Under the pieces are notes generated by a model. The model did not search any database. It was not told where the DNA came from and saw only the letters and a program-made list of their open reading frames with translations. A DNA stretch of 64,000 nt, from NCBI RefSeq assembly GCF_036053395.1, contig NZ_CP107942.1, positions 586,501 to 650,500 on the forward strand, in the 5' to 3' direction. Source of the DNA: Actinoplanes sp. NBC_00393. Its GTDB lineage: Bacteria > Actinomycetota > Actinomycetes > Mycobacteriales > Micromonosporaceae. How positions within the stretch are numbered: the stretch's first letter is position 1; every line of letters begins with the position of its first letter. Of this stretch, positions 1 to 64,000 are shown in pieces. A program made the position numbers and the translations under genes.

Positions 1-1
1 G

Positions 2-199
2 GCCCAGACCCTGCAGGCGCTCGAGCGCGACGGTCTGGTCCGCCGCGAGGTGCAGGCGACCATCCCGCCGCGGGTGGAGTACAGCCTGACCGAGCTCGGC
101 GAGCGGGTCGCCGGCAAGTTGATCGAGTTGATCGAGTTGCTCGAAGGTGAGATCGGTCAAGTACGCGTCGCACAGGCGGAGTACGACCGCGCCCGCTGA
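2..199 (+). CDS. HxlR-family regulator, C-terminal part (cut by window edge)
   Basis: The open frame enters from the left edge and ends at TGA 197-199, giving the last 65 residues. It contains the winged-helix wing motif (LERDGLVRREV, then PPRVEYSLTELG) that typifies HxlR-type MarR-like repressors, followed by a helical leucine-rich tail (KLIELIELLEGEIG). Known HxlR proteins are about 110-150 residues, so roughly half is missing. The target cannot be seen. Only 12 nt separate it from the next gene, so they may be co-transcribed. Confidence 0.8.
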   Translation, partial: AQTLQALERDGLVRREVQATIPPRVEYSLTELGERVAGKLIELIELLEGEIGQVRVAQAEYDRAR

Positions 200-211
200 T
201 AGGTTCCGATC

Positions 212-562
212 ATGAGTGCCGACTCCCCGATCCAGGTCGACGTCCCGCCCTCCGGCCCCGGCTGCGCCGAGTGCCTGGACTCGGGCGGCTGGTGGTTCCA
301 CCTGCGCCGATGTGCCCAGTGCGGGCACGTCGGCTGCTGCGACACGTCGCCCTCGCAGCACGCGACCGCCCACTTCCGCAGCACCGGCCACCCGGTCATC
401 CAGTCCTTCGAGCCCGGCGAGGACTGGTACTGGGACTACACCACCGAGCAGGCCGCCTCCGGGCCGGAACTGGCCCCGCCGACCAGCCGGCCGGACGACC
501 AGACCGTGCCCGGCCCGTCAGGCGCTGTTCCGTCCGACTGGCGCAGCAGACTCAACCGCTGA
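212..562 (+). CDS. UBP-type zinc finger protein
   Basis: This 116-residue protein starts at ATG 212. A single UBP-type zinc finger occupies about residues 14-75, with the cysteine pairs CAEC and CAQC, then GHVGCCD and two histidines (HATAHF, TGHPV). The WYWDY segment after the finger is usual in bacterial stand-alone members. In eukaryotes this fold binds ubiquitin C-termini. The role of the short bacterial versions is not established, so no function is claimed. The last 35 residues are Pro/Gly-rich and look disordered. Confidence 0.85.
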   Translation: MSADSPIQVDVPPSGPGCAECLDSGGWWFHLRRCAQCGHVGCCDTSPSQHATAHFRSTGHPVIQSFEPGEDWYWDYTTEQAASGPELAPPTSRPDDQTVPGPSGAVPSDWRSRLNR

Positions 563-673
563 TCTGCTTGGAAATCGTCTGCTACAGAACGTAATGGTTG
601 CTGAAAGGTTCACTGCCTCAAGTGTGTCTCCGCCTGGTCGATGGACCCTACGTCGGAGAGTCATGGAGGGCAG

Positions 674-2233
674 ATGCGCGGCTTACAGAACATCGGCACA
701 GCCAAACGGCTGAGTGCCATCGTGGTGACCGGTGCCGTCGCACTCGGCGCGATGGCCTCGATCACCCTGGTCGGCCAGGACCGGCTGGCTGATCAGGCGG
801 AGGAGATGCGGAGCCTGGAAGCCGGGCTCGCCGCGCTCAACCACCTGAACAACCGGCAGAGCGAACTGAAGGTGGACGCGTACCGGGCGGCGCTCGGGCA
901 CGACGTCAGCGGTGACGTGAAGGACGATGTCGAGTCGTCGGTCAACGCGGCGAACCTCGTGGTCACCTCGGGCCTGCCCGCTGACATCGTCGCCGATTTC
1001 AACGGCTCCCGGCCGGACTTCGACGCCTTCAACGACTTCATCACGGAGTTCGTCACCGCCGGCGTCGCCAACCCGAAGTCGGTGATCGACCGCACCGACG
1101 AGATCGCCGAGCGCAACAACAAGACTGACGACGTACTCGACGGCATCACCGAAGAGGTGGAGGCCCGGGTCGCCGAGCAGAAGGCCGAGATGGCCAGCAC
1201 GGTCAGCTCGACCCGCAACACCGCGATCATGGTCGCGCTCGCCGGTCTGCTGCTCCTGATGGGCCTCGCCATCCCGATGGTGCGCTCGATCCTCGGCCCG
1301 ATCCGCAAGCTCGGTTCGGTGATCGACGCGCTGGCCCGCGGGGACCTCACGGTACGCAGCGGCATCACCAGCCGCGACGAGCTCGGCCAGATGGCCACGG
1401 CTCTCGACAGCTCGCTGGACAAGCTGCGCGAGTCCATGCAGACCATCGCCCACGACGCGGACAGCCTGGCCGCCGCGTCGACCGAGCTCGCCGCCGTCTC
1501 CGGCGAGATCGCCACGGCGGTCGACAACACCGACCGGCAGAGCAGCTCGGCCTCGACCGAGGCCGACGAGATCTCCCGCAACGTGCAGACCGTGGCGGCC
1601 GGCTCCGAGGAGATGGGCCTGTCGATCCGCGAGATCTCCCGCAACGCGGCCGACGCGGCTCAGGTCGCCTCGATCGCGGTCTCCGAGGCCGCCAGCGCCA
1701 CCGAGACCATCCGCAAGCTCGGCGAGTCGTCCGCCGAGATCGGCAACGTCATCAAGCTGATCACCTCGATCGCCGAGCAGACCAACCTGCTCGCCCTGAA
1801 CGCCACCATCGAGGCCGCACGGGCCGGCGACGCCGGCAAGGGCTTCGCCGTCGTCGCCAGCGAGGTCAAGGACCTGGCCCAGGAGACCGCCCGCGCCACC
1901 GAGGACATCGGCGCGCGGGTCAACGCCATCCAGCAGGACACCGGCGGCGCGGTTGACGTGATCAACCGGATCTCCGAGGTCATCGCCCAGATCAACGACT
2001 TCCAGACCACCATCGCCTCGGCGGTGGAGGAGCAGACCGCCACCACCGGTGAGATGAGCCGGAGCATCGCCGAGGTCGCCGCCGGTTCGCAGCGGATCGC
2101 CGCGAACATCAGCGACGTGTCGGAGGCCAGCGCGGCCACGGTCGGCGGCGTCAACCAGACCCGCGAGGCCAGCACCGAGGTGTCCCGTACCGCGGAGGAG
2201 CTGCGTACGCTGGTCGGCGCCTTCAAGTTCTGA
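674..2233 (+). CDS. Methyl-accepting chemotaxis protein
   Basis: Transmembrane chemoreceptor of 519 residues. The start at 674 is preferred over ATG 641 because GGAGGG lies just upstream and the product then begins with a short basic stretch and the first membrane helix (about residues 12-32). A periplasmic-side sensor of about 150 residues of four-helix type follows, then a second membrane helix (about 182-203), a HAMP domain (ILGPIRKLGSVIDALARGD) and a long signalling coiled coil. The hairpin tip has the conserved core EQTNLLALNATIEAARAG and GKGFAVVASEVKDLA, which contacts CheA and CheW. No che genes lie in the window and the ligand is unknown. A strong hairpin follows the stop. Confidence 0.95.
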   Translation: MRGLQNIGTAKRLSAIVVTGAVALGAMASITLVGQDRLADQAEEMRSLEAGLAALNHLNNRQSELKVDAYRAALGHDVSGDVKDDVESSVNAANLVVTSGLPADIVADFNGSRPDFDAFNDFITEFVTAGVANPKSVIDRTDEIAERNNKTDDVLDGITEEVEARVAEQKAEMASTVSSTRNTAIMVALAGLLLLMGLAIPMVRSILGPIRKLGSVIDALARGDLTVRSGITSRDELGQMATALDSSLDKLRESMQTIAHDADSLAAASTELAAVSGEIATAVDNTDRQSSSASTEADEISRNVQTVAAGSEEMGLSIREISRNAADAAQVASIAVSEAASATETIRKLGESSAEIGNVIKLITSIAEQTNLLALNATIEAARAGDAGKGFAVVASEVKDLAQETARATEDIGARVNAIQQDTGGAVDVINRISEVIAQINDFQTTIASAVEEQTATTGEMSRSIAEVAAGSQRIAANISDVSEASAATVGGVNQTREASTEVSRTAEELRTLVGAFKF

Positions 2234-2250
2234 TCAGAGATCGACCACGT

Positions 2251-2280
2251 GGGGCCGGGCGCCGGAAGGTGCCCGGCCCC
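2251..2280 (+). terminator. Hairpin terminator after the chemoreceptor
   Basis: A perfect 10-bp stem (GGGGCCGGGC pairing with GCCCGGCCCC) encloses a 10-nt loop, 18 nt after the MCP stop. No U-tract follows, which is common in high-GC actinobacteria. It separates the MCP from the GGDEF pair. Confidence 0.75.
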
Positions 2281-2325
2281 ACGCACATTTCTCACGATCG
2301 GCCCCGGGATGCCGATGAGGGACAT

Positions 2326-3393
2326 ATGCGCTGGCAGGCCGGGACCGGGGACGCATCGGTCGACGAGACGTCGCTGACCCGTCGCCGCACCCTGGAGAAG
2401 AGCGCGCTGCTCAGCCGGGGACTCGGGATCGTCGCCACGGTCCTGTCCGTGATCGGCGTCGGCGCCATCGACCTCGAAGCCGGCCCGCCGGGGCTGCACG
2501 TGATCTGCTGGATCGGGATCGCGGCGATGACCGTGGCGAACGTGCTGGCCGTGGCCGCCCTGCGCCGTCCTTCCTCCCCGCGCTACACCCTTCTCAGCGC
2601 GGCGCAGGTCACCCTCGACACCCTCGTCATCGGCGGTCTGGTCGGCTACGCGGAGCACTACCTCGATCAGATGTCCTGGCCGATCCTCACGGTGGCGGTC
2701 GTCGTCGCCGCGGTCCGGCACCAGCTGACCGGCGCCCTGCTGGCCTGGGCCGCGACCACGATCGCCTTCGCGGCGGCGATTCCCGGCACGGCAGGCAGCT
2801 CGACCATGCGCGAAGTCGTCTTCGCCGGCCTGATCAACCTGTTGATCGCACTGGTCACCGGCTTCCAGTCGCTGGCCTTCGCGCGCCAGCTGGCCACCCT
2901 GCACCAGACCCGGCAGGCGCTGCAGCACCAGGCCACGCACGACGGCCTCACAGGGCTGCCCAACCGGGCCAACCTCGCCGGGTACGCCGAACGCCTCACC
3001 GGCCGTCCCCTGGGCGTCCTGCTGCTTGACCTGAACGGGTTCAAGCAGGTCAACGACACGTACGGGCACGCCGCCGGTGACCGGCTGCTGCACGAGGTCG
3101 GCACCCGGCTGAAGGCCACGCTCGGCGAACACGGACTGGCCGGCCGGCTCGGCGGCGACGAGTTCGTGGTGCTGCTCCCGGACGCCGACCCGGCCGCCAT
3201 CGCGCCGATCGCCGATCGCATCCGGGACGCCGTCCGGCAGCCGGTGGACATCGGTGGCGCCGAGGTGACCATCGGAGTCAGCGTGGGGCAGGCACACCGG
3301 CCGGCCGACAGTACTGCCGGACTGGACGCGCTGACCGCCGAGGCCGACGCCGCGATGTACCGCGACAAGCGCAGCCGCGCCCTCGCCGCGTGA
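2326..3393 (+). CDS. Membrane-anchored GGDEF protein (diguanylate cyclase), copy 1
   Basis: 355 residues from ATG 2326, preceded by GATGAGG; upstream in-frame starts fall in the terminator. The N-terminal half has about six hydrophobic helices with no recognised sensor domain. The C-terminal half is a GGDEF domain with an intact signature GGDEF at about residues 276-280 and the substrate region DLNGFKQVNDTYGH, so cyclic di-GMP synthesis is expected. There is no EAL domain. The stop overlaps the GTG start of a paralogue by 4 nt, implying translational coupling. A stretch of about 190 bp in the cyclase core is nearly identical to the neighbour. Confidence 0.9.
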   Translation: MRWQAGTGDASVDETSLTRRRTLEKSALLSRGLGIVATVLSVIGVGAIDLEAGPPGLHVICWIGIAAMTVANVLAVAALRRPSSPRYTLLSAAQVTLDTLVIGGLVGYAEHYLDQMSWPILTVAVVVAAVRHQLTGALLAWAATTIAFAAAIPGTAGSSTMREVVFAGLINLLIALVTGFQSLAFARQLATLHQTRQALQHQATHDGLTGLPNRANLAGYAERLTGRPLGVLLLDLNGFKQVNDTYGHAAGDRLLHEVGTRLKATLGEHGLAGRLGGDEFVVLLPDADPAAIAPIADRIRDAVRQPVDIGGAEVTIGVSVGQAHRPADSTAGLDALTAEADAAMYRDKRSRALAA

Positions 3394-4412
3394 GCACCGG
3401 CGCGGTCGACGACTCGCTGCTGTCCCGGCGGCGGGCCATCGAGACGGCGCAACTCGTCTCGCGTACCTTCGGAATGCTCTGCGCTGTCCTCTACATCAGC
3501 GGCCTAACCGATCTGGCGCCCCGCGATCTCAGCGAGCTGACCATGCTCGTCTGCGCGTCGTGCATCGGCGCGATGGCCGCCTCGAACGTGCTGGGCGTCC
3601 TCGCCCGCCGCCGGCCCGCCTCCCGGTTCTACCAAGCCTTCAGCGCCGGGCAGGTCGTGCTGGACACCGCGGCGATCGTGGCGTTCGTGGCGGCCGCCGA
3701 GCACCAGGGCGGGCAGACCACCTGGCCGCTGCTCGGCCTCGCCATCTCGATCGCCGCCATCCGGCACCGGCTCACCGGCGCGCTGCTGGTCCTGCTGGCG
3801 ACCTCGGTGTCGTTCGTGCTGCTGGTGCCGGACTCACCGGACTTCGCCTTCGTGATCGGGGTCAACGTGATGACAGCGGTGATCGCCGGAACGCAGTCGA
3901 CCGCCTTCGCCCGCCAGCTCACCGCGCTGCAGGAGACCCGCCGGGCGCTGCAGCACCAGGCCACCCACGACGGCCTCACCGGGCTGCCCAACCGGGCCAA
4001 CCTTGCGGGGTACGCCGAACGCCTCACCGGCCGTCCCCTCGGCGTCCTGCTGCTCGACCTCAACGGCTTCAAGCAGGTCAACGACACGTACGGGCACGCG
4101 GCGGGGGACCGGCTGCTGCACGAGGTGGGCGCCCGGCTGACCACCGCGCTCGGCTCGGAGGGCATGGCCGGCCGGATCGGCGGCGACGAGTTCCTGGTCC
4201 TGCTCCCGGACGCCGGCACCGCGGTGGTCGCGCGTGCGGTGGTGCGGATCCGCGACGCGATCCGCCGCCCGGTCGACATCGGCGACGGCCACCAGGTCAC
4301 GGTCGGCGTCAGCGCCGGCGTGGCCATGCGGCCGGCGGGCGGCGACGCCGACCTCGACGCTCTGAGCGCGGAAGCCGACGCCGCCATGTACCAGGACAAG
4401 CGCGCCGCATAA
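3390..4412 (+). CDS. Membrane-anchored GGDEF protein (diguanylate cyclase), copy 2
   Basis: 340 residues from GTG 3390, overlapping the previous stop (GTGA). It has the same layout as its neighbour: about six membrane helices, then a GGDEF domain with GGDEF at about residues 264-268. The membrane halves are clearly diverged (for example TAQLVSRTFGMLCAV against KSALLSRGLGIVATV), while the first part of the cyclase domain is almost identical at protein and DNA level. Likely product is cyclic di-GMP in response to a different membrane cue. The pair arose by tandem duplication, with later homogenisation probable. Confidence 0.9.
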   Translation: MSTGAVDDSLLSRRRAIETAQLVSRTFGMLCAVLYISGLTDLAPRDLSELTMLVCASCIGAMAASNVLGVLARRRPASRFYQAFSAGQVVLDTAAIVAFVAAAEHQGGQTTWPLLGLAISIAAIRHRLTGALLVLLATSVSFVLLVPDSPDFAFVIGVNVMTAVIAGTQSTAFARQLTALQETRRALQHQATHDGLTGLPNRANLAGYAERLTGRPLGVLLLDLNGFKQVNDTYGHAAGDRLLHEVGARLTTALGSEGMAGRIGGDEFLVLLPDAGTAVVARAVVRIRDAIRRPVDIGDGHQVTVGVSAGVAMRPAGGDADLDALSAEADAAMYQDKRAA

Positions 4413-4445
4413 CCCTGGCTAATCAACAGGGCTGCGTCGCGACGC

Positions 4446-5540
4446 CTACTTCCAGGACTCGAGCACGTCAGCGACGGTGGCCGGTCGCAGGGGCAAGGGC
4501 AGAGCAGCCGGGGTACGCCCGAAGCGCGGCGCCGGCGCCGGTTGCGGCACCCCGTCCACCTCGACGAAGGTGCCCCGTTCCCGGTTGTGCGGATGGGCCG
4601 GCGCCTCGGCCGGGGTCAGCACCGGGCTCACACAGGCGTCCACCCCGGTGAAGACCTGCTCCCACTCGTCCCGGGTCCGGCTCGCGAACTTCTCGGTGAA
4701 GATCCGCCGCAGCTCCGGCCAGCCGGACGGGTCCATCTGGTGCGGCAGGCTCTCGTCGTCCAGGCCCAGACCGCTCAGCAGCGCGGCGTAGAACTGCGGC
4801 TCCAGCGCGCCGACCGCCATGTACCCGCCGTCGTACGTCCGGTAGGTGTCGTAGAACGGCGCCCCGCCGTCGAGCAGGTTCTCCCCGCGGCCGCCGCGCC
4901 ACATCCCGCCCGCGATCATGCCGTGCAGGAACGTCGTGAGCAGCGCCGACCCGTCCACCATCGCGGCGTCGACGACCTGGCCGCGCCCGGACCGCTCGCG
5001 TTCCAGCAGGGCGGCGAGCACCCCGACGGCGAGCAGCATCCCGCCCCCGGCGAAGTCGGCGAGCAGGTTGATCGGCGCGTGCGGGTTCTGCCCGGGGCGG
5101 CCCAGGGGTTCCAGGGCGCCGGCGATCGCGAGGTAGTCGATGTCGTGGCCGGCGGCCGGGGCGAGGGGACCCTGCTGGCCCCATCCGGTCATCCGCGCGT
5201 ACACAAGTCTGGGGTTGATCTTCTCGGTCTCTGCCGGGCCGAAGCCGAGGCGCTCGGCGACGCCCGGGCGATAGCCCTCGACCAGCACGTCCGCCTGCTC
5301 GATCAGGCTGAGCAGATCGGCGCGGCCGGCCTCGGACTTGAGGTCGAGCGCGACCGTGCGGCGGTTGCGCTGCAGCGGGCCGGCCTGCGGAACGAGCGGT
5401 CCGAAACCGCTCGGCCGATCCACCAGCACCACGTCGGCGCCGAGGTCGGCCAGCACCATGCAACCGAACGGTCCGGGTGCCAGGCCGGCCAGCTCGACGA
5501 CCTTGATCCCGGCCAGCGGTGGGCGGGGCTCAGAGGACAC
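4446..5540 (-). CDS. CaiB/BaiF CoA-transferase family III protein (alpha-methylacyl-CoA racemase-like)
   Basis: 364 residues. The N-terminus GIKVVELAGLAPGPFGCMVLADLGADVV and the segment RRTVALDLKSEAGR are typical of the family III fold. The later GHDIDYLAIAGAL and GGGMLLAVGVLAALLERERSGRGQVVDAAM resemble alpha-methylacyl-CoA racemase (Mcr/AMACR), which epimerises 2-methyl-branched acyl-CoAs before beta-oxidation. The D in GHDIDY matches the proposed base of that family. It overlaps the end of an acyl-CoA dehydrogenase by 11 nt in the same direction, supporting one fatty-acid catabolic operon. Another CoA-transferase specificity cannot be excluded. Confidence 0.88.
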   Translation of the reverse strand: MSSEPRPPLAGIKVVELAGLAPGPFGCMVLADLGADVVLVDRPSGFGPLVPQAGPLQRNRRTVALDLKSEAGRADLLSLIEQADVLVEGYRPGVAERLGFGPAETEKINPRLVYARMTGWGQQGPLAPAAGHDIDYLAIAGALEPLGRPGQNPHAPINLLADFAGGGMLLAVGVLAALLERERSGRGQVVDAAMVDGSALLTTFLHGMIAGGMWRGGRGENLLDGGAPFYDTYRTYDGGYMAVGALEPQFYAALLSGLGLDDESLPHQMDPSGWPELRRIFTEKFASRTRDEWEQVFTGVDACVSPVLTPAEAPAHPHNRERGTFVEVDGVPQPAPAPRFGRTPAALPLPLRPATVADVLESWK

Positions 5541-6693
5541 GCGCGATCAGCTCCTTCATGATCTCGTTCGTGCCGCCGTAGATCTTCTGGACCCGGGCGT
5601 CCGCATACATCCGGGCGATCGGGTACTCGGTCGTGTAGCCGTACCCTCCGAAGATCTGCAGGCAGCGGTCGACCACGTCGCACTGCCCCTCGGTGAGATA
5701 CAGCTTGGCCATCGCGGCGGTGGCCACGTCCAGCTCACCACGGGCGTGGCGCAGGATGCAGTCGTCCAGGAAGATCCGGGACACCCTGGTCCGGGTCGCG
5801 CAGTCGGCCAGCACCATCCGGGTGTTCTGGTGGCCGAGCAGGGGCTTGCCGAAGGCGGTGCGCTCTTTCGCGTACGCCGTGGCCAGCTCGATCGCACGCT
5901 GCATGGACGCGACCGCGCCCACCCCGATCACCAGCCGCTCCTGCGGCAGCTGCTGCATCATCTGGAAGAAGCCGGCGTTCTCGGTGCCCAGCAGGTTGTC
6001 GCTTCTGATGCGGCACTCATCGAAGAACAGCTCTGCCGTGTCATTGGAGTGCAGGCCGATCTTCTCCAGATTGCGGCCGCGGCGGAACCCGGGCAGGTCA
6101 TCGGAGAGCTCGCAGACCAGCAGCGAGATGCCGTGCGCCTTGGCGGACTGATCGGTCTTCACCGCAAGGACCAACAGGTCCGCAAGTCCGCCGTTGGTGA
6201 TGAATGTCTTCGCCCCGGTGACCAGGTAATCTTCGCCGTCCCGGACGGCCCGCGTCCGGATCGCCTGGACGTCGGAGCCGCCGTCCGGCTCGGTCATCCC
6301 GATCGCGCCGATCAGCTCGCCGCTGCACAGGCCGGGTAGCCAGCGCTGCTTCTGCTCCTCGGTCCCGTACTCGGTGAGGTAACCGGTGACGATGCCGCTG
6401 TGCACGGCCAGGCCGAGGCTGCCCTCGCCGGCGAGGGTCTGCTCGTGCAGCAGCACGGCCTCGTGGGTGAAGTCGCCGCCGCCACCGCCGTACTGCTCGG
6501 GGACGGAGAGGCCGAGCAGACCGAGCTCGCCGGCCCGGCGGTAGTGCTCGCGGTCGGGATGGCCCTGCTGCTCCAGGCGGCCGGCGTGCGGCAGCACCTC
6601 CTTCGTGAAGAAGGTGCGGGCCAGCTCGGCCAGGTCGTCGTGTTCCGGCTTGCGCCACGGCTCGGCGTAGCCATCCATTCCAGGCGTCGGCAT
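5530..6693 (-). CDS. Acyl-CoA dehydrogenase
   Basis: 387 residues from ATG 6693, which has a GAGGGTGGG ribosome site; an in-frame ATG 60 nt upstream would add residues without family similarity. It shows the FAD and substrate signatures AIGMTEPDGGSDVQAIRT and the C-terminal QIFGGYGYTTEYPIARMYADARVQKIYGGTNEIMKELIAR, with the catalytic-base region as in short/medium-chain enzymes. It catalyses the first step of acyl-CoA beta-oxidation and passes electrons to ETF. Its end overlaps the CoA-transferase gene, and a TetR gene is divergent, so a regulated acyl-CoA degradation unit is likely. The chain-length specificity is unknown. Confidence 0.93.
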   Translation of the reverse strand: MPTPGMDGYAEPWRKPEHDDLAELARTFFTKEVLPHAGRLEQQGHPDREHYRRAGELGLLGLSVPEQYGGGGGDFTHEAVLLHEQTLAGEGSLGLAVHSGIVTGYLTEYGTEEQKQRWLPGLCSGELIGAIGMTEPDGGSDVQAIRTRAVRDGEDYLVTGAKTFITNGGLADLLVLAVKTDQSAKAHGISLLVCELSDDLPGFRRGRNLEKIGLHSNDTAELFFDECRIRSDNLLGTENAGFFQMMQQLPQERLVIGVGAVASMQRAIELATAYAKERTAFGKPLLGHQNTRMVLADCATRTRVSRIFLDDCILRHARGELDVATAAMAKLYLTEGQCDVVDRCLQIFGGYGYTTEYPIARMYADARVQKIYGGTNEIMKELIARVL

Positions 6694-6711
6694 CGACCCA
6701 CCCTCGATCAC

Positions 6712-6757
6712 TATTGGCGATGTGTCAATAAGCGCGATATGAATTCTCGCCATTCAT
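6712..6757. promoter_or_regulatory. Candidate TetR operator region between divergent genes
   Basis: The gap between the acyl-CoA dehydrogenase and TetR starts is AT-richer than its surroundings. It holds two short dyads: TATTG with CAATA at 6712-6716 and 6726-6730, and ATGAAT with ATTCAT at 6739-6744 and 6752-6757. Either could be the TetR site. The arms are short, so support is moderate. Confidence 0.4.
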
Positions 6758-6832
6758 CGTTAGATCCGATCAACGCATCGACAACCTGCCGATCTCAGCA
6801 GGTGATGAATCGACGTGTCGTAAGGTCACGGG

Positions 6833-7441
6833 GTGGTGGATGTCGAGGCGACCCGGCGGCGCCGGCTGGAACCGGACGCCCGGCGCGAACAGATCCTCTC
6901 GGTGGCGATCCGGCTGTTCGGGGAGAGACCGTACGCCGAGGTGTCCACGACCGATGTCGCCCGGGGCGCCGGAGTGGCGCGCGGCCTCGTCAACCACTAC
7001 TTCGGGACTAAAAAGGATTTATACCTAGAAGTCGTAAGAGTCATGCTTACCGTGCCTGCGGTGGCGGTGGAGCGCATTGCCGGGGGCGAACCGCGCGAAC
7101 GAGTCGAATCCATGGTGAATTGGTTCCTCGACGTCGTCTCCCGGCACAGCACCACCTGGCTGGCCGCCATCTCAGCCGGCGGCATGTCCGGCGACACCGA
7201 CGTCGACGAAGTGATCTCCGAGGCCGTTGATGTCGCTGCGGACGGTGTGCTCGCCGCCTTCGGCTTGGGCGACTCCCCGCCGGAGGCGCTGCGCGGCATG
7301 GCCCGGTCCTACGTCGGCCTCGCCATCTACACGGGGCGGGAGTGGTTGCAGCGGGGAGCTCTGACCCGCGACCAGGTCCACACGCTGCTCTCGACGACGC
7401 TGCTCACCATGGTGGAACAGGTGTTCCCTCAGGCCCGCTGA
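6833..7441 (+). CDS. TetR-family regulator
   Basis: 202 residues, start GTG 6833. The N-terminal helix-turn-helix is at about residues 14-60 (REQILSVAIRLFGERPYAEVSTTDVARGAGVARGLVNHYFGTKKDLYLEV), followed by an all-helical ligand domain of unknown specificity. It is divergent from the acyl-CoA dehydrogenase/CoA-transferase pair and, by analogy with other TetR regulators in acyl-CoA operons, is likely their repressor responding to an acyl-CoA. That assignment is inference from position. Confidence 0.88.
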   Translation: MVDVEATRRRRLEPDARREQILSVAIRLFGERPYAEVSTTDVARGAGVARGLVNHYFGTKKDLYLEVVRVMLTVPAVAVERIAGGEPRERVESMVNWFLDVVSRHSTTWLAAISAGGMSGDTDVDEVISEAVDVAADGVLAAFGLGDSPPEALRGMARSYVGLAIYTGREWLQRGALTRDQVHTLLSTTLLTMVEQVFPQAR

Positions 7442-7492
7442 CGGATCGAAACGCCTCCCAGCCAACGGACCGTAGCGTCCCCTCCCCGCCGG

Positions 7493-7550
7493 CGGACCGG
7501 AACGCCCTCGGCCCACGGACCGGAACGCCCTCGGCCCACGGACCGGAACG
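7493..7550. repeat. 23-bp tandem repeat, about 2.5 units
   Basis: The unit begins CGGACCGGAACG and continues CCCTCGGCCCA. Copies start at 7493, 7516 and 7539, and the third degenerates after its first half. It lies 50 nt after the TetR stop. Confidence 0.8.
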
Positions 7551-7674
7551 TCCCCTCCCCGGACCCTCCGGTCCACCTTTCCACCTAGCCTCCTAGGACG
7601 CCCTGCGGGTGGCGGCCTCAACCACAGGCAATCCGAGGTTGCCGACACCTACCGCAGCGACGGCCCCCCACTCA

Positions 7675-7950
7675 GCTGGCGCTCACGCAGGTATTCGGCC
7701 ACGTTCAACCTGCGCCAGCGCCAGCTCGCCCCGCTCGGCTGGCGTCCACGCAGGTAATCAGGCAGGTATAACCTGCGCCAGCGCCAGCTCGCCCCGCTCG
7801 GCTGGCGCTCACGCAGGTAATCGGGCACGCATGACCTGCGCCAGCGCCAGCTCGCCCCGCTCGGCTGGCGCTCACGCAGGTAATCGGGCACGCATGACCT
7901 GCGCCAGCGCCAGCTCGCCCCGCTCGGCTGGCGCTCACGCAGGTAATCGG
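7675..7950. repeat. 63-bp array: four 51-nt hairpins with 12-nt spacers plus a half copy
   Basis: Hairpins lie at 7675-7725, 7738-7788, 7801-7851 and 7864-7914; a truncated fifth runs 7927-7950. Each hairpin has outer arms GCTGGCGCT and AGCGCCAGC (9 bp), a 3x3 internal loop, an inner stem GCAGGT with ACCTGC and a loop of 15 nt. Spacers are identical (TCGCCCCGCTCG). Copies 3 and 4 are identical in sequence; copy 2 has a CT to TC swap in one arm. The same 51+12 layout recurs near 19.0 and 52.2 kb. Confidence 0.9.
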
Positions 7951-8073
7951 CGGGCTGACCCGGCGTCCCCGGGGCATCCGGTGGGCTCGCGGCGGGGCGG
8001 CTGAGGGCGAAGCGCGGGTGGCGGGCGCGCCGAGTGGGTGGACAAAGTGGCCTGATGGGGGCAGCGTCAGATC

Positions 8074-9954
8074 ATGGGTGCTTATCGGGAGGCGTACGAG
8101 CGCAGCATCACCGACCCGGACGGGTTCTGGCGGGAGGCGGCCGCCGCGATCGAGTGGGAGCGGGCGCCGGAGCGGATCCTCGACGACAGCGCGGCGCCGA
8201 TCTTCCGCTGGTTTCCCGATGCCGAGCTGAACACCTGCCACAACGCCCTGGACCGGCACGTCGGGGAGGGGCGCGGTGACCACGCGGCGCTGATCTACGA
8301 CAGCCCGGTCACCGGGACCACAAGGACCTGGTCGTACCGGGAACTGCGCGACGAAGTCGCGATCTTCGCGGGAGCGCTGCGGCGGCTGGGGGTCGAGGCC
8401 GGCGACCGCGTGGTGATCTACATGGCGATGGTGCCGGAAGCGGTCGTCGCGATGCTCGCCTGCGCCCGGCTCGGCGCGGTGCACTCGGTGGTTTTCGGCG
8501 GGTTCGGGGCGCGGGAACTGGCCGTCCGGATCGACGACGCCCGGCCGAAGGTGATCGTGGCGAGTTCGTGCGGTGTCGAGGCCGGCCGGGTGGTGCCCTA
8601 TCAGCCCATGTTGGACGCCGCGCTCGCCGAGGCCGCGCACCGGCCGAGCCACCGGGTGATCCTGCAGCGCCCGCAGGCGCCGGCGACGCTCCGGGACGGC
8701 GATCTGAGCTGGTCGGATGCGATCGCCGGGGCGCAACCGGCGCAGTGTGTGCCGGTGCGGGCCACGGATCCGCTCTACATCCTCTACACGTCGGGCACGA
8801 CCGGGCGCCCCAAGGGCGTGGTTCGCGACAACGGCGGCCATGCGGTCGCGTTGCGGTGGTCGATGGAGAAGATCTTCGGGGTACGCGCGGGCGAAGTCTT
8901 CTGGGCAGCCTCGGATGTGGGGTGGGTGGTCGGCCACTCGTACATCGTCTATGGCCCGCTGCTCGCCGGCGCGACCACGATCCTCTACGAAGGAAAGCCG
9001 GTCGGCACCCCGGATGCGGGCGCGTTCTGGCGGGTCGCCGCCGAGCACCGGGTGACCGCGATGTTCACCGCGCCGACCGCGATCCGCGCGGTCCGCAAGG
9101 AGGATCCGGACGGCAAACTTCTGGAGGGGCGCGATCTGAGCAGCCTGCGCCTGCTCTTCCTGGCGGGGGAGAGGCTGGACCCGCAGACGTACGCGTGGGC
9201 CGGCGACCTGCTCGGCATCCCGGTGATCGACAACTGGTGGCAGACCGAGACCGGCTGGCCGATCGCCGCGAGCCCGCGCGGGCTGGAGGAGCTGCCGACC
9301 CGTCCGGGTTCCCCGTCGGTGCCGATGCCCGGTTACCGGGTGCGGGTCGTCGACGAGTCCGGGACCGCGGTGCCGCCGGGCGAGGAGGGTTCGATCGTCA
9401 TCGGGTTGCCGCTGCCGCCGGGTTGCCTGCCGACCCTGTGGCAGGACGACGAGCGGTACGTGCGCTCCTACCTGACCGCCTTCCAGGGCAACTACCTGAC
9501 CGGCGACGGCGGCCGGTTCGACCCCGACGGCTACCTGTACGTGCTGGGCCGCACCGACGACGTGATCAACGTGGCCGGTCACCGCCTGTCGACCGGTGCC
9601 ATGGAGGAGGTCCTGGCGGCCCATCCCGCGGTCGCCGAGTGCGCCGTGATCGGCGTCGGTGACCTGTTGAAGGGCCAGGTGCCGCGCGGTTTCGTCGTCG
9701 TCAAGAGCGGGGTGCCGGCCGATCCGGCCCGGCTGGAGGAGGAGCTGGTGGCCCGCGTGCGGGAGCGGATCGGCCCGGTGGCCGCGCTACGCCGGGTCGA
9801 CGTCGTCGCCGCTCTCCCGAAGACCCGCTCCGGCAAGATCCTGCGCGGCACCATGCGGGGGATCGCCGACGGCCGGGACGAGCCGATCCCCTCCACGATC
9901 GAAAACCCCGACATCCTCGAGGCCCTGCGCCCAGTCCTGCGCACCCCTCGCTAG
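8074..9954 (+). CDS. prpE: Propionyl-CoA synthetase-type acyl-CoA synthetase
   Basis: 626 residues of the ANL adenylate-forming family. Visible are the acetyl/propionyl-CoA synthetase N-terminal region (DPDGFWREAAAAIEWERAP), the ATP loop YTSGTTGRPKG near residue 238, the ATP motif NWWQTETGWPI, and the C-terminal lysine motif PKTRSGK with catalytic Lys near 588. The segments WRVAAEHRVTAMFTAPTAIRAVRKEDPDG and GLPLPPGCLPTLWQDDERY fit PrpE better than Acs. It activates propionate (or acetate) to the CoA ester in the cytosol. It stands alone and ends at a hairpin-rich convergent junction. No clear ribosome site precedes ATG 8074. Confidence 0.88.
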   Translation: MGAYREAYERSITDPDGFWREAAAAIEWERAPERILDDSAAPIFRWFPDAELNTCHNALDRHVGEGRGDHAALIYDSPVTGTTRTWSYRELRDEVAIFAGALRRLGVEAGDRVVIYMAMVPEAVVAMLACARLGAVHSVVFGGFGARELAVRIDDARPKVIVASSCGVEAGRVVPYQPMLDAALAEAAHRPSHRVILQRPQAPATLRDGDLSWSDAIAGAQPAQCVPVRATDPLYILYTSGTTGRPKGVVRDNGGHAVALRWSMEKIFGVRAGEVFWAASDVGWVVGHSYIVYGPLLAGATTILYEGKPVGTPDAGAFWRVAAEHRVTAMFTAPTAIRAVRKEDPDGKLLEGRDLSSLRLLFLAGERLDPQTYAWAGDLLGIPVIDNWWQTETGWPIAASPRGLEELPTRPGSPSVPMPGYRVRVVDESGTAVPPGEEGSIVIGLPLPPGCLPTLWQDDERYVRSYLTAFQGNYLTGDGGRFDPDGYLYVLGRTDDVINVAGHRLSTGAMEEVLAAHPAVAECAVIGVGDLLKGQVPRGFVVVKSGVPADPARLEEELVARVRERIGPVAALRRVDVVAALPKTRSGKILRGTMRGIADGRDEPIPSTIENPDILEALRPVLRTPR

Positions 9955-9958
9955 CCCG

Positions 9959-10073
9959 GCTGACGGTCAGCGCTGCCTCAAGCGCTCGGAAGCAGCCCTA
10001 GCGGTCAGCCAAGGCCACACCGGCTGGCTCTCAGGGCTGTTCGCCGGGCCGCGAAACAGCACTGAGAGCCAGC
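9959..10073. repeat. 51-nt hairpin, same family as the 63-bp arrays, plus a degenerate partner
   Basis: 10023-10073 is exactly 51 nt. The arm 10023-10042 (GCTGGCTCTCAGGGCTGTT...) pairs with 10054-10073 (AAACAGCACTGAGAGCCAGC) with only two mismatches. Its outer arm GCTGGCTCT/AGAGCCAGC differs from GCTGGCGCT/AGCGCCAGC elsewhere by paired changes. At 9959-10009 a weaker 51-nt palindrome (GCTGAC...GTCAGC outside, GCTGC...GCAGC inside) sits 13 nt upstream. Both lie between convergent stops and could act in termination. Confidence 0.8.
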
Positions 10074-10078
10074 TGTCG

Positions 10079-10119
10079 GGTGTGTGGCGCCGGAGTGACC
10101 GGGCCGGGCGCCACACACC
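10079..10119. terminator. Bidirectional hairpin terminator
   Basis: A perfect 13-bp stem (GGTGTGTGGCGCC with GGCGCCACACACC) encloses a 15-nt loop, directly beside the stop of the leftward sulfatase gene and after the rightward acyl-CoA synthetase gene. It can serve both converging transcripts. Confidence 0.75.
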
Positions 10120-10122
10120 GCG

Positions 10123-12012
10123 CTAGTGGGCGGTGGAACCGAAAGCGGTCAGGAAGCGGTCCCGGAAGGCGTTCATCGGCCAGACCGGCGCGTCCGTGGC
10201 CGGCTTCAGTCCTTCGGTCCAGTTCCAGCTGCTGATCTTGTCGAGGACCGCCTGGTCCCGGGCCACGATGGTGATCGGCACGTCGTGGCTGGCGTCCTCC
10301 CCGGAGACCACCTTGGACGGCTGGTGGTCGCCGAGGAAGACCAGCACGAGGTTCTCGTCGCCGTACGTCTGCGCCCAGTCGAGCAGCGACGTGAGCGAGT
10401 ATTGGATCGACTTGCCGTACTCGGCCCGGACCTTCTTCGAGCTGCCCCAGATGTCGGCCTTCTTCGGCGCGTTCGCCACGGTCTCGTGGTAGATCGAGCC
10501 GTCACCGACCTTCTCCCAGTCCATGAACGACGGAATCGGCGCCCACGGCGTGTGACTGGAGACCAGCGGCATCTCGACCATCAGCGGCTGCCGGTCCGCC
10601 TTCTTGTATTCCAACTCGGTGAACTGCTTGAGGGTGTACTGGTCGGGCATCGGCGACCAGCTGAACTTGGGACCCTGATAGCCGAGGTTGCGCGAGTCCC
10701 AGACCCGGTTGTAGCCGTAGAACGCCCCCTCCGGCCAGGCCCGGGTGGCGCCCGGCATGACGCTCACGGTGTCCCATCCGGCCCGCTTGAACGAGCTGGT
10801 GACGGTGAGCCGGTCACTGGCGGTGAGGTTGCGGTACCGGCTCTGGCTGTTGATCCACAGGCCGGACAGCAGGGTGGAGTGGGCCAGCCAGCTGCTGCCG
10901 CCGAAGGTGGGCGACGTCAGCCAGCCGCTGCGGGCCCCGAAGCCGGCCTGCTGCAGCTGCGGCGCCCGCTCGTCCAGGACAGCGTTGACGCCGGGCGCCA
11001 GTTCCGGCGCCTCCAGGGCGTTGCGGCCGTAGCTCTCCACGAACGTGAAGATCACGTCCTTGCCGCGCAGACCGGTCAGCAGCTGGTCGCCGGTGGCGGT
11101 CCGGAACGGGTCGGCGGCCACCTCCTTGGCGAACTTCGCCTCGTCAGCGAGGCCGGCGCGTGCCTGATGGGCGCGATCCCAGGCGTAGGTCACGGTGGTC
11201 CGGGCGGCGACCGGGACGTTCGGGACGATCTGTACGCCGAGCAGGAACGTGGCCAGCCAGGCGACAGCGATCCCGCCCGCGGTGTACGCCGAGGTCCTGC
11301 GGTGACGGGCGACGAGGGCGGTGACCCGCAGGACGGACCAGGTGGTGACGGCGAGGACCACGACGACGCCGACCGCCACCCCGGCGATGGCGCCGTAGGC
11401 CGCGGTCTGGCCGTACGACTCGCGGATGAAGCCGTAGGTGTCGTCGAAGAGCACCCAGTCGAGGACCGGGTCGAACGGCCGGGCCAGGATCTCGAACCAC
11501 CCCATGTCCAGGGACTTCTCGATGACCAGCCAGCCCAGGACGACGCCGGCGATCGACGCGAGGATCAGGCGGGGGCGGCGCGGCACCGCGATGAGCAGGG
11601 CGATCCCGAGGGCGGCCTCGATCGGGATGCGGGCGAACCCGCCGGCCGAGAGGCGCTTGAGCACGTTCGGGTAGAGCAGCGCGGCGAACACGATCACGCA
11701 TGCCAGGACGGTCAAGGTGAGCGCGACCCTGGGTTGGTTCAACAGCCGGCGTACGCGCCCAGGCTGCACCGCGGCCGGTTCGGTCGCCGGCTCGTCCGCG
11801 GAGGCGGCGGGTTCCGGGACCGCCCGGTCCGGCTCGTCGGGAGCGGTGTCCGAGACTGCCCGGTCCGGCTCATGCTGAGCGTCGTCCGGGGTCTGCGGCT
11901 CGTCCGGGGTCGGCGTCGGATCGGCGAGGTCTGTCGGCTGCACGTCATGGGGAACGCATGGTCCGCCGGTTCGGTTCAGCGTGGTGACCAAATGCCTTAC
12001 CGTGTCGATCAT
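10123..12012 (-). CDS. Membrane sulfatase-like / LTA-synthase-like phosphotransferase
   Basis: Up to 629 residues. The first 105 residues are a cytosolic, Pro/Asp/Glu-rich linker with repeated DEPDRAV segments. About five membrane helices follow (roughly 107-270), then an extracytoplasmic alkaline-phosphatase-like domain with VIFTFVESYGRN (metal site), GGSSWLAHSTLLSG (expected Thr/Ser nucleophile region) and LVFLGDHQPS. This is the layout of lipoteichoic-acid synthase-type phosphoglycerol transferases, so a polar head-group transferase for a wall polymer or lipid is likely. The substrate is unknown. ATG 12012 overlaps the divergent gene's ATG; GTG 11943 is an alternative start. Confidence 0.8.
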   Translation of the reverse strand: MIDTVRHLVTTLNRTGGPCVPHDVQPTDLADPTPTPDEPQTPDDAQHEPDRAVSDTAPDEPDRAVPEPAASADEPATEPAAVQPGRVRRLLNQPRVALTLTVLACVIVFAALLYPNVLKRLSAGGFARIPIEAALGIALLIAVPRRPRLILASIAGVVLGWLVIEKSLDMGWFEILARPFDPVLDWVLFDDTYGFIRESYGQTAAYGAIAGVAVGVVVVLAVTTWSVLRVTALVARHRRTSAYTAGGIAVAWLATFLLGVQIVPNVPVAARTTVTYAWDRAHQARAGLADEAKFAKEVAADPFRTATGDQLLTGLRGKDVIFTFVESYGRNALEAPELAPGVNAVLDERAPQLQQAGFGARSGWLTSPTFGGSSWLAHSTLLSGLWINSQSRYRNLTASDRLTVTSSFKRAGWDTVSVMPGATRAWPEGAFYGYNRVWDSRNLGYQGPKFSWSPMPDQYTLKQFTELEYKKADRQPLMVEMPLVSSHTPWAPIPSFMDWEKVGDGSIYHETVANAPKKADIWGSSKKVRAEYGKSIQYSLTSLLDWAQTYGDENLVLVFLGDHQPSKVVSGEDASHDVPITIVARDQAVLDKISSWNWTEGLKPATDAPVWPMNAFRDRFLTAFGSTAH

Positions 12013-12694
12013 GAATCAGCGGGTGGACGTGGTCGTGCCGGTGGAGTCGGTGCCGAATCTGATCGTGCCGCCACTCGCCGTGACCACGGGCGGCCCGGAA
12101 GTCGATTGGGTCGACATGCCGGGTGGCGCGCTGGCCTTCCAGCGTCATCCGGTCGTGCGCCTGCCCTACGACCCGGCGAGCGCGGCCAAAGCCCGCCGAT
12201 ACCTGCGGTTGAGGCCGGTCGACCTGATCGTCCTGCCGCTTCTGGTGCTGACCGCCGTGCCGGTCTTCGTCGACCCCGAGTTCTTTCCGGGGGAGACCTT
12301 CTGGATCTGGGCCCGCCTCGCCGTGCTGATCCTCCTGTTGATTTCCACCTCGACCCGGCAGCGATGGCGGCCCAAGCAGGACCCGGTGACCGAGGCCGGG
12401 CGGGTGGTGCGGATCCCGGACCTGCCCGAAGCGGTCGCGCACGAGTGGTTGCGGCTCAACCCGGGGAGTGTGCAGATCGTCGCGAAGGGCGTACCGATCC
12501 GTCGTTTTCGCCCTGAGGTCTATGTGCTCTGGGCGATCGGCTGCCTGGCCGGAGCTGCCGGCCTGTTCGCGGCCCTCGTCCTTGATCTGGTGCCCGGTTC
12601 GTTCTGGCTCTGGGTGACCGTGCCGGCCCTGTTCTTCGCTGCCGTGGTCTGCAAGCTGAAGAGCCAGCCGCCCGGATTGCTGCTTCCTGACTGA
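12011..12694 (+). CDS. Hypothetical four-helix membrane protein
   Basis: 227 residues from ATG 12011. After about 75 soluble residues come two hydrophobic helices (VDLIVLPLLVLTAVPVFV and LAVLILLLIS), a soluble middle segment of about 60 residues, and two more helices near the C-terminus (VLWAIGCLAGAAGLFAALVLDLV and FWLWVTVPALFFAAVV). I recognise no family. It is divergent from the LTA-synthase-like gene, with start codons on opposite strands overlapping by 2 nt, so the promoters must lie inside each other's reading frames or the partner starts further in. Confidence 0.7.
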   Translation: MNQRVDVVVPVESVPNLIVPPLAVTTGGPEVDWVDMPGGALAFQRHPVVRLPYDPASAAKARRYLRLRPVDLIVLPLLVLTAVPVFVDPEFFPGETFWIWARLAVLILLLISTSTRQRWRPKQDPVTEAGRVVRIPDLPEAVAHEWLRLNPGSVQIVAKGVPIRRFRPEVYVLWAIGCLAGAAGLFAALVLDLVPGSFWLWVTVPALFFAAVVCKLKSQPPGLLLPD

Positions 12695-12724
12695 GAAGCA
12701 CTGAGCCCTGCGTCATCGTCCTCT

Positions 12725-13131
12725 GGCGGTCGCCCTGGACGGGCGCTGCTTCACCGCTGATCGCTGGGGTCGATCTGGCGCGGGAAGCTGACGAGGCCCA
12801 GCTGGACTTCGTCACGTTCGAGGACAGCTTCGGACCGCTGACCGGCGGGGGCCGCAGGCAGACGGAGGGTTGCGGGACGGCGGAGGGCCGCTGGCCGAGG
12901 GAGGGCGGCCGTGCCTGAGCAGATCATCCGCGCCGCGCATTTCCCGGGCGTAAACAACACGACGGTCCGGAGCGGTGCCGCGCAGCCCGCAGGGCCATCC
13001 GGTGGTGCTGCAGGCCGGCGACTCCACCGGCGGCCGGGAGCTCGCCGCGCAGCCAAGGAGCTTTCTCTCTAACGGCCGATCTTGCGGAGTTCTCCGGCAC
13101 CGAGGGCGTCGATTTCGTCAAGATCGGCGGA
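12725..13131 (+). pseudogene. Relic of an NtaA/SnaA-type flavin monooxygenase
   Basis: Three pieces of a luciferase-like monooxygenase of the NtaA/SnaA/DszA group can be read in different frames. First, LAVALDG near 12725. Second, LAREADEAQLDFVTFEDSFG at about 12772-12831, the usual RAGLDFVTFEDS region. Third, VPRSPQGHPVVLQAGDSTGG at about 12973-13032, the family's FMN-site region, continuing RELAAQ. The parts between are missing or scrambled, so most of the roughly 1.2-kb gene is deleted. It lies directly upstream of a LysR gene, which may once have regulated it. Confidence 0.7.
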
Positions 13132-14100
13132 ATGGAGTTACGGCAGCTCAGCTACGTCGAGGCGGTGGCCCGGTACGGCGGGTTCACCCGGGCCGCGGAA
13201 CGGCTGCACGTCGCGCAGTCGGCGGTGTCCGCGCAGATCCGGGCGCTGGAGGCGGAACTCGGGCTGGCGCTGTTCGCCCGGACCACCCGCAAGGTGGCGC
13301 TGACCCCGGCCGGGGAGCTGTTCGTGGCCCGGGCGCGGCGGGTGCTGGCCGAGTTGGACGGGGCGCGCACCGAGATCCACGAGATCACCTCGGTGGTCAA
13401 CGGGCGGGTCAGCCTGGGGGCGACCGCTGCGCTCGGGCCGTACGACCTGCCGCAGGCGCTGGCCCGGTTCCGCGACCGGTTCCCCGGCATCGCGCTGCGG
13501 CTGCGGTCCGGGCTGCTCACCGGCCTGCTCGGGGCTCTCGACGAGGGAGAACTCGACCTGGTCGTCGGGCCGCTGTACGCCGACCTGCCGGCCCGCTTCG
13601 ACGCGCTGCCGCTGGTCGACGAGCAGCTGCTGCTGGCGCTGCCGCTCGGCCACCCGCTGGCCCGGGCCGGCCGGCTCACCCTGGGCGAGGCCCGCGACGA
13701 GCCGTTCGTCAGCCTGCCGCGGGGCCTCGGGCTGCGCTGGATCCTCGAGGACGCCGCCCGCTCGGCCGGGTTCGCGCCGCGGGTGGAGTTCGAGGCGGCC
13801 GGCGCGGCCGGCATCCGGGAACTGATCGCCGCCGGGCTCGGGGTGGGCCTGCTGTCCCGGGCGGCGGCCGAGGACGCGCCCGGGCCGGCGGTGGCCGTAC
13901 GGCACCTGCACCCGACGCCGGTGCACCCGCCGATCGGGGTGATGCACAGCCGGGACCGGCCGCTCAGCCCGGCCGCGCAGTCCTGCCGGCATCATCTCGT
14001 CGAGGTGGCCGGCCGCCGGCCCGACCCCAGCCATCGCACCGAATCAGGCCCAGGCGGGGGGAGTGCCGGTGGTGACGCGGAAGGCGGGCACCTCCCATAG
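13132..14100 (+). CDS. LysR-family regulator
   Basis: 322 residues, start ATG 13132 (MELRQLSYVEAVARYGGFTRAAERLHVAQSAVSAQIRALE), the standard N-terminal winged helix-turn-helix. A periplasmic-binding-protein-like effector domain covers about residues 90-290. It ends inside the convergent neighbour, overlapping by 57 nt, and the last 30 residues are low-complexity and probably read through from an older stop. Its target is unknown. The monooxygenase relic just upstream is on the same strand, so no intact divergent target is present. Confidence 0.88.
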   Translation: MELRQLSYVEAVARYGGFTRAAERLHVAQSAVSAQIRALEAELGLALFARTTRKVALTPAGELFVARARRVLAELDGARTEIHEITSVVNGRVSLGATAALGPYDLPQALARFRDRFPGIALRLRSGLLTGLLGALDEGELDLVVGPLYADLPARFDALPLVDEQLLLALPLGHPLARAGRLTLGEARDEPFVSLPRGLGLRWILEDAARSAGFAPRVEFEAAGAAGIRELIAAGLGVGLLSRAAAEDAPGPAVAVRHLHPTPVHPPIGVMHSRDRPLSPAAQSCRHHLVEVAGRRPDPSHRTESGPGGGSAGGDAEGGHLP

Positions 14101-14874
14101 CCGGCGCGCGTAGCGCAGCAGATGCGGGTAGACGTGCAGACCCGGGTTGATGGCGCGGCCGGTGTTCGGCCCGGTGTCGTAGCGCACCAGGGTGACCCAG
14201 AGCCGGATGTCGGCCTCGGTGAGGACACCGCCGATCAGGAAGTCGGTGTGCGCGAGCCGGCCGTCGAGCAGCTCGAACGCCTCCAGCAGGGCGGAGCGGG
14301 CGGCCGCATCGTGCCGGGCGGTGTTGACGCCGTGGTTGACGGCCGGGCCGATCCAGCGGTCCAGCCGCTCGATCTCGTCGCGCAGCGCCTCCGGGTAGGT
14401 GTCCACCGGGGTGTCGGCGAGATGCCGGAAGCGGGTGGCCAGGTCGATGCCGATGCCGGTGGGGTCGGTGCTGACCACCCGGCTGGAGAAGCGGTCCCAG
14501 AGCATCGGCACGGCCACGTGCCCGTCGAAGTCGTCCTCGGTCGCCTCGTACGCCTCGCGCAGCAGTGTGAAACCGTTGACCGGGTCCGGGCCGTAGGTCT
14601 CGCGGAACGCCCAGCCGCGGGCGTCCCGGTGATCGTCGACGTACGACATCGTGACGATGTCGTGCAGGCCGGCCAGCTCGCGCGTGATCGCGACGCGGTG
14701 GGTCCATGGACAGAACCAGCCGCCGTAACAGTGGTAGCGGAACGGCCGCGCGGTGTAGGGCCCGTCCTCGGTGATGCGGGCGTGGAAGCGGGTCTCGGGT
14801 GCGGTGCGGTACTCGCCGTAGGTCGCGGTGTCTACCGGGCTGGCCAGGCGGGTCCGGGTGGAGAGGTGCGTCAT
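14044..14874 (-). CDS. Glutathionyl-hydroquinone reductase-like (Xi-class GST/YqjG family) protein
   Basis: 276 residues from ATG 14874 (a GTG at 14892 is possible; neither has an ideally spaced ribosome site). The thioredoxin-like N-terminus has GGWFCPWTHRVAITRELAG, the Cys-Pro-Trp active site of Xi-class enzymes. The all-helical C-terminal domain has FLIGGVLTEADIRLWVTLVRYD and HVYPHLLRYARRLWEVP. Known members reduce glutathionyl-hydroquinones. Actinobacteria generally use mycothiol, so the physiological thiol here is uncertain. Confidence 0.85.
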   Translation of the reverse strand: MTHLSTRTRLASPVDTATYGEYRTAPETRFHARITEDGPYTARPFRYHCYGGWFCPWTHRVAITRELAGLHDIVTMSYVDDHRDARGWAFRETYGPDPVNGFTLLREAYEATEDDFDGHVAVPMLWDRFSSRVVSTDPTGIGIDLATRFRHLADTPVDTYPEALRDEIERLDRWIGPAVNHGVNTARHDAAARSALLEAFELLDGRLAHTDFLIGGVLTEADIRLWVTLVRYDTGPNTGRAINPGLHVYPHLLRYARRLWEVPAFRVTTGTPPAWA

Positions 14875-14987
14875 GTAAACACTCTGATCCACCTCCCCGA
14901 TGAAGTCAATAAAACCTACAGGCGAAGTAGGTTTTGGCCGGGATATCTACTGGTCCTGCGGTCTGCGCTCTGGTAGATCCGTACGTC

Positions 14988-15338
14988 ATGCGCGCGTTCA
15001 ACCTGGGATTGCGGTTCGTGCTGGAGCTGTGCGCGCTGGCCGCACTGGCGTACGGCGGCTGGCACACGCCCGGGCCGCTCTGGACCCGGATCGCGGCCGC
15101 GGCCGCCCTGCCCGTGGTGGCCGCGATCGTCTGGGGCCGCTGGGTGGCCCCGAAGGCGAGCCACCCCCTGCCCGACCCGCAGCGCCTGCTCCCGGAGTGG
15201 CTGGTCTTCGGCGGCGCCACGATCGCCCTGCTCCTGACCGGCCACCCGCTGCTCGCGGCCGCGCTCGCCGTGTCGGCCGCCGTCAACCGCTGGGCCCTGC
15301 ACGCCTTGCGCACCTCGACCGGCGGCCGGCCGCTCTAG
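14988..15338 (+). CDS. DUF2568 (YrdB-like) small membrane protein
   Basis: 116 residues from ATG 14988 (MRAFNLGLRFVLELCALAALAYGGW). It has about four hydrophobic helices covering most of the chain and the motif WGRWVAPKASHPLPDPQRLLPEW characteristic of the DUF2568/YrdB group. Function is unknown. An in-frame upstream start at 14934 adds residues without similarity. Confidence 0.82.
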   Translation: MRAFNLGLRFVLELCALAALAYGGWHTPGPLWTRIAAAAALPVVAAIVWGRWVAPKASHPLPDPQRLLPEWLVFGGATIALLLTGHPLLAAALAVSAAVNRWALHALRTSTGGRPL

Positions 15339-15394
15339 CTCCACCCCGTCTGCGAGCGCTCCTAGCGGCTGCGCATCGGCATCGGCTGGAGCGG

Positions 15395-15817
15395 TCAGCC
15401 GGCGGGGTGGTGGTCGGTGCGGTGGGCGGGGTACCACTGGTCGCCGACCGGGTCGCCGGCGAGATTCCAGCTCCACGACACGGTCGGCGTGATGCGCAGA
15501 TAGAAGCCCGGGCCGACGATGCCGGCGCGCTGGATCGGGCCGGCCGCGTCGCCGTAGACGCGGATGCCGCGGGCGATGAACGGCTCGAAGGAAACCATGT
15601 CGTCGATGACCAGGGCGGCCCGGCCCCGCCCGGCAGTCACGTTCCGGAATTTCCGGGTGTGCAGCACGGACTCGCCCGGGCCGCCCACCCAGAAGACCGC
15701 GCCGTCGAACTCGAAGCTCACCGGGACCACGTCGGGCTGTTCCTCGGCGCCGACGGTGGCCAGCCGGGCGAGCGGCTGGGAACGCAGGTAGGCAATCTCT
15801 TCTTCGCTGAACGCCAC
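15395..15817 (-). CDS. PPOX-class F420-dependent oxidoreductase
   Basis: 140 residues of the split beta-barrel flavin/F420-binding fold. It shows the N-terminal motif FSEEEIAYLRSQPLARLATVGAEEQPDVVPVSFEFDG and the central KFRNVTAGRGRAALVIDD, which match the PPOX class F420-dependent family of actinobacteria. It would bind F420 and reduce an unknown substrate. The C-terminus (WSWNLAGDPVGDQWYPAHRTDH) is an extension often seen in family members. It is convergent with the DUF2568 gene. Confidence 0.83.
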   Translation of the reverse strand: MAFSEEEIAYLRSQPLARLATVGAEEQPDVVPVSFEFDGAVFWVGGPGESVLHTRKFRNVTAGRGRAALVIDDMVSFEPFIARGIRVYGDAAGPIQRAGIVGPGFYLRITPTVSWSWNLAGDPVGDQWYPAHRTDHHPAG

Positions 15818-15905
15818 GCGCCCCAGGGTAGGCGCTGATACGCGGTGAAGTCAGTGCGCCGCCGCGGCGCGAAACCGATCGACTCGTACAGGCGGACCGC
15901 CGGAC
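15818..15905 (-). pseudogene. C-terminal remnant of a GNAT acetyltransferase
   Basis: Read on the minus strand this stretch encodes PAVRLYESIGFAPRRRTDFT, then AYQRL, the usual last 25-30 residues of a GNAT N-acetyltransferase (beta-6/alpha-4 and following strand). No upstream acetyl-CoA loop (Q/RxxGxG/A) precedes it; the next 140 nt hold no in-frame continuation. I read it as a fragment left after deletion. Confidence 0.55.
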
Positions 15906-15978
15906 ATCTGCAGTCGGTCGTAGAGGTAGCCGAGGCCGGCCCAGAACAGGGTTTCCGGTCCGGCCTGCGAGATGGTGA

Positions 15979-16008
15979 TTGCCAGTAACCCCATAGATGC
16001 GATAGGAA
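15979..16008 (+). promoter_or_regulatory. Possible promoter of the sulfonate-type ABC operon
   Basis: TTGCCA at 15979-15984 and TAGGAA at 16003-16008 are 18 nt apart, 40 nt before the GTG start. The match to the sigma-70 hexamers is modest. The local sequence is AT-richer than the flanks. Confidence 0.3.
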
Positions 16009-16048
16009 TAGCGGGCATTTACGCGTACCTCTGGCCTGGAGTTTCTTT

Positions 16049-16912
16049 GTGACCACCTCCGTCGCCCCCGCGCCGCCTGCCGAGCGGGCCAACGCTGTGG
16101 CCGGCCCCGCCTCGGCGCTCGCGCCCGGCGGCGGCCTGCGCCGCCGCATCGCGCTGCGGCTTCTCGCGCTGCTCGCGCTGTACCTGCTCTGGGAGGTCAC
16201 CGCGCGCGTCATGCGCAACCCGACCTTCATTCCCTCACCCTCGGCGGTCTGGGATCAGCTGATCACCACCTCGACCGTGCACGACGGCGTACGCGGATAC
16301 AGCGGCCACCTGCTCATCGAGCACCTCGGCGTGAGCCTGCGCCGGATCCTGATCGGCTCGGTCATCGGCATCGCCGGCGGCCTGGTCCTCGGGGTGCTGA
16401 TGGGCACGATCGGCTGGCTGCGCGTGGTGACCGAGCCGGTCGTCACGTTCATCCGGGCGCTGCCCCCGCTCGCCTACTTCAGCCTGTTCATCATCTGGTT
16501 CGGCATCGACGAGACCCCGAAGCTGTGGCTGCTCTCGATCGCCGCTTTGCCCCCGGTCGCGGTCGCCACCGCCACCGCCGTACAGGGTGCTCCGACCGGC
16601 CTGGTCGAGGCCGCCCGGGCTCTCGGCGCCGGGCGCTGGCAGACGATCCGGGACGTGGTGCTGCCCGCCGGCCTCCCGGAGATCTTCACCGGGATCCGGC
16701 TGGCGGTCGGCGTCGCGTACTCGTCGGTCGTCGCCGCCGAGACCATCAACGGCGTGCCCGGCATCGGCGGCATGGTCCGTGACGCCCAGCGCTACTCCCA
16801 GACCGACGTGGTCGTCCTCGGCCTGTTCGCCATCGGCCTCTCCGGCCTGCTCATCGACGCCCTGCTGCGGATCGCCGAGAACCGGCTGATCCCGTGGCGC
16901 GGCCGTAGTTAA
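16049..16912 (+). CDS. ABC transporter permease, taurine/alkanesulfonate type
   Basis: 287 residues, start GTG 16049 with GGAG seven nt upstream. About six membrane helices. The cytoplasmic EAA loop is visible as EAARALGAGRWQTIRDVVLPAGLPEIFTGIRLAVGVAYSSVVAAE, as in TauC/SsuC permeases. It works with the binding protein and ATPase encoded just downstream. Substrate class is deduced from the family: aliphatic sulfonates, taurine or related anions. The gene order permease, binding protein, ATPase is tight (10-nt gap, then a 14-nt overlap). Confidence 0.9.
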   Translation: MTTSVAPAPPAERANAVAGPASALAPGGGLRRRIALRLLALLALYLLWEVTARVMRNPTFIPSPSAVWDQLITTSTVHDGVRGYSGHLLIEHLGVSLRRILIGSVIGIAGGLVLGVLMGTIGWLRVVTEPVVTFIRALPPLAYFSLFIIWFGIDETPKLWLLSIAALPPVAVATATAVQGAPTGLVEAARALGAGRWQTIRDVVLPAGLPEIFTGIRLAVGVAYSSVVAAETINGVPGIGGMVRDAQRYSQTDVVVLGLFAIGLSGLLIDALLRIAENRLIPWRGRS

Positions 16913-16922
16913 GGAAACCAAG

Positions 16923-17942
16923 TTGAAGAAGCTCCTCGCCCTTGTCTCCGTTCTCTTCCTCGCGGCCTGCGGCAACGGCGCCGCCAGCGGTGGCGCGGAC
17001 CCGGAGAAGAAGACCATCCGGCTCGCGTACCAGGCTTTCCCCAGCGGCGACCTGATCGTCAAGAACCAGGGTCTGCTCGAGAAGGCGCTGCCCGACTACC
17101 AGATCACCTGGACCAAGTTCGACTCCGGCGCCAGCATCAACACCGCCTTCGTCGCCAAGAGCATCGACATCGCCGCGATCGGCTCCAGCCCGGTGGCCCG
17201 CGGGCTGTCCGCGCCGTTGAACATCCCGTACCAGGTGGCGTTCGTGCTCGACGTCGCCGGTGACAACGAGGCTCTCGTCGCCCGCAACGGCAGCGGTGTC
17301 ACCGACATCGCCTCGCTGCGCGGCAAGAAGGTGGCCACCCCGTTCGCCTCGACCGCGCACTACAGCCTGCTCGCCGCCCTGGAGAAGGCCGGCGTCAAGG
17401 AATCCGAACTGACCATCGTGGACCTGGAGCCGCAGGACATCCTGGCCGCCTGGACGCGGGGTGACCTGGACGCGGCGTACAGCTGGCTGCCCTCGCTGGA
17501 CGAGCTGAAGAAGACCGGCAAGGTCCTGATCACCAGCCGCGAGCTGGCCGCCGGCGGCAAGCCGACCCTGGACCTGGGCGTGGTCTCCACCGCGTTCGCG
17601 TCAGCTCACCCCGAGGCGGTGGACGCCTGGCGCAAGGTCGAGGCGCAGGCCCTGGACATCATCGCGTCCGACCCGTCCGCAGCGGCGAAGGCGGTCGGCA
17701 CCGAACTGAATCTCTCCCCGGAGGAGGCCGCGAACCAGCTGAAGCAGGGCGTCTTCCTCAAGCCGGCGGAGATCTCCTCGCCGGAGTGGCTCGGCACCGA
17801 GAACAACGTGGGCAAGATCGCCGACAACCTGGTGAGCGCGGCCGAGTTCCTCAAGTCCCAGCAGAAGGTGGACGCTGTGCCGACGCTGGACGAGGTCAAG
17901 AAGTCGATCTACGTGAAGGGTCTGCCCAGTGTCCTCGGCTGA
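16923..17942 (+). CDS. ABC transporter substrate-binding lipoprotein, taurine/sulfonate type
   Basis: 339 residues, start TTG 16923 with AAGGAAA upstream. A lipoprotein signal (MKKLLALVSVLFLAAC) has the lipobox LAAC, with Cys at residue 17. The mature part is a type II periplasmic-binding fold with IRLAYQAFPSGDLIVKNQGLL, FDSGASINTAFVAKSIDIAAIGSSP and GAWTRGDLDAAY-like segments, close to TauA. It captures the substrate outside the membrane. The end overlaps the ATPase gene by 14 nt. Confidence 0.9.
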   Translation: MKKLLALVSVLFLAACGNGAASGGADPEKKTIRLAYQAFPSGDLIVKNQGLLEKALPDYQITWTKFDSGASINTAFVAKSIDIAAIGSSPVARGLSAPLNIPYQVAFVLDVAGDNEALVARNGSGVTDIASLRGKKVATPFASTAHYSLLAALEKAGVKESELTIVDLEPQDILAAWTRGDLDAAYSWLPSLDELKKTGKVLITSRELAAGGKPTLDLGVVSTAFASAHPEAVDAWRKVEAQALDIIASDPSAAAKAVGTELNLSPEEAANQLKQGVFLKPAEISSPEWLGTENNVGKIADNLVSAAEFLKSQQKVDAVPTLDEVKKSIYVKGLPSVLG

Positions 17943-18693
17943 CGCTGTCGCCATTGCCGGGGTGTCGCACTCCTACGGCGACGTGACCGCGGTCGGGCCG
18001 GTCGACCTGACCGTCCCGGCGGGGGAGTTCCTGGTCCTGGTCGGCGCGTCCGGGTGCGGCAAGAGCACGCTGCTGCGGCTGATCGCCGGATTCGAGCAGC
18101 CGACCACAGGCAGCGTGCTGGCGGCCGGCTCGCCGCCGGTGCCCGGGCGCGGTGCGGGCCTGGTTTTCCAGCAGCCGCGGCTGTTCCCGTGGAAGACGGT
18201 CGGCGGCAACGTCGCCCTCGCCCTGCGCTACGCCGGCCTGCCGGCGACCCCTTCCCGGGTCGACGAGTTGCTGGCCCAGGTCGGCCTGCACGACGTGGCG
18301 CACCGCCGCACCTGGCAGATCTCCGGCGGCCAGCAGCAGCGGGTCGCGATCGCCCGCGCCCTCGCGGTGGACAACCCGCTGCTGCTCCTCGACGAACCGT
18401 TCGCGGCGCTCGACGCGCTCACCCGCGAACGGCTCCAGGAGGACCTGCGCCGGGTCAGCGCCGAGACCGGGCGGACCAGCATCTTCGTCACACACAGCGT
18501 CGACGAGGCGGTCTTCCTGGGCAGCCGGGTCGTGGTCCTCACGCCCCGACCCGGGCAGATCGCCCTGGACCTGCCGATCGAACTGCCGCGAACCGGGATC
18601 GCCCCGGCCGAACTGCGCGGCCTGCCGGAGTTCGCCGCGCTGCGGGCCGAGGTCGGCCACGCCATCCGCGACCGGGCCGAGGTCACCGCGTAA
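17929..18693 (+). CDS. ABC transporter ATP-binding protein, taurine/sulfonate type
   Basis: 254 residues from GTG 17929. Walker [11 protein letters not shown]-loop [14 protein letters not shown], signature [15 protein letters not shown] and Walker [15 protein letters not shown] are intact, followed by the switch histidine in [15 protein letters not shown]. The family match is TauB/SsuB. It powers the importer formed with the two preceding genes. The codons for the last residues (EVTA then stop) lie in the first of three short repeats that continue beyond the stop. Confidence 0.92.
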
Positions 18694-18735
18694 AGCCGGG
18701 GTCACCGCGCAAAGCAGAGGTCACCGCGTAAAGCA
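18680..18735. repeat. Three copies of a 16-nt motif across the ATPase stop codon
   Basis: GGTCACCGCGTAAAGC-like copies begin at 18680, 18700 and 18719 (spacing 20 and 19). The first carries the real stop; the next two are untranslated copies. This looks like recent local duplication of the gene end. Confidence 0.75.
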
Positions 18736-19221
18736 GTCGGCCCGGGTGGCGCCGAGCCCAATGCCCCAGATGCCCGCTGCCACCCGGACGCTGCCCCACC
18801 GCAGCTGAGGACCGACGAGGGCAGCCCGGCGTTGGCCGTCACCAGCAGCCCACGAGCCGCCCGCCCTCGAGCCGCCCGCCCACCACGCCGGTTGCCGCCC
18901 GCCCTCGAGCCGCCCGCCCACCACGCCGGTTGCCGCTCGGCCCTAGGGCGCCCTAGCGGCGCGGCCGGTGGCCACGAGCCGCCGGTCAGGCTGGTTTCGC
19001 GGTCGTTGTTGGGTGGCTGAGTGGCGGCTGGTGGGTGTGGGCCGCCGGTCAGGCTGGTTTCGCGGTCGTTGTTGGGTGGCTGAGTGGCGGCTGGTGGGTG
19101 TGGGCCGCCGGTCAGGCCGGTTTCACGGTTGTTGTTGGGTGGCTCAGTGGCGGCTGGTGGGTGCGGGCCGCCGGTCAGGCCGGTTTCGCGGCCGTTGTGG
19201 GCGGTCCGGGAGTCGCCGGGC
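18694..19221. other. Repeat-rich intergenic stretch without a gene
   Basis: 528 nt between the convergent ATPase and methyltransferase genes. It contains the gene-end repeat above, a GC-rich motif CGAGCCGCCCGCC at 18853, 18868 and 18906 (38-bp unit for the last two), and the 63-bp array at 18978-19200. No protein-like open frame is convincing. Confidence 0.75.
18978..19200. repeat. 63-bp array, three full units and one partial, again 51+12
   Basis: Units start at 18978, 19041, 19104 and 19167. Each begins GCCGCCGGTCAGG, and each full one ends at GGCGGC 51 nt later (19028, 19091, 19154). A 12-nt spacer TGGTGGGTGTGG follows (TGGTGGGTGCGG before the last). The outer arm GCCGCC/GGCGGC is a perfect 6 bp; the interior pairs only partly. 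The sequence is unlike the 7.7 and 52.2 kb arrays, but the unit lengths are identical. Confidence 0.85.
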
Positions 19222-20025
19222 TCAGGGTTTGCGGCCGACCGCGCCGTACTCGTCCACTGCGCGCAGTTCCTCGGCGGTGGCGCCCTCGGCGGGACGCCAC
19301 CGCGCGCACGGCACCAGGCCGGGCTCCAGCACGTCGAGGCCCTCCAGGAAGCGGGCGAGCTGGTCGGGGTGCCGCAGGTGGTAGCTGAGCGGGGCGTTCG
19401 CGTTCCACACGCCGATCGCCTCCTCGAAGGCCGGGCCGTCCAGGACGTTGGTGCCGTCCGCGGTGACCAGGTAGCTGCCCGACGGCAGTTCGGCGAGCAG
19501 CCGGCGGACGATCGACACGGCGTCGTCGAGGTCGGGCACGTGGCCGAGGATGTTCATCAGGATGAGGCCGACCGGCTGGTCGAAGTTCAGCGTGCCGCGA
19601 GCCGCCGCGATGATCTTCTCGGGCTCGTGCAGGCTGGCGTCGACGTACTCGGTGCGGCCCTCACGCGTGCCGGTGAGCAGGGCCCGGGCGTGCACCAGCA
19701 CGAGCGGGTCGTTGTCGACGTAGACGATCCGCGAGTCCGGCGCCGCGGCCTGCGCCACCTGGTGGGTGTTCTCCGCGGTCGGCATGCCGGTGCCGATGTC
19801 CAGGAACTGGCGGATCCCGGCGTCGGTGGCCAGGTGGGTGACCGCGCGCTTGAGGAACGCCCGCGACTGGCGTGCGACCACCGTGATGTCCGGATAGAAC
19901 CCCGCGAAGTCGTCACCGACCTGCCGGTCCACCTGGTAGTTGTCCTTGCCGCCGAGCCAGTAGTTCCAGACCCGCGCGGAGTGCGGAACGCTGGTGTCGA
20001 GCTTCACGGCGTCGCTGTCGGTCAT
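19222..20025 (-). CDS. SAM-dependent methyltransferase, DUF574 type
   Basis: 267 residues. It opens KLDTSVPHSARVWNYWLGGKDNYQVDRQVGDDF, the hallmark of the actinobacterial DUF574 methyltransferases, and has the SAM-binding strand FLDIGTGMPTAENTHQVAQ followed by VYVDNDPLVLVHARALL. Such genes occur in many copies in actinomycete genomes, often beside regulators, and the substrates are unknown. It is monocistronic, with a hairpin upstream that ends the GH13 transcript. Confidence 0.9.
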   Translation of the reverse strand: MTDSDAVKLDTSVPHSARVWNYWLGGKDNYQVDRQVGDDFAGFYPDITVVARQSRAFLKRAVTHLATDAGIRQFLDIGTGMPTAENTHQVAQAAAPDSRIVYVDNDPLVLVHARALLTGTREGRTEYVDASLHEPEKIIAAARGTLNFDQPVGLILMNILGHVPDLDDAVSIVRRLLAELPSGSYLVTADGTNVLDGPAFEEAIGVWNANAPLSYHLRHPDQLARFLEGLDVLEPGLVPCARWRPAEGATAEELRAVDEYGAVGRKP

Positions 20026-20071
20026 GGACCCAGAGCATACGCCCCGAGTTCATGATCCAATCAGGACGGTG

Positions 20072-20104
20072 CCCGGCCACCCCCACCGTCCGAGGGTGGC
20101 CGGG
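20072..20104 (-). terminator. Hairpin terminator after the alpha-glucosidase gene
   Basis: A perfect 11-bp stem (CCCGGCCACCC with GGGTGGCCGGG) around an 11-nt loop, 10 nt past the stop of the leftward GH13 gene and before the methyltransferase start. Confidence 0.7.
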
Positions 20105-20113
20105 ACGCTTACC

Positions 20114-21787
20114 TCAGATCGACCACCAGATGGTGGTGTCCGGCGGCAGCACCACGTTGTCCGGGGTGCCCTCGAGCGGGCCGCTGGCCAGCAGCAGCTC
20201 ACCGGGGCGGCCGATCGCGACCGGCTGGCCGCTCATGTTGACTGTGCAGCGGAACACCGGCGCGCCCTCGACCGCGCGCTCGAAGGCGAGCACTCCGGCC
20301 GGGGCGGACACCCAGCTCAGGTTGTCGGTGGGCAGCAGCGCCGGGTGCGAGCGGCGGACGGCGAGCGCGGACCGGTACAGCTCCAGGGTGGAGTCCGGCA
20401 CGCCGGCCTGCGCGGCCACGCTGAGCGCGGCCCACGAGTCCGGCTGCGGCAGCCAGCTGCCACCACCGTCGGGCCCGAATCCGTACGGTGCGACCGTGCC
20501 ACTCCACGGGATCGGCACCCGGCAGCCGTCGCGGTAGCCGTCCTGCCCGGTCGCCCGGTGGAACGCCGGGTCCTGGCGTGCCTCCGGCGGCAGGTCGAGC
20601 ACCTCGGGCAGACCCAGTTCCTCACCCTGGTACAGGTAGGCCGAGCCGGGCAGGGCGAGCATCAGCGCGGAGGCCGCCCGGGCCCGGCGCAGACCCGCGA
20701 CCTCGTCCACCGCGGTCGCCTTGCGGCCGGCCACCTCACCCTCGGCGGTCTGCATCAGCCGGGTGGTGTGCCGCACCACGTCGTGGTTGGACAGCGTCCA
20801 CGTGGTCGGGGCGCCGACGGTACGCATCGCGGCCAGCGAGTCCTCGATCATCTGCTGCTGCTCGTGTACGTTCCACGCGGTGCCCAGGTAGCTGAAGTTG
20901 AACGCCTGGTGCAGTTCGTCGTCGCGGACGTAGTTCGAGACGCGGGCCAGGTTCGGCGCCCAGGCCTCGGCCACCGCGATCCGTTCACCGGGGTACTCGT
21001 CGAGGATCCTGCGCCAGTCGCGGTAGACCTCGTGCACCCCGTCGCGGTCGAAGCACGGGCTCTCGCCGACGCCGAGCAGGTGCCATTCGGCGTCCGAGCC
21101 GACGTCCGGCAGGCCGTCCTCCTTGACCAGGCCGTGCGCCACGTCGACCCGGAAGCCGTCGACGCCCAGGTCGAGCCAGAACCGCAGGATCGTCTTGAAC
21201 TCGTCGCGGACCGCCGGGTGCTCCCAGTTGAAGTCCGGCTGTTCGGGGGCGAACAGGTGCAGGTACCACTCGCCGTCGGCGACCCGGGTCCAGGCCGGCC
21301 CGCCGAAGATCGACGGCCAGTCGTTCGGCGGCAGCTCCCCGTTCTCGCCCTTGCCGGGACGGAAGTGGTAGCGCTCGCGGAACGGCGAGCCGGGCCCGCT
21401 GGCGATCGCCTTCTGGAACCACTCGTGCTGGTCGGAGGAGTGGTTGGGGACCAGGTCGACGATGACCCGCAGTCCGAATTCGTGGGCGCCGGCGATCAGC
21501 TTCTCGGCGTCGGCCACGGTGCCGAAGATCGGATCGACGGTGCGGTAGTCGGAGACGTCGTAACCGGCGTCCGCCTGGGGAGAGGCGTAGAACGGGGAGA
21601 GCCAGACCGCGTCGACGCCCAGATCCCGCAGGTACGGCAGCCGGCTGTGGATGCCGGGCAGGTCGCCGATGCCGTCGCCGTTCGAGTCGGCGAAGCTGCG
21701 CGGGTAGATCTGGTAGATGACCGCGTTGCGCCACCAGGATGCGGGCGGCGCCTCCACGGCGGGCGGTGCGATCAGTGCATCTGTCAT
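20114..21787 (-). CDS. GH13 alpha-glucosidase
   Basis: 557 residues from ATG 21787. The alpha-amylase-type barrel is complete: WWRNAVIYQIYPRSFADSNGDGIGDL at the start, region I DLVPNHSSDQHEWF, nucleophile Asp in GFRVDVAHG, acid/base Glu in VAEAWAP, and the third carboxylate in TLSNHDVVRH. The profile fits alpha-glucosidase/oligo-1,6-glucosidase acting on maltose-type oligosaccharides. No signal peptide is seen, so it is cytosolic. A LacI gene is immediately upstream on the same strand, with an operator in between. No sugar transporter is adjacent. Confidence 0.9.
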   Translation of the reverse strand: MTDALIAPPAVEAPPASWWRNAVIYQIYPRSFADSNGDGIGDLPGIHSRLPYLRDLGVDAVWLSPFYASPQADAGYDVSDYRTVDPIFGTVADAEKLIAGAHEFGLRVIVDLVPNHSSDQHEWFQKAIASGPGSPFRERYHFRPGKGENGELPPNDWPSIFGGPAWTRVADGEWYLHLFAPEQPDFNWEHPAVRDEFKTILRFWLDLGVDGFRVDVAHGLVKEDGLPDVGSDAEWHLLGVGESPCFDRDGVHEVYRDWRRILDEYPGERIAVAEAWAPNLARVSNYVRDDELHQAFNFSYLGTAWNVHEQQQMIEDSLAAMRTVGAPTTWTLSNHDVVRHTTRLMQTAEGEVAGRKATAVDEVAGLRRARAASALMLALPGSAYLYQGEELGLPEVLDLPPEARQDPAFHRATGQDGYRDGCRVPIPWSGTVAPYGFGPDGGGSWLPQPDSWAALSVAAQAGVPDSTLELYRSALAVRRSHPALLPTDNLSWVSAPAGVLAFERAVEGAPVFRCTVNMSGQPVAIGRPGELLLASGPLEGTPDNVVLPPDTTIWWSI

Positions 21788-21846
21788 GGCGAGGAAGGTA
21801 GCAGGCAACTAACTCGTGTTACATAGCTCAACGGTTGCTTTCTTGC

Positions 21847-21860
21847 TGCAAGTTCTTGCA
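21847..21860. promoter_or_regulatory. LacI-type operator
   Basis: A perfect dyad, TGCAAG-TT-CTTGCA, lies between the lacI-type stop and the alpha-glucosidase start, 60 nt before the ATG. Its form fits LacI/GalR sites of actinobacterial maltose genes. A similar TTCTTGCAA half-site occurs at 22093-22101 inside the regulator gene. Confidence 0.7.
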
Positions 21861-21868
21861 ACGCAGTG

Positions 21869-22912
21869 TTATGCGGCTTTTGCGGTGGATTCGCGAAGAA
21901 CCAATGACGTGCCGAGCGTCTGGTGCGGGTGCTGATCCTCACCCCGGATCGCTGAGATCAGAAAGTCTGCGGCGATTCGCCCTTTAGTGACGATCGGTTG
22001 CCGGACAGTGGTCAGCCGCGGGCGGAACCAAGCCGACTCGCTCAGGTCGTCGAACCCGGTCACGGAGACCTCTCTGGGCACGTCGATGGAAAGTTCTTGC
22101 AAAGCTTCCACCGCCCCGTACGCGAGGACGTCCGAGAGGGCCAGGATGGCGGTGGGCGGGTCGTCCCCGGCCATCAGCTCGCGCGCCGCACGATACCCGT
22201 CGCCGCGGGTCACCGGCGCCTTGGCCAGCCGTACGTCGGACAGGCTCATCCCCACCTCGGCCAGGGCGTCCTCGATCCCGGTCAGACGCCGGGCGAGCGG
22301 ACCGTAACTGCCCCGTTCCAGCGCCTGGTGCTCCGGGCCGATCGAGAGCACGGCCAGCCGCCGGTGTCCCAGGTCGAGCAGGTGCCGGGCCACCTCCCGG
22401 GCGCCGCCCCGGTCGTCCACCTCGACGCTCGGCGCGCCCTCGTGCCGGTCGCTGTCGATCAGCACGAACGGGATGCCGCGACGATCCAGTTCGGCCACCT
22501 CGCCGCGATCCACCTCCAGCCCACAGACGATGAAACCGTCCACCGCCGCGTACGGAATCGCCTTGAGAACCGAGTCCTGCAGCGGCGGCGTCAGCAGCAG
22601 GGTGTAACCCTGCTCGTCGCAGACCTGCCCGGCGCCCATCAGGAACCGTGAGTAGTACGGGTTCTCCAGCACCCGGGCCAGCCGCTGCGGCAGCAGCACC
22701 CCGATCGAGTTGGTGGTGCCGGCCTGCAGCATCCGGCCCAGCGTGCTCGGGGTGTAACCGAGCTGCTCGGCGACGCCCAGGATGCGCTCCCGGGTGGCCA
22801 GCGAGATCCGCTGCGGATTGTTGAACGCGAACGACACCGCCGACCGGGAGACGCCCGCAGCCGCCGCCACATCGCTGGACGTGGGCTTGCCGCTGGCCCT
22901 TCTGGACGGCAT
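21869..22912 (-). CDS. LacI-family regulator of alpha-glucosidase
   Basis: 347 residues from ATG 22912 (MPSRRASGKPTSSDVAAAAGVSRSAVSFAFNNPQRISL), the standard LacI helix-turn-helix and hinge; in-frame sequence upstream is not LacI-like. The effector domain is of the periplasmic-binding type. It ends 82 nt before the alpha-glucosidase gene, so it probably represses that gene, and perhaps itself, until a malto-oligosaccharide binds. The ligand is inferred from the neighbour. Confidence 0.9.
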   Translation of the reverse strand: MPSRRASGKPTSSDVAAAAGVSRSAVSFAFNNPQRISLATRERILGVAEQLGYTPSTLGRMLQAGTTNSIGVLLPQRLARVLENPYYSRFLMGAGQVCDEQGYTLLLTPPLQDSVLKAIPYAAVDGFIVCGLEVDRGEVAELDRRGIPFVLIDSDRHEGAPSVEVDDRGGAREVARHLLDLGHRRLAVLSIGPEHQALERGSYGPLARRLTGIEDALAEVGMSLSDVRLAKAPVTRGDGYRAARELMAGDDPPTAILALSDVLAYGAVEALQELSIDVPREVSVTGFDDLSESAWFRPRLTTVRQPIVTKGRIAADFLISAIRGEDQHPHQTLGTSLVLRESTAKAA

Positions 22913-23026
22913 GCGCGCTCCCTGGGTCGGGGACCCACCATAACGTAACCGCCGGTCCGGACCGTCGATCCCCCGGACGGGCGACGGCACACCGCCGGAC
23001 ACCCGGTGCCGTGGCACGCTGAGGTC

Positions 23027-23832
23027 ATGACGCGCGCGGTGCCCGCGCCCGAGCACACCTGCTGGTCGTACGACGACCATCGGTCGTTCGTGCTGCAAGC
23101 CCGGGCCTTCCTGCACGCCGGGCTGTCCGCGGGGGAGCGGGTCTGGTACGTCCCCGGGCAACGCTCCAGCGGGGTCACCGGCTGGCTGCTCGACGGCGCG
23201 CCGCCTGGCCGGCGGGTGCCGTGCGCGTCCTCGACCCGGCGGAGGTCTATCCCCGCAACGGGCACTTCGACCCGGTCGCGCAGATGGCCGCGTACGTGGC
23301 CGCCACCGAGGACGCGGTGAGCGCCGGATTCCGCGGGCTGCGGGTGGTCGCCGACGCGACCGAGATGGTCCGCACCCGGCCGCGGCTGGACGCGTTCGTC
23401 CGGTACGAGTACGCCGTCGGCCGCTACATGCGCACCGCGCCGCTGCGGGCGATCTGCGTCTACGACCGGACCGTGCTGGGCGACCGGGCCGTCGAGGAAC
23501 TGGCGTGCGTGCACCGCCGCTCCAACGCCGGGCTGCCGTTCCAGCTGTTCGCCGGCCGCACGGCAGCGGAGACCGTGCTCGCCGGCGAACTGGACAACAC
23601 CTCGGAGGACCTGTTCACCACCGTCCTGGAGCGTGCCGAACTGTGCCCGGCCGGCGGCGAGGTGACGGTGCACGCCGAGCGGCTCGAGTTCATCACGCAC
23701 CGCTGCCTGGTGGCGCTGCACCGGCACGCCGAACGCCGGTCGTTCACCGTGGTGATCCGTACCCGGCTGCGGACCGTCGCCCCGATGGTGACCACGTTGC
23801 GGCTGACCCGCCTCCGGGTGGAGACGTTCTAG
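23027..23832 (+). pseudogene. MEDS-domain sensor/antagonist-like protein split by a frameshift
   Basis: Two overlapping frames encode one protein. The frame from ATG 23027 gives HTCWSYDDHRSFVLQARAFLHAGLSAGERVWYVP and GWLLDGAPPGRR, the start of a MEDS domain. The continuation, VRVLDPAEVYPRNGHFDPVAQ then MAAYVAATEDAV, is in another phase from about 23218 to the stop at 23830-23832. A one-base loss (or two-base gain) near 23205-23220 explains it. The rest of MEDS (RYEYAVGRYMRTAPLRAICVYD) and a STAS-like tail are intact. Related proteins are regulators linked to anti-sigma/phosphorelay systems. The stop overlaps the next gene's stop by 2 nt. Confidence 0.75.
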
Positions 23833-25052
23833 ACCGCGGTCACCGGCACCCGGACCACGGCGTCGAACACGTAGCCCAGCGTGTTGTGGCGGGTGACGTC
23901 CGGCTGGGTGTTGCCGCGCACGTCGGTGGCCCGGGCGAGCAGCACGTGCGATCCGGCGGCCGGCGTCCAGTCCAGCTCCCAGCGCTGCCAGACCCCGCCC
24001 GGCGTCGCCCCGTACGGCCGGGCCCGGCGCCAGGTCGTGCCGCCGTCGGTGCTGACGTCGACCTTGCGGATCGGGCCGTTCGCCGACCAGGAGCGGCCGG
24101 TCAGCCGGGTGCGGACCCCGGATGGGAGGGTCGTGCCCGGGTCCAGCTCGAACGCGCTCTTGATCACCTGCCGGTCGAAGGGCAGGCCCGCGGCCGGGAA
24201 CTCCGGGCCGAACAGGCGGTAGAACTGCGTGTTCCACGGGGAGAAGAGCGGCTCGGCGGAGACCTCGATGCGGCCCACCCACTTGATCGAGGCGATGCCG
24301 ACCCAGCCGGGCACCAGGGCGCGGACCGGGGCGCCGTGGTCGGCGGGCAGCGGCTCGCCGTTCATCTCGTAGGCGAGCAGCACGTCGTCGAGGGCCTTGC
24401 GCAGCGGGAACGGCCGGCGCACCGGGCCCAGGTCGACCCCGCCGCTGACGAAGTCGGCGTCCAGGCCGGAGGGCTGCACGTCGACGGCGTCGCGGCTGAG
24501 GCCGGCGTGCCGCAGGACGGTGGACAGGCGTACGCCCCGCCAGCGGGCCACGCCGACCGCGCCCAGACCCCAGGTGGTGCCGGAGACGGTCTGCCCCTGC
24601 TGGCTGGTGAAGTAGCTGCGGCCGTTGCCCGCGCACTCCACCGCGACGTCGCGGGTCTCGCTCGGCAGGCGCTTGAGGTCCCGCAGGGTGAAGTGCTCCG
24701 CCGCGCCGCGCAGGCCCGAGCCGAACACCTCCAGATTCCAGGTCGCCGGGTCGATGATCGGGGTGCTGGTGTGGTTGCGGACGAAGAACCGGTCGATCGG
24801 CACGTGGTAGCCCTGGCCCTTCAGCGCCGACCAGCGGGTCTCCGCGTTCGTGCCGTGCACCTTGAACAGCTCGGGCGGCAACGGCTTGACGATCGGCGAC
24901 GCTGCGGCGGCCGGGCGCGCCCCGGTGGTCGCGGCGGCCGCGCCGACGCCGACGGCCGCGGTCAGAAGCAGCAGCTCGCGCCGTGAGAAGCCGCGTGCCC
25001 GCCCGGCGACGAAGTCCCGCAGGCGGCGCTCATCGTATTCACCCTCGTTCAT
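23829..25052 (-). CDS. Tat-exported molybdenum sulfite oxidase family enzyme
   Basis: 407 residues from ATG 25052. A twin-arginine signal (RGFSRRELLLLTAAVGVGAAAA) ends around residue 50. The oxidoreductase molybdopterin domain follows, with the molybdenum ligand Cys in DVAVECAGNGRSYF, the motif GVGVARWRGVRLSTVLRHAG-like, and a C-terminal dimerisation domain (RTRLTGRSWSANGPIRKVDVSTDGG, VLLARATDVRGNTQP). No heme domain is present, as in bacterial SorA/YedY relatives. Sulfite oxidation outside the membrane is the likely role, because the divergent gene is an SsuD-like sulfite-releasing enzyme 49 nt away. Confidence 0.87.
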   Translation of the reverse strand: MNEGEYDERRLRDFVAGRARGFSRRELLLLTAAVGVGAAAATTGARPAAAASPIVKPLPPELFKVHGTNAETRWSALKGQGYHVPIDRFFVRNHTSTPIIDPATWNLEVFGSGLRGAAEHFTLRDLKRLPSETRDVAVECAGNGRSYFTSQQGQTVSGTTWGLGAVGVARWRGVRLSTVLRHAGLSRDAVDVQPSGLDADFVSGGVDLGPVRRPFPLRKALDDVLLAYEMNGEPLPADHGAPVRALVPGWVGIASIKWVGRIEVSAEPLFSPWNTQFYRLFGPEFPAAGLPFDRQVIKSAFELDPGTTLPSGVRTRLTGRSWSANGPIRKVDVSTDGGTTWRRARPYGATPGGVWQRWELDWTPAAGSHVLLARATDVRGNTQPDVTRHNTLGYVFDAVVRVPVTAV

Positions 25053-25101
25053 GTCGAGGGATCCTATCGAGTAGATGGGAGTTGTAGGTAGTCTTCCGGC
25101 C

Positions 25102-26247
25102 ATGGACTTCCACTGGTTTCTTCCCACCAACGGTGACAGCCGGGACATCGTCTCGGGCGGCCACGGCGTACCGGTCGGCTCGGCCGGTGGGGTGCGCCCG
25201 CTGACCATCGGTTACCTCGGCCAGATCGCCCGCAGCGCCGAGCAGCTCGGTTTCGTCGGCGCGCTCACCCCCACCGGCGCGTGGTGCGAGGACGCCTGGC
25301 TGACCACCGCGATGCTGACCGAGGTCACCGAGCGGCTCAAGTTCCTGGTCGCGTTCCGGCCCGGGCTGATCTCGCCCACCCTGGCCGCCCAGATGTCGTC
25401 CACCTTCCAGCGACTCTCCGGCAACCGGCTGCTGCTCAACGTGGTCACCGGCGGCGAGTCCCACGAGCAGAAGCAGTTCGGCGACTTCCTCGACAAGGAC
25501 GCCCGCTACGCCCGGACCGGGGAGTTCCTGAGCATCGTCAACGCGCTGCTGCGCGGCGAGACGGTCAATTTCGAGGGCGAGCACCTGCACGTCGAGGACG
25601 CCCGGTTGTCCCGGGTCCCCGAGGTGAAGCCCGGCATCTACTTCGGCGGGTCGTCGAAGGCGGCCGGGCCGGTCGCCGCCGCGCACGCCGACGTCTACCT
25701 GACCTGGGGTGAACCGCCCGCGCAGGTCGCCGAGAAGCTGGCCTGGATCCGCACCCTCAAGCCGGAGATGAGGTTCGGTATCCGGCTGCACGTGATCACC
25801 CGGGACACCGCCGACGCCGCCTGGGCCGAGGCCGACCGCCTGCTGCAGAACGTCTCCCCGGACGACATCGCCGAGGTGCAGGCCGGGCTGCGGCGCAGCG
25901 AGTCGGTCGGGCAGCAGCGGATGCTCGAGCTGCACGGCGGCGAGCGCGACGGCCTGGTCGTCTCGCCGAACCTGTGGGCCGGGGTCGGCCTGGTCCGCGG
26001 CGGCGCCGGCACCGCGCTGGTCGGCAGCCACACCGAGGTCGCCGACCGGCTCCAGGAGTACGCGGCGCTCGGCATCTCCGAGTTCATCCTCTCCGGCTAT
26101 CCGCACCTGGAGGAGGCGTACTGGTTCGGCGAAGGGGTCCTGCCGGAGTTGCGCCGCCGTGGCGTCTGGCAGCATCCGGCGGGGGACAAGAACACTGCGC
26201 CGGCGGCGATTCCCTTCGCCGGCGTACCCCTGCCTGCCTCTTCTTGA
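25102..26247 (+). CDS. SsuD-like FMNH2-dependent alkanesulfonate monooxygenase
   Basis: 381 residues from ATG 25102 (MDFHWFLPTNGDSRDIV). It is a luciferase-like barrel with the SsuD-type segments FVGALTPTGAWCEDAWLTTAML, LKFLVAFRPGLISPTLAAQMSSTFQRLSGNRLLLNVVTGG and FILSGYPHLEEAYWFGEGVLPEL. Known relatives cleave alkanesulfonates to an aldehyde and sulfite using reduced FMN from a partner reductase, which is not seen nearby. Divergent from a sulfite oxidase gene, which would detoxify the sulfite made. A sulfonate-type ABC importer lies 7 kb away. Exact substrate is unknown. Confidence 0.88.
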   Translation: MDFHWFLPTNGDSRDIVSGGHGVPVGSAGGVRPLTIGYLGQIARSAEQLGFVGALTPTGAWCEDAWLTTAMLTEVTERLKFLVAFRPGLISPTLAAQMSSTFQRLSGNRLLLNVVTGGESHEQKQFGDFLDKDARYARTGEFLSIVNALLRGETVNFEGEHLHVEDARLSRVPEVKPGIYFGGSSKAAGPVAAAHADVYLTWGEPPAQVAEKLAWIRTLKPEMRFGIRLHVITRDTADAAWAEADRLLQNVSPDDIAEVQAGLRRSESVGQQRMLELHGGERDGLVVSPNLWAGVGLVRGGAGTALVGSHTEVADRLQEYAALGISEFILSGYPHLEEAYWFGEGVLPELRRRGVWQHPAGDKNTAPAAIPFAGVPLPASS

Positions 26248-26254
26248 CAGGGTT

Positions 26255-26287
26255 GAGCCCGGCCGCGCGGAAAGCGCGACCGGGCTC
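26255..26287. terminator. Bidirectional hairpin terminator
   Basis: Arms GAGCCCGGCCGCGC and GCGCGACCGGGCTC pair with one mismatch around a GGAAA loop, between the convergent stops of the monooxygenase and MMPL genes. Confidence 0.8.
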
Positions 26288-26304
26288 CTGGCGGTGAGTG
26301 ATGC

Positions 26305-28356
26305 CTACTTGGTGTCCGCGGACTCGGTGATCTTCGCTCGGTCCACCGCTTCCCAGTCCTGGCGCGGGCGGTGGGCGGACGACGGCTCGGCCTCAATGGC
26401 CTGCGGACGGCCCGGCCACCAGAATCGGTCACCGGTGAGCGTGGCCAGGGCAGGCACCAGCACGGTACGCACGAGCAGGGTGTCCAGCAGCACTCCGATA
26501 CCGACGATGATGCCGATCTGGGTGAGGGTGACCACCGGCAGCACCCCGAGCACTGCGAACACCGCCGCGAGCAGGATGCCCGCGCTGGTGATGACGGCGC
26601 CGGTGACCGCCAGGGCGTGCACCATGCCCTCCCGGGTGCCACGCTTCGGCGTCTCCTCCTTGGCCCGGGTGACCAGGAAGATGTTGTAGTCCACGCCGAG
26701 CGCGACCAGGAACAGGAACGAGAACAGCGGCACCGAGTTGTCCAGGGCCGGGTAATCGAACACGTTGCGGAACAGCCACGAGCCGGCGCCCAGCGAGGCC
26801 ATGAAGCTGAGCACCACGGTCGCCATCAGCAGCAGCGGGGCGACCAGGGCGCGGAGCAGGACGATCAGGACGATCAGCACCACCGCGAGGATCACCGGGA
26901 CGATCGTCAACAGGTCGTCGCGGGCGGCGTCGCGGGTGTCCAGGGCGGTCGCCACACTGCCGCCGACCAGCGCGTCGTCGCCGACCCGGTCCCGCAGCTC
27001 GCGGATCGTGTCGAACGCCTCAGCGGTGTCCGGCGCGGCCTCCAGCACGGCGCTGATGCTCACCTGCGTGTCGGTGCGCTCGCCGATCCGGGCCTGGGCG
27101 ACGCCGGGCGTGTCGGTGACCGTGGTGAGGACCTGTTCGGCCTTGTCCGGGGTGGCCAGCACCACCGCGGGTCCGGCAGCGCCGGCCGGGAAGTACTTGC
27201 TCAGCGTCTCCAGGCCGGCGACCGACTCGCTCTCGACCCGGAACTGCTCGGTCTGCGACAGGCCGACCTTGGTGCCGAGGCTGCCCAGCGACAGCAGGGC
27301 GAGGATGGCCACGGCCAGGGCGGTCACCGCGGTGGGGCGGCGCACGACCATGCGGCCGACCTTGGCCCAGAAGCCCTTGCCGTCCTCCGGGCCGGCCTGG
27401 CCGACCCGCGGGATGAACGGCCAGAACAGGCCGCGGCCGCAGACCACCAGCGCGGCCGGCAGCACGACCAGGGCGAACACCATGGCGATCGCGACACCGG
27501 TGGCCGCCGTGACGCCCAGCGCGGCGTTGGTCTTCAGGCTGGCCAGCAGCAGGGTGAGCAGCGCCAGGATGACCGTGCCGGCGCTCGCCGCGATGGCCGG
27601 GCCGGCCCCGCGCAGCGCCTTCGACATGGCCTCGAAGCGATTCTCGTACTTGTGCAGCTCCTCGCGGTAGCGGGAGATCAGCAGCAGCGCGTAGTTGGTG
27701 CCGGCGCCGAACACCAGCACGGTGACGATGCCGGTCGTCGAGCCGTTGATCGCCAGGCTGGTGTGCTCGGAGTAGAGCGAGATCGCCTTCGCCGCGAGCT
27801 GGTCGGCGAATCCGACCACGAACAGCGGCACGATCCACAGGATCGGGCTGCGGTAGGTGACCAACAGCAGCACGGTCACCACCACCACGGTGACGATCAG
27901 CAGCCGGGTGTTCGCCCCGCTGAAACTGTTCGCCAGGTCGGCGCCGAACCCGGCGCCGCCGGTGACCTGCGCGGTCACCCCGGCCGGCAGCCCGTCCTTG
28001 GCCTTGGCGCGCAGCTCGTCCACCACGCGGATGGTCTCGTCGCTGTCACCGGTGGCCGGCAGGGTCACGGTGATCAGCGCGGCCTTGCGGTCCTCGGAGA
28101 GGATCGGCTGCCCCAGGTCCTGAACGCTCGCCAGGTCGGCGTCGGTCAGCGCCTCGCCGCCCTTGGCGATCACGATCAGGGCCGGGTTGGTCCGGCCCGA
28201 CGGGAACTCCTTCTGCAGCTGCGCCACCCGGGTCGACTCGGCCGAGGACGGCAGCGACGAGGTGGCGTCGTTGTCCGTCTTCGTCGTCCCGGCGAAGGCG
28301 AAAACCAACCCGCCGAGCACGAGGGCCAGCAACAGTGTTGCCCAAGCCCGTCTCAT
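26305..28356 (-). CDS. MMPL/RND-family membrane transporter
   Basis: 683 residues from ATG 28356, with GGAGG five nt upstream. The layout is helix 1, a large extracytoplasmic loop (about 30-170), five helices, then a second loop and six helices: two repeats of the RND type. The MMPL signatures GAGTNYALLLISRYREEL and ALGVDYNIFLVTRAKEET are visible, each with the conserved polar residues of the proton relay. Actinobacterial relatives export lipids, siderophores or drugs. A divergent MarR gene 75 nt away suggests drug- or metabolite-responsive control. Substrate unknown. Confidence 0.9.
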   Translation of the reverse strand: MRRAWATLLLALVLGGLVFAFAGTTKTDNDATSSLPSSAESTRVAQLQKEFPSGRTNPALIVIAKGGEALTDADLASVQDLGQPILSEDRKAALITVTLPATGDSDETIRVVDELRAKAKDGLPAGVTAQVTGGAGFGADLANSFSGANTRLLIVTVVVVTVLLLVTYRSPILWIVPLFVVGFADQLAAKAISLYSEHTSLAINGSTTGIVTVLVFGAGTNYALLLISRYREELHKYENRFEAMSKALRGAGPAIAASAGTVILALLTLLLASLKTNAALGVTAATGVAIAMVFALVVLPAALVVCGRGLFWPFIPRVGQAGPEDGKGFWAKVGRMVVRRPTAVTALAVAILALLSLGSLGTKVGLSQTEQFRVESESVAGLETLSKYFPAGAAGPAVVLATPDKAEQVLTTVTDTPGVAQARIGERTDTQVSISAVLEAAPDTAEAFDTIRELRDRVGDDALVGGSVATALDTRDAARDDLLTIVPVILAVVLIVLIVLLRALVAPLLLMATVVLSFMASLGAGSWLFRNVFDYPALDNSVPLFSFLFLVALGVDYNIFLVTRAKEETPKRGTREGMVHALAVTGAVITSAGILLAAVFAVLGVLPVVTLTQIGIIVGIGVLLDTLLVRTVLVPALATLTGDRFWWPGRPQAIEAEPSSAHRPRQDWEAVDRAKITESADTK

Positions 28357-28375
28357 GAAAGCCTCCAAGACTGAG

Positions 28376-28394
28376 AATCTTTACTATCGAGATT
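28376..28394. promoter_or_regulatory. Candidate MarR operator between MMPL and MarR genes
   Basis: AATCT and AGATT form a dyad with a 9-nt AT-rich centre (TTACTATCG), 20 nt before the MMPL start. It is the only AT-rich palindrome in this divergent gap. Confidence 0.45.
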
Positions 28395-28431
28395 GTTCAC
28401 GACCGAGGACGGATCTGCAACACTTACCCCC

Positions 28432-28950
28432 GTGGAAGGGAACGAGACCGCGGAACGGCAGCGGTTACGCAGGGCGCTCGTCGACCTGCTGAACACGTAC
28501 AGCAGCGAGGCGCAGCACATCGGGCACGCCTTCGCGAACCGCAACCATCTGCATGCCACCGACATGCACGCCCTGCTGGCGGTGATGCACGCCGAGCGGC
28601 ACGGCAACCCGCTGACGCCCGGGCGGCTCGGTGAGGCGATCGGGCTCTCGTCCGGCGCCACCACCGCGCTGATCGACCGGCTGGAGCGGGGCGGGCACCT
28701 GCGCCGCACCCGGGAGAGCAACGACCGGCGGGTGGTGCACCTGCGCTACGGCGACGCCGGCATGAGCCTGGCCATGGCGTTCTTCACCCCGCTGCGCCCG
28801 CACACCGACGCGGTGATGGAGAAGTTCAGCGTCGAGGAGTTGCAGGCCGTCGAGCGGTTCCTGGCCGGCATGGGCGAGGCCCTGGTCAGCTACCGCGACG
28901 AGCTGCGCGGCCGACCGGTGCAACCGGAGCGCAACGGGCCGCCTTCGTAA
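28432..28950 (+). CDS. MarR-family regulator of the MMPL transporter
   Basis: 172 residues from GTG 28432; an ATG at 28393 would overlap the candidate operator. The winged helix is clear: DMHALLAVMHAERHGNPLTPGRLGEAIGLSSGATTALIDRLERGGHLRRTRESNDRRVVHLRYG. Helices on each side form the dimer. It is divergent from the MMPL gene and likely represses it. The effector is not evident. Confidence 0.85.
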   Translation: MEGNETAERQRLRRALVDLLNTYSSEAQHIGHAFANRNHLHATDMHALLAVMHAERHGNPLTPGRLGEAIGLSSGATTALIDRLERGGHLRRTRESNDRRVVHLRYGDAGMSLAMAFFTPLRPHTDAVMEKFSVEELQAVERFLAGMGEALVSYRDELRGRPVQPERNGPPS

Positions 28951-28980
28951 GTCACGGCCGCGGTCGCCGATCAAGGCGGC

Positions 28981-29820
28981 GTGCCTACCGAGCCTCTCCT
29001 GATCGAAGCCGACGCCCTGCTGGCCCGCGGCCGTGCCGGCAACGCCGCGAACCTGCTCGCCCCGTTCGTCGGGCGTGAGCCGGGCAACATCGGCGCCTGG
29101 CACCGGATGGCCCGGGCCCGGCTCGACCTCGGTGACGCGCCGGGCGCCCTGCGAGCCGCCGGCGCCGCCTGGCAGCTCGACCCGGACGGCGCCGAGGCGC
29201 TGTTCTGGGTCAGCCGGGCCTGCACGGCGCTCGGGGAGCACGCCGAGGCCATCGAATCCGCGTACGGCGCCTGCCAGGACGACCCGGGCAACCCGCGGAT
29301 GCACAACCGGCTCGCCGAGGCCCAGCTGGCCGCCGGCCTGACCGCCGACGCGGCCGAGGGCTTGCGCATCGCGGTCGAGCTGGCCGGTTACGACCCTGAT
29401 CTGTACGTCACCTACGGGCTGGCGCTGTTCGCGATCGGCCGCCCGCTCAGCGCGCGGGAGGCGGTGGCCCGGGCGCTCAACCTCGACCCGGAACACGCCG
29501 GCGCCCGTACCGCGCTGAGCCGGATCGAAGCCGCCATGCGCGGCGTCGTGGACGCCCCGTCCCTGGCCCAGGCCGCGGACGACTTCGCCGAGTCACTGCG
29601 CGTCCACCCCGGCAGCCACCTCGTGACCCGCCCGTCGCAGCGCCGTGACGCGCTCGCCCACGTGGCCCGTGTCTCGATGATCTGGTTCCTGGCCGCCTTC
29701 GGCGTCGTGGCGGCCCTGGACGTCACGAGCCTCGTCACGGTTCCGGAGAACATCTACTTCGGACTGCTGTGCGCGACCACCGGCGCCGGCCTGGTCCACC
29801 ACTTCACCCGGCTGCGCTGA
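28981..29820 (+). CDS. TPR-repeat protein with C-terminal membrane helices
   Basis: 279 residues from GTG 28981. About five tetratricopeptide-like units cover residues 5-195 (for example NIGAWHRMARARLDLGDAPGALRAAGAAWQLDPDGAEALFWVSRACTALGEHAEAIESAYGA). Two hydrophobic helices at the C-terminus (VSMIWFLAAFGVVAALDV and IYFGLLCATTGAGLV) anchor it, so the repeats face the cytosol. Likely a protein-interaction scaffold; partners unknown. It stands 30 nt after the MarR gene. Confidence 0.8.
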   Translation: MPTEPLLIEADALLARGRAGNAANLLAPFVGREPGNIGAWHRMARARLDLGDAPGALRAAGAAWQLDPDGAEALFWVSRACTALGEHAEAIESAYGACQDDPGNPRMHNRLAEAQLAAGLTADAAEGLRIAVELAGYDPDLYVTYGLALFAIGRPLSAREAVARALNLDPEHAGARTALSRIEAAMRGVVDAPSLAQAADDFAESLRVHPGSHLVTRPSQRRDALAHVARVSMIWFLAAFGVVAALDVTSLVTVPENIYFGLLCATTGAGLVHHFTRLR

Positions 29821-29843
29821 CCGGAACTCGGTAGCGTGAGGTG

Positions 29844-30266
29844 ATGGCGTCCTTCAACGACAACATCATCGACATCTTCCGGGCGAACGACGGGGTGGTC
29901 GGCATGCACTGGGAGGGCAAGACCCTCCTGCTGCTGCACCACATCGGACGGCGCTCCGGCGCGGAGCGGGTCAATCCCCTGGTCGCGGCGCCGGACGGCG
30001 ACGCCTACGTGGTCTGCGCCAGTGCCGGCGGCGCCGCGGAGGACCCGCAGTGGGTCGCCAACCTGGAAGCCGCCGACGGGCCGGCCACGATCGAGCTCGG
30101 CGCGGCCACGCTGACCGCCGACTACGAGGTGATCCGGCCGGGCGACCCGCGCTGGGCCGACCAGTACGCGATCTGGCGCGACTACTGGCCCGAGGCCGCC
30201 GAGTACGAGAAGAAGACCGACCGCAAGTTCCCGGTCGTCCGCCTGCACGTGCCGCCCTCGGCCTGA
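29844..30266 (+). CDS. Deazaflavin (F420)-dependent nitroreductase/quinone reductase family protein
   Basis: 140 residues, start ATG 29844 with GAGG just before it. The sequence has LLLLHHIGRRSGAERVNPLVAAPDGDAYVVCASAGGAAEDPQWVANLEA, the F420-binding core of DDN-like proteins, and EVIRPGDPRWADQYAIWRDYWPEAAEYEKKTDRKFPVVRL at the end. The family uses reduced F420 to reduce quinones or nitro-aromatics. The native substrate is unknown. Confidence 0.87.
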   Translation: MASFNDNIIDIFRANDGVVGMHWEGKTLLLLHHIGRRSGAERVNPLVAAPDGDAYVVCASAGGAAEDPQWVANLEAADGPATIELGAATLTADYEVIRPGDPRWADQYAIWRDYWPEAAEYEKKTDRKFPVVRLHVPPSA

Positions 30267-30279
30267 CCCGCAGTTACGC

Positions 30280-31149
30280 CTACCGGCTCAGCAGGGTCCG
30301 CAGGATCTCGCCGGCGTGCGTCCACAGCAGCGCGCCGCCCGCGTCAGGCAGCACATGCCGGTGTGCCTGCGGCAGGCGGGCGCTCAGAGCGGCGCCGAAG
30401 TCGGGGGAGTGCACCGGGCTGGTGTCGGCGGCGCCGTACCAGAGGTCCACCGGGATGGTGATGCCCGCGGGATCGAACGGCCAGCGGGCGGAAGCCAGGA
30501 CGGTGTCCCGGGCGTACCCCTCCGGGCCCGGCGCGAGCGCTTCCGCCATGGCGTGCTGGTAGGCGCCCGCGAACGCCGGGTCGGTGTAGACGCCGCGGTC
30601 CCGCTCCCCGGCCATCGTCAGGATCCGCTGCCAGAACTCGCCGGGCTCGCCGAACCCGGCGAAGAACCGCTCGGCGGCGGCCGGATCGGCGCGTACCGCC
30701 TCGATCATCGCGGTGACATCGGCGGGCAGCGCCGCGGCGTGCACGGGATGCGCGAGTTCGTCGGTGCCGGCCACGACCGCCGCCGCGGTGAGGACGCCGG
30801 CCGCGGCGCAGGCCAGCAGGAACGGGGCGCCCTGGGAGAAGCCGACTCCGCGTACGCCGGTGAGCTCCCGCAGGCGGCACAGGTCGGCCATGTCGGTGGC
30901 GAAGTCGAGCAGATCACGGCCCGGATCCGGATCGGAGGCGCCGAGCCCGGGCCGGTCCACCGAGATCAGGCGGACGTTGAGCCCGGCGACGAGATGACTG
31001 CCGAAGCCGAGGGAGCGGCTGGTGGCCGCGCCGGGGCAGAGCAGGACGGGTACGCCGTCGAGGGGTCCCCACTCCGCCCAGCCGAGCCGTCGTCCGGCCG
31101 GTAACCGGGTGCTGCCGAGTCGCTCGGGTGCTGCTGTTCCGTACTCCAC
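30280..31149 (-). CDS. Alpha/beta hydrolase
   Basis: 289 residues. The oxyanion region VLLCPGAATSRSLGF, the strand LISVDRPGLGASDPDPGR and the nucleophile elbow GVGFSQGAPFLLA (Ser in GFSQG) are visible. The acid is probably the Asp in DLWYGAADTSPVHSPDFG, and the His sits near the end (VLPDAGGALLWTHAGEI). Substrate unknown. It is convergent with the F420-type gene and follows a MarR gene on the same strand. Confidence 0.82.
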   Translation of the reverse strand: MEYGTAAPERLGSTRLPAGRRLGWAEWGPLDGVPVLLCPGAATSRSLGFGSHLVAGLNVRLISVDRPGLGASDPDPGRDLLDFATDMADLCRLRELTGVRGVGFSQGAPFLLACAAAGVLTAAAVVAGTDELAHPVHAAALPADVTAMIEAVRADPAAAERFFAGFGEPGEFWQRILTMAGERDRGVYTDPAFAGAYQHAMAEALAPGPEGYARDTVLASARWPFDPAGITIPVDLWYGAADTSPVHSPDFGAALSARLPQAHRHVLPDAGGALLWTHAGEILRTLLSR

Positions 31150-31191
31150 AGCGGGCCATTCTGGCTTTCGGAGCGCACCCTGTCGCGCGGT

Positions 31192-31599
31192 TTAGTCGTG
31201 GAGCTTGCGCAGGATCCGGGACAGCGTGGCGCGGTCGGTGGGGCTGAGCTCGGCGAAGAGGCGTTCGCCCTCGGCGGCGCGGGCCTGGCGGATCGCGGCG
31301 CCGGTGTCGGTGCCCTGCGGGGTGAGCGCGACCAGGGTGGCCCGGCGGTCGGCGGGGTCGGGCCGGCGTTCCACCAGGCCGCGCTGCTGCAGGTCGTCGA
31401 CGACCTCGGTGGCGGAGCGCGGGGCGATGCGCAGATGCTCGGCGAGCGCGCTCAGGCGCATCTCGCCGTGGTGCATCAGCACGCCCAGCGCGCGGGACTG
31501 CGACGGTGAGACGTTCCACGGTTCCAGGGCGACCCGGGTTCGGTGACGCAGCCGGCGGGTAACGGCCCAGAACGACTCGAGCAGGCTTTCGTCCTCCAC
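31192..31599 (-). CDS. MarR-family regulator of the adjacent ABC exporter
   Basis: 135 residues. The winged helix is SRALGVLMHHGEMRLSALAEHLRIAPRSATEVVDDLQQRGLVERRPDPADRRATLVALTPQG. It is divergent from an ABC exporter, with a perfect palindrome centred between the two starts. This is the standard arrangement for a MarR repressor controlling a drug exporter and itself. Confidence 0.88.
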   Translation of the reverse strand: MEDESLLESFWAVTRRLRHRTRVALEPWNVSPSQSRALGVLMHHGEMRLSALAEHLRIAPRSATEVVDDLQQRGLVERRPDPADRRATLVALTPQGTDTGAAIRQARAAEGERLFAELSPTDRATLSRILRKLHD

Positions 31600-31626
31600 G
31601 GGAACAAGCTACCAAGAGTTGGCGTT

Positions 31627-31660
31627 GTTACCTCATGTTGAGGTAACCTCATCAATTGAT
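31627..31660. promoter_or_regulatory. MarR operator, overlapping palindromes
   Basis: GTTACCTCA (31627-31635) and TGAGGTAAC (31639-31647) form a perfect 9-bp dyad with a TGT centre. The second arm is reused in TGAGGT-A-ACCTCA (31639-31651), and a perfect ATCAATTGAT follows at 31651-31660. The three half-sites TACCTCA/TGAGGTA lie between the divergent MarR and ABC exporter starts. Confidence 0.75.
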
Positions 31661-31707
31661 CGCCTCTTTCGCGGGGCGGCACGCGTAGCCCGTACAGGGA
31701 GGGCTCT

Positions 31708-33489
31708 TTGGCTCAAGGACAAGGCCGCGGCGCGGCACCCACAGTGACCCCGGCGGAGAAGGCGCAGGCCCGATCCGTCTCGTTGCGCCGGATCGGCGCA
31801 CTCTTCCGCGGCCACCGCCGGCAGCTCGCCGTCGTCGTGGCCGTCATCGTGATCTCCTCCGGCGTGGCGATGATCTCGCCGTTCCTGCTGCGCGAGGTGA
31901 TCGACGTCGCGCTGCCGCAGGCTGACCTGCGGCTGCTCATCTGGCTGGTGGCCGGCATGGTCGCGGTCGCCGCGGTGACCGCCGCGCTCGGCGTCGTGCA
32001 GACCTGGATCTCCACGGGCGTCGGGCAGAAGGTCATGCACCGGCTGCGCACCGACGTCTTCACCCACCTGCAGCGGCAGTCGGTCGGCTTCTTCACCCGG
32101 ACCCGCACCGGCGAGGTGCAGTCCCGCATCACCAACGACATCGGCGGCATGCAGCAGGTGGTCACGTCCACCGCGAGTTCCGTCGCCTCGAACTTCACCA
32201 CCGTCGTCGCCACGCTGGCCGCGATGACCGCGCTGTCCTGGCAGCTCACGCTGGTCTCGCTGGTCGCGCTGCCGCCGGCGATCATCCTGACCCGGCGGGT
32301 CGCCCGGATGCGCCAGAAGATCACCGCCCAGCGCCAGCGCGAGCTCGCCGACCTCAACGTGATCATCGAGGAGGGCCTGTCGATCAGCGGCATCCAGCTG
32401 AGCAAGACGATGGGCGCCGGGGACGCGCAGATCGACCGCTTCACCGCGTCGTCGCGCCGGCTGATCGACCTCGAGCTGCGTTCCGAGCTGGCTGGGCGCT
32501 GGCGGATGGCCGCCATGAGCATCGTGTTCGCCGCCATTCCGGCAGCGATCTACCTGGCCGCCGGCTTGCCGTTCGCGGCCGGGGGGATGAGCATCGGGAC
32601 GCTGGTCGCGTTCACCGCGCTGCAGGGCAACCTGTTCCGGCCGCTGATGAGCCTGCTGGACGTGGGGGTCACCCTGACGAGCTCACTCGCGCTGTTCGCG
32701 CGGATCTTCGAATACCTCGACCTGCCGGTCGAGATCAAGGAACCGGCCAGCCCGGTGCGGCTTTCCGCGGTGCGTGGCCACTTGCGCTTCGAGGACGTGA
32801 CTTTCGCGTACGAGGGAAGCCCCACAGCAGCCCTCGCCGGAGTGAACCTCGACGTCCCCGCCGGGTCGTCACTGGCGCTGGTCGGGGAGACCGGCTCCGG
32901 TAAGAGCACGATCGCGGCCCTGATCGCCCGCCTGCACGACCCGACGTCGGGCCGGGTGACGATCGACGGCGTCGACATCACCGACATCTCGCTTTCGCAG
33001 CAGGCCTCGATCGTGGGCGTCGTCAGCCAGGAGACCTACCTGCTGCACACGACGATCCGGGAGAACCTGCGCTACGCCAAGCCGGACGCCACCGACGCCG
33101 AGATCGTCGCGGCCGCTCGCGCCGCCCAGATCCACTCGCTGATCGAGGCGCTGCCGGACGGTTATGACACCATGGTCGGCTCGCGCGGGCATCGTTTCTC
33201 CGGCGGCGAGAAGCAGCGCATCGCGATCGCCCGGACGCTGCTGCGCGACCCGCGGATCCTGGTCCTCGACGAGGCGACCAGCGCGCTGGACAACGAGACG
33301 GAGCGGGCTGTGCAGCGCGCTTTCGACGAGCTGTCCCGCGGGCGGACTACGGTGACCATCGCGCATCGGCTGTCCACGGTCCGCGACGCGGACCAGATCG
33401 CGGTCATCGATCACGGCCGGATCTTGGAGTCCGGCACGCATGATTCGCTGGTGCGTGACGGTGGGCGGTACGCGATGCTGGCCCGGTAG
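31708..33489 (+). CDS. ABC exporter (fused permease and ATPase)
   Basis: 593 residues, start TTG 31708 with AGGGAGG upstream. Six membrane helices lie in residues 25-320. The nucleotide-binding domain has Walker A GETGSGKST, Q-loop VSQETYLLHTTI, signature FSGGEKQRIAIARTL, Walker B ILVLDEATSALD and switch His in TIAHRLSTV. A half-transporter that would homodimerise, typical of multidrug or lipid exporters. Control by the divergent MarR is likely. Confidence 0.92.
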   Translation: MAQGQGRGAAPTVTPAEKAQARSVSLRRIGALFRGHRRQLAVVVAVIVISSGVAMISPFLLREVIDVALPQADLRLLIWLVAGMVAVAAVTAALGVVQTWISTGVGQKVMHRLRTDVFTHLQRQSVGFFTRTRTGEVQSRITNDIGGMQQVVTSTASSVASNFTTVVATLAAMTALSWQLTLVSLVALPPAIILTRRVARMRQKITAQRQRELADLNVIIEEGLSISGIQLSKTMGAGDAQIDRFTASSRRLIDLELRSELAGRWRMAAMSIVFAAIPAAIYLAAGLPFAAGGMSIGTLVAFTALQGNLFRPLMSLLDVGVTLTSSLALFARIFEYLDLPVEIKEPASPVRLSAVRGHLRFEDVTFAYEGSPTAALAGVNLDVPAGSSLALVGETGSGKSTIAALIARLHDPTSGRVTIDGVDITDISLSQQASIVGVVSQETYLLHTTIRENLRYAKPDATDAEIVAAARAAQIHSLIEALPDGYDTMVGSRGHRFSGGEKQRIAIARTLLRDPRILVLDEATSALDNETERAVQRAFDELSRGRTTVTIAHRLSTVRDADQIAVIDHGRILESGTHDSLVRDGGRYAMLAR

Positions 33490-33664
33490 CGGCTTGTGTT
33501 TCAGGGGTACGTGCGAGCTTGTCGCGCCGACGTTGTGGCCGTTCCCGGCGTTCCGCGCTCGCCGGCTGCCTTGGCGCGATCGCCAGGCTTGTTCTGTTGG
33601 TTGCGCTCGAACCATTCAGGTCTTGGTTCGGCCGTGAGTGCTCTTCCTTTCGGCGCGGCAGCCC

Positions 33665-33812
33665 TTTGGCCTGACAGCGCCTTCCCCGGCGTGGCAGCCT
33701 TCCTTTGGCCTGACTGCTCCTTCCCTGGCGTGGCAGCCTTCCTTTGGCCTGACAGCTCCTTCCCTGGCGTGGCAACCTTCCTTTGGCCTGACTGCTCCTC
33801 TTTGGCGTGGCA
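33665..33812. repeat. 39-bp tandem repeat, four units
   Basis: Units start at 33665, 33704, 33743 and 33782 with TTTGGCCTGACNGCTCC, followed by TTCCCTGGCGTGGCAGCC. The last unit is shortened. The unit length is a multiple of three, so reading frames pass through it and produce repetitive peptides that are not evidence for a gene. Confidence 0.88.
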
Positions 33813-34075
33813 GCGCTGGCGTGCGGCCGGGGCTGCTATTTCCGCCTCTTCGATCACTGAGCCGTCCGCTGGCGCTCCCTGCCGGGCGGTGAGACAGCGC
33901 TACCGAGCGGCAGGGTGATCAACCGGGCTCGAAACAAGGCCCGAGCCGCGCGTCAGCGACCTCACCGGCCCAGCGTCGGTGCTTGCTTGCCGGCTGCCCC
34001 TGTGCGCTGCTGCCCGGCCTGGGAGGAGATCCGCCAGGCACGAGGGTGGCCCGGAGCGTGGCTGCCTGAGCCGGC

Positions 34076-34170
34076 GGTCGCGCCGCGGCTGTGATCCGAC
34101 TGGGTATGGTGGTCGCGCCGGGGCTGTGGCGCGACTGGGTCCGGCGGTTGCGCCGGGGCTGTGACCCGAT
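34076..34170. repeat. 35-bp tandem repeat, about 2.7 units
   Basis: Copies begin at 34076, 34111 and 34146 with GGTCGCGCCG (GGTTGCGCCG in the third), then GGGCTGTG and a CGACTGGGT tail. Divergence between copies is moderate. Confidence 0.7.
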
Positions 34171-34260
34171 GCCCGGGATCGCGTGGTGCGCATAACGGAC
34201 ATGACTTCGCTGAGGCCGTGTAGCCCGTACCCCCGGGGAAGCGGAACGAAGCCCAAGCCG

Positions 34261-34830
34261 TCAGGGATTGCGCAGGCCCGCGGTGACCACGGCGATGATG
34301 CGGTCCAGTGCGGCAGCGTCGGTGCTCCCGGCCGGGTGCGCCTGACAGCCGACCATCAGCGCCTTCAGGTCGGGATATTCGATGTCGAGCCGGACCGCGC
34401 CGGCCTGCTGGGCGCGGGTGAGCAGGTCGCGGAGCCGGCCGGCCACGTCGTGCCCGGCCTCGGCGCCGACCGTGTCCAGGTCGTAGCCGGCACCCGCGAG
34501 CGCCTCGGCGAGTCCGCGATTGCCGGCGCCGGCGTGCACGAGCGCCCCGAAGTACTGGAAGAACGCCTCACCGGGCTCCTCCTCTGCGGCGAGCGCGTCG
34601 GCCTCCGCGGTCAGGCCGGCCATCCGCTCCAGCAGGATCGCCGCGAACAGCGACTCCTTGGTGGGGAAGTGCCGGCTCACGGTGCCGGTGCCGACCCCGG
34701 CCCGCCGGGCGATCTCGTGCACCGGCACGCCCAGCCCTTCCGTGGCGAACACCTCGGCGGCGACCTCCAGCACGCGCGCGCGATTGCGGCGGGCGTCAGC
34801 ACGCAGCTCTCTCGGCAACCCGTCCTCCAT
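34261..34830 (-). CDS. TetR-family regulator of the divergent SDR gene
   Basis: 189 residues from ATG 34830. The helix-turn-helix is at about residues 12-60 (RNRARVLEVAAEVFATEGLGVPVHEIARRAGVGTGTVSRHFPTKESLFAAI). A helical ligand domain follows. No ribosome site precedes the ATG, which lies 8 nt from an operator, so the mRNA may be nearly leaderless. Two matching palindromes in the divergent gap support autoregulation and control of the SDR. Confidence 0.88.
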   Translation of the reverse strand: MEDGLPRELRADARRNRARVLEVAAEVFATEGLGVPVHEIARRAGVGTGTVSRHFPTKESLFAAILLERMAGLTAEADALAAEEEPGEAFFQYFGALVHAGAGNRGLAEALAGAGYDLDTVGAEAGHDVAGRLRDLLTRAQQAGAVRLDIEYPDLKALMVGCQAHPAGSTDAAALDRIIAVVTAGLRNP

Positions 34831-34837
34831 TGCTAAA

Positions 34838-34883
34838 CGGGATGAGCATCCCGTATATTCGAATAAGCGGGACACTCGTCCCG
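34838..34883. promoter_or_regulatory. Two TetR operators spaced 30 bp apart
   Basis: CGGGATGAGCATCCCG (34838-34853) and CGGGACACTCGTCCCG (34868-34883) are both 16-nt palindromes of the form CGGGAYnnnCRTCCCG, with centres 30 bp apart (about three helical turns). TATATT between them could be a -10 element. Both arms are conserved while the centres differ. Confidence 0.75.
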
Positions 34884-34907
34884 ATTCTATCGTCAGGAAG
34901 GGACAGC

Positions 34908-35876
<969 letters not shown>

Positions 35877-35903
35877 CCCGGGGTGACATTCCCCGGTGCC
35901 CGC

Positions 35904-36536
35904 TCAGCTGTAGCGGTCGTAGAAGACGACTTCGTCGAGTGGGCGGCGCTTCGGCTGCGACCAGCGGCCCTTCGCCGGGTGGCCGAGTGGGATCAGGGCC
36001 ATCGTCAGCGCGTCGTCAGGCAGGCCGAGCAGCTTGCGGACGTCCTCCTCATGGCCGATGTGCAGGGTGGTGAGGGTGGCGCCGAGGCCGTGTGCGCGGG
36101 CCGCGAGGATCAGGTGCTGCACCGCGCCGTAGATGGAGGAGCCCAGCCGCGGGTTGGTGGACTTCGCGGCACCGAGCAGCACCGGGATGATCCAGACCGG
36201 GGCTTCCTCCAGGTGGTTCGCGAGGTGGTCGGCGGCGAGGAAGCTGGCCTTGCTCATCGTGCTGCCGGGCGGCGCGTTCAGGATCTGCTCGCGCCGGGAG
36301 CCGTAATGGCGTTCCCAGCCCTCGCGGTACCACTCGGCGATCTGCCGCTTGGTGTCCTGGTCGCGGACCACGATCCACGCCCAGAACTGGCCGTTGCCGG
36401 CCGACGGGCCGCGGATCGCGGCGTCCAGGATCTCCCGGATCACGTCGTCGTCGATCGGCTCGGTGGACAGGTAACGGCGGGCCGGCGTGGAGTGCAGCGC
36501 CTCGAGCAGGCCAAGATCCTGCGGCTGGTCGGTCAT
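35904..36536 (-). CDS. Nitroreductase family protein
   Basis: 210 residues. It starts LLEALHSTPARRYLSTEPIDDDVIREILDAAIRGPSAGNGQFWAWIVVRD, the FMN-binding N-terminus of the nitroreductase fold, with LILAARAHGLGATLTTLHIGHEEDVRKLLGLPDDALTMALIPLGHP later. It would be an FMN-dependent NAD(P)H oxidoreductase. Its start overlaps the stop of the upstream hydrolase by 4 nt, so it is third in a leftward operon with the hydrolase and SDR. Confidence 0.88.
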   Translation of the reverse strand: MTDQPQDLGLLEALHSTPARRYLSTEPIDDDVIREILDAAIRGPSAGNGQFWAWIVVRDQDTKRQIAEWYREGWERHYGSRREQILNAPPGSTMSKASFLAADHLANHLEEAPVWIIPVLLGAAKSTNPRLGSSIYGAVQHLILAARAHGLGATLTTLHIGHEEDVRKLLGLPDDALTMALIPLGHPAKGRWSQPKRRPLDEVVFYDRYS

Positions 36537-37330
36537 GGGAGGAGCGTAACGATCCGTTCCGCGACCCGCGGAGCTTGCATGATCGTGTAGTGGTTGACGT
36601 CCGGGACCAGTTCGTGGTCGACGCCGGTGAGCTGGTCAGCGGTGTAGAGGCCGCGGTCCTCGTCCATCAGGCCGCGCGGCGCCCAGAGCAGCGGGTACGG
36701 CGCGGGCACCGGCTTCGTCAGCATGTCGGCGGCGTCGGCCCGGATGGCTTCGATGTTGCAGGACGATCCGGTGCCGGTGAAGTCGCGCAGCACGTACGCC
36801 GCGAAGTCCGGTGTCCAGTAACGGCCGAGCGCCGGGTTGGCCCGGAAGTAGTCCAGGTAGGCGTCCGGCGACGCGAAGGTCATCGACAGCCGGGTCATGG
36901 CCGGGCCGATCACCGCGAGCAGGGCGGCGTCGACGTCGATGCCGGGCGGCACCGGCAGGGCCACGCCGCCGTCGACCATCAGCACCGGGCCGACCCGCTC
37001 CGGGTGCCGGGCCGCGGTCGCGGCCACCACGAAGGCGCCCATCGAGTGCCCGACCAGCGGCGCCCGCTCGACGCCGAAGTGGTCGGCGACCGCGACCAGA
37101 TCGTCGGCGTGCGCCGACATGCCGAACGGGCCGGGCAGGTGAGCGCTGCCGGCACGTCCGCGCAGGTCCGGGGCGATCAGATGTACGCGTCCGCGCAGCT
37201 CCCGGGCCACCGCGGCCCAGGACAGCCCGTTCGCGGTGATCCCGTGCGCGGCCAGCACGACCGGGCCGTCCGCGGGCCAGCTGAGCACCCGCAGTTTGCC
37301 GCCCGCAACCTTGATGTCGATCTCTTCCAT
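36533..37330 (-). CDS. Alpha/beta hydrolase
   Basis: 265 residues from ATG 37330. It shows VVLAAHGITANGLSWAAVA (oxyanion HG), LIAPDLRGRAGSAHLPGPFGMSAHADDLVAVADHFG and the elbow LVGHSMGAFVVAATAARHPERV (Ser in GHSMG), with the catalytic His in VPDVNHYTIMQ. Lies 5 nt after the SDR gene and overlaps the nitroreductase gene. The substrate is unknown; an ester or lactone from the SDR pathway is possible. Confidence 0.88.
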   Translation of the reverse strand: MEEIDIKVAGGKLRVLSWPADGPVVLAAHGITANGLSWAAVARELRGRVHLIAPDLRGRAGSAHLPGPFGMSAHADDLVAVADHFGVERAPLVGHSMGAFVVAATAARHPERVGPVLMVDGGVALPVPPGIDVDAALLAVIGPAMTRLSMTFASPDAYLDYFRANPALGRYWTPDFAAYVLRDFTGTGSSCNIEAIRADAADMLTKPVPAPYPLLWAPRGLMDEDRGLYTADQLTGVDHELVPDVNHYTIMQAPRVAERIVTLLP

Positions 37331-37335
37331 GACCG

Positions 37336-38196
37336 TCAGTGTGCCGTCCAGCCGCCGTCGATGGTGATCGACGAGCCGGTGATCAGGCGGGCCGGCGGCG
37401 CGCACAGGTAGGCGAGGATCTCCGCCACGTCCTCCGGCTCGACCAGCTCCTTGATCGCCGCCCGGTCCAGCATGATCTTCTCGACCACGTCGGCGGCCGG
37501 GATGCCGTTGACCGCGGCCTGGTCGGCGATCTGCTTGTCGACCAGTGGCGTGCGCACGAACGCCGGGCTGATGCAGTTGGAGGTGACCCCGTACGGCGCC
37601 CCCTCCAACGCGGTGACCTTGGACAGGCCTTCCAGGGCGTGCTTGGCGGTCACGTAGGCGGCCTTGAACGGCGAGGCCCGCAACCCGTGCACCGAGGAGA
37701 TGTTGATGATCCGGCCCCAGCGGCGCTCGTACATGTGCGGCAGCACCAGCCGGATCAGCCGGAACGGCGCCTCCGCCATCACCCGCTGGATCAGCGTGAA
37801 CTTGTCCACCGGGAACTCGCCCAGCGGCGCCACCACCTGCAGTCCGGCGTTGTTGACCAGCACGTCCACCGTCGCCGGCAGCGCGTCCACGGCGTCGAGA
37901 TCGGACAGGTCCGCGGCGATGGCCCGGCCACCGATCGCGGCCGCCACCTCCTTCGCGGCCCGCTCGTCGATGTCCACCGCCACCACCTCGGCGCCGGCCG
38001 CGGCCAGCCGCTCGGCGCACGCACGCCCGATGCCGCTGCCCGCGCCGGTCACCATCGCGGTGCGGCCCGTCAGATCAAGGTCGACCACTGAACTTTTTTC
38101 AACGTGGCCAGGGACGTGCGGCCCGGCGCCGGCCGACGGCCCTGACGCCGTCGGCCCGATGCCAGGTTGAAAAAGGTTCATTGGTTCCGTCGTCAT
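37336..38196 (-). CDS. Short-chain dehydrogenase, 3-hydroxybutyrate dehydrogenase type
   Basis: Up to 286 residues from ATG 38196, or 250 from GTG 38088. The core has TGAGSGIGRACAERLA, LVNNAGLQVV, INISSVHGL and YVTAKHALEGLSK, and the segment NCISPAFVRTPLVDKQIADQA typical of D-3-hydroxybutyrate dehydrogenases. Typical family length (about 255) favours the GTG start. The first 36 residues of the long form (Gly/Pro/Ala-rich) lie over an inverted repeat. It is first in an operon with a hydrolase and a nitroreductase, divergent from the branched-chain-type ABC transporter. Confidence 0.85.
   Translation of the reverse strand: MTTEPMNLFQPGIGPTASGPSAGAGPHVPGHVEKSSVVDLDLTGRTAMVTGAGSGIGRACAERLAAAGAEVVAVDIDERAAKEVAAAIGGRAIAADLSDLDAVDALPATVDVLVNNAGLQVVAPLGEFPVDKFTLIQRVMAEAPFRLIRLVLPHMYERRWGRIINISSVHGLRASPFKAAYVTAKHALEGLSKVTALEGAPYGVTSNCISPAFVRTPLVDKQIADQAAVNGIPAADVVEKIMLDRAAIKELVEPEDVAEILAYLCAPPARLITGSSITIDGGWTAH
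38089..38180. repeat. Inverted repeat spanning the SDR leader
   Basis: TGAACTTTTTTCAA at 38089-38102 and TTGAAAAAGGTTCA at 38167-38180 are inverted copies matching at 13 of 14 positions, 64 nt apart. Such AT-rich arms are rare in this DNA. They border the short-form start (GTG 38088) and could be operator half-sites or the base of an mRNA hairpin. Confidence 0.6.
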
Positions 38197-38232
38197 GGCG
38201 CCGAACGTACGGACCGCCGCCCGTCATCGATA

Positions 38233-38247
38233 TGTGTCCGGGACACA
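38233..38247. promoter_or_regulatory. Operator-like palindrome between the SDR and ABC operons
   Basis: TGTGTCC-G-GGACACA is a perfect 15-nt dyad in the divergent gap, 72 nt before the binding-protein start. No regulator gene is adjacent, so the protein that binds is unknown. Confidence 0.6.
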
Positions 38248-38318
38248 CAACCGGGCGCCACCTCATGTGATCGAAGGCCGTGGTTTTCGCCACACCCCAG
38301 CTCCTAGCGTGTGGCCCC

Positions 38319-39479
38319 ATGAATCGTCCTCTCACCACGGCCGTCGTCGCGGCGGCTGCCCTGCTCCTCGCCGCCTGCGGCAGCCCACAGGCGGCCACGG
38401 ACGGCTCCGGCCCGATCCGCGTCGGCATCGTCTACTCGCAGTCCGGTCCGCTCGCCACCTACGGCGCGCAGTACGCGGACGGTTTCAAGGCCGGCCTCGC
38501 CTACGCGACCGGCGGCACCGGCAAGATCGGCGACCGGGCGGTCGAGGTCACCTACGCCGACGACGCCGGTGACCCGGTCAAGGCGGTGTCGGCGGCCAAG
38601 GACCTGATCGGCAAGGGCTACCAGGTGCTCGGCGGGTCCACCTCGTCCGGCGTCGCGCTGCAGGTCGCCCCGCTCGCCGCGGAGAACAAGGTGCTGTTCG
38701 TCTCGGGTCCGGCCGCCACCGACGGGATCACCGGGGTCAACAAGTACACGTTCCGGTCCGGGCGGCAGTCGTACCAGGATGTGCAGACCGCCAAGTCGTA
38801 CCTCGGCGGTGGCAAGAAGGTCCTGGTCTTCGCGCCGGACTCGGCGTTCGGCAAGTCGAACGTCGACGCCGTGACCGCGGTCCTCGGCGGCGCCGGCGCG
38901 ACCGTCAGCAACATCGCGGTGCCCGCCAACGCCACCGACTTCACCCCGTTCGCCAGCCAGATCAAGGCCGCCGCCCCCGACCTGGTCTTCGTCGCCTGGG
39001 CCGGCACCACCGCCGGCGCCATGTGGCAGGCCCTCGACCAGCAGGGCGTGCTCGCCTCCACCAAGGTGGTCACCGGTCTGGACATCCGCGCCTCGTGGGC
39101 CGGTTTCGGCGCCGGCGCGACCAAGCTCAACCTGCTCGCGCACTACTTCGACGGCGCCACCGACAACGCCGCCTACCAGGCGCTGAAGGCCGCGGTGCCG
39201 GGCGGCAAGACCGACCTGTTCCACCCGGACGGGTTCGCCGCCGCGCAGATGATCGTGCACGCGCTGCAGAGCAGCCCGGACGATGTCGACAAGATGGTCA
39301 GCGCGCTCGAGGGGCACAGCTTCGACTCGGTCAAGGGCAAGCTCACGGTCCGCGCCGAGGACCACGCCCTGCTGCAGCCGATGTTCCAGGCCAAGCTCAC
39401 CGACGCCGAGACGGCTACCCCGGCCGGCACAGTGTCCGCCGAGGACGCCGCCCCGCCCGCGGCGGCGATGAAGGGTTGA
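38319..39479 (+). CDS. Branched-chain amino acid-type ABC binding lipoprotein
   Basis: 386 residues from ATG 38319. The lipoprotein signal MNRPLTTAVVAAAALLLAAC carries lipobox LAAC with Cys at 20. The mature protein is a type I periplasmic-binding fold: IRVGIVYSQSGPLATYGAQYADGFKAGL, VLGGSTSSGVALQVAPLAAENKVLFVSGPAA and HPDGFAAAQMIVHALQ. It is the first of five genes forming a complete HAAT-type importer. Relatives import amino acids, amides or urea-like and aromatic acids, so leucine-type specificity is not certain. Confidence 0.9.
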   Translation: MNRPLTTAVVAAAALLLAACGSPQAATDGSGPIRVGIVYSQSGPLATYGAQYADGFKAGLAYATGGTGKIGDRAVEVTYADDAGDPVKAVSAAKDLIGKGYQVLGGSTSSGVALQVAPLAAENKVLFVSGPAATDGITGVNKYTFRSGRQSYQDVQTAKSYLGGGKKVLVFAPDSAFGKSNVDAVTAVLGGAGATVSNIAVPANATDFTPFASQIKAAAPDLVFVAWAGTTAGAMWQALDQQGVLASTKVVTGLDIRASWAGFGAGATKLNLLAHYFDGATDNAAYQALKAAVPGGKTDLFHPDGFAAAQMIVHALQSSPDDVDKMVSALEGHSFDSVKGKLTVRAEDHALLQPMFQAKLTDAETATPAGTVSAEDAAPPAAAMKG

Positions 39480-39484
39480 GTTCC

Positions 39485-40227
39485 ATGGCGGCCGTCGCGG
39501 TCGACGGGGTGTCGTGGCGGATCGGGGCCGTGCCGATCGTCGACGACGTGACACTGCGCCTCGAACCGGGCGAGTTCATGGCGCTGATCGGGCCCAACGG
39601 CGCCGGCAAGACGTCACTGTTCAACCTGATCAGCGGGCTGCGGCGGCCCAGCTCCGGGCGGATTCTGCTGGGCGGGGACGACGTGAGCACGCTCGCCCCG
39701 TACCGGCGGGCCCGCCTCGGCCTGGGCCGCACCTTCCAGACCTCGGCGGTCTTCGGCTCCCTCACCGTGGCCGAGAACGTCGCCCTGGCGGTCCAGGCCC
39801 GGCAGGGCGGCGCGATGCGGGCGTGGCGCAAGCGCGCCGACCGCGACATCGCGGTTCGCACCGACAAGATCCTTGCCGAGGTACGCCTGACCGAACGCGC
39901 AATGCGGCTCGCCGGTTCCCTGGCACACGGCGAGAAACGGAAACTGGAGATCGCCCTGCTGCTCGCCGGCGAACCGCGGGTGCTGTTGCTTGACGAACCG
40001 ATGGCCGGAGTCAGCGCCGAGGAGGTTCCGGCCCTGGTCGCGGTGGTCCGGGAGTTGACCGCCGACACCGGGCGCAGCGTGCTCATGGTGGAACACCACA
40101 TGGACGTCGTGCTCGACGTGGCGGACCGGGTCGCAGTGCTGCACCACGGCGCGCTGCTCGCCTGCGACACGCCGGACGCGGTGATGAGCGACCCCTTCGT
40201 GCAGGAGGCGTACCTGGGGGAGGACCT

Positions 40228-40231
<4 letters not shown>
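39485..40231 (+). CDS. Branched-chain amino acid-type ABC ATPase (LivG-like)
   Basis: 248 residues from ATG 39485. Walker A GPNGAGKTS, Q-loop LGRTFQTSAVFGSLTV, signature-region LAHGEKRKLEIALLLA and Walker B VLLLDEPMAGVS match LivG, including the extended insert before the signature. It overlaps the next gene by 4 nt. Powers uptake with the LivF-like partner. Confidence 0.92.
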
Positions 40232-40931
<700 letters not shown>

Positions 40932-40932
<1 letters not shown>

Positions 40933-41798
40933 TGTCCACCGTGGTCCTGCTGACCCTGACCGGCCTCGGCCTGGCCGCCCTGTACTTCCTCATCGCCTCC
41001 GGCCTGTCCCTGGTCTTCGGCCTGGCCGGGGTCCTCAACTTCGCGCACGGCCTGTTCCTGTCCGTCGGCGCGTACGCGACCTGGTGGGCGGCCCCGCTCT
41101 GGGGCTGGCTGCCGGCGCTGCTGTTCGGCGTCGCGGCCGGCGCGGCGACCGGCGCGCTGGTCGAGCTAGTGCTGATCCGGCCGCTCTACACACGGCATAC
41201 CGAGCAAGTGCTTGTTACGGTCGGGCTCTCCCTGGCCGGCGTGGCGCTGCTCCAATCGGTCTGGGGTGCGGACGCGCGGGTCTTCCCGCGGCCGGCCTGG
41301 ACGTCGTCGGTGGTCAGCGTCGCCGGCGCGCAGGTGCCGGCCGACCGGTTCCTGCTGATCGGCGTGGCCGTCCTGGTGCTGCTCGGTCTGCTGGCGTTCC
41401 TGCGGTTCACCCGGTACGGCTTGGTGATCCGGGCCGGGGTGGAGAACCGCAACATGGTCAGCGCGCTCGGCATCGACGTGCGCAACGCGTTCACGCTGGT
41501 CTTCGCGATCGGTGGGGCCCTCGCAGGGCTGGCCGGGATCCTGGCCGGCACGTACTTCAGTTCGATCTCGCCGGGTCAAGGCGCCTCGCTGCTGATCTTC
41601 GCGTTCATCGTGGTGGTGATCGGCGGCCTCGGCTCGGTGGCCGGGGCGGCCGGTGCGGCGGTCGCGGTCGGGTTGTTGCAGCAGTTCGTGAACTACTACG
41701 GCACGGCCGGGGCGGGGGATGTGAGCGTGGTGGTGCTGCTTGCTGCGGTGCTGCTGCTTCGCCCGGCCGGTCTCGCTGGGAAGGTGGCTACGGCATGA
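40932..41798 (+). CDS. Branched-chain amino acid-type ABC permease (LivH-like)
   Basis: 288 residues from ATG 40932. About eight membrane helices, with LSLVFGLAGVLNFAHGLFLSVGAYATWW near the start and the cytoplasmic loop RFTRYGLVIRAGVENRNMVSALGIDVRNAFTLVFAIGGALAGLAGILAG, both typical of LivH. It pairs with the LivM-like permease to form the channel. Confidence 0.92.
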
Positions 41799-42976
41799 GT
41801 GAGCGCAGTTCCGTCCCGCTGGATGCTCCGGCCTCCGCTTTCTCTTCATCTCCTTCGCCGGCCGCTCCGGCGGCTGCTCCAGCCTTGCCCGCTGCTTCCC
41901 CTGGGGCCGGTTCCTCTGCGGGGCCCTCCCGGCTGCGGCGTGCCGCGCCGCTGCTGGTGCTCCTGGTAGCGGTCCTGCTGCCGTGGTCGACGCTCAGCCT
42001 GCCCGGCCTGTTCGACGGCCCGCTGAACTCGCCCGGCACCCTGCAACTGCTAGCGCTCTGCCTGGTCTTCGGTGGGCTGGCACTCGGCTACGACCTGCTC
42101 TTCGGCCGCGCCGGGCTGCTCTCCTTCGGCCACGCGCTCTACATCGCCGCCGGCGCCTACGGCGTGGACATCCTGGTCAGCCACTACGGCTGGGAACTGT
42201 GGACCGCAGCCGCAGCAACCGTCCTCGCCGCAGCGTTGCTAGCGGCCCTGCTCGGCTCGGTGGCGCTGCAGACCTCCGGCATCGCGTTCTCCATGGTCAC
42301 GCTGGCCTTCGCCCAGGTAGGCCACATCGTGATCAACCGGGATCCCGGCGGCCTGACCGGCGGCGAAGAGGGCCTGCCCCTGGCCAGCGCAGGCCTGCCG
42401 GCCGCCTTCGTAGGCGTAGCCAACACCGTCAACCTCTACTGGCTGGCGTTGGCGTTCCTGACCGTCGTAGTCCTGGTGGTCCACACGATCGACCGCGCCC
42501 CGCTGGGCCGAACGCTGACCGGCCTACGCGACGACGAGCGGCGGATCGCAGTGCTGGGGCTCTCCCCGTACCGTCTCAAATTGCTGGCGTTCGTCCTGGC
42601 CGGCGCCCTAGCCGCCCTGGGCGGTGTGACCTATGCGGTGGTGGTCGGCGGAGCGTCACCGCACGTGGCGTCCTCAGAGCTCACACTGTCACTGATCGTG
42701 ATGGCCGTGCTGGGCGGCGCCGGCACCCGCTGGGGCGCGGTCCTGGGCGGCATCCTCTACGCCTACCTGGACCAGCGGCTGGCCCGCCTGGGCGGCTCCT
42801 TGCCGGGACCGTTGGGCGAGCCACTGTTCGTACTGGGAACGCTGTTCATCCTGGCGGTCTACTTCGTGCCGGGCGGCTTGGCGGGCTTGGGCGGCCGATT
42901 GGAGCCGGTGCGGCGCGCCCTGGGCCTGCGGCGGGAAAGTGGCGGCGAGCCCGATCCGGCGGTCCGCACGCGGTAA
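41795..42976 (+). CDS. Branched-chain amino acid-type ABC permease (LivM-like)
   Basis: 393 residues from ATG 41795 (ATGA overlap). A cytosolic Ala/Pro/Ser-rich extension of about 45 residues precedes the first helix and is longer than in most LivM. About nine membrane helices follow, with YDLLFGRAGLLSFGHALYIAAGAYGV and the loop RTLTGLRDDERRIAVLGLSPYRLKLLAFVLAGALAALGGVTYA. Last gene of the importer operon. The 94 nt to the convergent next gene contain no strong terminator. Confidence 0.92.
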   Translation: MSERSSVPLDAPASAFSSSPSPAAPAAAPALPAASPGAGSSAGPSRLRRAAPLLVLLVAVLLPWSTLSLPGLFDGPLNSPGTLQLLALCLVFGGLALGYDLLFGRAGLLSFGHALYIAAGAYGVDILVSHYGWELWTAAAATVLAAALLAALLGSVALQTSGIAFSMVTLAFAQVGHIVINRDPGGLTGGEEGLPLASAGLPAAFVGVANTVNLYWLALAFLTVVVLVVHTIDRAPLGRTLTGLRDDERRIAVLGLSPYRLKLLAFVLAGALAALGGVTYAVVVGGASPHVASSELTLSLIVMAVLGGAGTRWGAVLGGILYAYLDQRLARLGGSLPGPLGEPLFVLGTLFILAVYFVPGGLAGLGGRLEPVRRALGLRRESGGEPDPAVRTR

Positions 42977-43070
42977 CCCTGGCAGCCGGCGTAATGGCCG
43001 CATCGATACAGGCGGTAAGGCAGTGGACATGGGTACGGTCGGCCGGTTCATCACCTTCCTGCGCGGGTGG

Positions 43071-44246
43071 TCAGGCCGGCGAGCGTCCCGCGTAGCGTCC
43101 GCTCGGGCGGAAGCGGCTCGGCCGGTCGGCGTACTCCTCCAACGCGTGCGCAAGCCAGCCCGCCGTGCGCGCCACCGCGAAGATCGCCTCGCCGGCGTCC
43201 GCTGGCATGCCGTAGTGCAGGGCGAGCGCCGCCAGCGCGAGGTCGATGTTGGGGGCGATGCCGGACCGCGCGCGCATCGCCTCGGCCAGCCGGGTTGCGG
43301 TCTTGCGCACCGGCCCGTCGTCGAGCAACGCGAACAGGGCGGTGGCGCGCGGGTCGCCGTCCGGGTACAGCGGATGACCAAAACCGGGCACCGGAACCCC
43401 GGAGCGCAGGCGGTCGGAGATGCCGGCAACCGGGTCCAGGCCGTTGACGGCTTCGGCCAAGAGGGGGTACGCGAGAGCGCTCGCCGCCCCGTGCAAAGGT
43501 CCGTCGAGAGCGGCGAGACCGGCGCTGACCACGGCGTACGGGTGGGCGCGAGTGGACGCCGCGATCCGGGCGGCCAGGGTGGACGCGGCGAGATCGTGGT
43601 CGGCGAGCAGGACCAGGGCGGCGTCGAGGGCGCGCAGGCCGGATTCGGTCAGCGGGGTGGCCGTCAATCGGTACCAGAAGGACTCGGCGAGTGATGAAGT
43701 GTTGACCGGGACGCCGGTTCGTGGCGGTAACGCGTACACCATGGTGACCAGCAGTTGGCGACCGGCGGCGACCACCGCTGCCGGGGCCGTGTCGAACCGC
43801 AGCGGGTCGGCGGCGGCCACCGCGGCGACCGTGACCCGGAGCCGGTCGGTGAGGCGCGCGCTCTCCGGCAGCGGGCGGGTCACCGCGCCGGCCAGCCGGA
43901 TCAGCTCGTAGTTGAGCGGGAACGGGACCGGTTCGAGATCGCCGGTCCAGAGCAGGCTCGCGACCGCCTCGTAGCCGGACGTGCTGGCCAGCACCGTCGC
44001 GTCGCGCCCGCGGTAGAACAGGCCACCGTCCTTGATCAACGTGATGCCGGTCTGGATGTTCGGCGTGGTCGTGCGTTTGCGACTGGATACGAAGGCATCC
44101 ACGTCGCCCTTTGTGAACAGGCTGCCTTTGCCGTCAGCGTTGCGGTGGCTGTTGAGCAGGCCGCGGCTGACGTACGCATACACAGTCGCCGGCTTGACGC
44201 CCAGCCGCTCAGCAACTTGCTCGGTTGTCAGCAGTTCCGGATCCAT
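43071..44246 (-). CDS. Citrate synthase-like enzyme with N-terminal helix-turn-helix
   Basis: 391 residues. Residues 1-55 form an excisionase/MerR-like DNA-binding domain (LLTTEQVAERLGVKPATVYAYVSRGLLNSHRNADGKGSLFTKGDVDAFVSSR). The rest is a citrate synthase fold: FYRGRDATVLA, the first catalytic His in LDGPLHGAAS, the second in VPGFGHPLYPDGDPRA and Asp in IAPNIDLALAAL. All three catalytic residues are therefore present. It could make citrate or 2-methylcitrate and also bind DNA. It is divergent from a second citrate synthase gene across a 67-nt gap full of TTGA half-sites. Family relatives occur in streptomycetes in a similar pairing. Confidence 0.88.
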   Translation of the reverse strand: MDPELLTTEQVAERLGVKPATVYAYVSRGLLNSHRNADGKGSLFTKGDVDAFVSSRKRTTTPNIQTGITLIKDGGLFYRGRDATVLASTSGYEAVASLLWTGDLEPVPFPLNYELIRLAGAVTRPLPESARLTDRLRVTVAAVAAADPLRFDTAPAAVVAAGRQLLVTMVYALPPRTGVPVNTSSLAESFWYRLTATPLTESGLRALDAALVLLADHDLAASTLAARIAASTRAHPYAVVSAGLAALDGPLHGAASALAYPLLAEAVNGLDPVAGISDRLRSGVPVPGFGHPLYPDGDPRATALFALLDDGPVRKTATRLAEAMRARSGIAPNIDLALAALALHYGMPADAGEAIFAVARTAGWLAHALEEYADRPSRFRPSGRYAGRSPA

Positions 44247-44263
44247 GTGCGCATGCTCTCATA

Positions 44264-44320
44264 TTGACTGAATCAACATTGACACTGGGACGTGTTGATT
44301 TCACATTGATTTCATGTTGA
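44264..44320. promoter_or_regulatory. Cluster of TTGA/TCAA half-sites between two citrate synthase genes
   Basis: TTGACTGAATCAA (44264-44276) is a dyad; further TTGA copies start at 44279, 44295, 44306 and 44317, the last inside the start of the rightward gene. The gap is far richer in A/T than its flanks. A regulator binding repeated TTGA half-sites is plausible, perhaps the helix-turn-helix citrate synthase itself. Confidence 0.55.
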
Positions 44321-45423
44321 CTGTCAATCCAGGGCTTGCCGGTGTCGTCGCATTCGACACCGAGATCGCCGAACCCGACCGGGACGGCGGGTCGCTGCGG
44401 TACCGCGGCGTCGACATCCGCTCGCTCGCCGGCACGGTCTCCTTCGCCGACGTGTGGGGCCTGCTCGCCGACGGCGATTTCGAAGCCGCGCTGCCGGCCG
44501 CCGAGCCGCTGATCATCCCGGTGCAGTCCGGGGACATCCGCGTCGACGTGCAGGCCGCGGTGTCGATGCTGGCCCCGCGCTGGGGACTCGGGCAGCTGAT
44601 CGACATCAGCCAGGAGCAGGCGCGCGACGACTTGGCGCGGACGTCCGCTGCGATCCTGTCGTACGTCGCTCAGGCCGCCCGCGGCAACAACGCCCCCGCC
44701 GTCCCGCAGAATCTGATCGATGCCGGTCGCACCGCCACCGAACAGTTCATGATCCGCTGGCAGGGCGAGCCGGACCCACGCCACGTCGCCGCCATCGACC
44801 GGTACTGGATCTGCGCCGCCGAACACGGCATGAACGCCTCCACCTTCACCGCCCGGGTGGTCGCCAGCACCGGCGCGGATGCTCCGGCTTGCTTGACCGC
44901 CGCGATCTCCGCCCTCTCCGGCCCGCTGCACGGCGGCGCCCCAGCCCGCGCACTCGGCATGGTCGAGGCCGTCGAACGCGGCGCCGACGCCCGCGCATAC
45001 GTGCGGCGCATCCTGGACGGTGGCGGTCGGCTGATGGGTTTCGGTCACGCGATCTACCGGGCCGAAGACCCGCGAGCACGCATCCTGCGAGACGCCGCCC
45101 GCGATCTGGGCGCCCCGCGCTACGAGGTGGCCCGCGAACTGGAGCTGGCCGCCCTGGCCGAACTGCGCGAACGAAAGCCGGACCGGGTCCTGGAAACAAA
45201 CGTCGAATTCTGGGCCGCAGTCGTGCTCGACTTCGCCGGCGTCCCCGCCGAAATGCTGACCGCAATGTTCACCTGCGCACGCACCGCAGGCTGGAGCGCC
45301 CACATCCTGGAACAGAAACGCCTCGGCAAAATCATCCGCCCGTCAGCGGACTACGTAGGCCCAGCCGAACGCGCAGCCACCGACGTTCCCGGCTGGCCCG
45401 CAGCCCTACAACGCAACGCCTGA
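44314..45423 (+). CDS. Citrate synthase 2 (CitA-like)
   Basis: 369 residues from ATG 44314, without a visible Shine-Dalgarno. Citrate synthase fold with VAFDTEIAEPDRDGGSLRYRGVDI, catalytic His in LSGPLHGGAPARAL and His in LMGFGHAIYRAEDPRA. The position of the third catalytic residue reads TNVEFWAAVV, with Glu where most enzymes have Asp; this resembles the mycobacterial CitA-type sequences as I recall them. It is divergent from the helix-turn-helix citrate synthase. Substrate could be acetyl- or propionyl-CoA with oxaloacetate. Confidence 0.88.
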   Translation: MLTVNPGLAGVVAFDTEIAEPDRDGGSLRYRGVDIRSLAGTVSFADVWGLLADGDFEAALPAAEPLIIPVQSGDIRVDVQAAVSMLAPRWGLGQLIDISQEQARDDLARTSAAILSYVAQAARGNNAPAVPQNLIDAGRTATEQFMIRWQGEPDPRHVAAIDRYWICAAEHGMNASTFTARVVASTGADAPACLTAAISALSGPLHGGAPARALGMVEAVERGADARAYVRRILDGGGRLMGFGHAIYRAEDPRARILRDAARDLGAPRYEVARELELAALAELRERKPDRVLETNVEFWAAVVLDFAGVPAEMLTAMFTCARTAGWSAHILEQKRLGKIIRPSADYVGPAERAATDVPGWPAALQRNA

Positions 45424-45470
45424 GCCAACCGGCTGTTGCCACCGGCCATCGGCTACAGGCCACGGGCCAC

Positions 45471-45660
45471 CGGCTACAGGGCACCGGCTACAGGGCACCG
45501 GCTACAGGGCACCGGCTACAGGGCACCGGCTACAGGGCACCGGCTACAGGGCACCGGCTACAGGGCACCGGCTACAGGGCACCGGCTACAGAGCACCGGC
45601 TACAGAGCACCGGCTACCGGCTACCGGCTACCGGCTACCGGCCACCGGCCACCGGCCACC
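45471..45660. repeat. 14-bp array (ten units) passing into a 7-bp array (seven units)
   Basis: CGGCTACAGGGCAC is repeated ten times without gap from 45471 to 45610; the last two units read AGAGCAC. It continues as CGGCTAC four times and CGGCCAC three times (45611-45659). The 14-mer is two heptamers, CGGCTAC and AGGGCAC, which suggests growth from a 7-bp unit. Confidence 0.92.
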
Positions 45661-45948
45661 GGAGATCTTGGCAGTCCAGCTCAAGTTGGTCGATCACCCA
45701 AGACTGAGCTCTCGCTGGATCTGGTGGGATGCGGGATCGAGCACTGATGGTCAGCCGCGCGGCTGCGTCCGAGCCGTGCCGCTGTCGCCCTGCAGACGAA
45801 ACCAGGTCGACGGCCAGGTGGCGGACCACGATCAGCGGCCGGTCTCTGATTTCGAAGACCGAGAAGCGCGGTGCCGAGCGGCAGCGCAAGCCACCGGCAC
45901 GTCGGTGTTCGGGGTGGTGGGGGTGAGGCCTTCGGGGCGGGGTGAGGC

Positions 45949-45986
45949 GGCCCGGGCGGCGACCCCCCTTGACCGCCGCCCGGGCC
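45949..45986. terminator. Strong hairpin, possible terminator
   Basis: A perfect 13-bp stem (GGCCCGGGCGGCG with CGCCGCCCGGGCC) around a 12-nt loop, followed by GGGCTTTGTG. It is the most stable simple hairpin in this region, but lies more than 480 nt from either neighbouring stop. Confidence 0.5.
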
Positions 45987-46202
45987 GGGCTTTGTGTGCG
46001 CCACAGGGCGCGCCCTCGATTGGCTCCCAGTGGGCCCTCCAGGTGGGCTCCCGAACCTGGCGGTCCCAGGAGGGCCTTGCTGCTGACCGTGGGTCGGCGC
46101 TGCACACCCTGGGACCGCACGGCTCAACCCGGGACATGAGACCGTGCTGCTCAATATGGACCCGTGCTGCTCAACGTGTATCTCCTGCTCAACCTGGGAC
46201 CC

Positions 46203-46380
46203 GCGGCTTGGGGCCGACCTGCGGCTTGGGGCCGACCTGCGGCTTGAGGCTGGCCTGCGGCTTGAGGCTGGCCTGCGGCTTGATGCTGGCCTGCGGCTTG
46301 ATGCTGGCCTGCGGCTTGAGGCTGGCCTGCGGCTGAGGCCGACCTGCGGCTTGAGGCTGACCTGCGGCTCATGGCCACCT
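46203..46380. repeat. 18-bp tandem repeat, about ten units
   Basis: The consensus is GCGGCTTGAGGCTGGCCT, starting at 46203; two units are 17 bp. Variants (TTGGGGCCGACC, TTGATGCTGGCC) occur in adjacent pairs, a sign of stepwise duplication. Confidence 0.88.
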
Positions 46381-46473
46381 GCGGTTCGAGGCAGGACCGC
46401 GGATCGCGGCACCGCTGGGAGGTTCCGCCCAAGCTGGGCACTGTCGCGGGCTGGGCGCCGTGGCGTGTGAAGG

Positions 46474-47313
46474 CTAGGCAGCGACCTCCGCAAGGATTGG
46501 CTTGACCAGGCTGGCGAACTCCGTCGGGCGTTCGATCTGGGGCATGTGGCCGGTCCGGGGAAACAGATGAGACCGGGCATGTGGGAAAGCTGCCTGCGCC
46601 GCCGCCATGTGGGTGCACGGGAGGATCATGTCGCGATCGCCCCAGATGATCATTGTGGGTTTGACGTGGGGGGACACGCGATCGAGGAGGTCGGTGCGCC
46701 AGGCTGCGGCTACGCCTCGGAAACCGCCCAGCGCGCGGGCGATCTCCAGGTAGACCGGGGCGAAGTCCGGCTGGCGGGCGATCTTGATGGCCATCTCGAT
46801 CCGCTCGCGGGTGACCATGGCGCGGTCGGCGAAGAGGTTGCGTTCCACGCGCGGGGCGGTCCACCGGTCGATGCGGCGCAGCATCTGCCGGCCCAGGCCG
46901 GGGACGGCCAGCATGCGCAGGGCGATGGTGACCTCCTTGCCGAAGCCTGCACTGTTGACGAGCGTCAACGTTGACACCCGCTCAGGTGTACTGGACAGCA
47001 TCTCCATGGACACCGCGCCGCCCAGCGAGTTGCCCATCAAGTGCACAGGGCGGGTCTCGCCGAGCGTGTCGAGGCTCGCCCACACGCCCTCGGCCAGCAC
47101 CGGCAGTGTGGTCGGCGACGGCATCCGCTGCGACAGGCCGAAGCCGGGCATGTCCAAGCTGATCACCCGGTACTCGGCGCCGAGCAGTTCGTGCTGCGGC
47201 CACCAGTCCTCCAGGCTGCGGCCGATGCCGTGCAGCAGGATGACGGGCGGTGCGGCCGGGTCGCCGGTCTCATGGAAGCGGATACGGGTGCCCCGAACGT
47301 CCACGTAATTCAT
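46474..47313 (-). CDS. Alpha/beta hydrolase
   Basis: 279 residues. VILLHGIGRSLEDWWPQHELLGAEYRVISLDMPGFGLSQR and the elbow HLMGNSLGGAVSMEMLSSTPERVSTLTLVNSAG (Ser in GNSLG) mark the fold, with Asp in MIIWGDRDMILP and His in FPRTGHMPQIERP. The profile resembles meta-cleavage-product/lactone hydrolases. It overlaps the upstream SDR gene by 4 nt and is last in an operon with the flavin monooxygenase. Plausibly hydrolyses an ester or lactone made by that monooxygenase. Confidence 0.88.
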   Translation of the reverse strand: MNYVDVRGTRIRFHETGDPAAPPVILLHGIGRSLEDWWPQHELLGAEYRVISLDMPGFGLSQRMPSPTTLPVLAEGVWASLDTLGETRPVHLMGNSLGGAVSMEMLSSTPERVSTLTLVNSAGFGKEVTIALRMLAVPGLGRQMLRRIDRWTAPRVERNLFADRAMVTRERIEMAIKIARQPDFAPVYLEIARALGGFRGVAAAWRTDLLDRVSPHVKPTMIIWGDRDMILPCTHMAAAQAAFPHARSHLFPRTGHMPQIERPTEFASLVKPILAEVAA

Positions 47314-48200
47314 CGCTCGACCGCCGCCGAGCCGGTGCCGTGGGCGGTGGCGCTGGGGGTGCGGCTGCCACGGGCGACCGTGAGCGCGCGCACGATGCGT
47401 GCGTGACCGACCGGCATCAGCCGGGCCAGCAGGTCCGGCGCCTTGGCGCTGGCCGCGATCAGCAGCCGTGCCTTTCGCTTCGCGACGGCCCGCAGAATCT
47501 GCTCCGCGGCCTTGTCCGGGGGATAGCTGAGCAGCGCGGCGAAGAGCTTACGATTCGGTTCGATCTCTTCTTCCGGTACGCGTGAGCCCACCAGAGCCGA
47601 CTCCGCGATCCGCGTCCGGATGCCCCCGGGGTGAACCGTGGTCACCCCGACGCCGTTCTCGAGAAGCTCACTGCGCAGCGATTCACTCAACCCGCGCAGA
47701 GCGAACTTGCTGGCGCTGTACGCACTCTGTCCTGGTGGCGCGATCAACCCGAACAGGCTGGACACGTTGACGAGATGACTGCCCGGCGATGCAGTCAATG
47801 CGGGAATCAACATGTGCGTCATCAACATGGGTGCGCGGAAGTTGACGTTCATGACGTGCTCGAACTGCTCAATGTTGACTTGATCGAAGCGTCCACCCAG
47901 CGCGATCCCGGCGTTGTTGATCAACAGACCGATCGCCGGATGCTCGGCCATGATCCGATCGGCCAGGCCCTCGACGACCGGCCGCTCGGACAGGTCGGCG
48001 ACGATGTCCTGCACAGGGAGGCCGGGATGGGCTGAGCGGATCCGGTCGGCCACCGGCTTCAACCGGTCCGCGTCGACGTCGATCAGGACCAGGTCGCTGC
48101 CGCGATGGGCCAAACCGTAGGCGAGCTGCTCGCCGATCCCACTTGCCGCGCCGGTGAGCACAGCGGTCTGCCCGGCGAACCGGTATTCGGGCAGTCTCAT
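47310..48200 (-). CDS. Short-chain dehydrogenase/reductase
   Basis: 296 residues. TGAASGIGEQLAYGLA, LLINNAGIALGG, VNVSSLFGLI and YSASKFALRGLSESLRSELLENGVGVTTVHPGGIRT are the classical SDR motifs. The type is common next to flavin monooxygenases in mycobacteria. It overlaps both neighbours by 4 nt. It probably oxidises an alcohol substrate of the monooxygenase or reduces its product. Confidence 0.9.
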   Translation of the reverse strand: MRLPEYRFAGQTAVLTGAASGIGEQLAYGLAHRGSDLVLIDVDADRLKPVADRIRSAHPGLPVQDIVADLSERPVVEGLADRIMAEHPAIGLLINNAGIALGGRFDQVNIEQFEHVMNVNFRAPMLMTHMLIPALTASPGSHLVNVSSLFGLIAPPGQSAYSASKFALRGLSESLRSELLENGVGVTTVHPGGIRTRIAESALVGSRVPEEEIEPNRKLFAALLSYPPDKAAEQILRAVAKRKARLLIAASAKAPDLLARLMPVGHARIVRALTVARGSRTPSATAHGTGSAAVER

Positions 48201-50077
48201 CGGATCACCTCTTCTTTGCGGTCGCGGCCAAGGTCGGGGCCATGAGCGGCGCCGAGGCCGGGGGTGACGGCATGATCAGCGGCGCTGGAGGCGGGTTCAG
48301 AGCCAACGCCAACGCCGACGCCGGGTCGGGGGCTGGTGTCACGGCCGGGAGCGGAAGCGGAGCCAGTGGCATAGCCAGGAGCGGAACCTGTGCCAGGTTC
48401 GGGACCGGAAGCGGATTCAGGGCCGAGGGCTGGACCGGCAGCGGGAGCGGCGCCAGGAGCAGCAGCGGGAGCGGCGCTAGGGCTGGCAACGAAAGCAGCG
48501 CCAGGAGCAGCAGCGGGAGCGGCGCTAGGGCTGGCAACGGAAGCAGCGACAGGAGCAGCAGCGCGAGCGGTGCTAGGGCCGGCAGCGGGAGCGGCATTAA
48601 GGCCCGCAGCGGGGCCGGCGCCAAGAGCGGAGTCACCGGCAGCACGCCGGATGAACGCCATGTCGCGGGTGACATCGGCTCGTGGGGTCGTCAGCACATC
48701 GCGCATGTAGTTCTGGCGGACCAGCCATGGGTCGCGATCGCCTTGGACCGGGAACTTGTCGAGGGCACGCTGCACGTACCCGGAAGAGAGATCAAGCAAA
48801 GGCCGGCCGATGCCGGCCGGCGCCGTCGGGGTCGCGCTTGCGTAGCCGTGCCGTTCCATGTGGTCGAGCAGTTTCAGCAGGTAGCGGTGCGACAGATCGG
48901 CCCGCAGCGTCCAGGAGGCGTTGACGTAGCCGATGCAGTAGGCGAAGTTCGGCACCCCGGCGAGCATCAACCCCCGGTAGGTGGCCCGCCCGCCGACCTC
49001 GATCGGCTCGCCGTCCACGGCCAGGTCGATTCCGCCGAGCGGCAGCAGGGTCAGCCCGGTCGCGGAGACCACGACGTCCGCGTCGAGCACCGTGCCCGAT
49101 TTGAGGCGGATGCCCTCGGGCACGAACGTCTCGATGTGGTCGGTCACCACCGACGCCCGGCCGGACGTGATCGAGGTGTACAGATCACCGGACGGGATCA
49201 CGCAGAGTCGCTGATCCCAGGGGTCGTAGGACGGTTTGAAGTGCTCATCCACGTACCCCGGATTCTGCAGGTAGCGCAACGCAATGCCGCGCAGGGCGCG
49301 GCGGACCAGCCGCGGCCGATGCCTGGCCAGCTGATAGAAGGTCTGCGTGAGCAGGATGTTCTTGGCGCGGGCGACCCGGTTGGCCGCCTTCGGCGGCAGC
49401 AGCTTGCGGGCCAGGTCGGCGATCACGTCCCGGTCGGGGAGAGGCGTGACGTACGTGGGGGAGCGCTGAAGCATCGTCACATGTGCCGCGTCGGCGGCCA
49501 TCGCCGGAACCAGCGTCACCGCGGTCGCGCCACTGCCGATCACCACGACCCGTTTGCCGCGATAGTCCAGATCCGCCGGCCAGAACTGCGGATGCACGAC
49601 CCGCCCCTGGAACTCGTCCAGACCCGGAAAGTCCGGCTGATAGCCCTCGTCGTAGCGGTAGTAGCCGGCGCATCCGTAGAGGAACCTGCAGGTGTAGACG
49701 TCGCCGCCGGCGGTGCGCACGGTCCAGCGGGCGTCCGGGGAGGACCAGTCCGCGCGTACCACCCGGGTGCCGAACCGGATGTGCCGGTCGATGCCGGCCT
49801 CCTCGGCGGTCTCCTCGATGTACCGGCGGATCTTGTCGCCACCGGCCAGGGCCTCCGGCTCGCGCCACGGCCGGAACGGGTAGCTCAGAGTGAACATGTC
49901 CGAATCGGATCGCACGCCGGGATAGCGGAACAGGTCCCAGGTGCCGCCGATCGCGTCGCGGGCCTCGAGGATCACGTACGTGTCGCGGGGGCGCTGTTTC
50001 TGCAACCGCCAGGCGGCGCCGATCCCGGACAGACCGGCGCCGATGATCAGCACGTCGAAGTCGCGGTCAGCCGGCAT
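48197..50077 (-). CDS. Flavin-containing (Baeyer-Villiger-type) monooxygenase with repetitive tail
   Basis: 626 residues from ATG 50077. FAD motif VLIIGAGLSGIGAAWRLQ at about residues 8-25, KRVVVIGSGATAVTLVPAMA for NADPH, and the FSYPFRPWREPEA and RGLMLAGVPNFAYCIGY segments place it with class B monooxygenases of the mycobacterial EtaA/MymA type. The enzyme core ends near residue 490. About 130 residues of Ala/Pro/Gly/Ser-rich sequence follow, built partly from a 16-residue repeat (AFVASPSAAPAAAPGA). Such a tail is unusual. Start overlaps the DUF4873 gene by 11 nt. Confidence 0.9.
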   Translation of the reverse strand: MPADRDFDVLIIGAGLSGIGAAWRLQKQRPRDTYVILEARDAIGGTWDLFRYPGVRSDSDMFTLSYPFRPWREPEALAGGDKIRRYIEETAEEAGIDRHIRFGTRVVRADWSSPDARWTVRTAGGDVYTCRFLYGCAGYYRYDEGYQPDFPGLDEFQGRVVHPQFWPADLDYRGKRVVVIGSGATAVTLVPAMAADAAHVTMLQRSPTYVTPLPDRDVIADLARKLLPPKAANRVARAKNILLTQTFYQLARHRPRLVRRALRGIALRYLQNPGYVDEHFKPSYDPWDQRLCVIPSGDLYTSITSGRASVVTDHIETFVPEGIRLKSGTVLDADVVVSATGLTLLPLGGIDLAVDGEPIEVGGRATYRGLMLAGVPNFAYCIGYVNASWTLRADLSHRYLLKLLDHMERHGYASATPTAPAGIGRPLLDLSSGYVQRALDKFPVQGDRDPWLVRQNYMRDVLTTPRADVTRDMAFIRRAAGDSALGAGPAAGLNAAPAAGPSTARAAAPVAASVASPSAAPAAAPGAAFVASPSAAPAAAPGAAPAAGPALGPESASGPEPGTGSAPGYATGSASAPGRDTSPRPGVGVGVGSEPASSAADHAVTPGLGAAHGPDLGRDRKEEVIR

Positions 50078-50372
50078 CGCGGACCTCCCGGAACCACGGG
50101 GGTGTGCCGGTGCCGGTGATCCGGACGCCACCCCAGGGGTCCGGATCACCGAGCTTCACCGGCGTCTCGCGCTCGTCGATGACGAGCGCGGCCTTGCGCA
50201 GGCCGTTGCCGACGCGTTCGCGCAACATCTCATCGGGTCCGGTGCGGCCGGCCCAGCGGAACCGGCCCTCGATCGGCTCGAAGCGGGCCGACATCCGGAC
50301 CTCGACCGAGACCGTCCCGTCGTCCAGCCGTAACTGTGCCGGCCCCCGGTACTCCTCCTCTTCGGTGCTCAC
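50067..50372 (-). CDS. DUF4873 domain protein
   Basis: 101 residues from GTG 50372, which overlaps the TetR stop (GTGA). It has EYRGPAQLRLDDGTVSVEVRMSARFEPIEGRFRWAGR and GDPDPWGGVRITGTGTPPWF, typical of DUF4873. In other actinobacteria this domain is often fused to flavin monooxygenases, so the separate copy here probably assists or regulates the adjacent monooxygenase. Biochemical function is unknown. Confidence 0.82.
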   Translation of the reverse strand: MSTEEEEYRGPAQLRLDDGTVSVEVRMSARFEPIEGRFRWAGRTGPDEMLRERVGNGLRKAALVIDERETPVKLGDPDPWGGVRITGTGTPPWFREVRDAG

Positions 50373-51061
50373 GCCCTGTCCGCCCACCCTTCGTGTGCCG
50401 CCAGTCCTCCGGGAATGTCGGCGGCGCGGCGCATGCCGGCGATACCGCTCCAGAGGAACGTCGTCAGGTATTCGCCGAGCGCGTCCCGGCTGATCGGCTG
50501 CTGTTGCCGCAGCCACCAGTCACCGACCGCCTGTACGTAGCCGACCACCCCGTACGCCCAGGGCAGCGCGGCCCCGGAGTCCAGCCCGCGGGCCCGCAGC
50601 CGATCGCCGAAGATCCGCGCCAGGCCGCTGGCCACGGTGTCCATCACGTCGGCGACCACGTCGCGGTGCCGCGCGATGTCCGGCTGGTGCACGACGAACC
50701 GGTAGAGGTTGCGGTCGCCCTCGATGTGCGCGAGGTAGACGTCGATCGCCGCGGCGATGATCGCCCGCTCCTCGCGGACCGCGGCGACGGCCGGGACCAT
50801 CGCCTCGATCACCATGTTTCCGGCCTGCTGGCCGACGGCGAGCCACAGCTCGGACTTGTCGGCGAAGTAGCGGTAGAGCACCGGCTTGCTGACCCCGGCG
50901 TGGGCGGCGATCGCCTCCATGCCGATGTCCGGCCCGTGCATCCGGATCGCCTCGATCGCCGCAGTGGTCAGCTCCGCCCGGCGTTGTTCACGGTGACCGT
51001 CCCAGCGGCCGCGGCGGCCGTCCGATCGATCGGGATTGACGGGGGGAGTGACCGAGTTCAT
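50369..51061 (-). CDS. TetR-family regulator
   Basis: 230 residues from ATG 51061. Helix-turn-helix TTAAIEAIRMHGPDIGMEAIAAHAGVSKPVLYRYFADKSELWLAVG, then a helical domain. It is first in the leftward operon with DUF4873, monooxygenase, SDR and hydrolase, and divergent from the AurF-like gene; overlapping palindromes lie between. It probably controls both directions in response to a lipophilic substrate. Confidence 0.88.
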   Translation of the reverse strand: MNSVTPPVNPDRSDGRRGRWDGHREQRRAELTTAAIEAIRMHGPDIGMEAIAAHAGVSKPVLYRYFADKSELWLAVGQQAGNMVIEAMVPAVAAVREERAIIAAAIDVYLAHIEGDRNLYRFVVHQPDIARHRDVVADVMDTVASGLARIFGDRLRARGLDSGAALPWAYGVVGYVQAVGDWWLRQQQPISRDALGEYLTTFLWSGIAGMRRAADIPGGLAAHEGWADRA

Positions 51062-51071
51062 AGTACTAGAA

Positions 51072-51092
51072 GTAACTGTTACCGCCGGTAAC
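51072..51092. promoter_or_regulatory. TetR operator, overlapping palindromes
   Basis: GTAAC-T-GTTAC (51072-51082) shares its right arm with GTTACCG-C-CGGTAAC (51078-51092). Both are perfect. The site is 11 nt upstream of the TetR ATG and 25 nt before the AurF-like ATG. Confidence 0.7.
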
Positions 51093-51116
51093 GTCAAGGC
51101 TTCGGAGGCTGGAAAA

Positions 51117-52022
51117 ATGACCACAGTGACTCCGTCCGATCGCGACCGCACCGCCACCCGGCTGCTCCGCTCGTCCGCCGAGCACTCGTACGATCCGGAG
51201 GTCGAGATCGACTGGGAGGCGCCGTTCGCCGAGGGCAAGTACTTCGTGCCCCCGCACCGGTCCAGCCTCTACGGCACCGCGCTGTGGGACCGGATGACCC
51301 CCGAGCAGCGCATCGAGCTCACGAAACACGAGGTGGCGAGCATCGCCGGGCTCGGCGTCTGGTTCGAGACCATCCTCATGCAGCTGCTCGTCCGGGAGTA
51401 CTTCAAGCAGGACCCGACCGCCCCGCACGCGCAGTACGCGCTGACCGAAATCGGCGACGAGTGCCGCCACTCGGTGATGTTCGGCCGGATGATCGCGCGC
51501 CTCGGTACTCCGGTGTACCAGCCCGGCGGATTCAACCAGTGGCTCGGCAAGTGGATCGCGCACACCGGCGTCGGCCCACGGATGTACGCGGCCATCCTGA
51601 TCGCCGAGGAGATCCTGGACACCCTGCAGCGCGAGGCGATGGCCGACGAGGACGTGCAGCCGCTGGTCCGCATGGTCTCCCGCATCCACGTCGTCGAGGA
51701 GGCGCGCCACGTCCGCTATGCCCGGGAGGAACTCGCCCGGCAGATCCGGGTGGCCGGCAAAGGGCGGCTCGCCTTCGACAAGCTGGTGATCGGGCGGGCG
51801 GCGTACCTCACCGGGACCCGGCTGGTCGACCCGCGCGTCTACTCCGCGGTCGGCATCGACCCGGAGGAGGGGCGGCGGGCGGCGCGGGCCAACCCGTACC
51901 ACCGGGAGACCATGCGGTGGGCCGGCGAGCGGGTGGTCACGTTCCTCAAGGACCTGGACCTGATCGGCGGGCCGGGCACCGCGTTGTGGCGCGCCTCCGG
52001 CCTGCTGCCGCGGCCCGCCTGA
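51117..52022 (+). CDS. AurF-like diiron oxygenase
   Basis: 301 residues from ATG 51117 with GGAGG upstream. The AurF-type ferritin-like fold shows the metal-binding helices: ELTKHEVASIAGLGVWFETILMQ, TEIGDECRHSVMFGRMI, IAEEILDTLQREAM and RIHVVEEARHVRYAREEL, which supply the Glu/His ligands for two irons. AurF itself oxidises an aryl amine to a nitro group, but most actinobacterial relatives act on unknown, possibly lipid, substrates. No biosynthetic cluster is near. Divergent from the monooxygenase operon and probably co-regulated. Confidence 0.88.
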   Translation: MTTVTPSDRDRTATRLLRSSAEHSYDPEVEIDWEAPFAEGKYFVPPHRSSLYGTALWDRMTPEQRIELTKHEVASIAGLGVWFETILMQLLVREYFKQDPTAPHAQYALTEIGDECRHSVMFGRMIARLGTPVYQPGGFNQWLGKWIAHTGVGPRMYAAILIAEEILDTLQREAMADEDVQPLVRMVSRIHVVEEARHVRYAREELARQIRVAGKGRLAFDKLVIGRAAYLTGTRLVDPRVYSAVGIDPEEGRRAARANPYHRETMRWAGERVVTFLKDLDLIGGPGTALWRASGLLPRPA

Positions 52023-52553
52023 CCCCTGACGCCGGCCGGGCCGGTGGTCCCGCCCAGCCCGGCCGGTCCCGCCCGCATCCCCACAGTTCAAATCCCGCAG
52101 CGGTACGGACAACGCGCGCAGCCGCTTGCCTCCCCGCTGTCACCGCGGCTGATCTTCGCGCCGGTCGTCCTCTGCGACGCTGTCCCGGCTGGCGCTGAGG
52201 GCTGTTTGCGAGCGCGGGAAACAGCCGTGAGCGCCAGCCGTGGTGATCCAGCTGGCGCTGAGGGTTGTTCGCGGGCGTGGGTAACAACCGTGGGAGCCAG
52301 CCGTGGTGATCCAGCTGGCGGTGAGGGTTGTTTGCGGGCGCGGGAAACAGCCGTGAGTGCCAGCTGTGGAGATCGGGTGACGGAGATCGCTGGGGTGCGA
52401 GGTGGTTTCGGCGGAGTTGCCGGTGGTTGGCCGCTGGGTGGGTGACCCGTGGTGCCCGACGGACAGGTGTGATCCGCCCGGTCGGCCGGTGGGCCCGGGG
52501 TGTCGCGCGTGGGAACCTGTCGCGACGTTCGGCGGGTATGGGGAGAGAAATCG
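52023..52553. other. Intergenic stretch without a recognised gene
   Basis: 531 nt. Holds the third 63-bp hairpin array (52188-52364). Upstream of it is a GC-rich segment with the lone string GTTCAAATCC; downstream is sequence leading to a small open frame. No protein family is recognised. Confidence 0.7.
52188..52364. repeat. 63-bp array: three 51-nt hairpins with 12-nt spacers
   Basis: Hairpins at 52188-52238, 52251-52301 and 52314-52364; spacers CGTGGTGATCCA. Copy 1 has the same outer arms as the 7.7-kb array (GCTGGCGCT/AGCGCCAGC), a 3x3 internal loop GAG/GTG and inner stem GGCTGTTT/AAACAGCC. Copy 2 has GGTTGTT/AACAACC, a compensated change. Copy 3 keeps pairing through a G-T pair. Confidence 0.9.
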
Positions 52554-52775
52554 ATGGACGACGCTCTGGTGGCCTACAACGCGGGCCGGGTGGACGGGGC
52601 TGCTGGGCTCCGGGATCCGCAGATCGCTGAGGACCCTGAGGTCGGCGCCGATTACCGGGTCGGGTTGCTGGACGGGCGGATCGCCGCTTTCCACCACATT
52701 GCCGAGATCCGGCGGATCCTGGGGGTGGAGGGCTCGCTCTACGAACGACCCGACGACGTAAACGGCCCGGCGTAA
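52554..52775 (+). CDS. Small hypothetical protein
   Basis: 73 residues from ATG 52554 with GGGGAGAG eight nt upstream. It is acidic and helix-rich (YNAGRVDGAAGLRDPQIAEDPEVGADYRVGLLDGRIAAFHHIAEIRRILGVEG). Codon positions look protein-like, unlike the flanking repeats. I recognise no family. The last four codons and stop lie in the first two units of a 14-bp repeat. Confidence 0.5.
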   Translation: MDDALVAYNAGRVDGAAGLRDPQIAEDPEVGADYRVGLLDGRIAAFHHIAEIRRILGVEGSLYERPDDVNGPA

Positions 52776-52813
52776 ACGGCCCGGCGTAAACGGCCCGGCG
52801 TAAACGGCCCGGC
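52758..52813. repeat. 14-bp tandem repeat, four units
   Basis: GTAAACGGCCCGGC is repeated four times from 52758; each unit contains TAA, so the first two provide the stop region of the small gene. A related CGGCCCGGCGGCAGCGGA motif recurs to about 52915. Confidence 0.88.
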
Positions 52814-53123
52814 GAGGGAGCGGCCCGAGGCGGGCGGCCCGGCGGCAGCGGATCGGGGTGGGTGGCCCGGCGGCAGCGGACCCGGCGGCAGCGGATCGGG
52901 GTGGGCGGCCCGGCGGGATGTCGGGCTGTGACCAGGGCCACTGTGTGACCGGGGCATGATCAACAATTCACATCGGCGGGCGGTGGGCAAGTGACCGGCC
53001 GTTATTCTGGCGGAAACATGGCATTGCCGGTCCCGAAATCAGGTCTTAGGACTCTAGCGTCGGGGCTTGTTGCACACGGCACGTGAGCAGGCCTCGGTGA
53101 CGGCGGCACAGGATGGGGACCGG
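52814..53123. other. Upstream region of the NnaR-type regulator gene
   Basis: About 310 nt. The first 100 nt are GC-rich repeats. From 52925 the composition becomes more balanced and probably holds the promoter. GTGAC at 52992 and GAAAC at 53014, 22 nt apart, loosely resemble GlnR half-sites, but the box between them is poor. Confidence 0.4.
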
Positions 53124-54239
53124 ATGACCGAGGGATCGCTGGCCGAGGGCGCGCTGGCCGGGTTCACCGTGGCGGTGACCGCGGAGCGGCGGCGGAACGA
53201 GATGGCGGCGCTGCTCGAGCGCCGCGGCGCGCGCGTGGTCAGCGCACCGGCCATCACGATCATTCCGCTGATCGACGACGAGGCGCTGCACGCGGCGACC
53301 GCGGCCTGCATCGGCCTGGAACCGCATCTGGTCGTGGCGACCACCGGCTTCGGCTTCCGCGGGTGGCTGGAGGCGGCCGAGGGCTGGGGGATGGGCGAGA
53401 CGCTCCGGACCTCGTTGCGCGGCGCCCGCATCCTGGCCCGCGGCCCGAAGCCGTGCGGCGCCATCCGGGCGGCCGGCCTCACCGAGGAGTGGGCCGCCAA
53501 GACCGAGGCGAACGAGGAGATCCTGCAGCGGCTGCTGAGCGAGGGCGTCGCCGGGCGGCGGATCGTGGTGCAGGAGCACGGCGAGCCGCAGGTCGAGTTC
53601 GTGAACGCGTTGCGTGCGGCCGGTGCGGCGGTCGTTGAGGTGCCGGTATACCGCTGGGCGATGCCGCCGGACACTGCGCCGGTGAAAAGGCTGGCGGAGC
53701 AGGTGGCCGGTGGGCAGATCGACGCGGTCACGTTCACCAGCGCGCCGGCCGTGAAGGCGTTCCTGCAGATCGCCGAGGAGGCCGGCGCGGATGTGAACAC
53801 CGCGTTCAGCTGCCGGACCCTGGCCGCCTGCGTCGGCCCGGTGACCGCCGCCCCGCTGATCGACCGGCGTATCCCGGTGGTCATGCCGGAGCGGTACCGG
53901 CTCGGCGCGCTGATCAAGACCGTCACCGACGAGCTGCCCAAGCGGGCGGTGAAGCTCCAGGTGGCAGGTTCCACCCTCGAGGTACGCGGACACGCCGTGC
54001 TGATCGACGGGACGATTCACACGCTCGCGCCGGCCGCCATGGCGATTCTGACCGCGCTGGCCCGCCGGCCGGGCGCGGTGGTGTCGAAGGATCTGCTGGC
54101 CGAGGCGCTGCCGCGGGGCAACGACGGGCACGCGGTGGACGTAGCGGTGGCTCGGCTGCGGGCGGCGCTCGGCTCCGGCAAGCACATCGAGACGGTCATC
54201 AAGCGCGGCTACCGGCTGCGGATAGACGACGCGGCATAG
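53124..54239 (+). CDS. nnaR: HemD-like DNA-binding regulator (NnaR type)
   Basis: About 371 residues from ATG 53124; earlier TTG 53067 and GTG 53097 are possible. Residues about 10-260 form a uroporphyrinogen-III-synthase (HemD) fold (GFTVAVTAERRRNEMAALLERRGARVVSAPAITIIPL, VTFTSAPAVKAFLQIAEEAG). The last 95 residues are an OmpR-like winged helix (VLIDGTIHTLAPAAMAILTALARRPGAVVSKDLLAEALPRG, HAVDVAVARLRAALG, IKRGYRLRI). This fusion is the layout of NnaR, which co-activates nitrate/nitrite assimilation genes with GlnR in streptomycetes and mycobacteria. The downstream genes are exactly that pathway, so regulation rather than heme synthesis is likely. Confidence 0.88.
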   Translation: MTEGSLAEGALAGFTVAVTAERRRNEMAALLERRGARVVSAPAITIIPLIDDEALHAATAACIGLEPHLVVATTGFGFRGWLEAAEGWGMGETLRTSLRGARILARGPKPCGAIRAAGLTEEWAAKTEANEEILQRLLSEGVAGRRIVVQEHGEPQVEFVNALRAAGAAVVEVPVYRWAMPPDTAPVKRLAEQVAGGQIDAVTFTSAPAVKAFLQIAEEAGADVNTAFSCRTLAACVGPVTAAPLIDRRIPVVMPERYRLGALIKTVTDELPKRAVKLQVAGSTLEVRGHAVLIDGTIHTLAPAAMAILTALARRPGAVVSKDLLAEALPRGNDGHAVDVAVARLRAALGSGKHIETVIKRGYRLRIDDAA

Positions 54240-54278
54240 CGCCGATCCGGCACGGCGCCGATCGGCACAACGCCGGCC

Positions 54279-54305
54279 GTGAGCATTCCGAAACGGCACG
54301 GAAAC
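54279..54305 (+). promoter_or_regulatory. Candidate GlnR box
   Basis: GTGAG, GAAAC and GAAAC occur with exact 6-nt gaps, close to the actinobacterial GlnR pattern gTnAC-n6-GaAAC-n6. It lies 220 nt before the chelatase gene. The third box should read gTnAC, so the site is imperfect. Confidence 0.45.
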
Positions 54306-54522
54306 AAATGGTGGCTCCGGTATCGAGGAGACCCGGAACACAGCGGCGACGAAACACGGCGGACTCAATTCGGAGTCGGCCGGAAACACGGCGACTGCAG
54401 AATACGGCGTACCGCCTGAGCGGATTACTCCGCCCGGAGAAATGCCGGCAGTGATGCCGAGTGGTGCCTGATGTCTTGCCGGGCCGCTCGTTACCGGAGA
54501 TACCGCACCCGAGGAGAACATC

Positions 54523-55179
54523 GTGACCGAGACATTGATAGCTGTCGCGCACGGCACCCGTTCGCCGGTCGGCCGCCGGCAGATCCAGGAGCTGGCCGCC
54601 GCGGTGCAGCGGCGCCGGCCCGGCCTCGACGTCCGGCTCTGCTACGTCGACGTGCAGGAGCCGAAGGTCGCCGACATCGTGCCGACGGCCGGCCACGCGG
54701 TGGTCGTACCGTTGCTGCTCTCCTGCGGCTATCACGTGCGGGTCGACATCGCCGAGGCCGTGACCGGCAGGAACTTCCCGGTGACCGGCCCGCTCGGCCC
54801 GGACCCGGTGCTGCTGGAGAGCATGCGCCGCAACCTGCCGGACGCCGACGCGGTGGTGCTCGCGGCGGCCGGCTCCTCCGATCCGCTCTGGCGCGCCGAC
54901 GTCGACAACGTCGCGGCCGAGCTCGGCGCCGCCGCGGTCGGCTACACCTCCGGCAGCGGGCCGCGGGTGGCCGACGTGGTCGCAGGGCTGCGCGCGGACG
55001 GTGCGAAAAAGGTGGCCGTCGCTGCGTATCTGCTGGCCGAAGGACTTTTCTACCGTACGTTGCACGCGTCCGGCGCCGATTCGGTGACCCCGCCGCTGTG
55101 CCACGATCCGGCCATCGCCGATCTGGTTCTGCGTCGTTTCGATGCCGCCCGGCTCACAATGGCCGCCGGCGCGTTGTAG
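54523..55179 (+). CDS. Sirohydrochlorin chelatase-like (CbiX/SirB) protein
   Basis: 218 residues from GTG 54523 with GAGGAG upstream. Starts TETLIAVAHGTRSPVGRRQIQELAAAVQRRRPGLDVRLCYVDVQEP, with the metal-site His in AHGTR, and has VVPLLLSCGYHVRVDI with the second His; a second half-repeat follows, as in two-domain CbiX. It inserts iron into sirohydrochlorin to make siroheme, the cofactor of the nitrite reductase encoded downstream. A 283-nt leader separates it from nnaR, and nasA begins 69 nt after its stop. Confidence 0.88.
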   Translation: MTETLIAVAHGTRSPVGRRQIQELAAAVQRRRPGLDVRLCYVDVQEPKVADIVPTAGHAVVVPLLLSCGYHVRVDIAEAVTGRNFPVTGPLGPDPVLLESMRRNLPDADAVVLAAAGSSDPLWRADVDNVAAELGAAAVGYTSGSGPRVADVVAGLRADGAKKVAVAAYLLAEGLFYRTLHASGADSVTPPLCHDPAIADLVLRRFDAARLTMAAGAL

Positions 55180-55248
55180 GGATTTCCTGACAACAGCGTC
55201 ACCAGAGGTTGTCGAAAGGGTTAACGGGCCGCCGGAAAGCTACAACCC

Positions 55249-57330
55249 GTGACGGCGACCCAGACGCATTGCCCCTACTGCGCTTTGCAGTGCGGGATGA
55301 CGCTGACGCCCGGAATCCCCCGGGTGCGGCTTGAGCCGGCCGAGTTCCCGGTCAACCGGGGCGGCCTGTGCGCCAAGGGCTTCACCGCGGCGGACCTGCT
55401 GGACCACCCGGACCGGCTGCTGACGCCGCTGGTCCGCAAGGAGCCCGGCAACCGGGAGAGCCCGCTGCGGGAGGCCTCCTGGGAAGAGGCGTACGAGCGA
55501 ATCGTCGGAGCGATCCGGGACAGCCAGGAACAGTACGGCCGGGACAGCGTCGGCGTCTTCGGCGGCGGCGGTCTGACGAACGAGAAGGCGTACGCGCTCG
55601 GCAAGTTCGTCCGGGTGGCGCTGCGCTCGTCGGCGATCGACTACAACGGCCGGTTCTGCATGTCGAGCGCGGCCACCGCGGCCAACCGGGCGCTCGGCAT
55701 CGACCGGGGCCTGCCGTTCCCGCTCGCCGACGTCGCCGAGGCCCGGACCGTGCTGCTGGTCGGCGCGAACCCGGCCGACGCGATGCCGCCGTCCATGCAG
55801 TACCTGGACGCCGGCCGGGCCAACGGCGCCAAGCACATCGTGGTCGACCCGCGGCGCACCAACACCGCCAACGGCGCCCACCTGCACCTGCAGCCGCTGC
55901 CCGGCACGGATCTGGCTCTCGCGAACGGGATGCTGCACATCGCGATCCGTGCGGGATACGTTGATCAAGAATTCGTAGAAAAGAGAACGGAAGGCTTCGA
56001 AAGCCTCAACAAAGCGAACTCCTACTGGCCGGAGCGCGTCGAGCGGATCACCGGCATTCCCGAGGCCCAGCTGCGCGAGACGGTCCGGCTGCTCGCCGAG
56101 AACCGCCCGAGCATGATCCTCACCGCACGCGGCGCCGAGCAGCACAGCAACGGCACCGACACCGCGCAGGCCTGGCTCAACCTGGCGCTCGCGCTCGGCC
56201 TGGTCGGCGAGCGCTACTCGGGGTACGGCACGATCACCGGCCAGGGCAACGGGCAGGGCGGCCGCGAGCACGGCCAGAAGGCCGACCAGCTGCCCGGATA
56301 CCGCAAGCTCGACGACCCGGCCGCCCGTGAGCACGTCGCGAAGGTGTGGGGGATCGACCCCGCCGAACTACCGCAGCCGGGGCTCTCGGCGTACGAAATG
56401 ATCGATCGTCTCGGCACCGAAGGTGGCGTTCGGGTTCTCTGGGTCCTGGCCAGCAACATCGTCGTCTCGGCGCCGGACAGCAACCGGGTCCGCGATCGCC
56501 TCGGCAGCACCGATTTCCTGGTCGTCTCGGACATCTTCCGCTCGGAGACCGCGGAGCTCGCCGACGTCGTCCTCCCCACCGCCCAATGGGCGGAGGAGGA
56601 GGGCACGATGACCAACCTCGAGGGCCGGGTCATCCGCCGCAAGATGGCTCTTCCGCCGCCGCCTCTGGTGAAGACCGACCTGCAGGTTCTTACCGAGCTG
56701 GCAGCGCATCTCGGCCGGGGCGAGTTCTTCACCGACGAGCCGCAGGCCGTCTTCGAGGAGCTGCGCCGGGCCAGCGCCGGTGGGATCGCCGACTACGCCG
56801 GCATCACCTACGAGCGCATCGAGGCCGAGCAGGGCGTCTTCTGGCCGTGCCCGTCGCTCGATCATCCGGGCACGCCTCGGCTGTTCGCCGACAGCTTCCC
56901 GACGGCCTCCGGCCGCGCCAGGTTCATCCGGGTCGATCACCGCGACGCGGCCGAGCTTCCCGATCTTTCTTTCCCGTACGTGCTGACGACCGGCCGCAAC
57001 ATGCAGCAGTACCAGAGCGGCAACCAGACCCGGCGGGTGAAGGCGCTCAACGTGGCGTTGCCCGAACCCCGTGCCGAGATCCATCCCGACCTGGCCCGCC
57101 GCCACGGCATCGCCGACGGCGACCTGGTCGAACTCCGTAGCCGCCGGGGCGTCGCGACGTTGCGCGCCCGGCTCAGTGACGGCATCCGCCCGGACACGGT
57201 CTTCGCGCCGTTCCACTGGCCCGGAGCCAATGCGTTGACCAACCCGGCCTTGGACCCCCACTCCAAGATGCCCGCTTTCAAGGTGTGCGCGGTGGCGATC
57301 ACGCGCGTGCCGGAAGGGACTTTCGGATGA
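55249..57330 (+). CDS. nasA: Assimilatory nitrate reductase, molybdopterin subunit
   Basis: 693 residues, start GTG 55249. An N-terminal [4Fe-4S] site uses Cys 8, 11, 15 and 41 (HCPYCALQCGM, GGLCAKG). Molybdopterin guanine dinucleotide-binding segments include VGVFGGGGLTNEKAYALGKF, NGRFCMSSAATAANRALG and TTGRNMQQYQSGNQTRRVKALN, the last in the C-terminal dinucleotide-binding domain. Cytosolic: no Tat signal. It reduces nitrate to nitrite. There is no C-terminal [2Fe-2S] domain and no NasB-like gene next to it, so its electron donor is unclear. It overlaps nirB by 4 nt. Confidence 0.92.
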   Translation: MTATQTHCPYCALQCGMTLTPGIPRVRLEPAEFPVNRGGLCAKGFTAADLLDHPDRLLTPLVRKEPGNRESPLREASWEEAYERIVGAIRDSQEQYGRDSVGVFGGGGLTNEKAYALGKFVRVALRSSAIDYNGRFCMSSAATAANRALGIDRGLPFPLADVAEARTVLLVGANPADAMPPSMQYLDAGRANGAKHIVVDPRRTNTANGAHLHLQPLPGTDLALANGMLHIAIRAGYVDQEFVEKRTEGFESLNKANSYWPERVERITGIPEAQLRETVRLLAENRPSMILTARGAEQHSNGTDTAQAWLNLALALGLVGERYSGYGTITGQGNGQGGREHGQKADQLPGYRKLDDPAAREHVAKVWGIDPAELPQPGLSAYEMIDRLGTEGGVRVLWVLASNIVVSAPDSNRVRDRLGSTDFLVVSDIFRSETAELADVVLPTAQWAEEEGTMTNLEGRVIRRKMALPPPPLVKTDLQVLTELAAHLGRGEFFTDEPQAVFEELRRASAGGIADYAGITYERIEAEQGVFWPCPSLDHPGTPRLFADSFPTASGRARFIRVDHRDAAELPDLSFPYVLTTGRNMQQYQSGNQTRRVKALNVALPEPRAEIHPDLARRHGIADGDLVELRSRRGVATLRARLSDGIRPDTVFAPFHWPGANALTNPALDPHSKMPAFKVCAVAITRVPEGTFG

Positions 57331-59801
57331 CCCAGCGTTCTTCAACTCAAAGGCTGATTGTGATCGGCAACGGCATGGCCGGCGCCCGTACGGTCGAGGA
57401 GATCCTCGCCCGCAACGGCGACTTCCAGATCACGATGTTCGGTGACGAGCCGTACGGCAACTACAACCGGATCATGCTCTCCAACCTGCTCGCCGGGGTG
57501 GAGGACGAGGCCGGGATCTTCCTGAACGACCTGAGCTGGTACGCGGACAACAACATCACGCTGCACGCCGGCGTCCGGATCTCGAAGATCGACCGGTCGA
57601 AGAAGTTCGTGATCGCCGAGGACGGGACCAAGACCCCGTACGACAAGCTGATCATCGCGACCGGGTCCAGCTCGTGGACACCGCCGATCAAGAACATCCA
57701 CAACCCGAAGCGCGGCTTCCACCAGGGCGTCTTCGCCTTCCGGACGCTCGACGACACCCGCGGCATGATCCGCTATGCCCGGGACCACGAGCGGGCGGTC
57801 GTGATCGGCGGCGGCCTGCTCGGCTTGGAGGCGGCACGCGGCCTGCAGAACCACCTCAGCCACGTGACCCTGCTGCACGCCATGGGCCACCTGATGGAAC
57901 GGCAGCTCGACGAGCGGGCCGGCAAGATGCTGCAGGCCAGCGTCGAGGGCAAGCTCGGCATCGAGGTGGTCACCAACGCGATGACCACCGAGATCCTCGG
58001 CAAGGACCGGGTCACCGGGGTCAAGCTGGCCGACGGCCGGGAGATCCCGTGCGACGTCGTGGTGATCGCCGCCGGCATCCGGCCGAACACCCAGATGGTG
58101 GCGGACAGCGGCCTGGCGGTCGAGCGCGGCATCGTGGTCGACGACCAGATGCGGGTGCAGGGCCAGGACGACATCTACTCGGTCGGTGAGTGCGCCCAGC
58201 ACCGCGGCAACCTGTACGGCCTGGTCGCGCCGCTGTGGGACCAGGCGAAGGTGCTCGCCGACCACATCACCGGGCGGGACGTCGAAGCTGCCTACACCGG
58301 CTCGAAGCTCTCCACGAAGCTCAAGGTCGCCGGCATCGACGTCGCCTCGATGGGTCTCATCGAACCCGAGACCGACGACGAGGTGATCATCTACAACGAG
58401 CCGAAGAAGGGCGTCTACAAGCAGCTGATCATCCGCGACGGGGTGCTGGCCGGCGCGATCCTGGTCGGCGACAACCGCAAGGCCGCCAACCTGATCCAGG
58501 CCTTCGACCGGGCCCAGGCCCTGCCGGAGGAGCGGGCCGAGATGCTCTTCGACATCGGCGGCCCGGCCGGTGAGGTCGCGCCCGCGGACATGCCCGACGA
58601 CGCCCAGGTCTGCAACTGCAACGGCGTCAGCAAGGGCGCGATCTGCGGAGTGGTCAACGCCGGCTGCAAGACGGTCAGCGGCGTGATGGACAAGACCCGC
58701 GCCGGCAAGGGCTGCGGCACGTGCAAGCCCCTGGTCCAGCGGATCGTCGAGTGGGCGGCCGGCGGCGAGGCCGAGGAGGACCCGGCGGCGTCCTGGTACG
58801 TCCCCGGCGTACCGATGCCCAAGCCCGAGCTGATGGCCGCCATCCGCAAGTACGAGCTGAAGAGCGTCTCCGCGGTCTTCGAGAAGCTGGTGCCGGGCGG
58901 CGAGCACGACGCCAAGAGCAAGATGGGCCTGGCCTCGCTGCTCAAGATGATGTGGGCCGATCAGTACGAGGACGAGCGCGACGCCCGCTTCATCAACGAC
59001 CGGGTGCACGGCAACATCCAGAAGGACGGCACCTTCTCGGTGGTCCCGCAGATGAAGGGCGGCGTCACCACCCCGGCCGAGCTCAAGCGCATCGCCGAGG
59101 TCGCCGAGAAGTACAAGGTGCCGATGGTCAAGCTCACCGGCGGCCAGCGCATCGACCTGCTCGGCATTCCCAAGGAACAGCTTCCGGCGATGTGGGCAGA
59201 TCTGGACATGCCTTCGGGGTACGCCTACGCGAAGAGCTTCCGCACGGTGAAGACCTGCGTCGGCTCGGACTTCTGCCGGTTCGGAGTCGGCGACTCCACC
59301 GCCCTGGGCATCGCGATCGAGGAGCGGTTCCAAGGCCTCGAAGGCCCCGGAAAGATGAAGCTCGCCGTCACCGGGTGCCCGCGCAACTGCGCCGAGGCGT
59401 ACGTCAAGGACCTCGGTGTCGTCGCGATCGACGGTGGCAAGTGGGAGATCTACGTCGGCGGTGCCGCCGGCGCCCACATCCGCAAGGGTGACCTGCTCGC
59501 CACGGTCGGCTCCGCCGAAGAGGTCATCCAGCTGACCGGCCGGTTCCTCCAGTACTACCGGGAGAACGCGAACTGGCTGGAGCGGACGTACGCGTTCGTC
59601 CCGCGGGTCGGCATCGAGCGGATCCGGGAGATCGTCGTCGAGGACTCCGACGGCATCGCCCTTGAGTTGGATGCCGCGGTCGAAGAGGCCGTGCAGTCCT
59701 ACAAGGACCCCTGGAAGGAGCGGGCCGTCCCGGCCACGCCCGGCCAGTTCCGTACCTCCCTTCCCCTGACCGTTCTCCCCCAGGTTCCGGTGCGCGCATG
59801 A
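57327..59801 (+). CDS. nirB: NAD(P)H nitrite reductase large subunit
   Basis: 824 residues from ATG 57327, overlapping the nasA stop (ATGA). Order of domains: FAD/NAD(P)H reductase (LIVIGNGMAGARTVEEIL, AVVIGGGLLGLEAARGL), BFD-like [2Fe-2S] region (VCNCNGVSKGAICGVV, GKGCGTCKPL at about residues 428-475), nitrite/sulfite reductase half-domain, and the siroheme/[4Fe-4S] site (TCVGSDFCRFG and VTGCPRNCAEA, four Cys). It reduces nitrite to ammonium with six electrons. Works with NirD encoded next. Confidence 0.95.
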   Translation: MTQRSSTQRLIVIGNGMAGARTVEEILARNGDFQITMFGDEPYGNYNRIMLSNLLAGVEDEAGIFLNDLSWYADNNITLHAGVRISKIDRSKKFVIAEDGTKTPYDKLIIATGSSSWTPPIKNIHNPKRGFHQGVFAFRTLDDTRGMIRYARDHERAVVIGGGLLGLEAARGLQNHLSHVTLLHAMGHLMERQLDERAGKMLQASVEGKLGIEVVTNAMTTEILGKDRVTGVKLADGREIPCDVVVIAAGIRPNTQMVADSGLAVERGIVVDDQMRVQGQDDIYSVGECAQHRGNLYGLVAPLWDQAKVLADHITGRDVEAAYTGSKLSTKLKVAGIDVASMGLIEPETDDEVIIYNEPKKGVYKQLIIRDGVLAGAILVGDNRKAANLIQAFDRAQALPEERAEMLFDIGGPAGEVAPADMPDDAQVCNCNGVSKGAICGVVNAGCKTVSGVMDKTRAGKGCGTCKPLVQRIVEWAAGGEAEEDPAASWYVPGVPMPKPELMAAIRKYELKSVSAVFEKLVPGGEHDAKSKMGLASLLKMMWADQYEDERDARFINDRVHGNIQKDGTFSVVPQMKGGVTTPAELKRIAEVAEKYKVPMVKLTGGQRIDLLGIPKEQLPAMWADLDMPSGYAYAKSFRTVKTCVGSDFCRFGVGDSTALGIAIEERFQGLEGPGKMKLAVTGCPRNCAEAYVKDLGVVAIDGGKWEIYVGGAAGAHIRKGDLLATVGSAEEVIQLTGRFLQYYRENANWLERTYAFVPRVGIERIREIVVEDSDGIALELDAAVEEAVQSYKDPWKERAVPATPGQFRTSLPLTVLPQVPVRA

Positions 59802-60115
59802 CTATCGCTCCTGTCGAGAAGACCGTTCTCGGCCCCCTCGAAGAGATCCCGTTCGGCGAAGGACGCACCTACGCCGTCGGCGACGAAATGATCGCAGTCT
59901 TCCGCCTCCGCGACGGCTCCCTTCGCGCGGTGTCCGCGGTCTGCCCGCACAAGGGCGGCCCGCTCGCGGACGGCCAGATTGACAACAAGGTTGTCGTCTG
60001 CCCCTTGCACCTGTACGCATGGGACCTCGCCACCGGGTGCTCCCAGTCCGGCCAGCCCCCGATCGACGTCTACCCGGTCCGGGTCGACGGCGATCAGATC
60101 ATCCTGGGAGACTGA
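59798..60115 (+). CDS. nirD: Nitrite reductase small subunit
   Basis: 105 residues, ATG 59798 overlapping the nirB stop. Rieske-like fold with CPHKGGPLADGQIDNKVVVCPLHLYAWDLATG, here retaining both CxH and CxxH-like pairs (CPH, CPLH), so a [2Fe-2S] cluster is possible; many NirD proteins have lost these ligands. It is the partner of NirB. Confidence 0.93.
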   Translation: MTIAPVEKTVLGPLEEIPFGEGRTYAVGDEMIAVFRLRDGSLRAVSAVCPHKGGPLADGQIDNKVVVCPLHLYAWDLATGCSQSGQPPIDVYPVRVDGDQIILGD

Positions 60116-60117
60116 TA

Positions 60118-61470
60118 GTGACTGCGACTCTTCCCCCGACCGTTACCGAGGCCCGGCCGGCAGCCGCGAGCCTGAAGGGCCACTGGATCGACGACTGGCG
60201 GCCCGAGGACCGGGAGTTCTGGGACAACGGCGGCGCGGCGATCGCCAAGCGCAACCTGATCGTCTCGATCTTCTCCGAGCACATCGGTTTCTCGGTGTGG
60301 ACGCTCTGGTCCGTGCTGGTCCTCTTCCTCGGCCCCGAGTACGGCATCGACCCGGCCCAGAAGTTCCTGCTCACCGCGGTTCCGGCGCTGGTCGGCGCGG
60401 CGCTGCGGATCCCGTACACGTTCGCGGTCGCCACCTTCGGCGGCCGGAACTGGACGATCATCAGCGCCTCGCTGCTGCTCGTCCCGTCGATCGCGGCGGC
60501 CTTCCTGATCCAGCCGGGCGTCTCGTACTCCACCCTGCTGATCCTCGGCGCGCTCGCCGGTGTCGGCGGCGGCAACTTCGCCTCCTCGATGGCGAACATC
60601 AACGCCTTCTACCCGGACCGGCTCAAGGGCTGGGCGCTCGGTATCAACGCCGGCGGTGGCAACCTCGGTGTGGCCGTCGCGCAGCTGATCGGCCTCTTCG
60701 TCCTGGCCGTCTTCGGCGCCGGGAACCCGGGCATCGTGGCCGGCATCTACATTCCGTTCATCGTGATCGCGGTGGTCCTCTCGGCGCTCAAGATGGACAA
60801 CCTGTCCCAGGCCCGCAACGAGAAGCGGGGCATGCGTGACGCCGCCAAGGAGTCGCACACCTGGATCATGTCGCTGCTCTACATCGGCACCTTCGGCTCG
60901 TTCATCGGTTTCGGGTTCGCCTTCGGCCAGGTGCTGCAGGTGCAGTTCGCGGACACGTTCAACACCCCGATCAAGGCCGCCTACCTGACCTTCCTCGGCC
61001 CGCTGCTGGGCTCGCTGATCCGCCCGTTCGGCGGTGCCCTGGCCGACCGGCTCGGCGGCGCGAAGGTCACCTTCGTCAACTTCATCGCGATGGCGGTCGG
61101 CGCCTCGATCGTCCTGGTCGCGGCCCAGCAACGGTCGCTGCCGCTCTACCTCGTCGGGTTCATCTCGCTCTTCGTCCTGAGCGGTCTGGGCAACGGCTCG
61201 TCGTACAAGATGATCCCGGCCATCTTCAAGCAGAAGTACGCCGGCGACGAGCATCAGGCCCGCCGCATCTCCGGAGCCGTCATCGGCATCGCCGGCGCGA
61301 TCGGCGCGGTCGGCGGCGTCCTGGTCAACCTGGCGTTCCGGCAGTCGTTCCTGACCTACAAGGACGCCGACGCGGCGTACATCGGGTTCATCGCGTTCTA
61401 CGCGCTCTGTGTGCTGGTCACCTGGGCGGTCTATCTGCGGCCGGCAGCGCGTACGAAGATCGCGGTCTGA
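60118..61470 (+). CDS. narK: Nitrate/nitrite transporter (NNP-type MFS)
   Basis: 450 residues, start GTG 60118 with GGGAG upstream, 2 nt after nirD. About twelve membrane helices. The nitrate signatures GVGGGNFASSMANINAFYPDRLKGWALGINAGGGNLG and GLGNGSSYKMIPAIF, and the substrate-binding Arg in LRIPYTFAV, are characteristic of NarK-type carriers. It imports nitrate (and may export nitrite) for NasA/NirBD. Last gene of the operon, followed by a strong terminator. Confidence 0.93.
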   Translation: MTATLPPTVTEARPAAASLKGHWIDDWRPEDREFWDNGGAAIAKRNLIVSIFSEHIGFSVWTLWSVLVLFLGPEYGIDPAQKFLLTAVPALVGAALRIPYTFAVATFGGRNWTIISASLLLVPSIAAAFLIQPGVSYSTLLILGALAGVGGGNFASSMANINAFYPDRLKGWALGINAGGGNLGVAVAQLIGLFVLAVFGAGNPGIVAGIYIPFIVIAVVLSALKMDNLSQARNEKRGMRDAAKESHTWIMSLLYIGTFGSFIGFGFAFGQVLQVQFADTFNTPIKAAYLTFLGPLLGSLIRPFGGALADRLGGAKVTFVNFIAMAVGASIVLVAAQQRSLPLYLVGFISLFVLSGLGNGSSYKMIPAIFKQKYAGDEHQARRISGAVIGIAGAIGAVGGVLVNLAFRQSFLTYKDADAAYIGFIAFYALCVLVTWAVYLRPAARTKIAV

Positions 61471-61484
61471 TTCTGGTCCCTTCC

Positions 61485-61513
61485 GGCCCGGGTGCGCGCA
61501 GCGCGCCCGGGCC
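61485..61513 (+). terminator. Terminator of the nitrate assimilation operon
   Basis: A 13-bp stem (GGCCCGGGTGCGC with GCGCGCCCGGGCC, including one G-U pair) and a 3-nt loop, 15 nt after the narK stop. Confidence 0.8.
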
Positions 61514-61711
61514 GTCCCCGTGCCGTTTCCCGGCGGTCGCGCTGGGGCCCCGGCTTTCGCTGAGGCTCGCGCGGCTCGGCGGTACTCCTTCGAGAACCCG
61601 TACCTCTGCTGTTGTGTCTTCCGGTTGAGCGCGTCGCTGCTGGCCTTGCCCGATTTATGACCTAGAGTCCCTGATGTCCGGATTTACCATTGCTCTTGAA
61701 GCGGTGATTTC

Positions 61712-62143
61712 ATGAACAAGTTGACGCGTTCGTTCGTCATGACGGGCGTGGCGGTGGCCGCCGGGCTGACCATGGCCGCCGGCCCGGCCGCGGCGACCTC
61801 GACCGCCCCGTCGGGCGCCGAGGCCGGCGCGAAGCCCGCCGCCACCAAGCAGCAGGACGTGCAGCGGCGTGACCGCATCGTCGGCTTCTACCGCAGCCCG
61901 CGCACCTGCCACAAGCTGGGCCGGGTCGGCGTCTGGAAGGACAACTGGGAGCGTTACCAGTGCTTCCAGGTCTGGCGCGGATTCCACCGCGGCGACTGGG
62001 CGCTGAAGGTCTACTACGGCTGGAACTGGCACCAGGGCAACAAGCACGGCGACCGCGACTGGCACGGCCAGAAGCACACCAACAACCGCGGCGACCGCAA
62101 CTGGCACGGCCAGAAGCACAGCAACGACTGGAAGAAGAACTGA
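61712..62143 (+). CDS. Small secreted His/Trp-rich protein
   Basis: 143 residues from ATG 61712. A Sec signal peptide (NKLTRSFVMTGVAVAAGLTMAAGPAAA) precedes a mature protein of about 115 residues. It has a two-Cys segment (SPRTCHKLGRVGVWKDNWERYQCFQVW) likely to form a disulfide. The tail has two repeats of the form GDRxWHGQKHxN, rich in His, Trp and Lys. No family recognised. It could bind metal or an anionic polymer at the cell surface; that is a guess. It is monocistronic. Confidence 0.75.
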   Translation: MNKLTRSFVMTGVAVAAGLTMAAGPAAATSTAPSGAEAGAKPAATKQQDVQRRDRIVGFYRSPRTCHKLGRVGVWKDNWERYQCFQVWRGFHRGDWALKVYYGWNWHQGNKHGDRDWHGQKHTNNRGDRNWHGQKHSNDWKKN

Positions 62144-62333
62144 GCTTCGGCTTCGTTCTCAGGGGCCGCATCCCGCGAGGGGTGCGGCCCTTCGTCCTGG
62201 GTGCCTTCATGGCCACCGGGCAACCCGGCTCCGTGCCGGGCGGCGCGACCGCGGCGATCCGGCCGTCCTCGACCAGCACCGGGGCGCATGCGTTCACCGT
62301 CGAGCGCGACATCCTCCCGCGATTGCCCGTCGC

Positions 62334-62368
62334 ACTACTGGTGTAGTTATCGTGACTACGATGGTAGT
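62334..62368. promoter_or_regulatory. Two tandem TetR operators
   Basis: ACTAC-TGGT-GTAGT (62334-62347) and ACTAC-GATG-GTAGT (62355-62368) are identical in their 5-bp arms and 21 bp apart centre to centre (two helical turns). They end 8 nt before the TetR start, implying autoregulation. Confidence 0.8.
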
Positions 62369-62376
62369 GTCGAAGT

Positions 62377-62946
62377 GTGGGGAACAGGAGAAACGACCTG
62401 CTCGACGCCGCGATCGAAGTCCTCGGCGGGTCCGGCATGCATGGGCTCACCCATCGCCGCGTCGACGCGGCCGCGGGCCTGCCGGCCGGCTCCTGCTCCA
62501 ACCACTTCCGCACGCGGGACGCGCTGCTCGAAGCGGTCGTCGAGCGGTTCGCCGACCGGGAACGGCACAACTTCGAGGCGATCCTGATGGAGTCGGTGCC
62601 CCACGGCCCGGCCGAGCTGGCGCAAGTCCTGACCCGGATGGCGCACGACGCCGTCGGCCCGCACCGCACCCTCACCCTCGCGCGGTACGCGATTCTCGTC
62701 GAAGCCGGCATCCACCCGTCACTGCGCGCCCGGCTGTTGACGACCGGCGCGCGCGTGAACGCGTACTTCATGGCCTGGCTGCGCCTCGCCGGCTCCACCG
62801 ACCCGGACCGCCAGGCCCCCCTGATCATGAACTACTGGACCGGCGTCGTCCTGCACGAACTCGCCGTGCCGGACCCGGCCTTCGACCCGTCCGAGCAGCT
62901 CACGTCCCTCGTCACTGCCGTCTTCGGAGCAGAGGTGCCGACATGA
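62377..62946 (+). CDS. TetR-family regulator
   Basis: 189 residues, start GTG 62377. Helix-turn-helix NRRNDLLDAAIEVLGGSGMHGLTHRRVDAAAGLPAGSCSNHFRTRDALLEAV, then an all-helical domain ending in a long C-terminal segment. The stop overlaps the next gene by 4 nt, so both form one autoregulated operon under the tandem operators. Confidence 0.88.
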   Translation: MGNRRNDLLDAAIEVLGGSGMHGLTHRRVDAAAGLPAGSCSNHFRTRDALLEAVVERFADRERHNFEAILMESVPHGPAELAQVLTRMAHDAVGPHRTLTLARYAILVEAGIHPSLRARLLTTGARVNAYFMAWLRLAGSTDPDRQAPLIMNYWTGVVLHELAVPDPAFDPSEQLTSLVTAVFGAEVPT

Positions 62947-63578
62947 ACCCGTGGCCCGAGATCCACCGTCAACGACTCGCCGTCGCCGACCTGCTCGACT
63001 CCCTCGACCCCGGCGAATGGGCCCGGCCGTCCCTCTGCGACGGCTGGACCATCCACGATGTCGCCGCCCACCTCACCCTCCAGCAGTTGCGGTTCCGCGA
63101 CGTACTCCGCATGCCACGCCACTGGAAAGGCAGCATGGACCGGACCATCCAGGCCGCGGCCCAGCGGCGCGCTGCAGAACTCAGCCCCCGGCAGATCATC
63201 GCCGACATCCGCGATACGGCCGGCCTGCGGCGGCGCAACTTCGGGGTCACGCCGGTCGAGACGCTGACCGACCTACTCGTACACAGCCAGGACATCGCAC
63301 TGCCCCTCTGCCGCGACCACCCGATGCCGCCGACGGCGGCCGCCGTCTGCGCCCAGCGGACGCTGACCATGCGGATCCCACCGCCACCCCCATCGGTACG
63401 CGCCATCGCCGGCCTCCACCTCGCCGCCACCGACACGGCGTGGTCGTTCGGGGATGGGCCTGAGGTGCGCGGGCCGACCGCCGCGCTGTTGCTGGTGTGC
63501 TGCGGGCGGGGCGTCGCCTTGCCCCAGCTCAGTGGGCCGGGCGTGGATCTGCTGGCGGCGCGCTTACTCCCCGCCTGA
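62943..63578 (+). CDS. Maleylpyruvate isomerase family (mycothiol-dependent, DinB-like) protein
   Basis: 211 residues from ATG 62943 (ATGA overlap). The four-helix DinB/MDMPI fold is marked by RLAVADLLDSLDPGEWARPSLCDGWTIHDVAAHLT, with the metal His in DVAAHL and LLVHSQDIALPL. Relatives use mycothiol as cofactor in isomerisation or detoxification. The actual substrate is unknown. Coupling to a TetR gene suggests induction by its substrate. Confidence 0.85.
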   Translation: MNPWPEIHRQRLAVADLLDSLDPGEWARPSLCDGWTIHDVAAHLTLQQLRFRDVLRMPRHWKGSMDRTIQAAAQRRAAELSPRQIIADIRDTAGLRRRNFGVTPVETLTDLLVHSQDIALPLCRDHPMPPTAAAVCAQRTLTMRIPPPPPSVRAIAGLHLAATDTAWSFGDGPEVRGPTAALLLVCCGRGVALPQLSGPGVDLLAARLLPA

Positions 63579-64000
63579 CGCGCCGCGGCCGGGCGGGCCG
63601 GCGTTGGCGTGTTTGGTTGGGCGTCCGTGTTGGGAGGGCGTTGCGCGGCGGCCGGGCCTTGTTCGGCGGTTGGGCATTGCGCGGGGGCGGGCCTTGCGCG
63701 GGGCGGGTCTTATTCGGCGGTCGGGCATTGCGCGGGAGCGGGCCTTGTGCGGTTGGCGACCAGTCCACGTTGGCCGGTAACCCGCGGTCGGCGGCCTCTT
63801 ACATGGTGTTCGCTCGGTGGCGCCTTCCGCGACGGCTGGCAATGTGAGTGGCCGGGTGATATGCGATGGTATGCACCTTCTGCGGCGCACTCTCCGCGGT
63901 GGGCGAGCGATGTGTAGTGGGCTGGCCCCTGCGGCGTCGGACTCTCCCCGGTGTGCGCGCTCTGCACATAGGAAGGCGCTAACCGATCTTGGGTGTTTGA
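63579..64000. other. Right-end stretch without a recognised gene
   Basis: 422 nt at the window edge. The first part holds a 17-bp array. After 63775 the composition is less extreme and no family is recognised on either strand; a gene could start beyond the edge. Confidence 0.6.
63653..63754. repeat. 17-bp tandem repeat, six units with a 51-bp higher order
   Basis: Units resemble CGGGCCTTGTTCGGCGG, TTGGGCATTGCGCGGGG and GCGGGCCTTGCGCGGGG and recur in that order, so units three apart are most alike (period 51). It begins 75 nt after the isomerase-like stop. Confidence 0.75.

What the first reader, a model, noticed from the sequence alone, without database searches (positions are those of the whole stretch)
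7675..52364. A dispersed 63-bp module: 51-nt hairpin plus 12-nt spacer at four intergenic loci
Arrays at 7675-7950, 18978-19200 and 52188-52364 have exactly the same unit length (63) and the same partition (51-nt palindrome, 12-nt constant spacer). A single 51-nt hairpin lies at 10023-10073. Two of the arrays and the single copy share an outer arm GCTGGCxCT. The spacer differs between arrays but is constant within one. Fixed geometry with variable sequence argues for selection on shape, for example a structured RNA, a protein-binding DNA hairpin or a mobile REP-like element. I know of no described family with this geometry in actinobacteria.
Basis: seen in the sequence. Interest (0 to 1): 0.8.

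Follow-up and report, generated by a model that had tools for sequence, protein, structure and literature searches.

The report
Actinoplanes 51-nucleotide hairpin repeat family
Hundreds of copies of a 51-base DNA hairpin, often in head-to-tail rows, sit mostly behind the ends of genes in this soil bacterium and in one branch of its genus, and neither what spread them nor their job is known.

Summary
The arrays and the single hairpin are where stated; a further 51-nt hairpin lies at 9959-10009. In the stretches of this Actinoplanes genome that were examined there are 72 arrays with 251 copies; 231 are exactly 51 nt, and 154 of 179 spacers are 11 or 12 nt. An evenly spaced 400-kb sample (9 arrays, 28 copies) suggests about 260 arrays and 800 copies. 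Other species keep the 51-nt hairpin while the inner stem changes in pairs. The family marks one clade: 24 of its 27 genomes have more than one match, none of 39 outside does; none of the other 395 phylum genomes searched matches. Arrays lie mostly between convergent genes (44 of 72), rarely between divergent ones (3 of 72). A Y1/RAYT transposase is not obligatory: 12 of 20 carriers examined show none. Mismatches give no sign of selection on RNA alone. Best reading: a REP-like, probably non-autonomous DNA hairpin repeat, amplified locally with its flank and likely acting as a two-way terminator. Spread and termination are inferred. Nine searches of an open-access library found no description of this family.

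The parts
7675..7725 (.). 51-nt hairpin, array 1 copy 1
   Evidence: R1 hit, 56.1 bits, E 1.9e-9
7738..7788 (.). 51-nt hairpin, array 1 copy 2
   Evidence: R1 hit, 50.5 bits
7801..7851 (.). 51-nt hairpin, array 1 copy 3
   Evidence: R1 hit, 56.3 bits; DNA fold z -5.2
7864..7914 (.). 51-nt hairpin, array 1 copy 4, identical to copy 3
   Evidence: R1 hit, 56.3 bits; sequence
7927..7950 (.). partial fifth unit of array 1
   Evidence: tandem array runs to 7950
9959..10009 (.).
   Evidence: R1 hit, 49.0 bits, E 7.5e-8; gene call, Pfam AMP-binding and ACAS_N
10023..10073 (.). 51-nt hairpin reported as single copy, between convergent genes
   Evidence: R1 hit, 62.9 bits; DNA fold z -8.0, RNA z -7.1
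18978..19028 (.). 51-nt unit, array 2 copy 1 (GCCGCC type)
   Evidence: R1 hit, 47.1 bits; DNA fold z -3.9, RNA z -2.1
19041..19091 (.). 51-nt unit, array 2 copy 2
   Evidence: R1 hit, 47.1 bits
19104..19154 (.). 51-nt unit, array 2 copy 3
   Evidence: R1 hit, 45.6 bits
19167..19217 (.). degenerate fourth unit of array 2
   Evidence: weak R1 hit, 23.6 bits, E 0.034
52188..52238 (.). 51-nt hairpin, array 3 copy 1
   Evidence: R1 hit, 67.2 bits; DNA fold z -7.7
52251..52301 (.). 51-nt hairpin, array 3 copy 2
   Evidence: R1 hit, 58.0 bits
52314..52364 (.). 51-nt hairpin, array 3 copy 3
   Evidence: R1 hit, 64.4 bits

Best explanation
A clade-specific family of short non-coding DNA palindromes, REP-like in habit, that arose once in one branch of Actinoplanes and multiplied to several hundred loci. 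Each unit is a 51-nt (to 57-nt) inverted repeat: a nearly fixed outer arm (GCTGGC, GCTGAC or GCCGCC with its complement), an inner stem that drifts by paired changes and differs between species, and a short loop. Shown: geometry, covariation, copy number in the stretches examined, tandem rows, placement behind genes, clade restriction, and presence/absence differences at single loci. Inferred: (1) a unit reaches new sites as a hairpin of single-stranded DNA, by a trans-acting factor not identified here; (2) at a site it is duplicated together with 11-12 nt of its local flank, by slippage or template switching at the extruded hairpin, which makes spacers alike in an array and different between arrays; (3) behind a gene the stable hairpins work as a two-way transcription terminator or 3'-end barrier, so copies there are tolerated or useful, whereas copies in promoters are lost.
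For: Geometry: 231 of 251 copies exactly 51 nt here, 160 of 163 in three other species. Covariation: 78.5% of cells paired against 31-45% when slid by 1-3 columns, 140 double changes against 69 shuffled; on 71 rows of three other species 89.5% against 32-48% slid, 154 double changes against a highest value of 102 in 200 shuffles. Local amplification: spacer identity 0.82 within against 0.42 between arrays, hairpins 0.83 against 0.62. Placement: 44 convergent, 25 codirectional, 3 divergent of 72 arrays, against 49, 149, 66 of 264 gaps in the evenly spaced sample (Fisher p 1.2e-11 for convergent, 2.6e-5 for divergent). Single origin: the label needs 3 changes on the tree, shuffles 19.8. Variation of loci: of 10 clusters in 400 kb at most two have a counterpart near an ortholog in G010 and none in G029; half an element in the truB-MATE gap of G029 (by eye).
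Against: No mobilising gene was found, and no target duplication or clean empty site was seen; intergenic DNA between species is too diverged. The truB-MATE hairpin is intact only here among 29 gaps read, but the thirtieth genome, G075, has 11 units in the same gap, so old presence with many losses is possible and gains are not proven. Loci are shared between species in other cases too (2 of 3 loci compared between G019 and G021). Termination is untested. Nearness to gene ends is modest (26 of 69 arrays within 20 nt, random placement mean 16.9, highest of 200 runs 24). Copies of one array often score best on different strands (uniform in 25 of 57 arrays).
Confidence: 0.55

Rival explanations
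1. Ordinary two-way intrinsic terminators kept by selection at gene ends; the shared sequence reflects gene conversion and descent, not transposition.
For: Position behind genes; RNA folds of the seven units tested -26 to -59 kcal/mol; tandem hairpins reported to terminate better than single ones in M. smegmatis (PMC8355165, passages read); loci shared between species.
Against: 42 of 66 genomes of the same genus have at most one match though they too must terminate; in 400 kb of synteny most loci are not shared; no G-U excess on the transcribed strand, though convergent arrays would be read from both sides.
Confidence: 0.23
2. Binding sites of a chromosome-organising protein (as BIMEs bind gyrase and IHF), with 62-63 bp, six helical turns, placing units on one face.
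For: Gaps of 11-12 nt (154) and 21-22 nt (6) of 179 differ by one helical turn; palindromic duplex symmetry; no RNA-strand signature.
Against: The inner stem is not conserved in sequence between species, and units of 79, 92, 95-103 and 169 nt in G010 do not keep one phase.
Confidence: 0.1
3. REP elements mobilised by a RAYT (Y1 tyrosine transposase).
For: Abundant extragenic palindromes in rows; 8 of 20 carriers (more than one R2 match) have a Y1_Tnp match against 7 of 40 others (Fisher p 0.11).
Against: 12 of 20 carriers have no Y1_Tnp match, five of them single-contig genomes (G016, G060, G070, G075, G082); no element near the two Y1 fragments of this genome (L145, L146); no common GTAG end (by eye).
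Confidence: 0.07
4. Coincidence or an assembly artefact.
For: GC-rich sequence alone.
Confidence: 0.01

Closest known systems
REP / BIME elements with RAYT
   Same: Abundant extragenic palindromes, clustered, palindromic features preserved when copies differ, suggested role in termination (PMC2817692, passages read).
   Different: 51-57 nt instead of 20-40 (size from the abstract of PMC3733652, listing); no GTAG end; no obligatory Y1/RAYT gene; alternating orientation not shown.
CGTC-tagged REPs
   Same: Palindromic repeats that apparently lack a dedicated transposase (PMC3733652, passages read).
   Different: No common CGTC end seen here (by eye); different length and hosts.
Tandem-hairpin (cluster) terminators
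   Same: Rows of hairpins behind stop codons, U-tract not needed (PMC8355165, passages read).
   Different: There each gene has its own hairpins (my reading of the passages); this is one dispersed family.
Mycobacterial interspersed repetitive units, MIRU (recalled, no call)
   Same: Tandem intergenic repeats of 50-100 bp in an actinobacterium.
   Different: As recalled, not hairpins of fixed length with covarying stems; not compared here.

Membership tests
REP (GTAG/RAYT type) | Many short extragenic palindromes per genome | tested here: met
   251 copies in 72 arrays in the stretches examined; about 800 by extrapolation from 28 copies in 400 kb
REP (GTAG/RAYT type) | Unit of 20-40 bp | tested here: not met
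   231 of 251 copies are 51 nt
REP (GTAG/RAYT type) | GTAG at one end | tested here: not met
   ends and flanks printed, read by eye; no common GTAG
REP (GTAG/RAYT type) | Cognate RAYT (Y1_Tnp) in the genome | tested here: not met
   12 of 20 carriers examined have no PF01797 match; 4 further carriers were not
REP (GTAG/RAYT type) | RAYT gene flanked by the repeats | tested here: not met
   no R1 hit in L145 and L146 around the two Y1 fragments of this genome; other species not tested
Rfam structured RNA | Match to a curated family | tested here: not met
   0 gathering-score matches in the window
Intrinsic terminator | Stable hairpin behind a gene end | tested here: met
   one or two of seven units fold only a little better than shuffles
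Intrinsic terminator | Stops transcription in vivo | not testable with these tools
   no RNA data
Non-autonomous mobile element (MITE-like) | Target-site duplication and clean empty sites | tested here: inconclusive
   syntenic gaps without the element exist but boundaries cannot be aligned, and direction of change is open

The most novel reading that the evidence does not exclude
A class of mobile DNA hairpin with a built-in length rule of 51 nt, spread by a machinery other than Y1/RAYT, whose outer arm is the recognised part and whose inner stem is free to drift as long as it pairs; the machinery duplicates a unit with about one further turn of flanking DNA (11-12 bp).
Probability: 0.27. Interest if true: 0.8.

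Novelty: new variant of a known kind. Interest (0 to 1): 0.6.

Why it matters
It is a large extragenic hairpin family in Actinoplanes for which I found no description in nine searches of an open-access library. It maps to one node of a gene tree, has lineages that seem to have lost it, and has near sister species (G019, G021) with shared and unshared loci. So how such palindromes spread without a RAYT, and whether they end transcription, can be tested directly. Such repeats may also mislead operon and terminator prediction in these genomes.

Tried and rejected
Rfam: no match in the window. Viral contigs: 0 exact matches to the pattern. Plasmids: no match for array 3. IS110-type transposase (PF02371) as partner: matches in 55 of 67 genus genomes, while carriers G070, G076, G080, G082 and G089 have none. 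Recurrent neighbouring gene as mobiliser: 678 proteins around arrays of four species gave 18 clusters, the largest of 4; the clusters were not annotated one by one. RNA level: G-U against A-C 120 to 115 in codirectional arrays and 341 to 402 for the nearer gene in convergent arrays (before mending 113 to 109 and 263 to 333). Orientation to transcription: 14 same, 11 opposite. Papers; most subscription journals are not in the library. The RepRanger paper (PMC12306157, one passage) lists REP counts in the thousands for three other Actinomycetota; I did not compare those sequences.

The counts therefore lacked 44 rows (30 distinct copies) and 12 rows (4 distinct copies); one search puts these back and its numbers are used here. 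One search showed that the truB-MATE gap of G075, which could not read, holds 11 units; for that I lowered the best explanation from 0.6 to 0.55 and the novel case from 0.3 to 0.27, and raised the first rival from 0.2 to 0.23.

Limits: 49 fetched array regions of this genome were chosen because R1 scored them among its best; the evenly spaced sample alone has 9 arrays (6 convergent, 3 codirectional, 0 divergent). L220 was not searched with R2, so 79 of 80 loci were. Gene calls come from my own codon-usage script. Copies in A6 were found with a structured model, so the percentage paired is inflated; double changes and the slid control less so.
Full report
Observation. Reading the window and Tandem Repeats Finder confirm period-63 arrays at 7666-7950, 18978-19198 and 52188-52374 and a 51-nt hairpin at 10023-10073. 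Model R1 (15 copies) adds a hairpin at 9959-10009, 13 nt before the 'single' copy and directly behind the stop codon of gene 8074-9954 (gene calls; Pfam). As DNA, the tested hairpins of arrays 1 and 3 and the copy at 10023 fold far better than shuffles (z -5.2 to -8.0), the array-2 unit less so (-3.9), the 9959 copy not (-1.1).

This genome. The window is C1:586501-650500 of an 11,433,213-bp single-contig genome. In the window, 20 evenly spaced 20-kb stretches and 49 array regions there are 72 arrays with 251 copies. The evenly spaced 400 kb hold 9 arrays and 28 copies, about 260 arrays and 800 copies if that density holds. Of 251 copies 231 are exactly 51 nt; of 179 spacers under 400 nt, 58 are 11 and 96 are 12 nt. 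Spacers are alike within an array (0.82) and unlike between arrays (0.42); hairpins 0.83 and 0.62. Spacers often resemble the flank before the first unit (read by eye), as if a unit were duplicated with its local flank. One array, L055, departs clearly, with units of 48 and 70 nt.

Other genomes. There 160 of 163 copies are 51 nt (79 of 80 loci searched). The 12-nt spacer is the rule in A. xinjiangensis (40 of 47 gaps), less so in A. palleronii (8 of 23) and A. utahensis (2 of 4). The outer arm GCTGGC..GCCAGC is shared, while the inner stem differs: for example GGCTGTTTC..GAAACAGC here, GGGTGTCTC..GAGACACCC in G010, CGTTGTTAT..ATAACAACG in G032. On 44 dissimilar copies 78.5% of cells pair, against 31-45% when slid, with 140 double changes against 69 in shuffles. 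On 71 copies of the three named species 89.5% pair, with 154 double changes against at most 102 in 200 shuffles.

Distribution. Model R2 (57 positions) matches 26 of 67 genomes of the genus at E up to 0.001, two of them (G011, G026) with one match each. In 250 genomes of the family 26 match: 23 of the genus and three others with one or two matches at E 1e-4 to 5e-4, which may be chance. In 396 genomes of the phylum only this one matches. These searches used the stricter filters. On a tree of truB and the neighbouring MATE gene from 66 of 67 genomes, the 24 carriers with more than one match lie in one group of 27 (SH-aLRT 100); three changes suffice, shuffles need 19.8. One gain and two losses (G023; G026 with G079) is the simplest reading. 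It is a two-gene tree with a short search, rooted at the midpoint.

Placement. Of 72 arrays 44 lie between convergent genes, 25 between codirectional and 3 between divergent ones; the 264 gaps of the evenly spaced sample are 49, 149 and 66 (Fisher p 1.2e-11 for convergent, 2.6e-5 for divergent). A. palleronii shows the same (21 of 36 against 45 of 217 gaps, p 1.6e-5; one more codirectional array after mending); A. xinjiangensis (8 of 22) and A. utahensis (7 of 13) are small samples. Twenty-six of 69 arrays lie within 20 nt of a gene end, against 16.9 for random placement and at most 24 in 200 runs.

Turnover. In the truB-MATE gap this genome has one intact hairpin. Of 30 genomes compared, 29 gaps could be read and no other holds an intact unit; G029 has what looks like half of one, G066 and G087 degenerate ones (by eye; G066 23.4 bits). 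The thirtieth, G075, from the other half of the clade, has 11 units spaced 62-64 nt in that gap. So the site may be old with many losses, or hit more than once. In 400 kb of synteny 10 clusters here have at most two counterparts near orthologs in G010 and none in G029, which has a single weak match in its 400 kb. Some loci are shared between species. Of three loci compared between near sisters G019 and G021 two are shared, while at the third G021 carries an array of a different hairpin family.

Mechanism. Y1_Tnp (PF01797) is missing from 12 of 20 carriers examined, and no element lies near the two Y1 fragments of this genome, so a RAYT is not required now. IS110-type transposase shows no relation. 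The transcribed strand of codirectional arrays shows no surplus of G-U over A-C (120 to 115), which argues against selection on RNA alone, although most arrays lie between convergent genes and would be read from both sides. I favour a DNA repeat that spreads and multiplies as a hairpin, with termination as its likely effect at gene ends: the seven units tested fold at -26 to -59 kcal/mol as RNA, and tandem hairpins are reported to terminate better than single ones in M. smegmatis (PMC8355165, passages). Spread as a single-stranded hairpin, duplication with the flank and termination are inferences.

Relation to the known. It works like a REP/BIME element, but tested defining features fail: length, GTAG end, RAYT. 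The REP and stem-loop papers were read in passages only (PMC3733652, PMC2817692, PMC12306157, PMC13155455, PMC2267715, PMC1590033); the words searched found no Actinoplanes in the first, third, fourth and fifth, and the second and sixth were searched for other words. I file it as a new variant of a known kind.

Noticed in passing
L153 about 5387-5654 (genome G021): A different repeat of about 265 nt, about 40 copies at 80-96% identity, holding a 52-nt palindrome GCGATCTTGAACG..CGTTCAAGATCGC; at a locus where sister G019 has the 51-nt hairpin, G021 has an array of this other family.
   Followed up: partly
G010:C1 at about 355, 393, 453, 546, 583 and 635 kb: Six copies of a 1447-nt IS110-type element (37 PF02371 matches in this genome) all abut a repeated hairpin-like sequence unlike the 51-nt family, as if it were their target.
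   Followed up: partly
L050 1385-1505 (genome G019): A dispersed repeat of about 120 nt with dozens of matches in G019 and G021, next to a 51-nt hairpin.
   Followed up: no
   Followed up: no
window 45468-45656: Tandem repeat of a 14-nt unit, 13.5 copies, 96% matches.
   Followed up: no
window 33663-33814 and 46198-46392: Tandem repeats of period 39 (3.9 copies) and 18/36.
   Followed up: no
L055 9547-10129: Array with units of 48 and 70 nt besides 51 and 53, GC about 0.8, the clearest departure from the fixed length.
   Followed up: no
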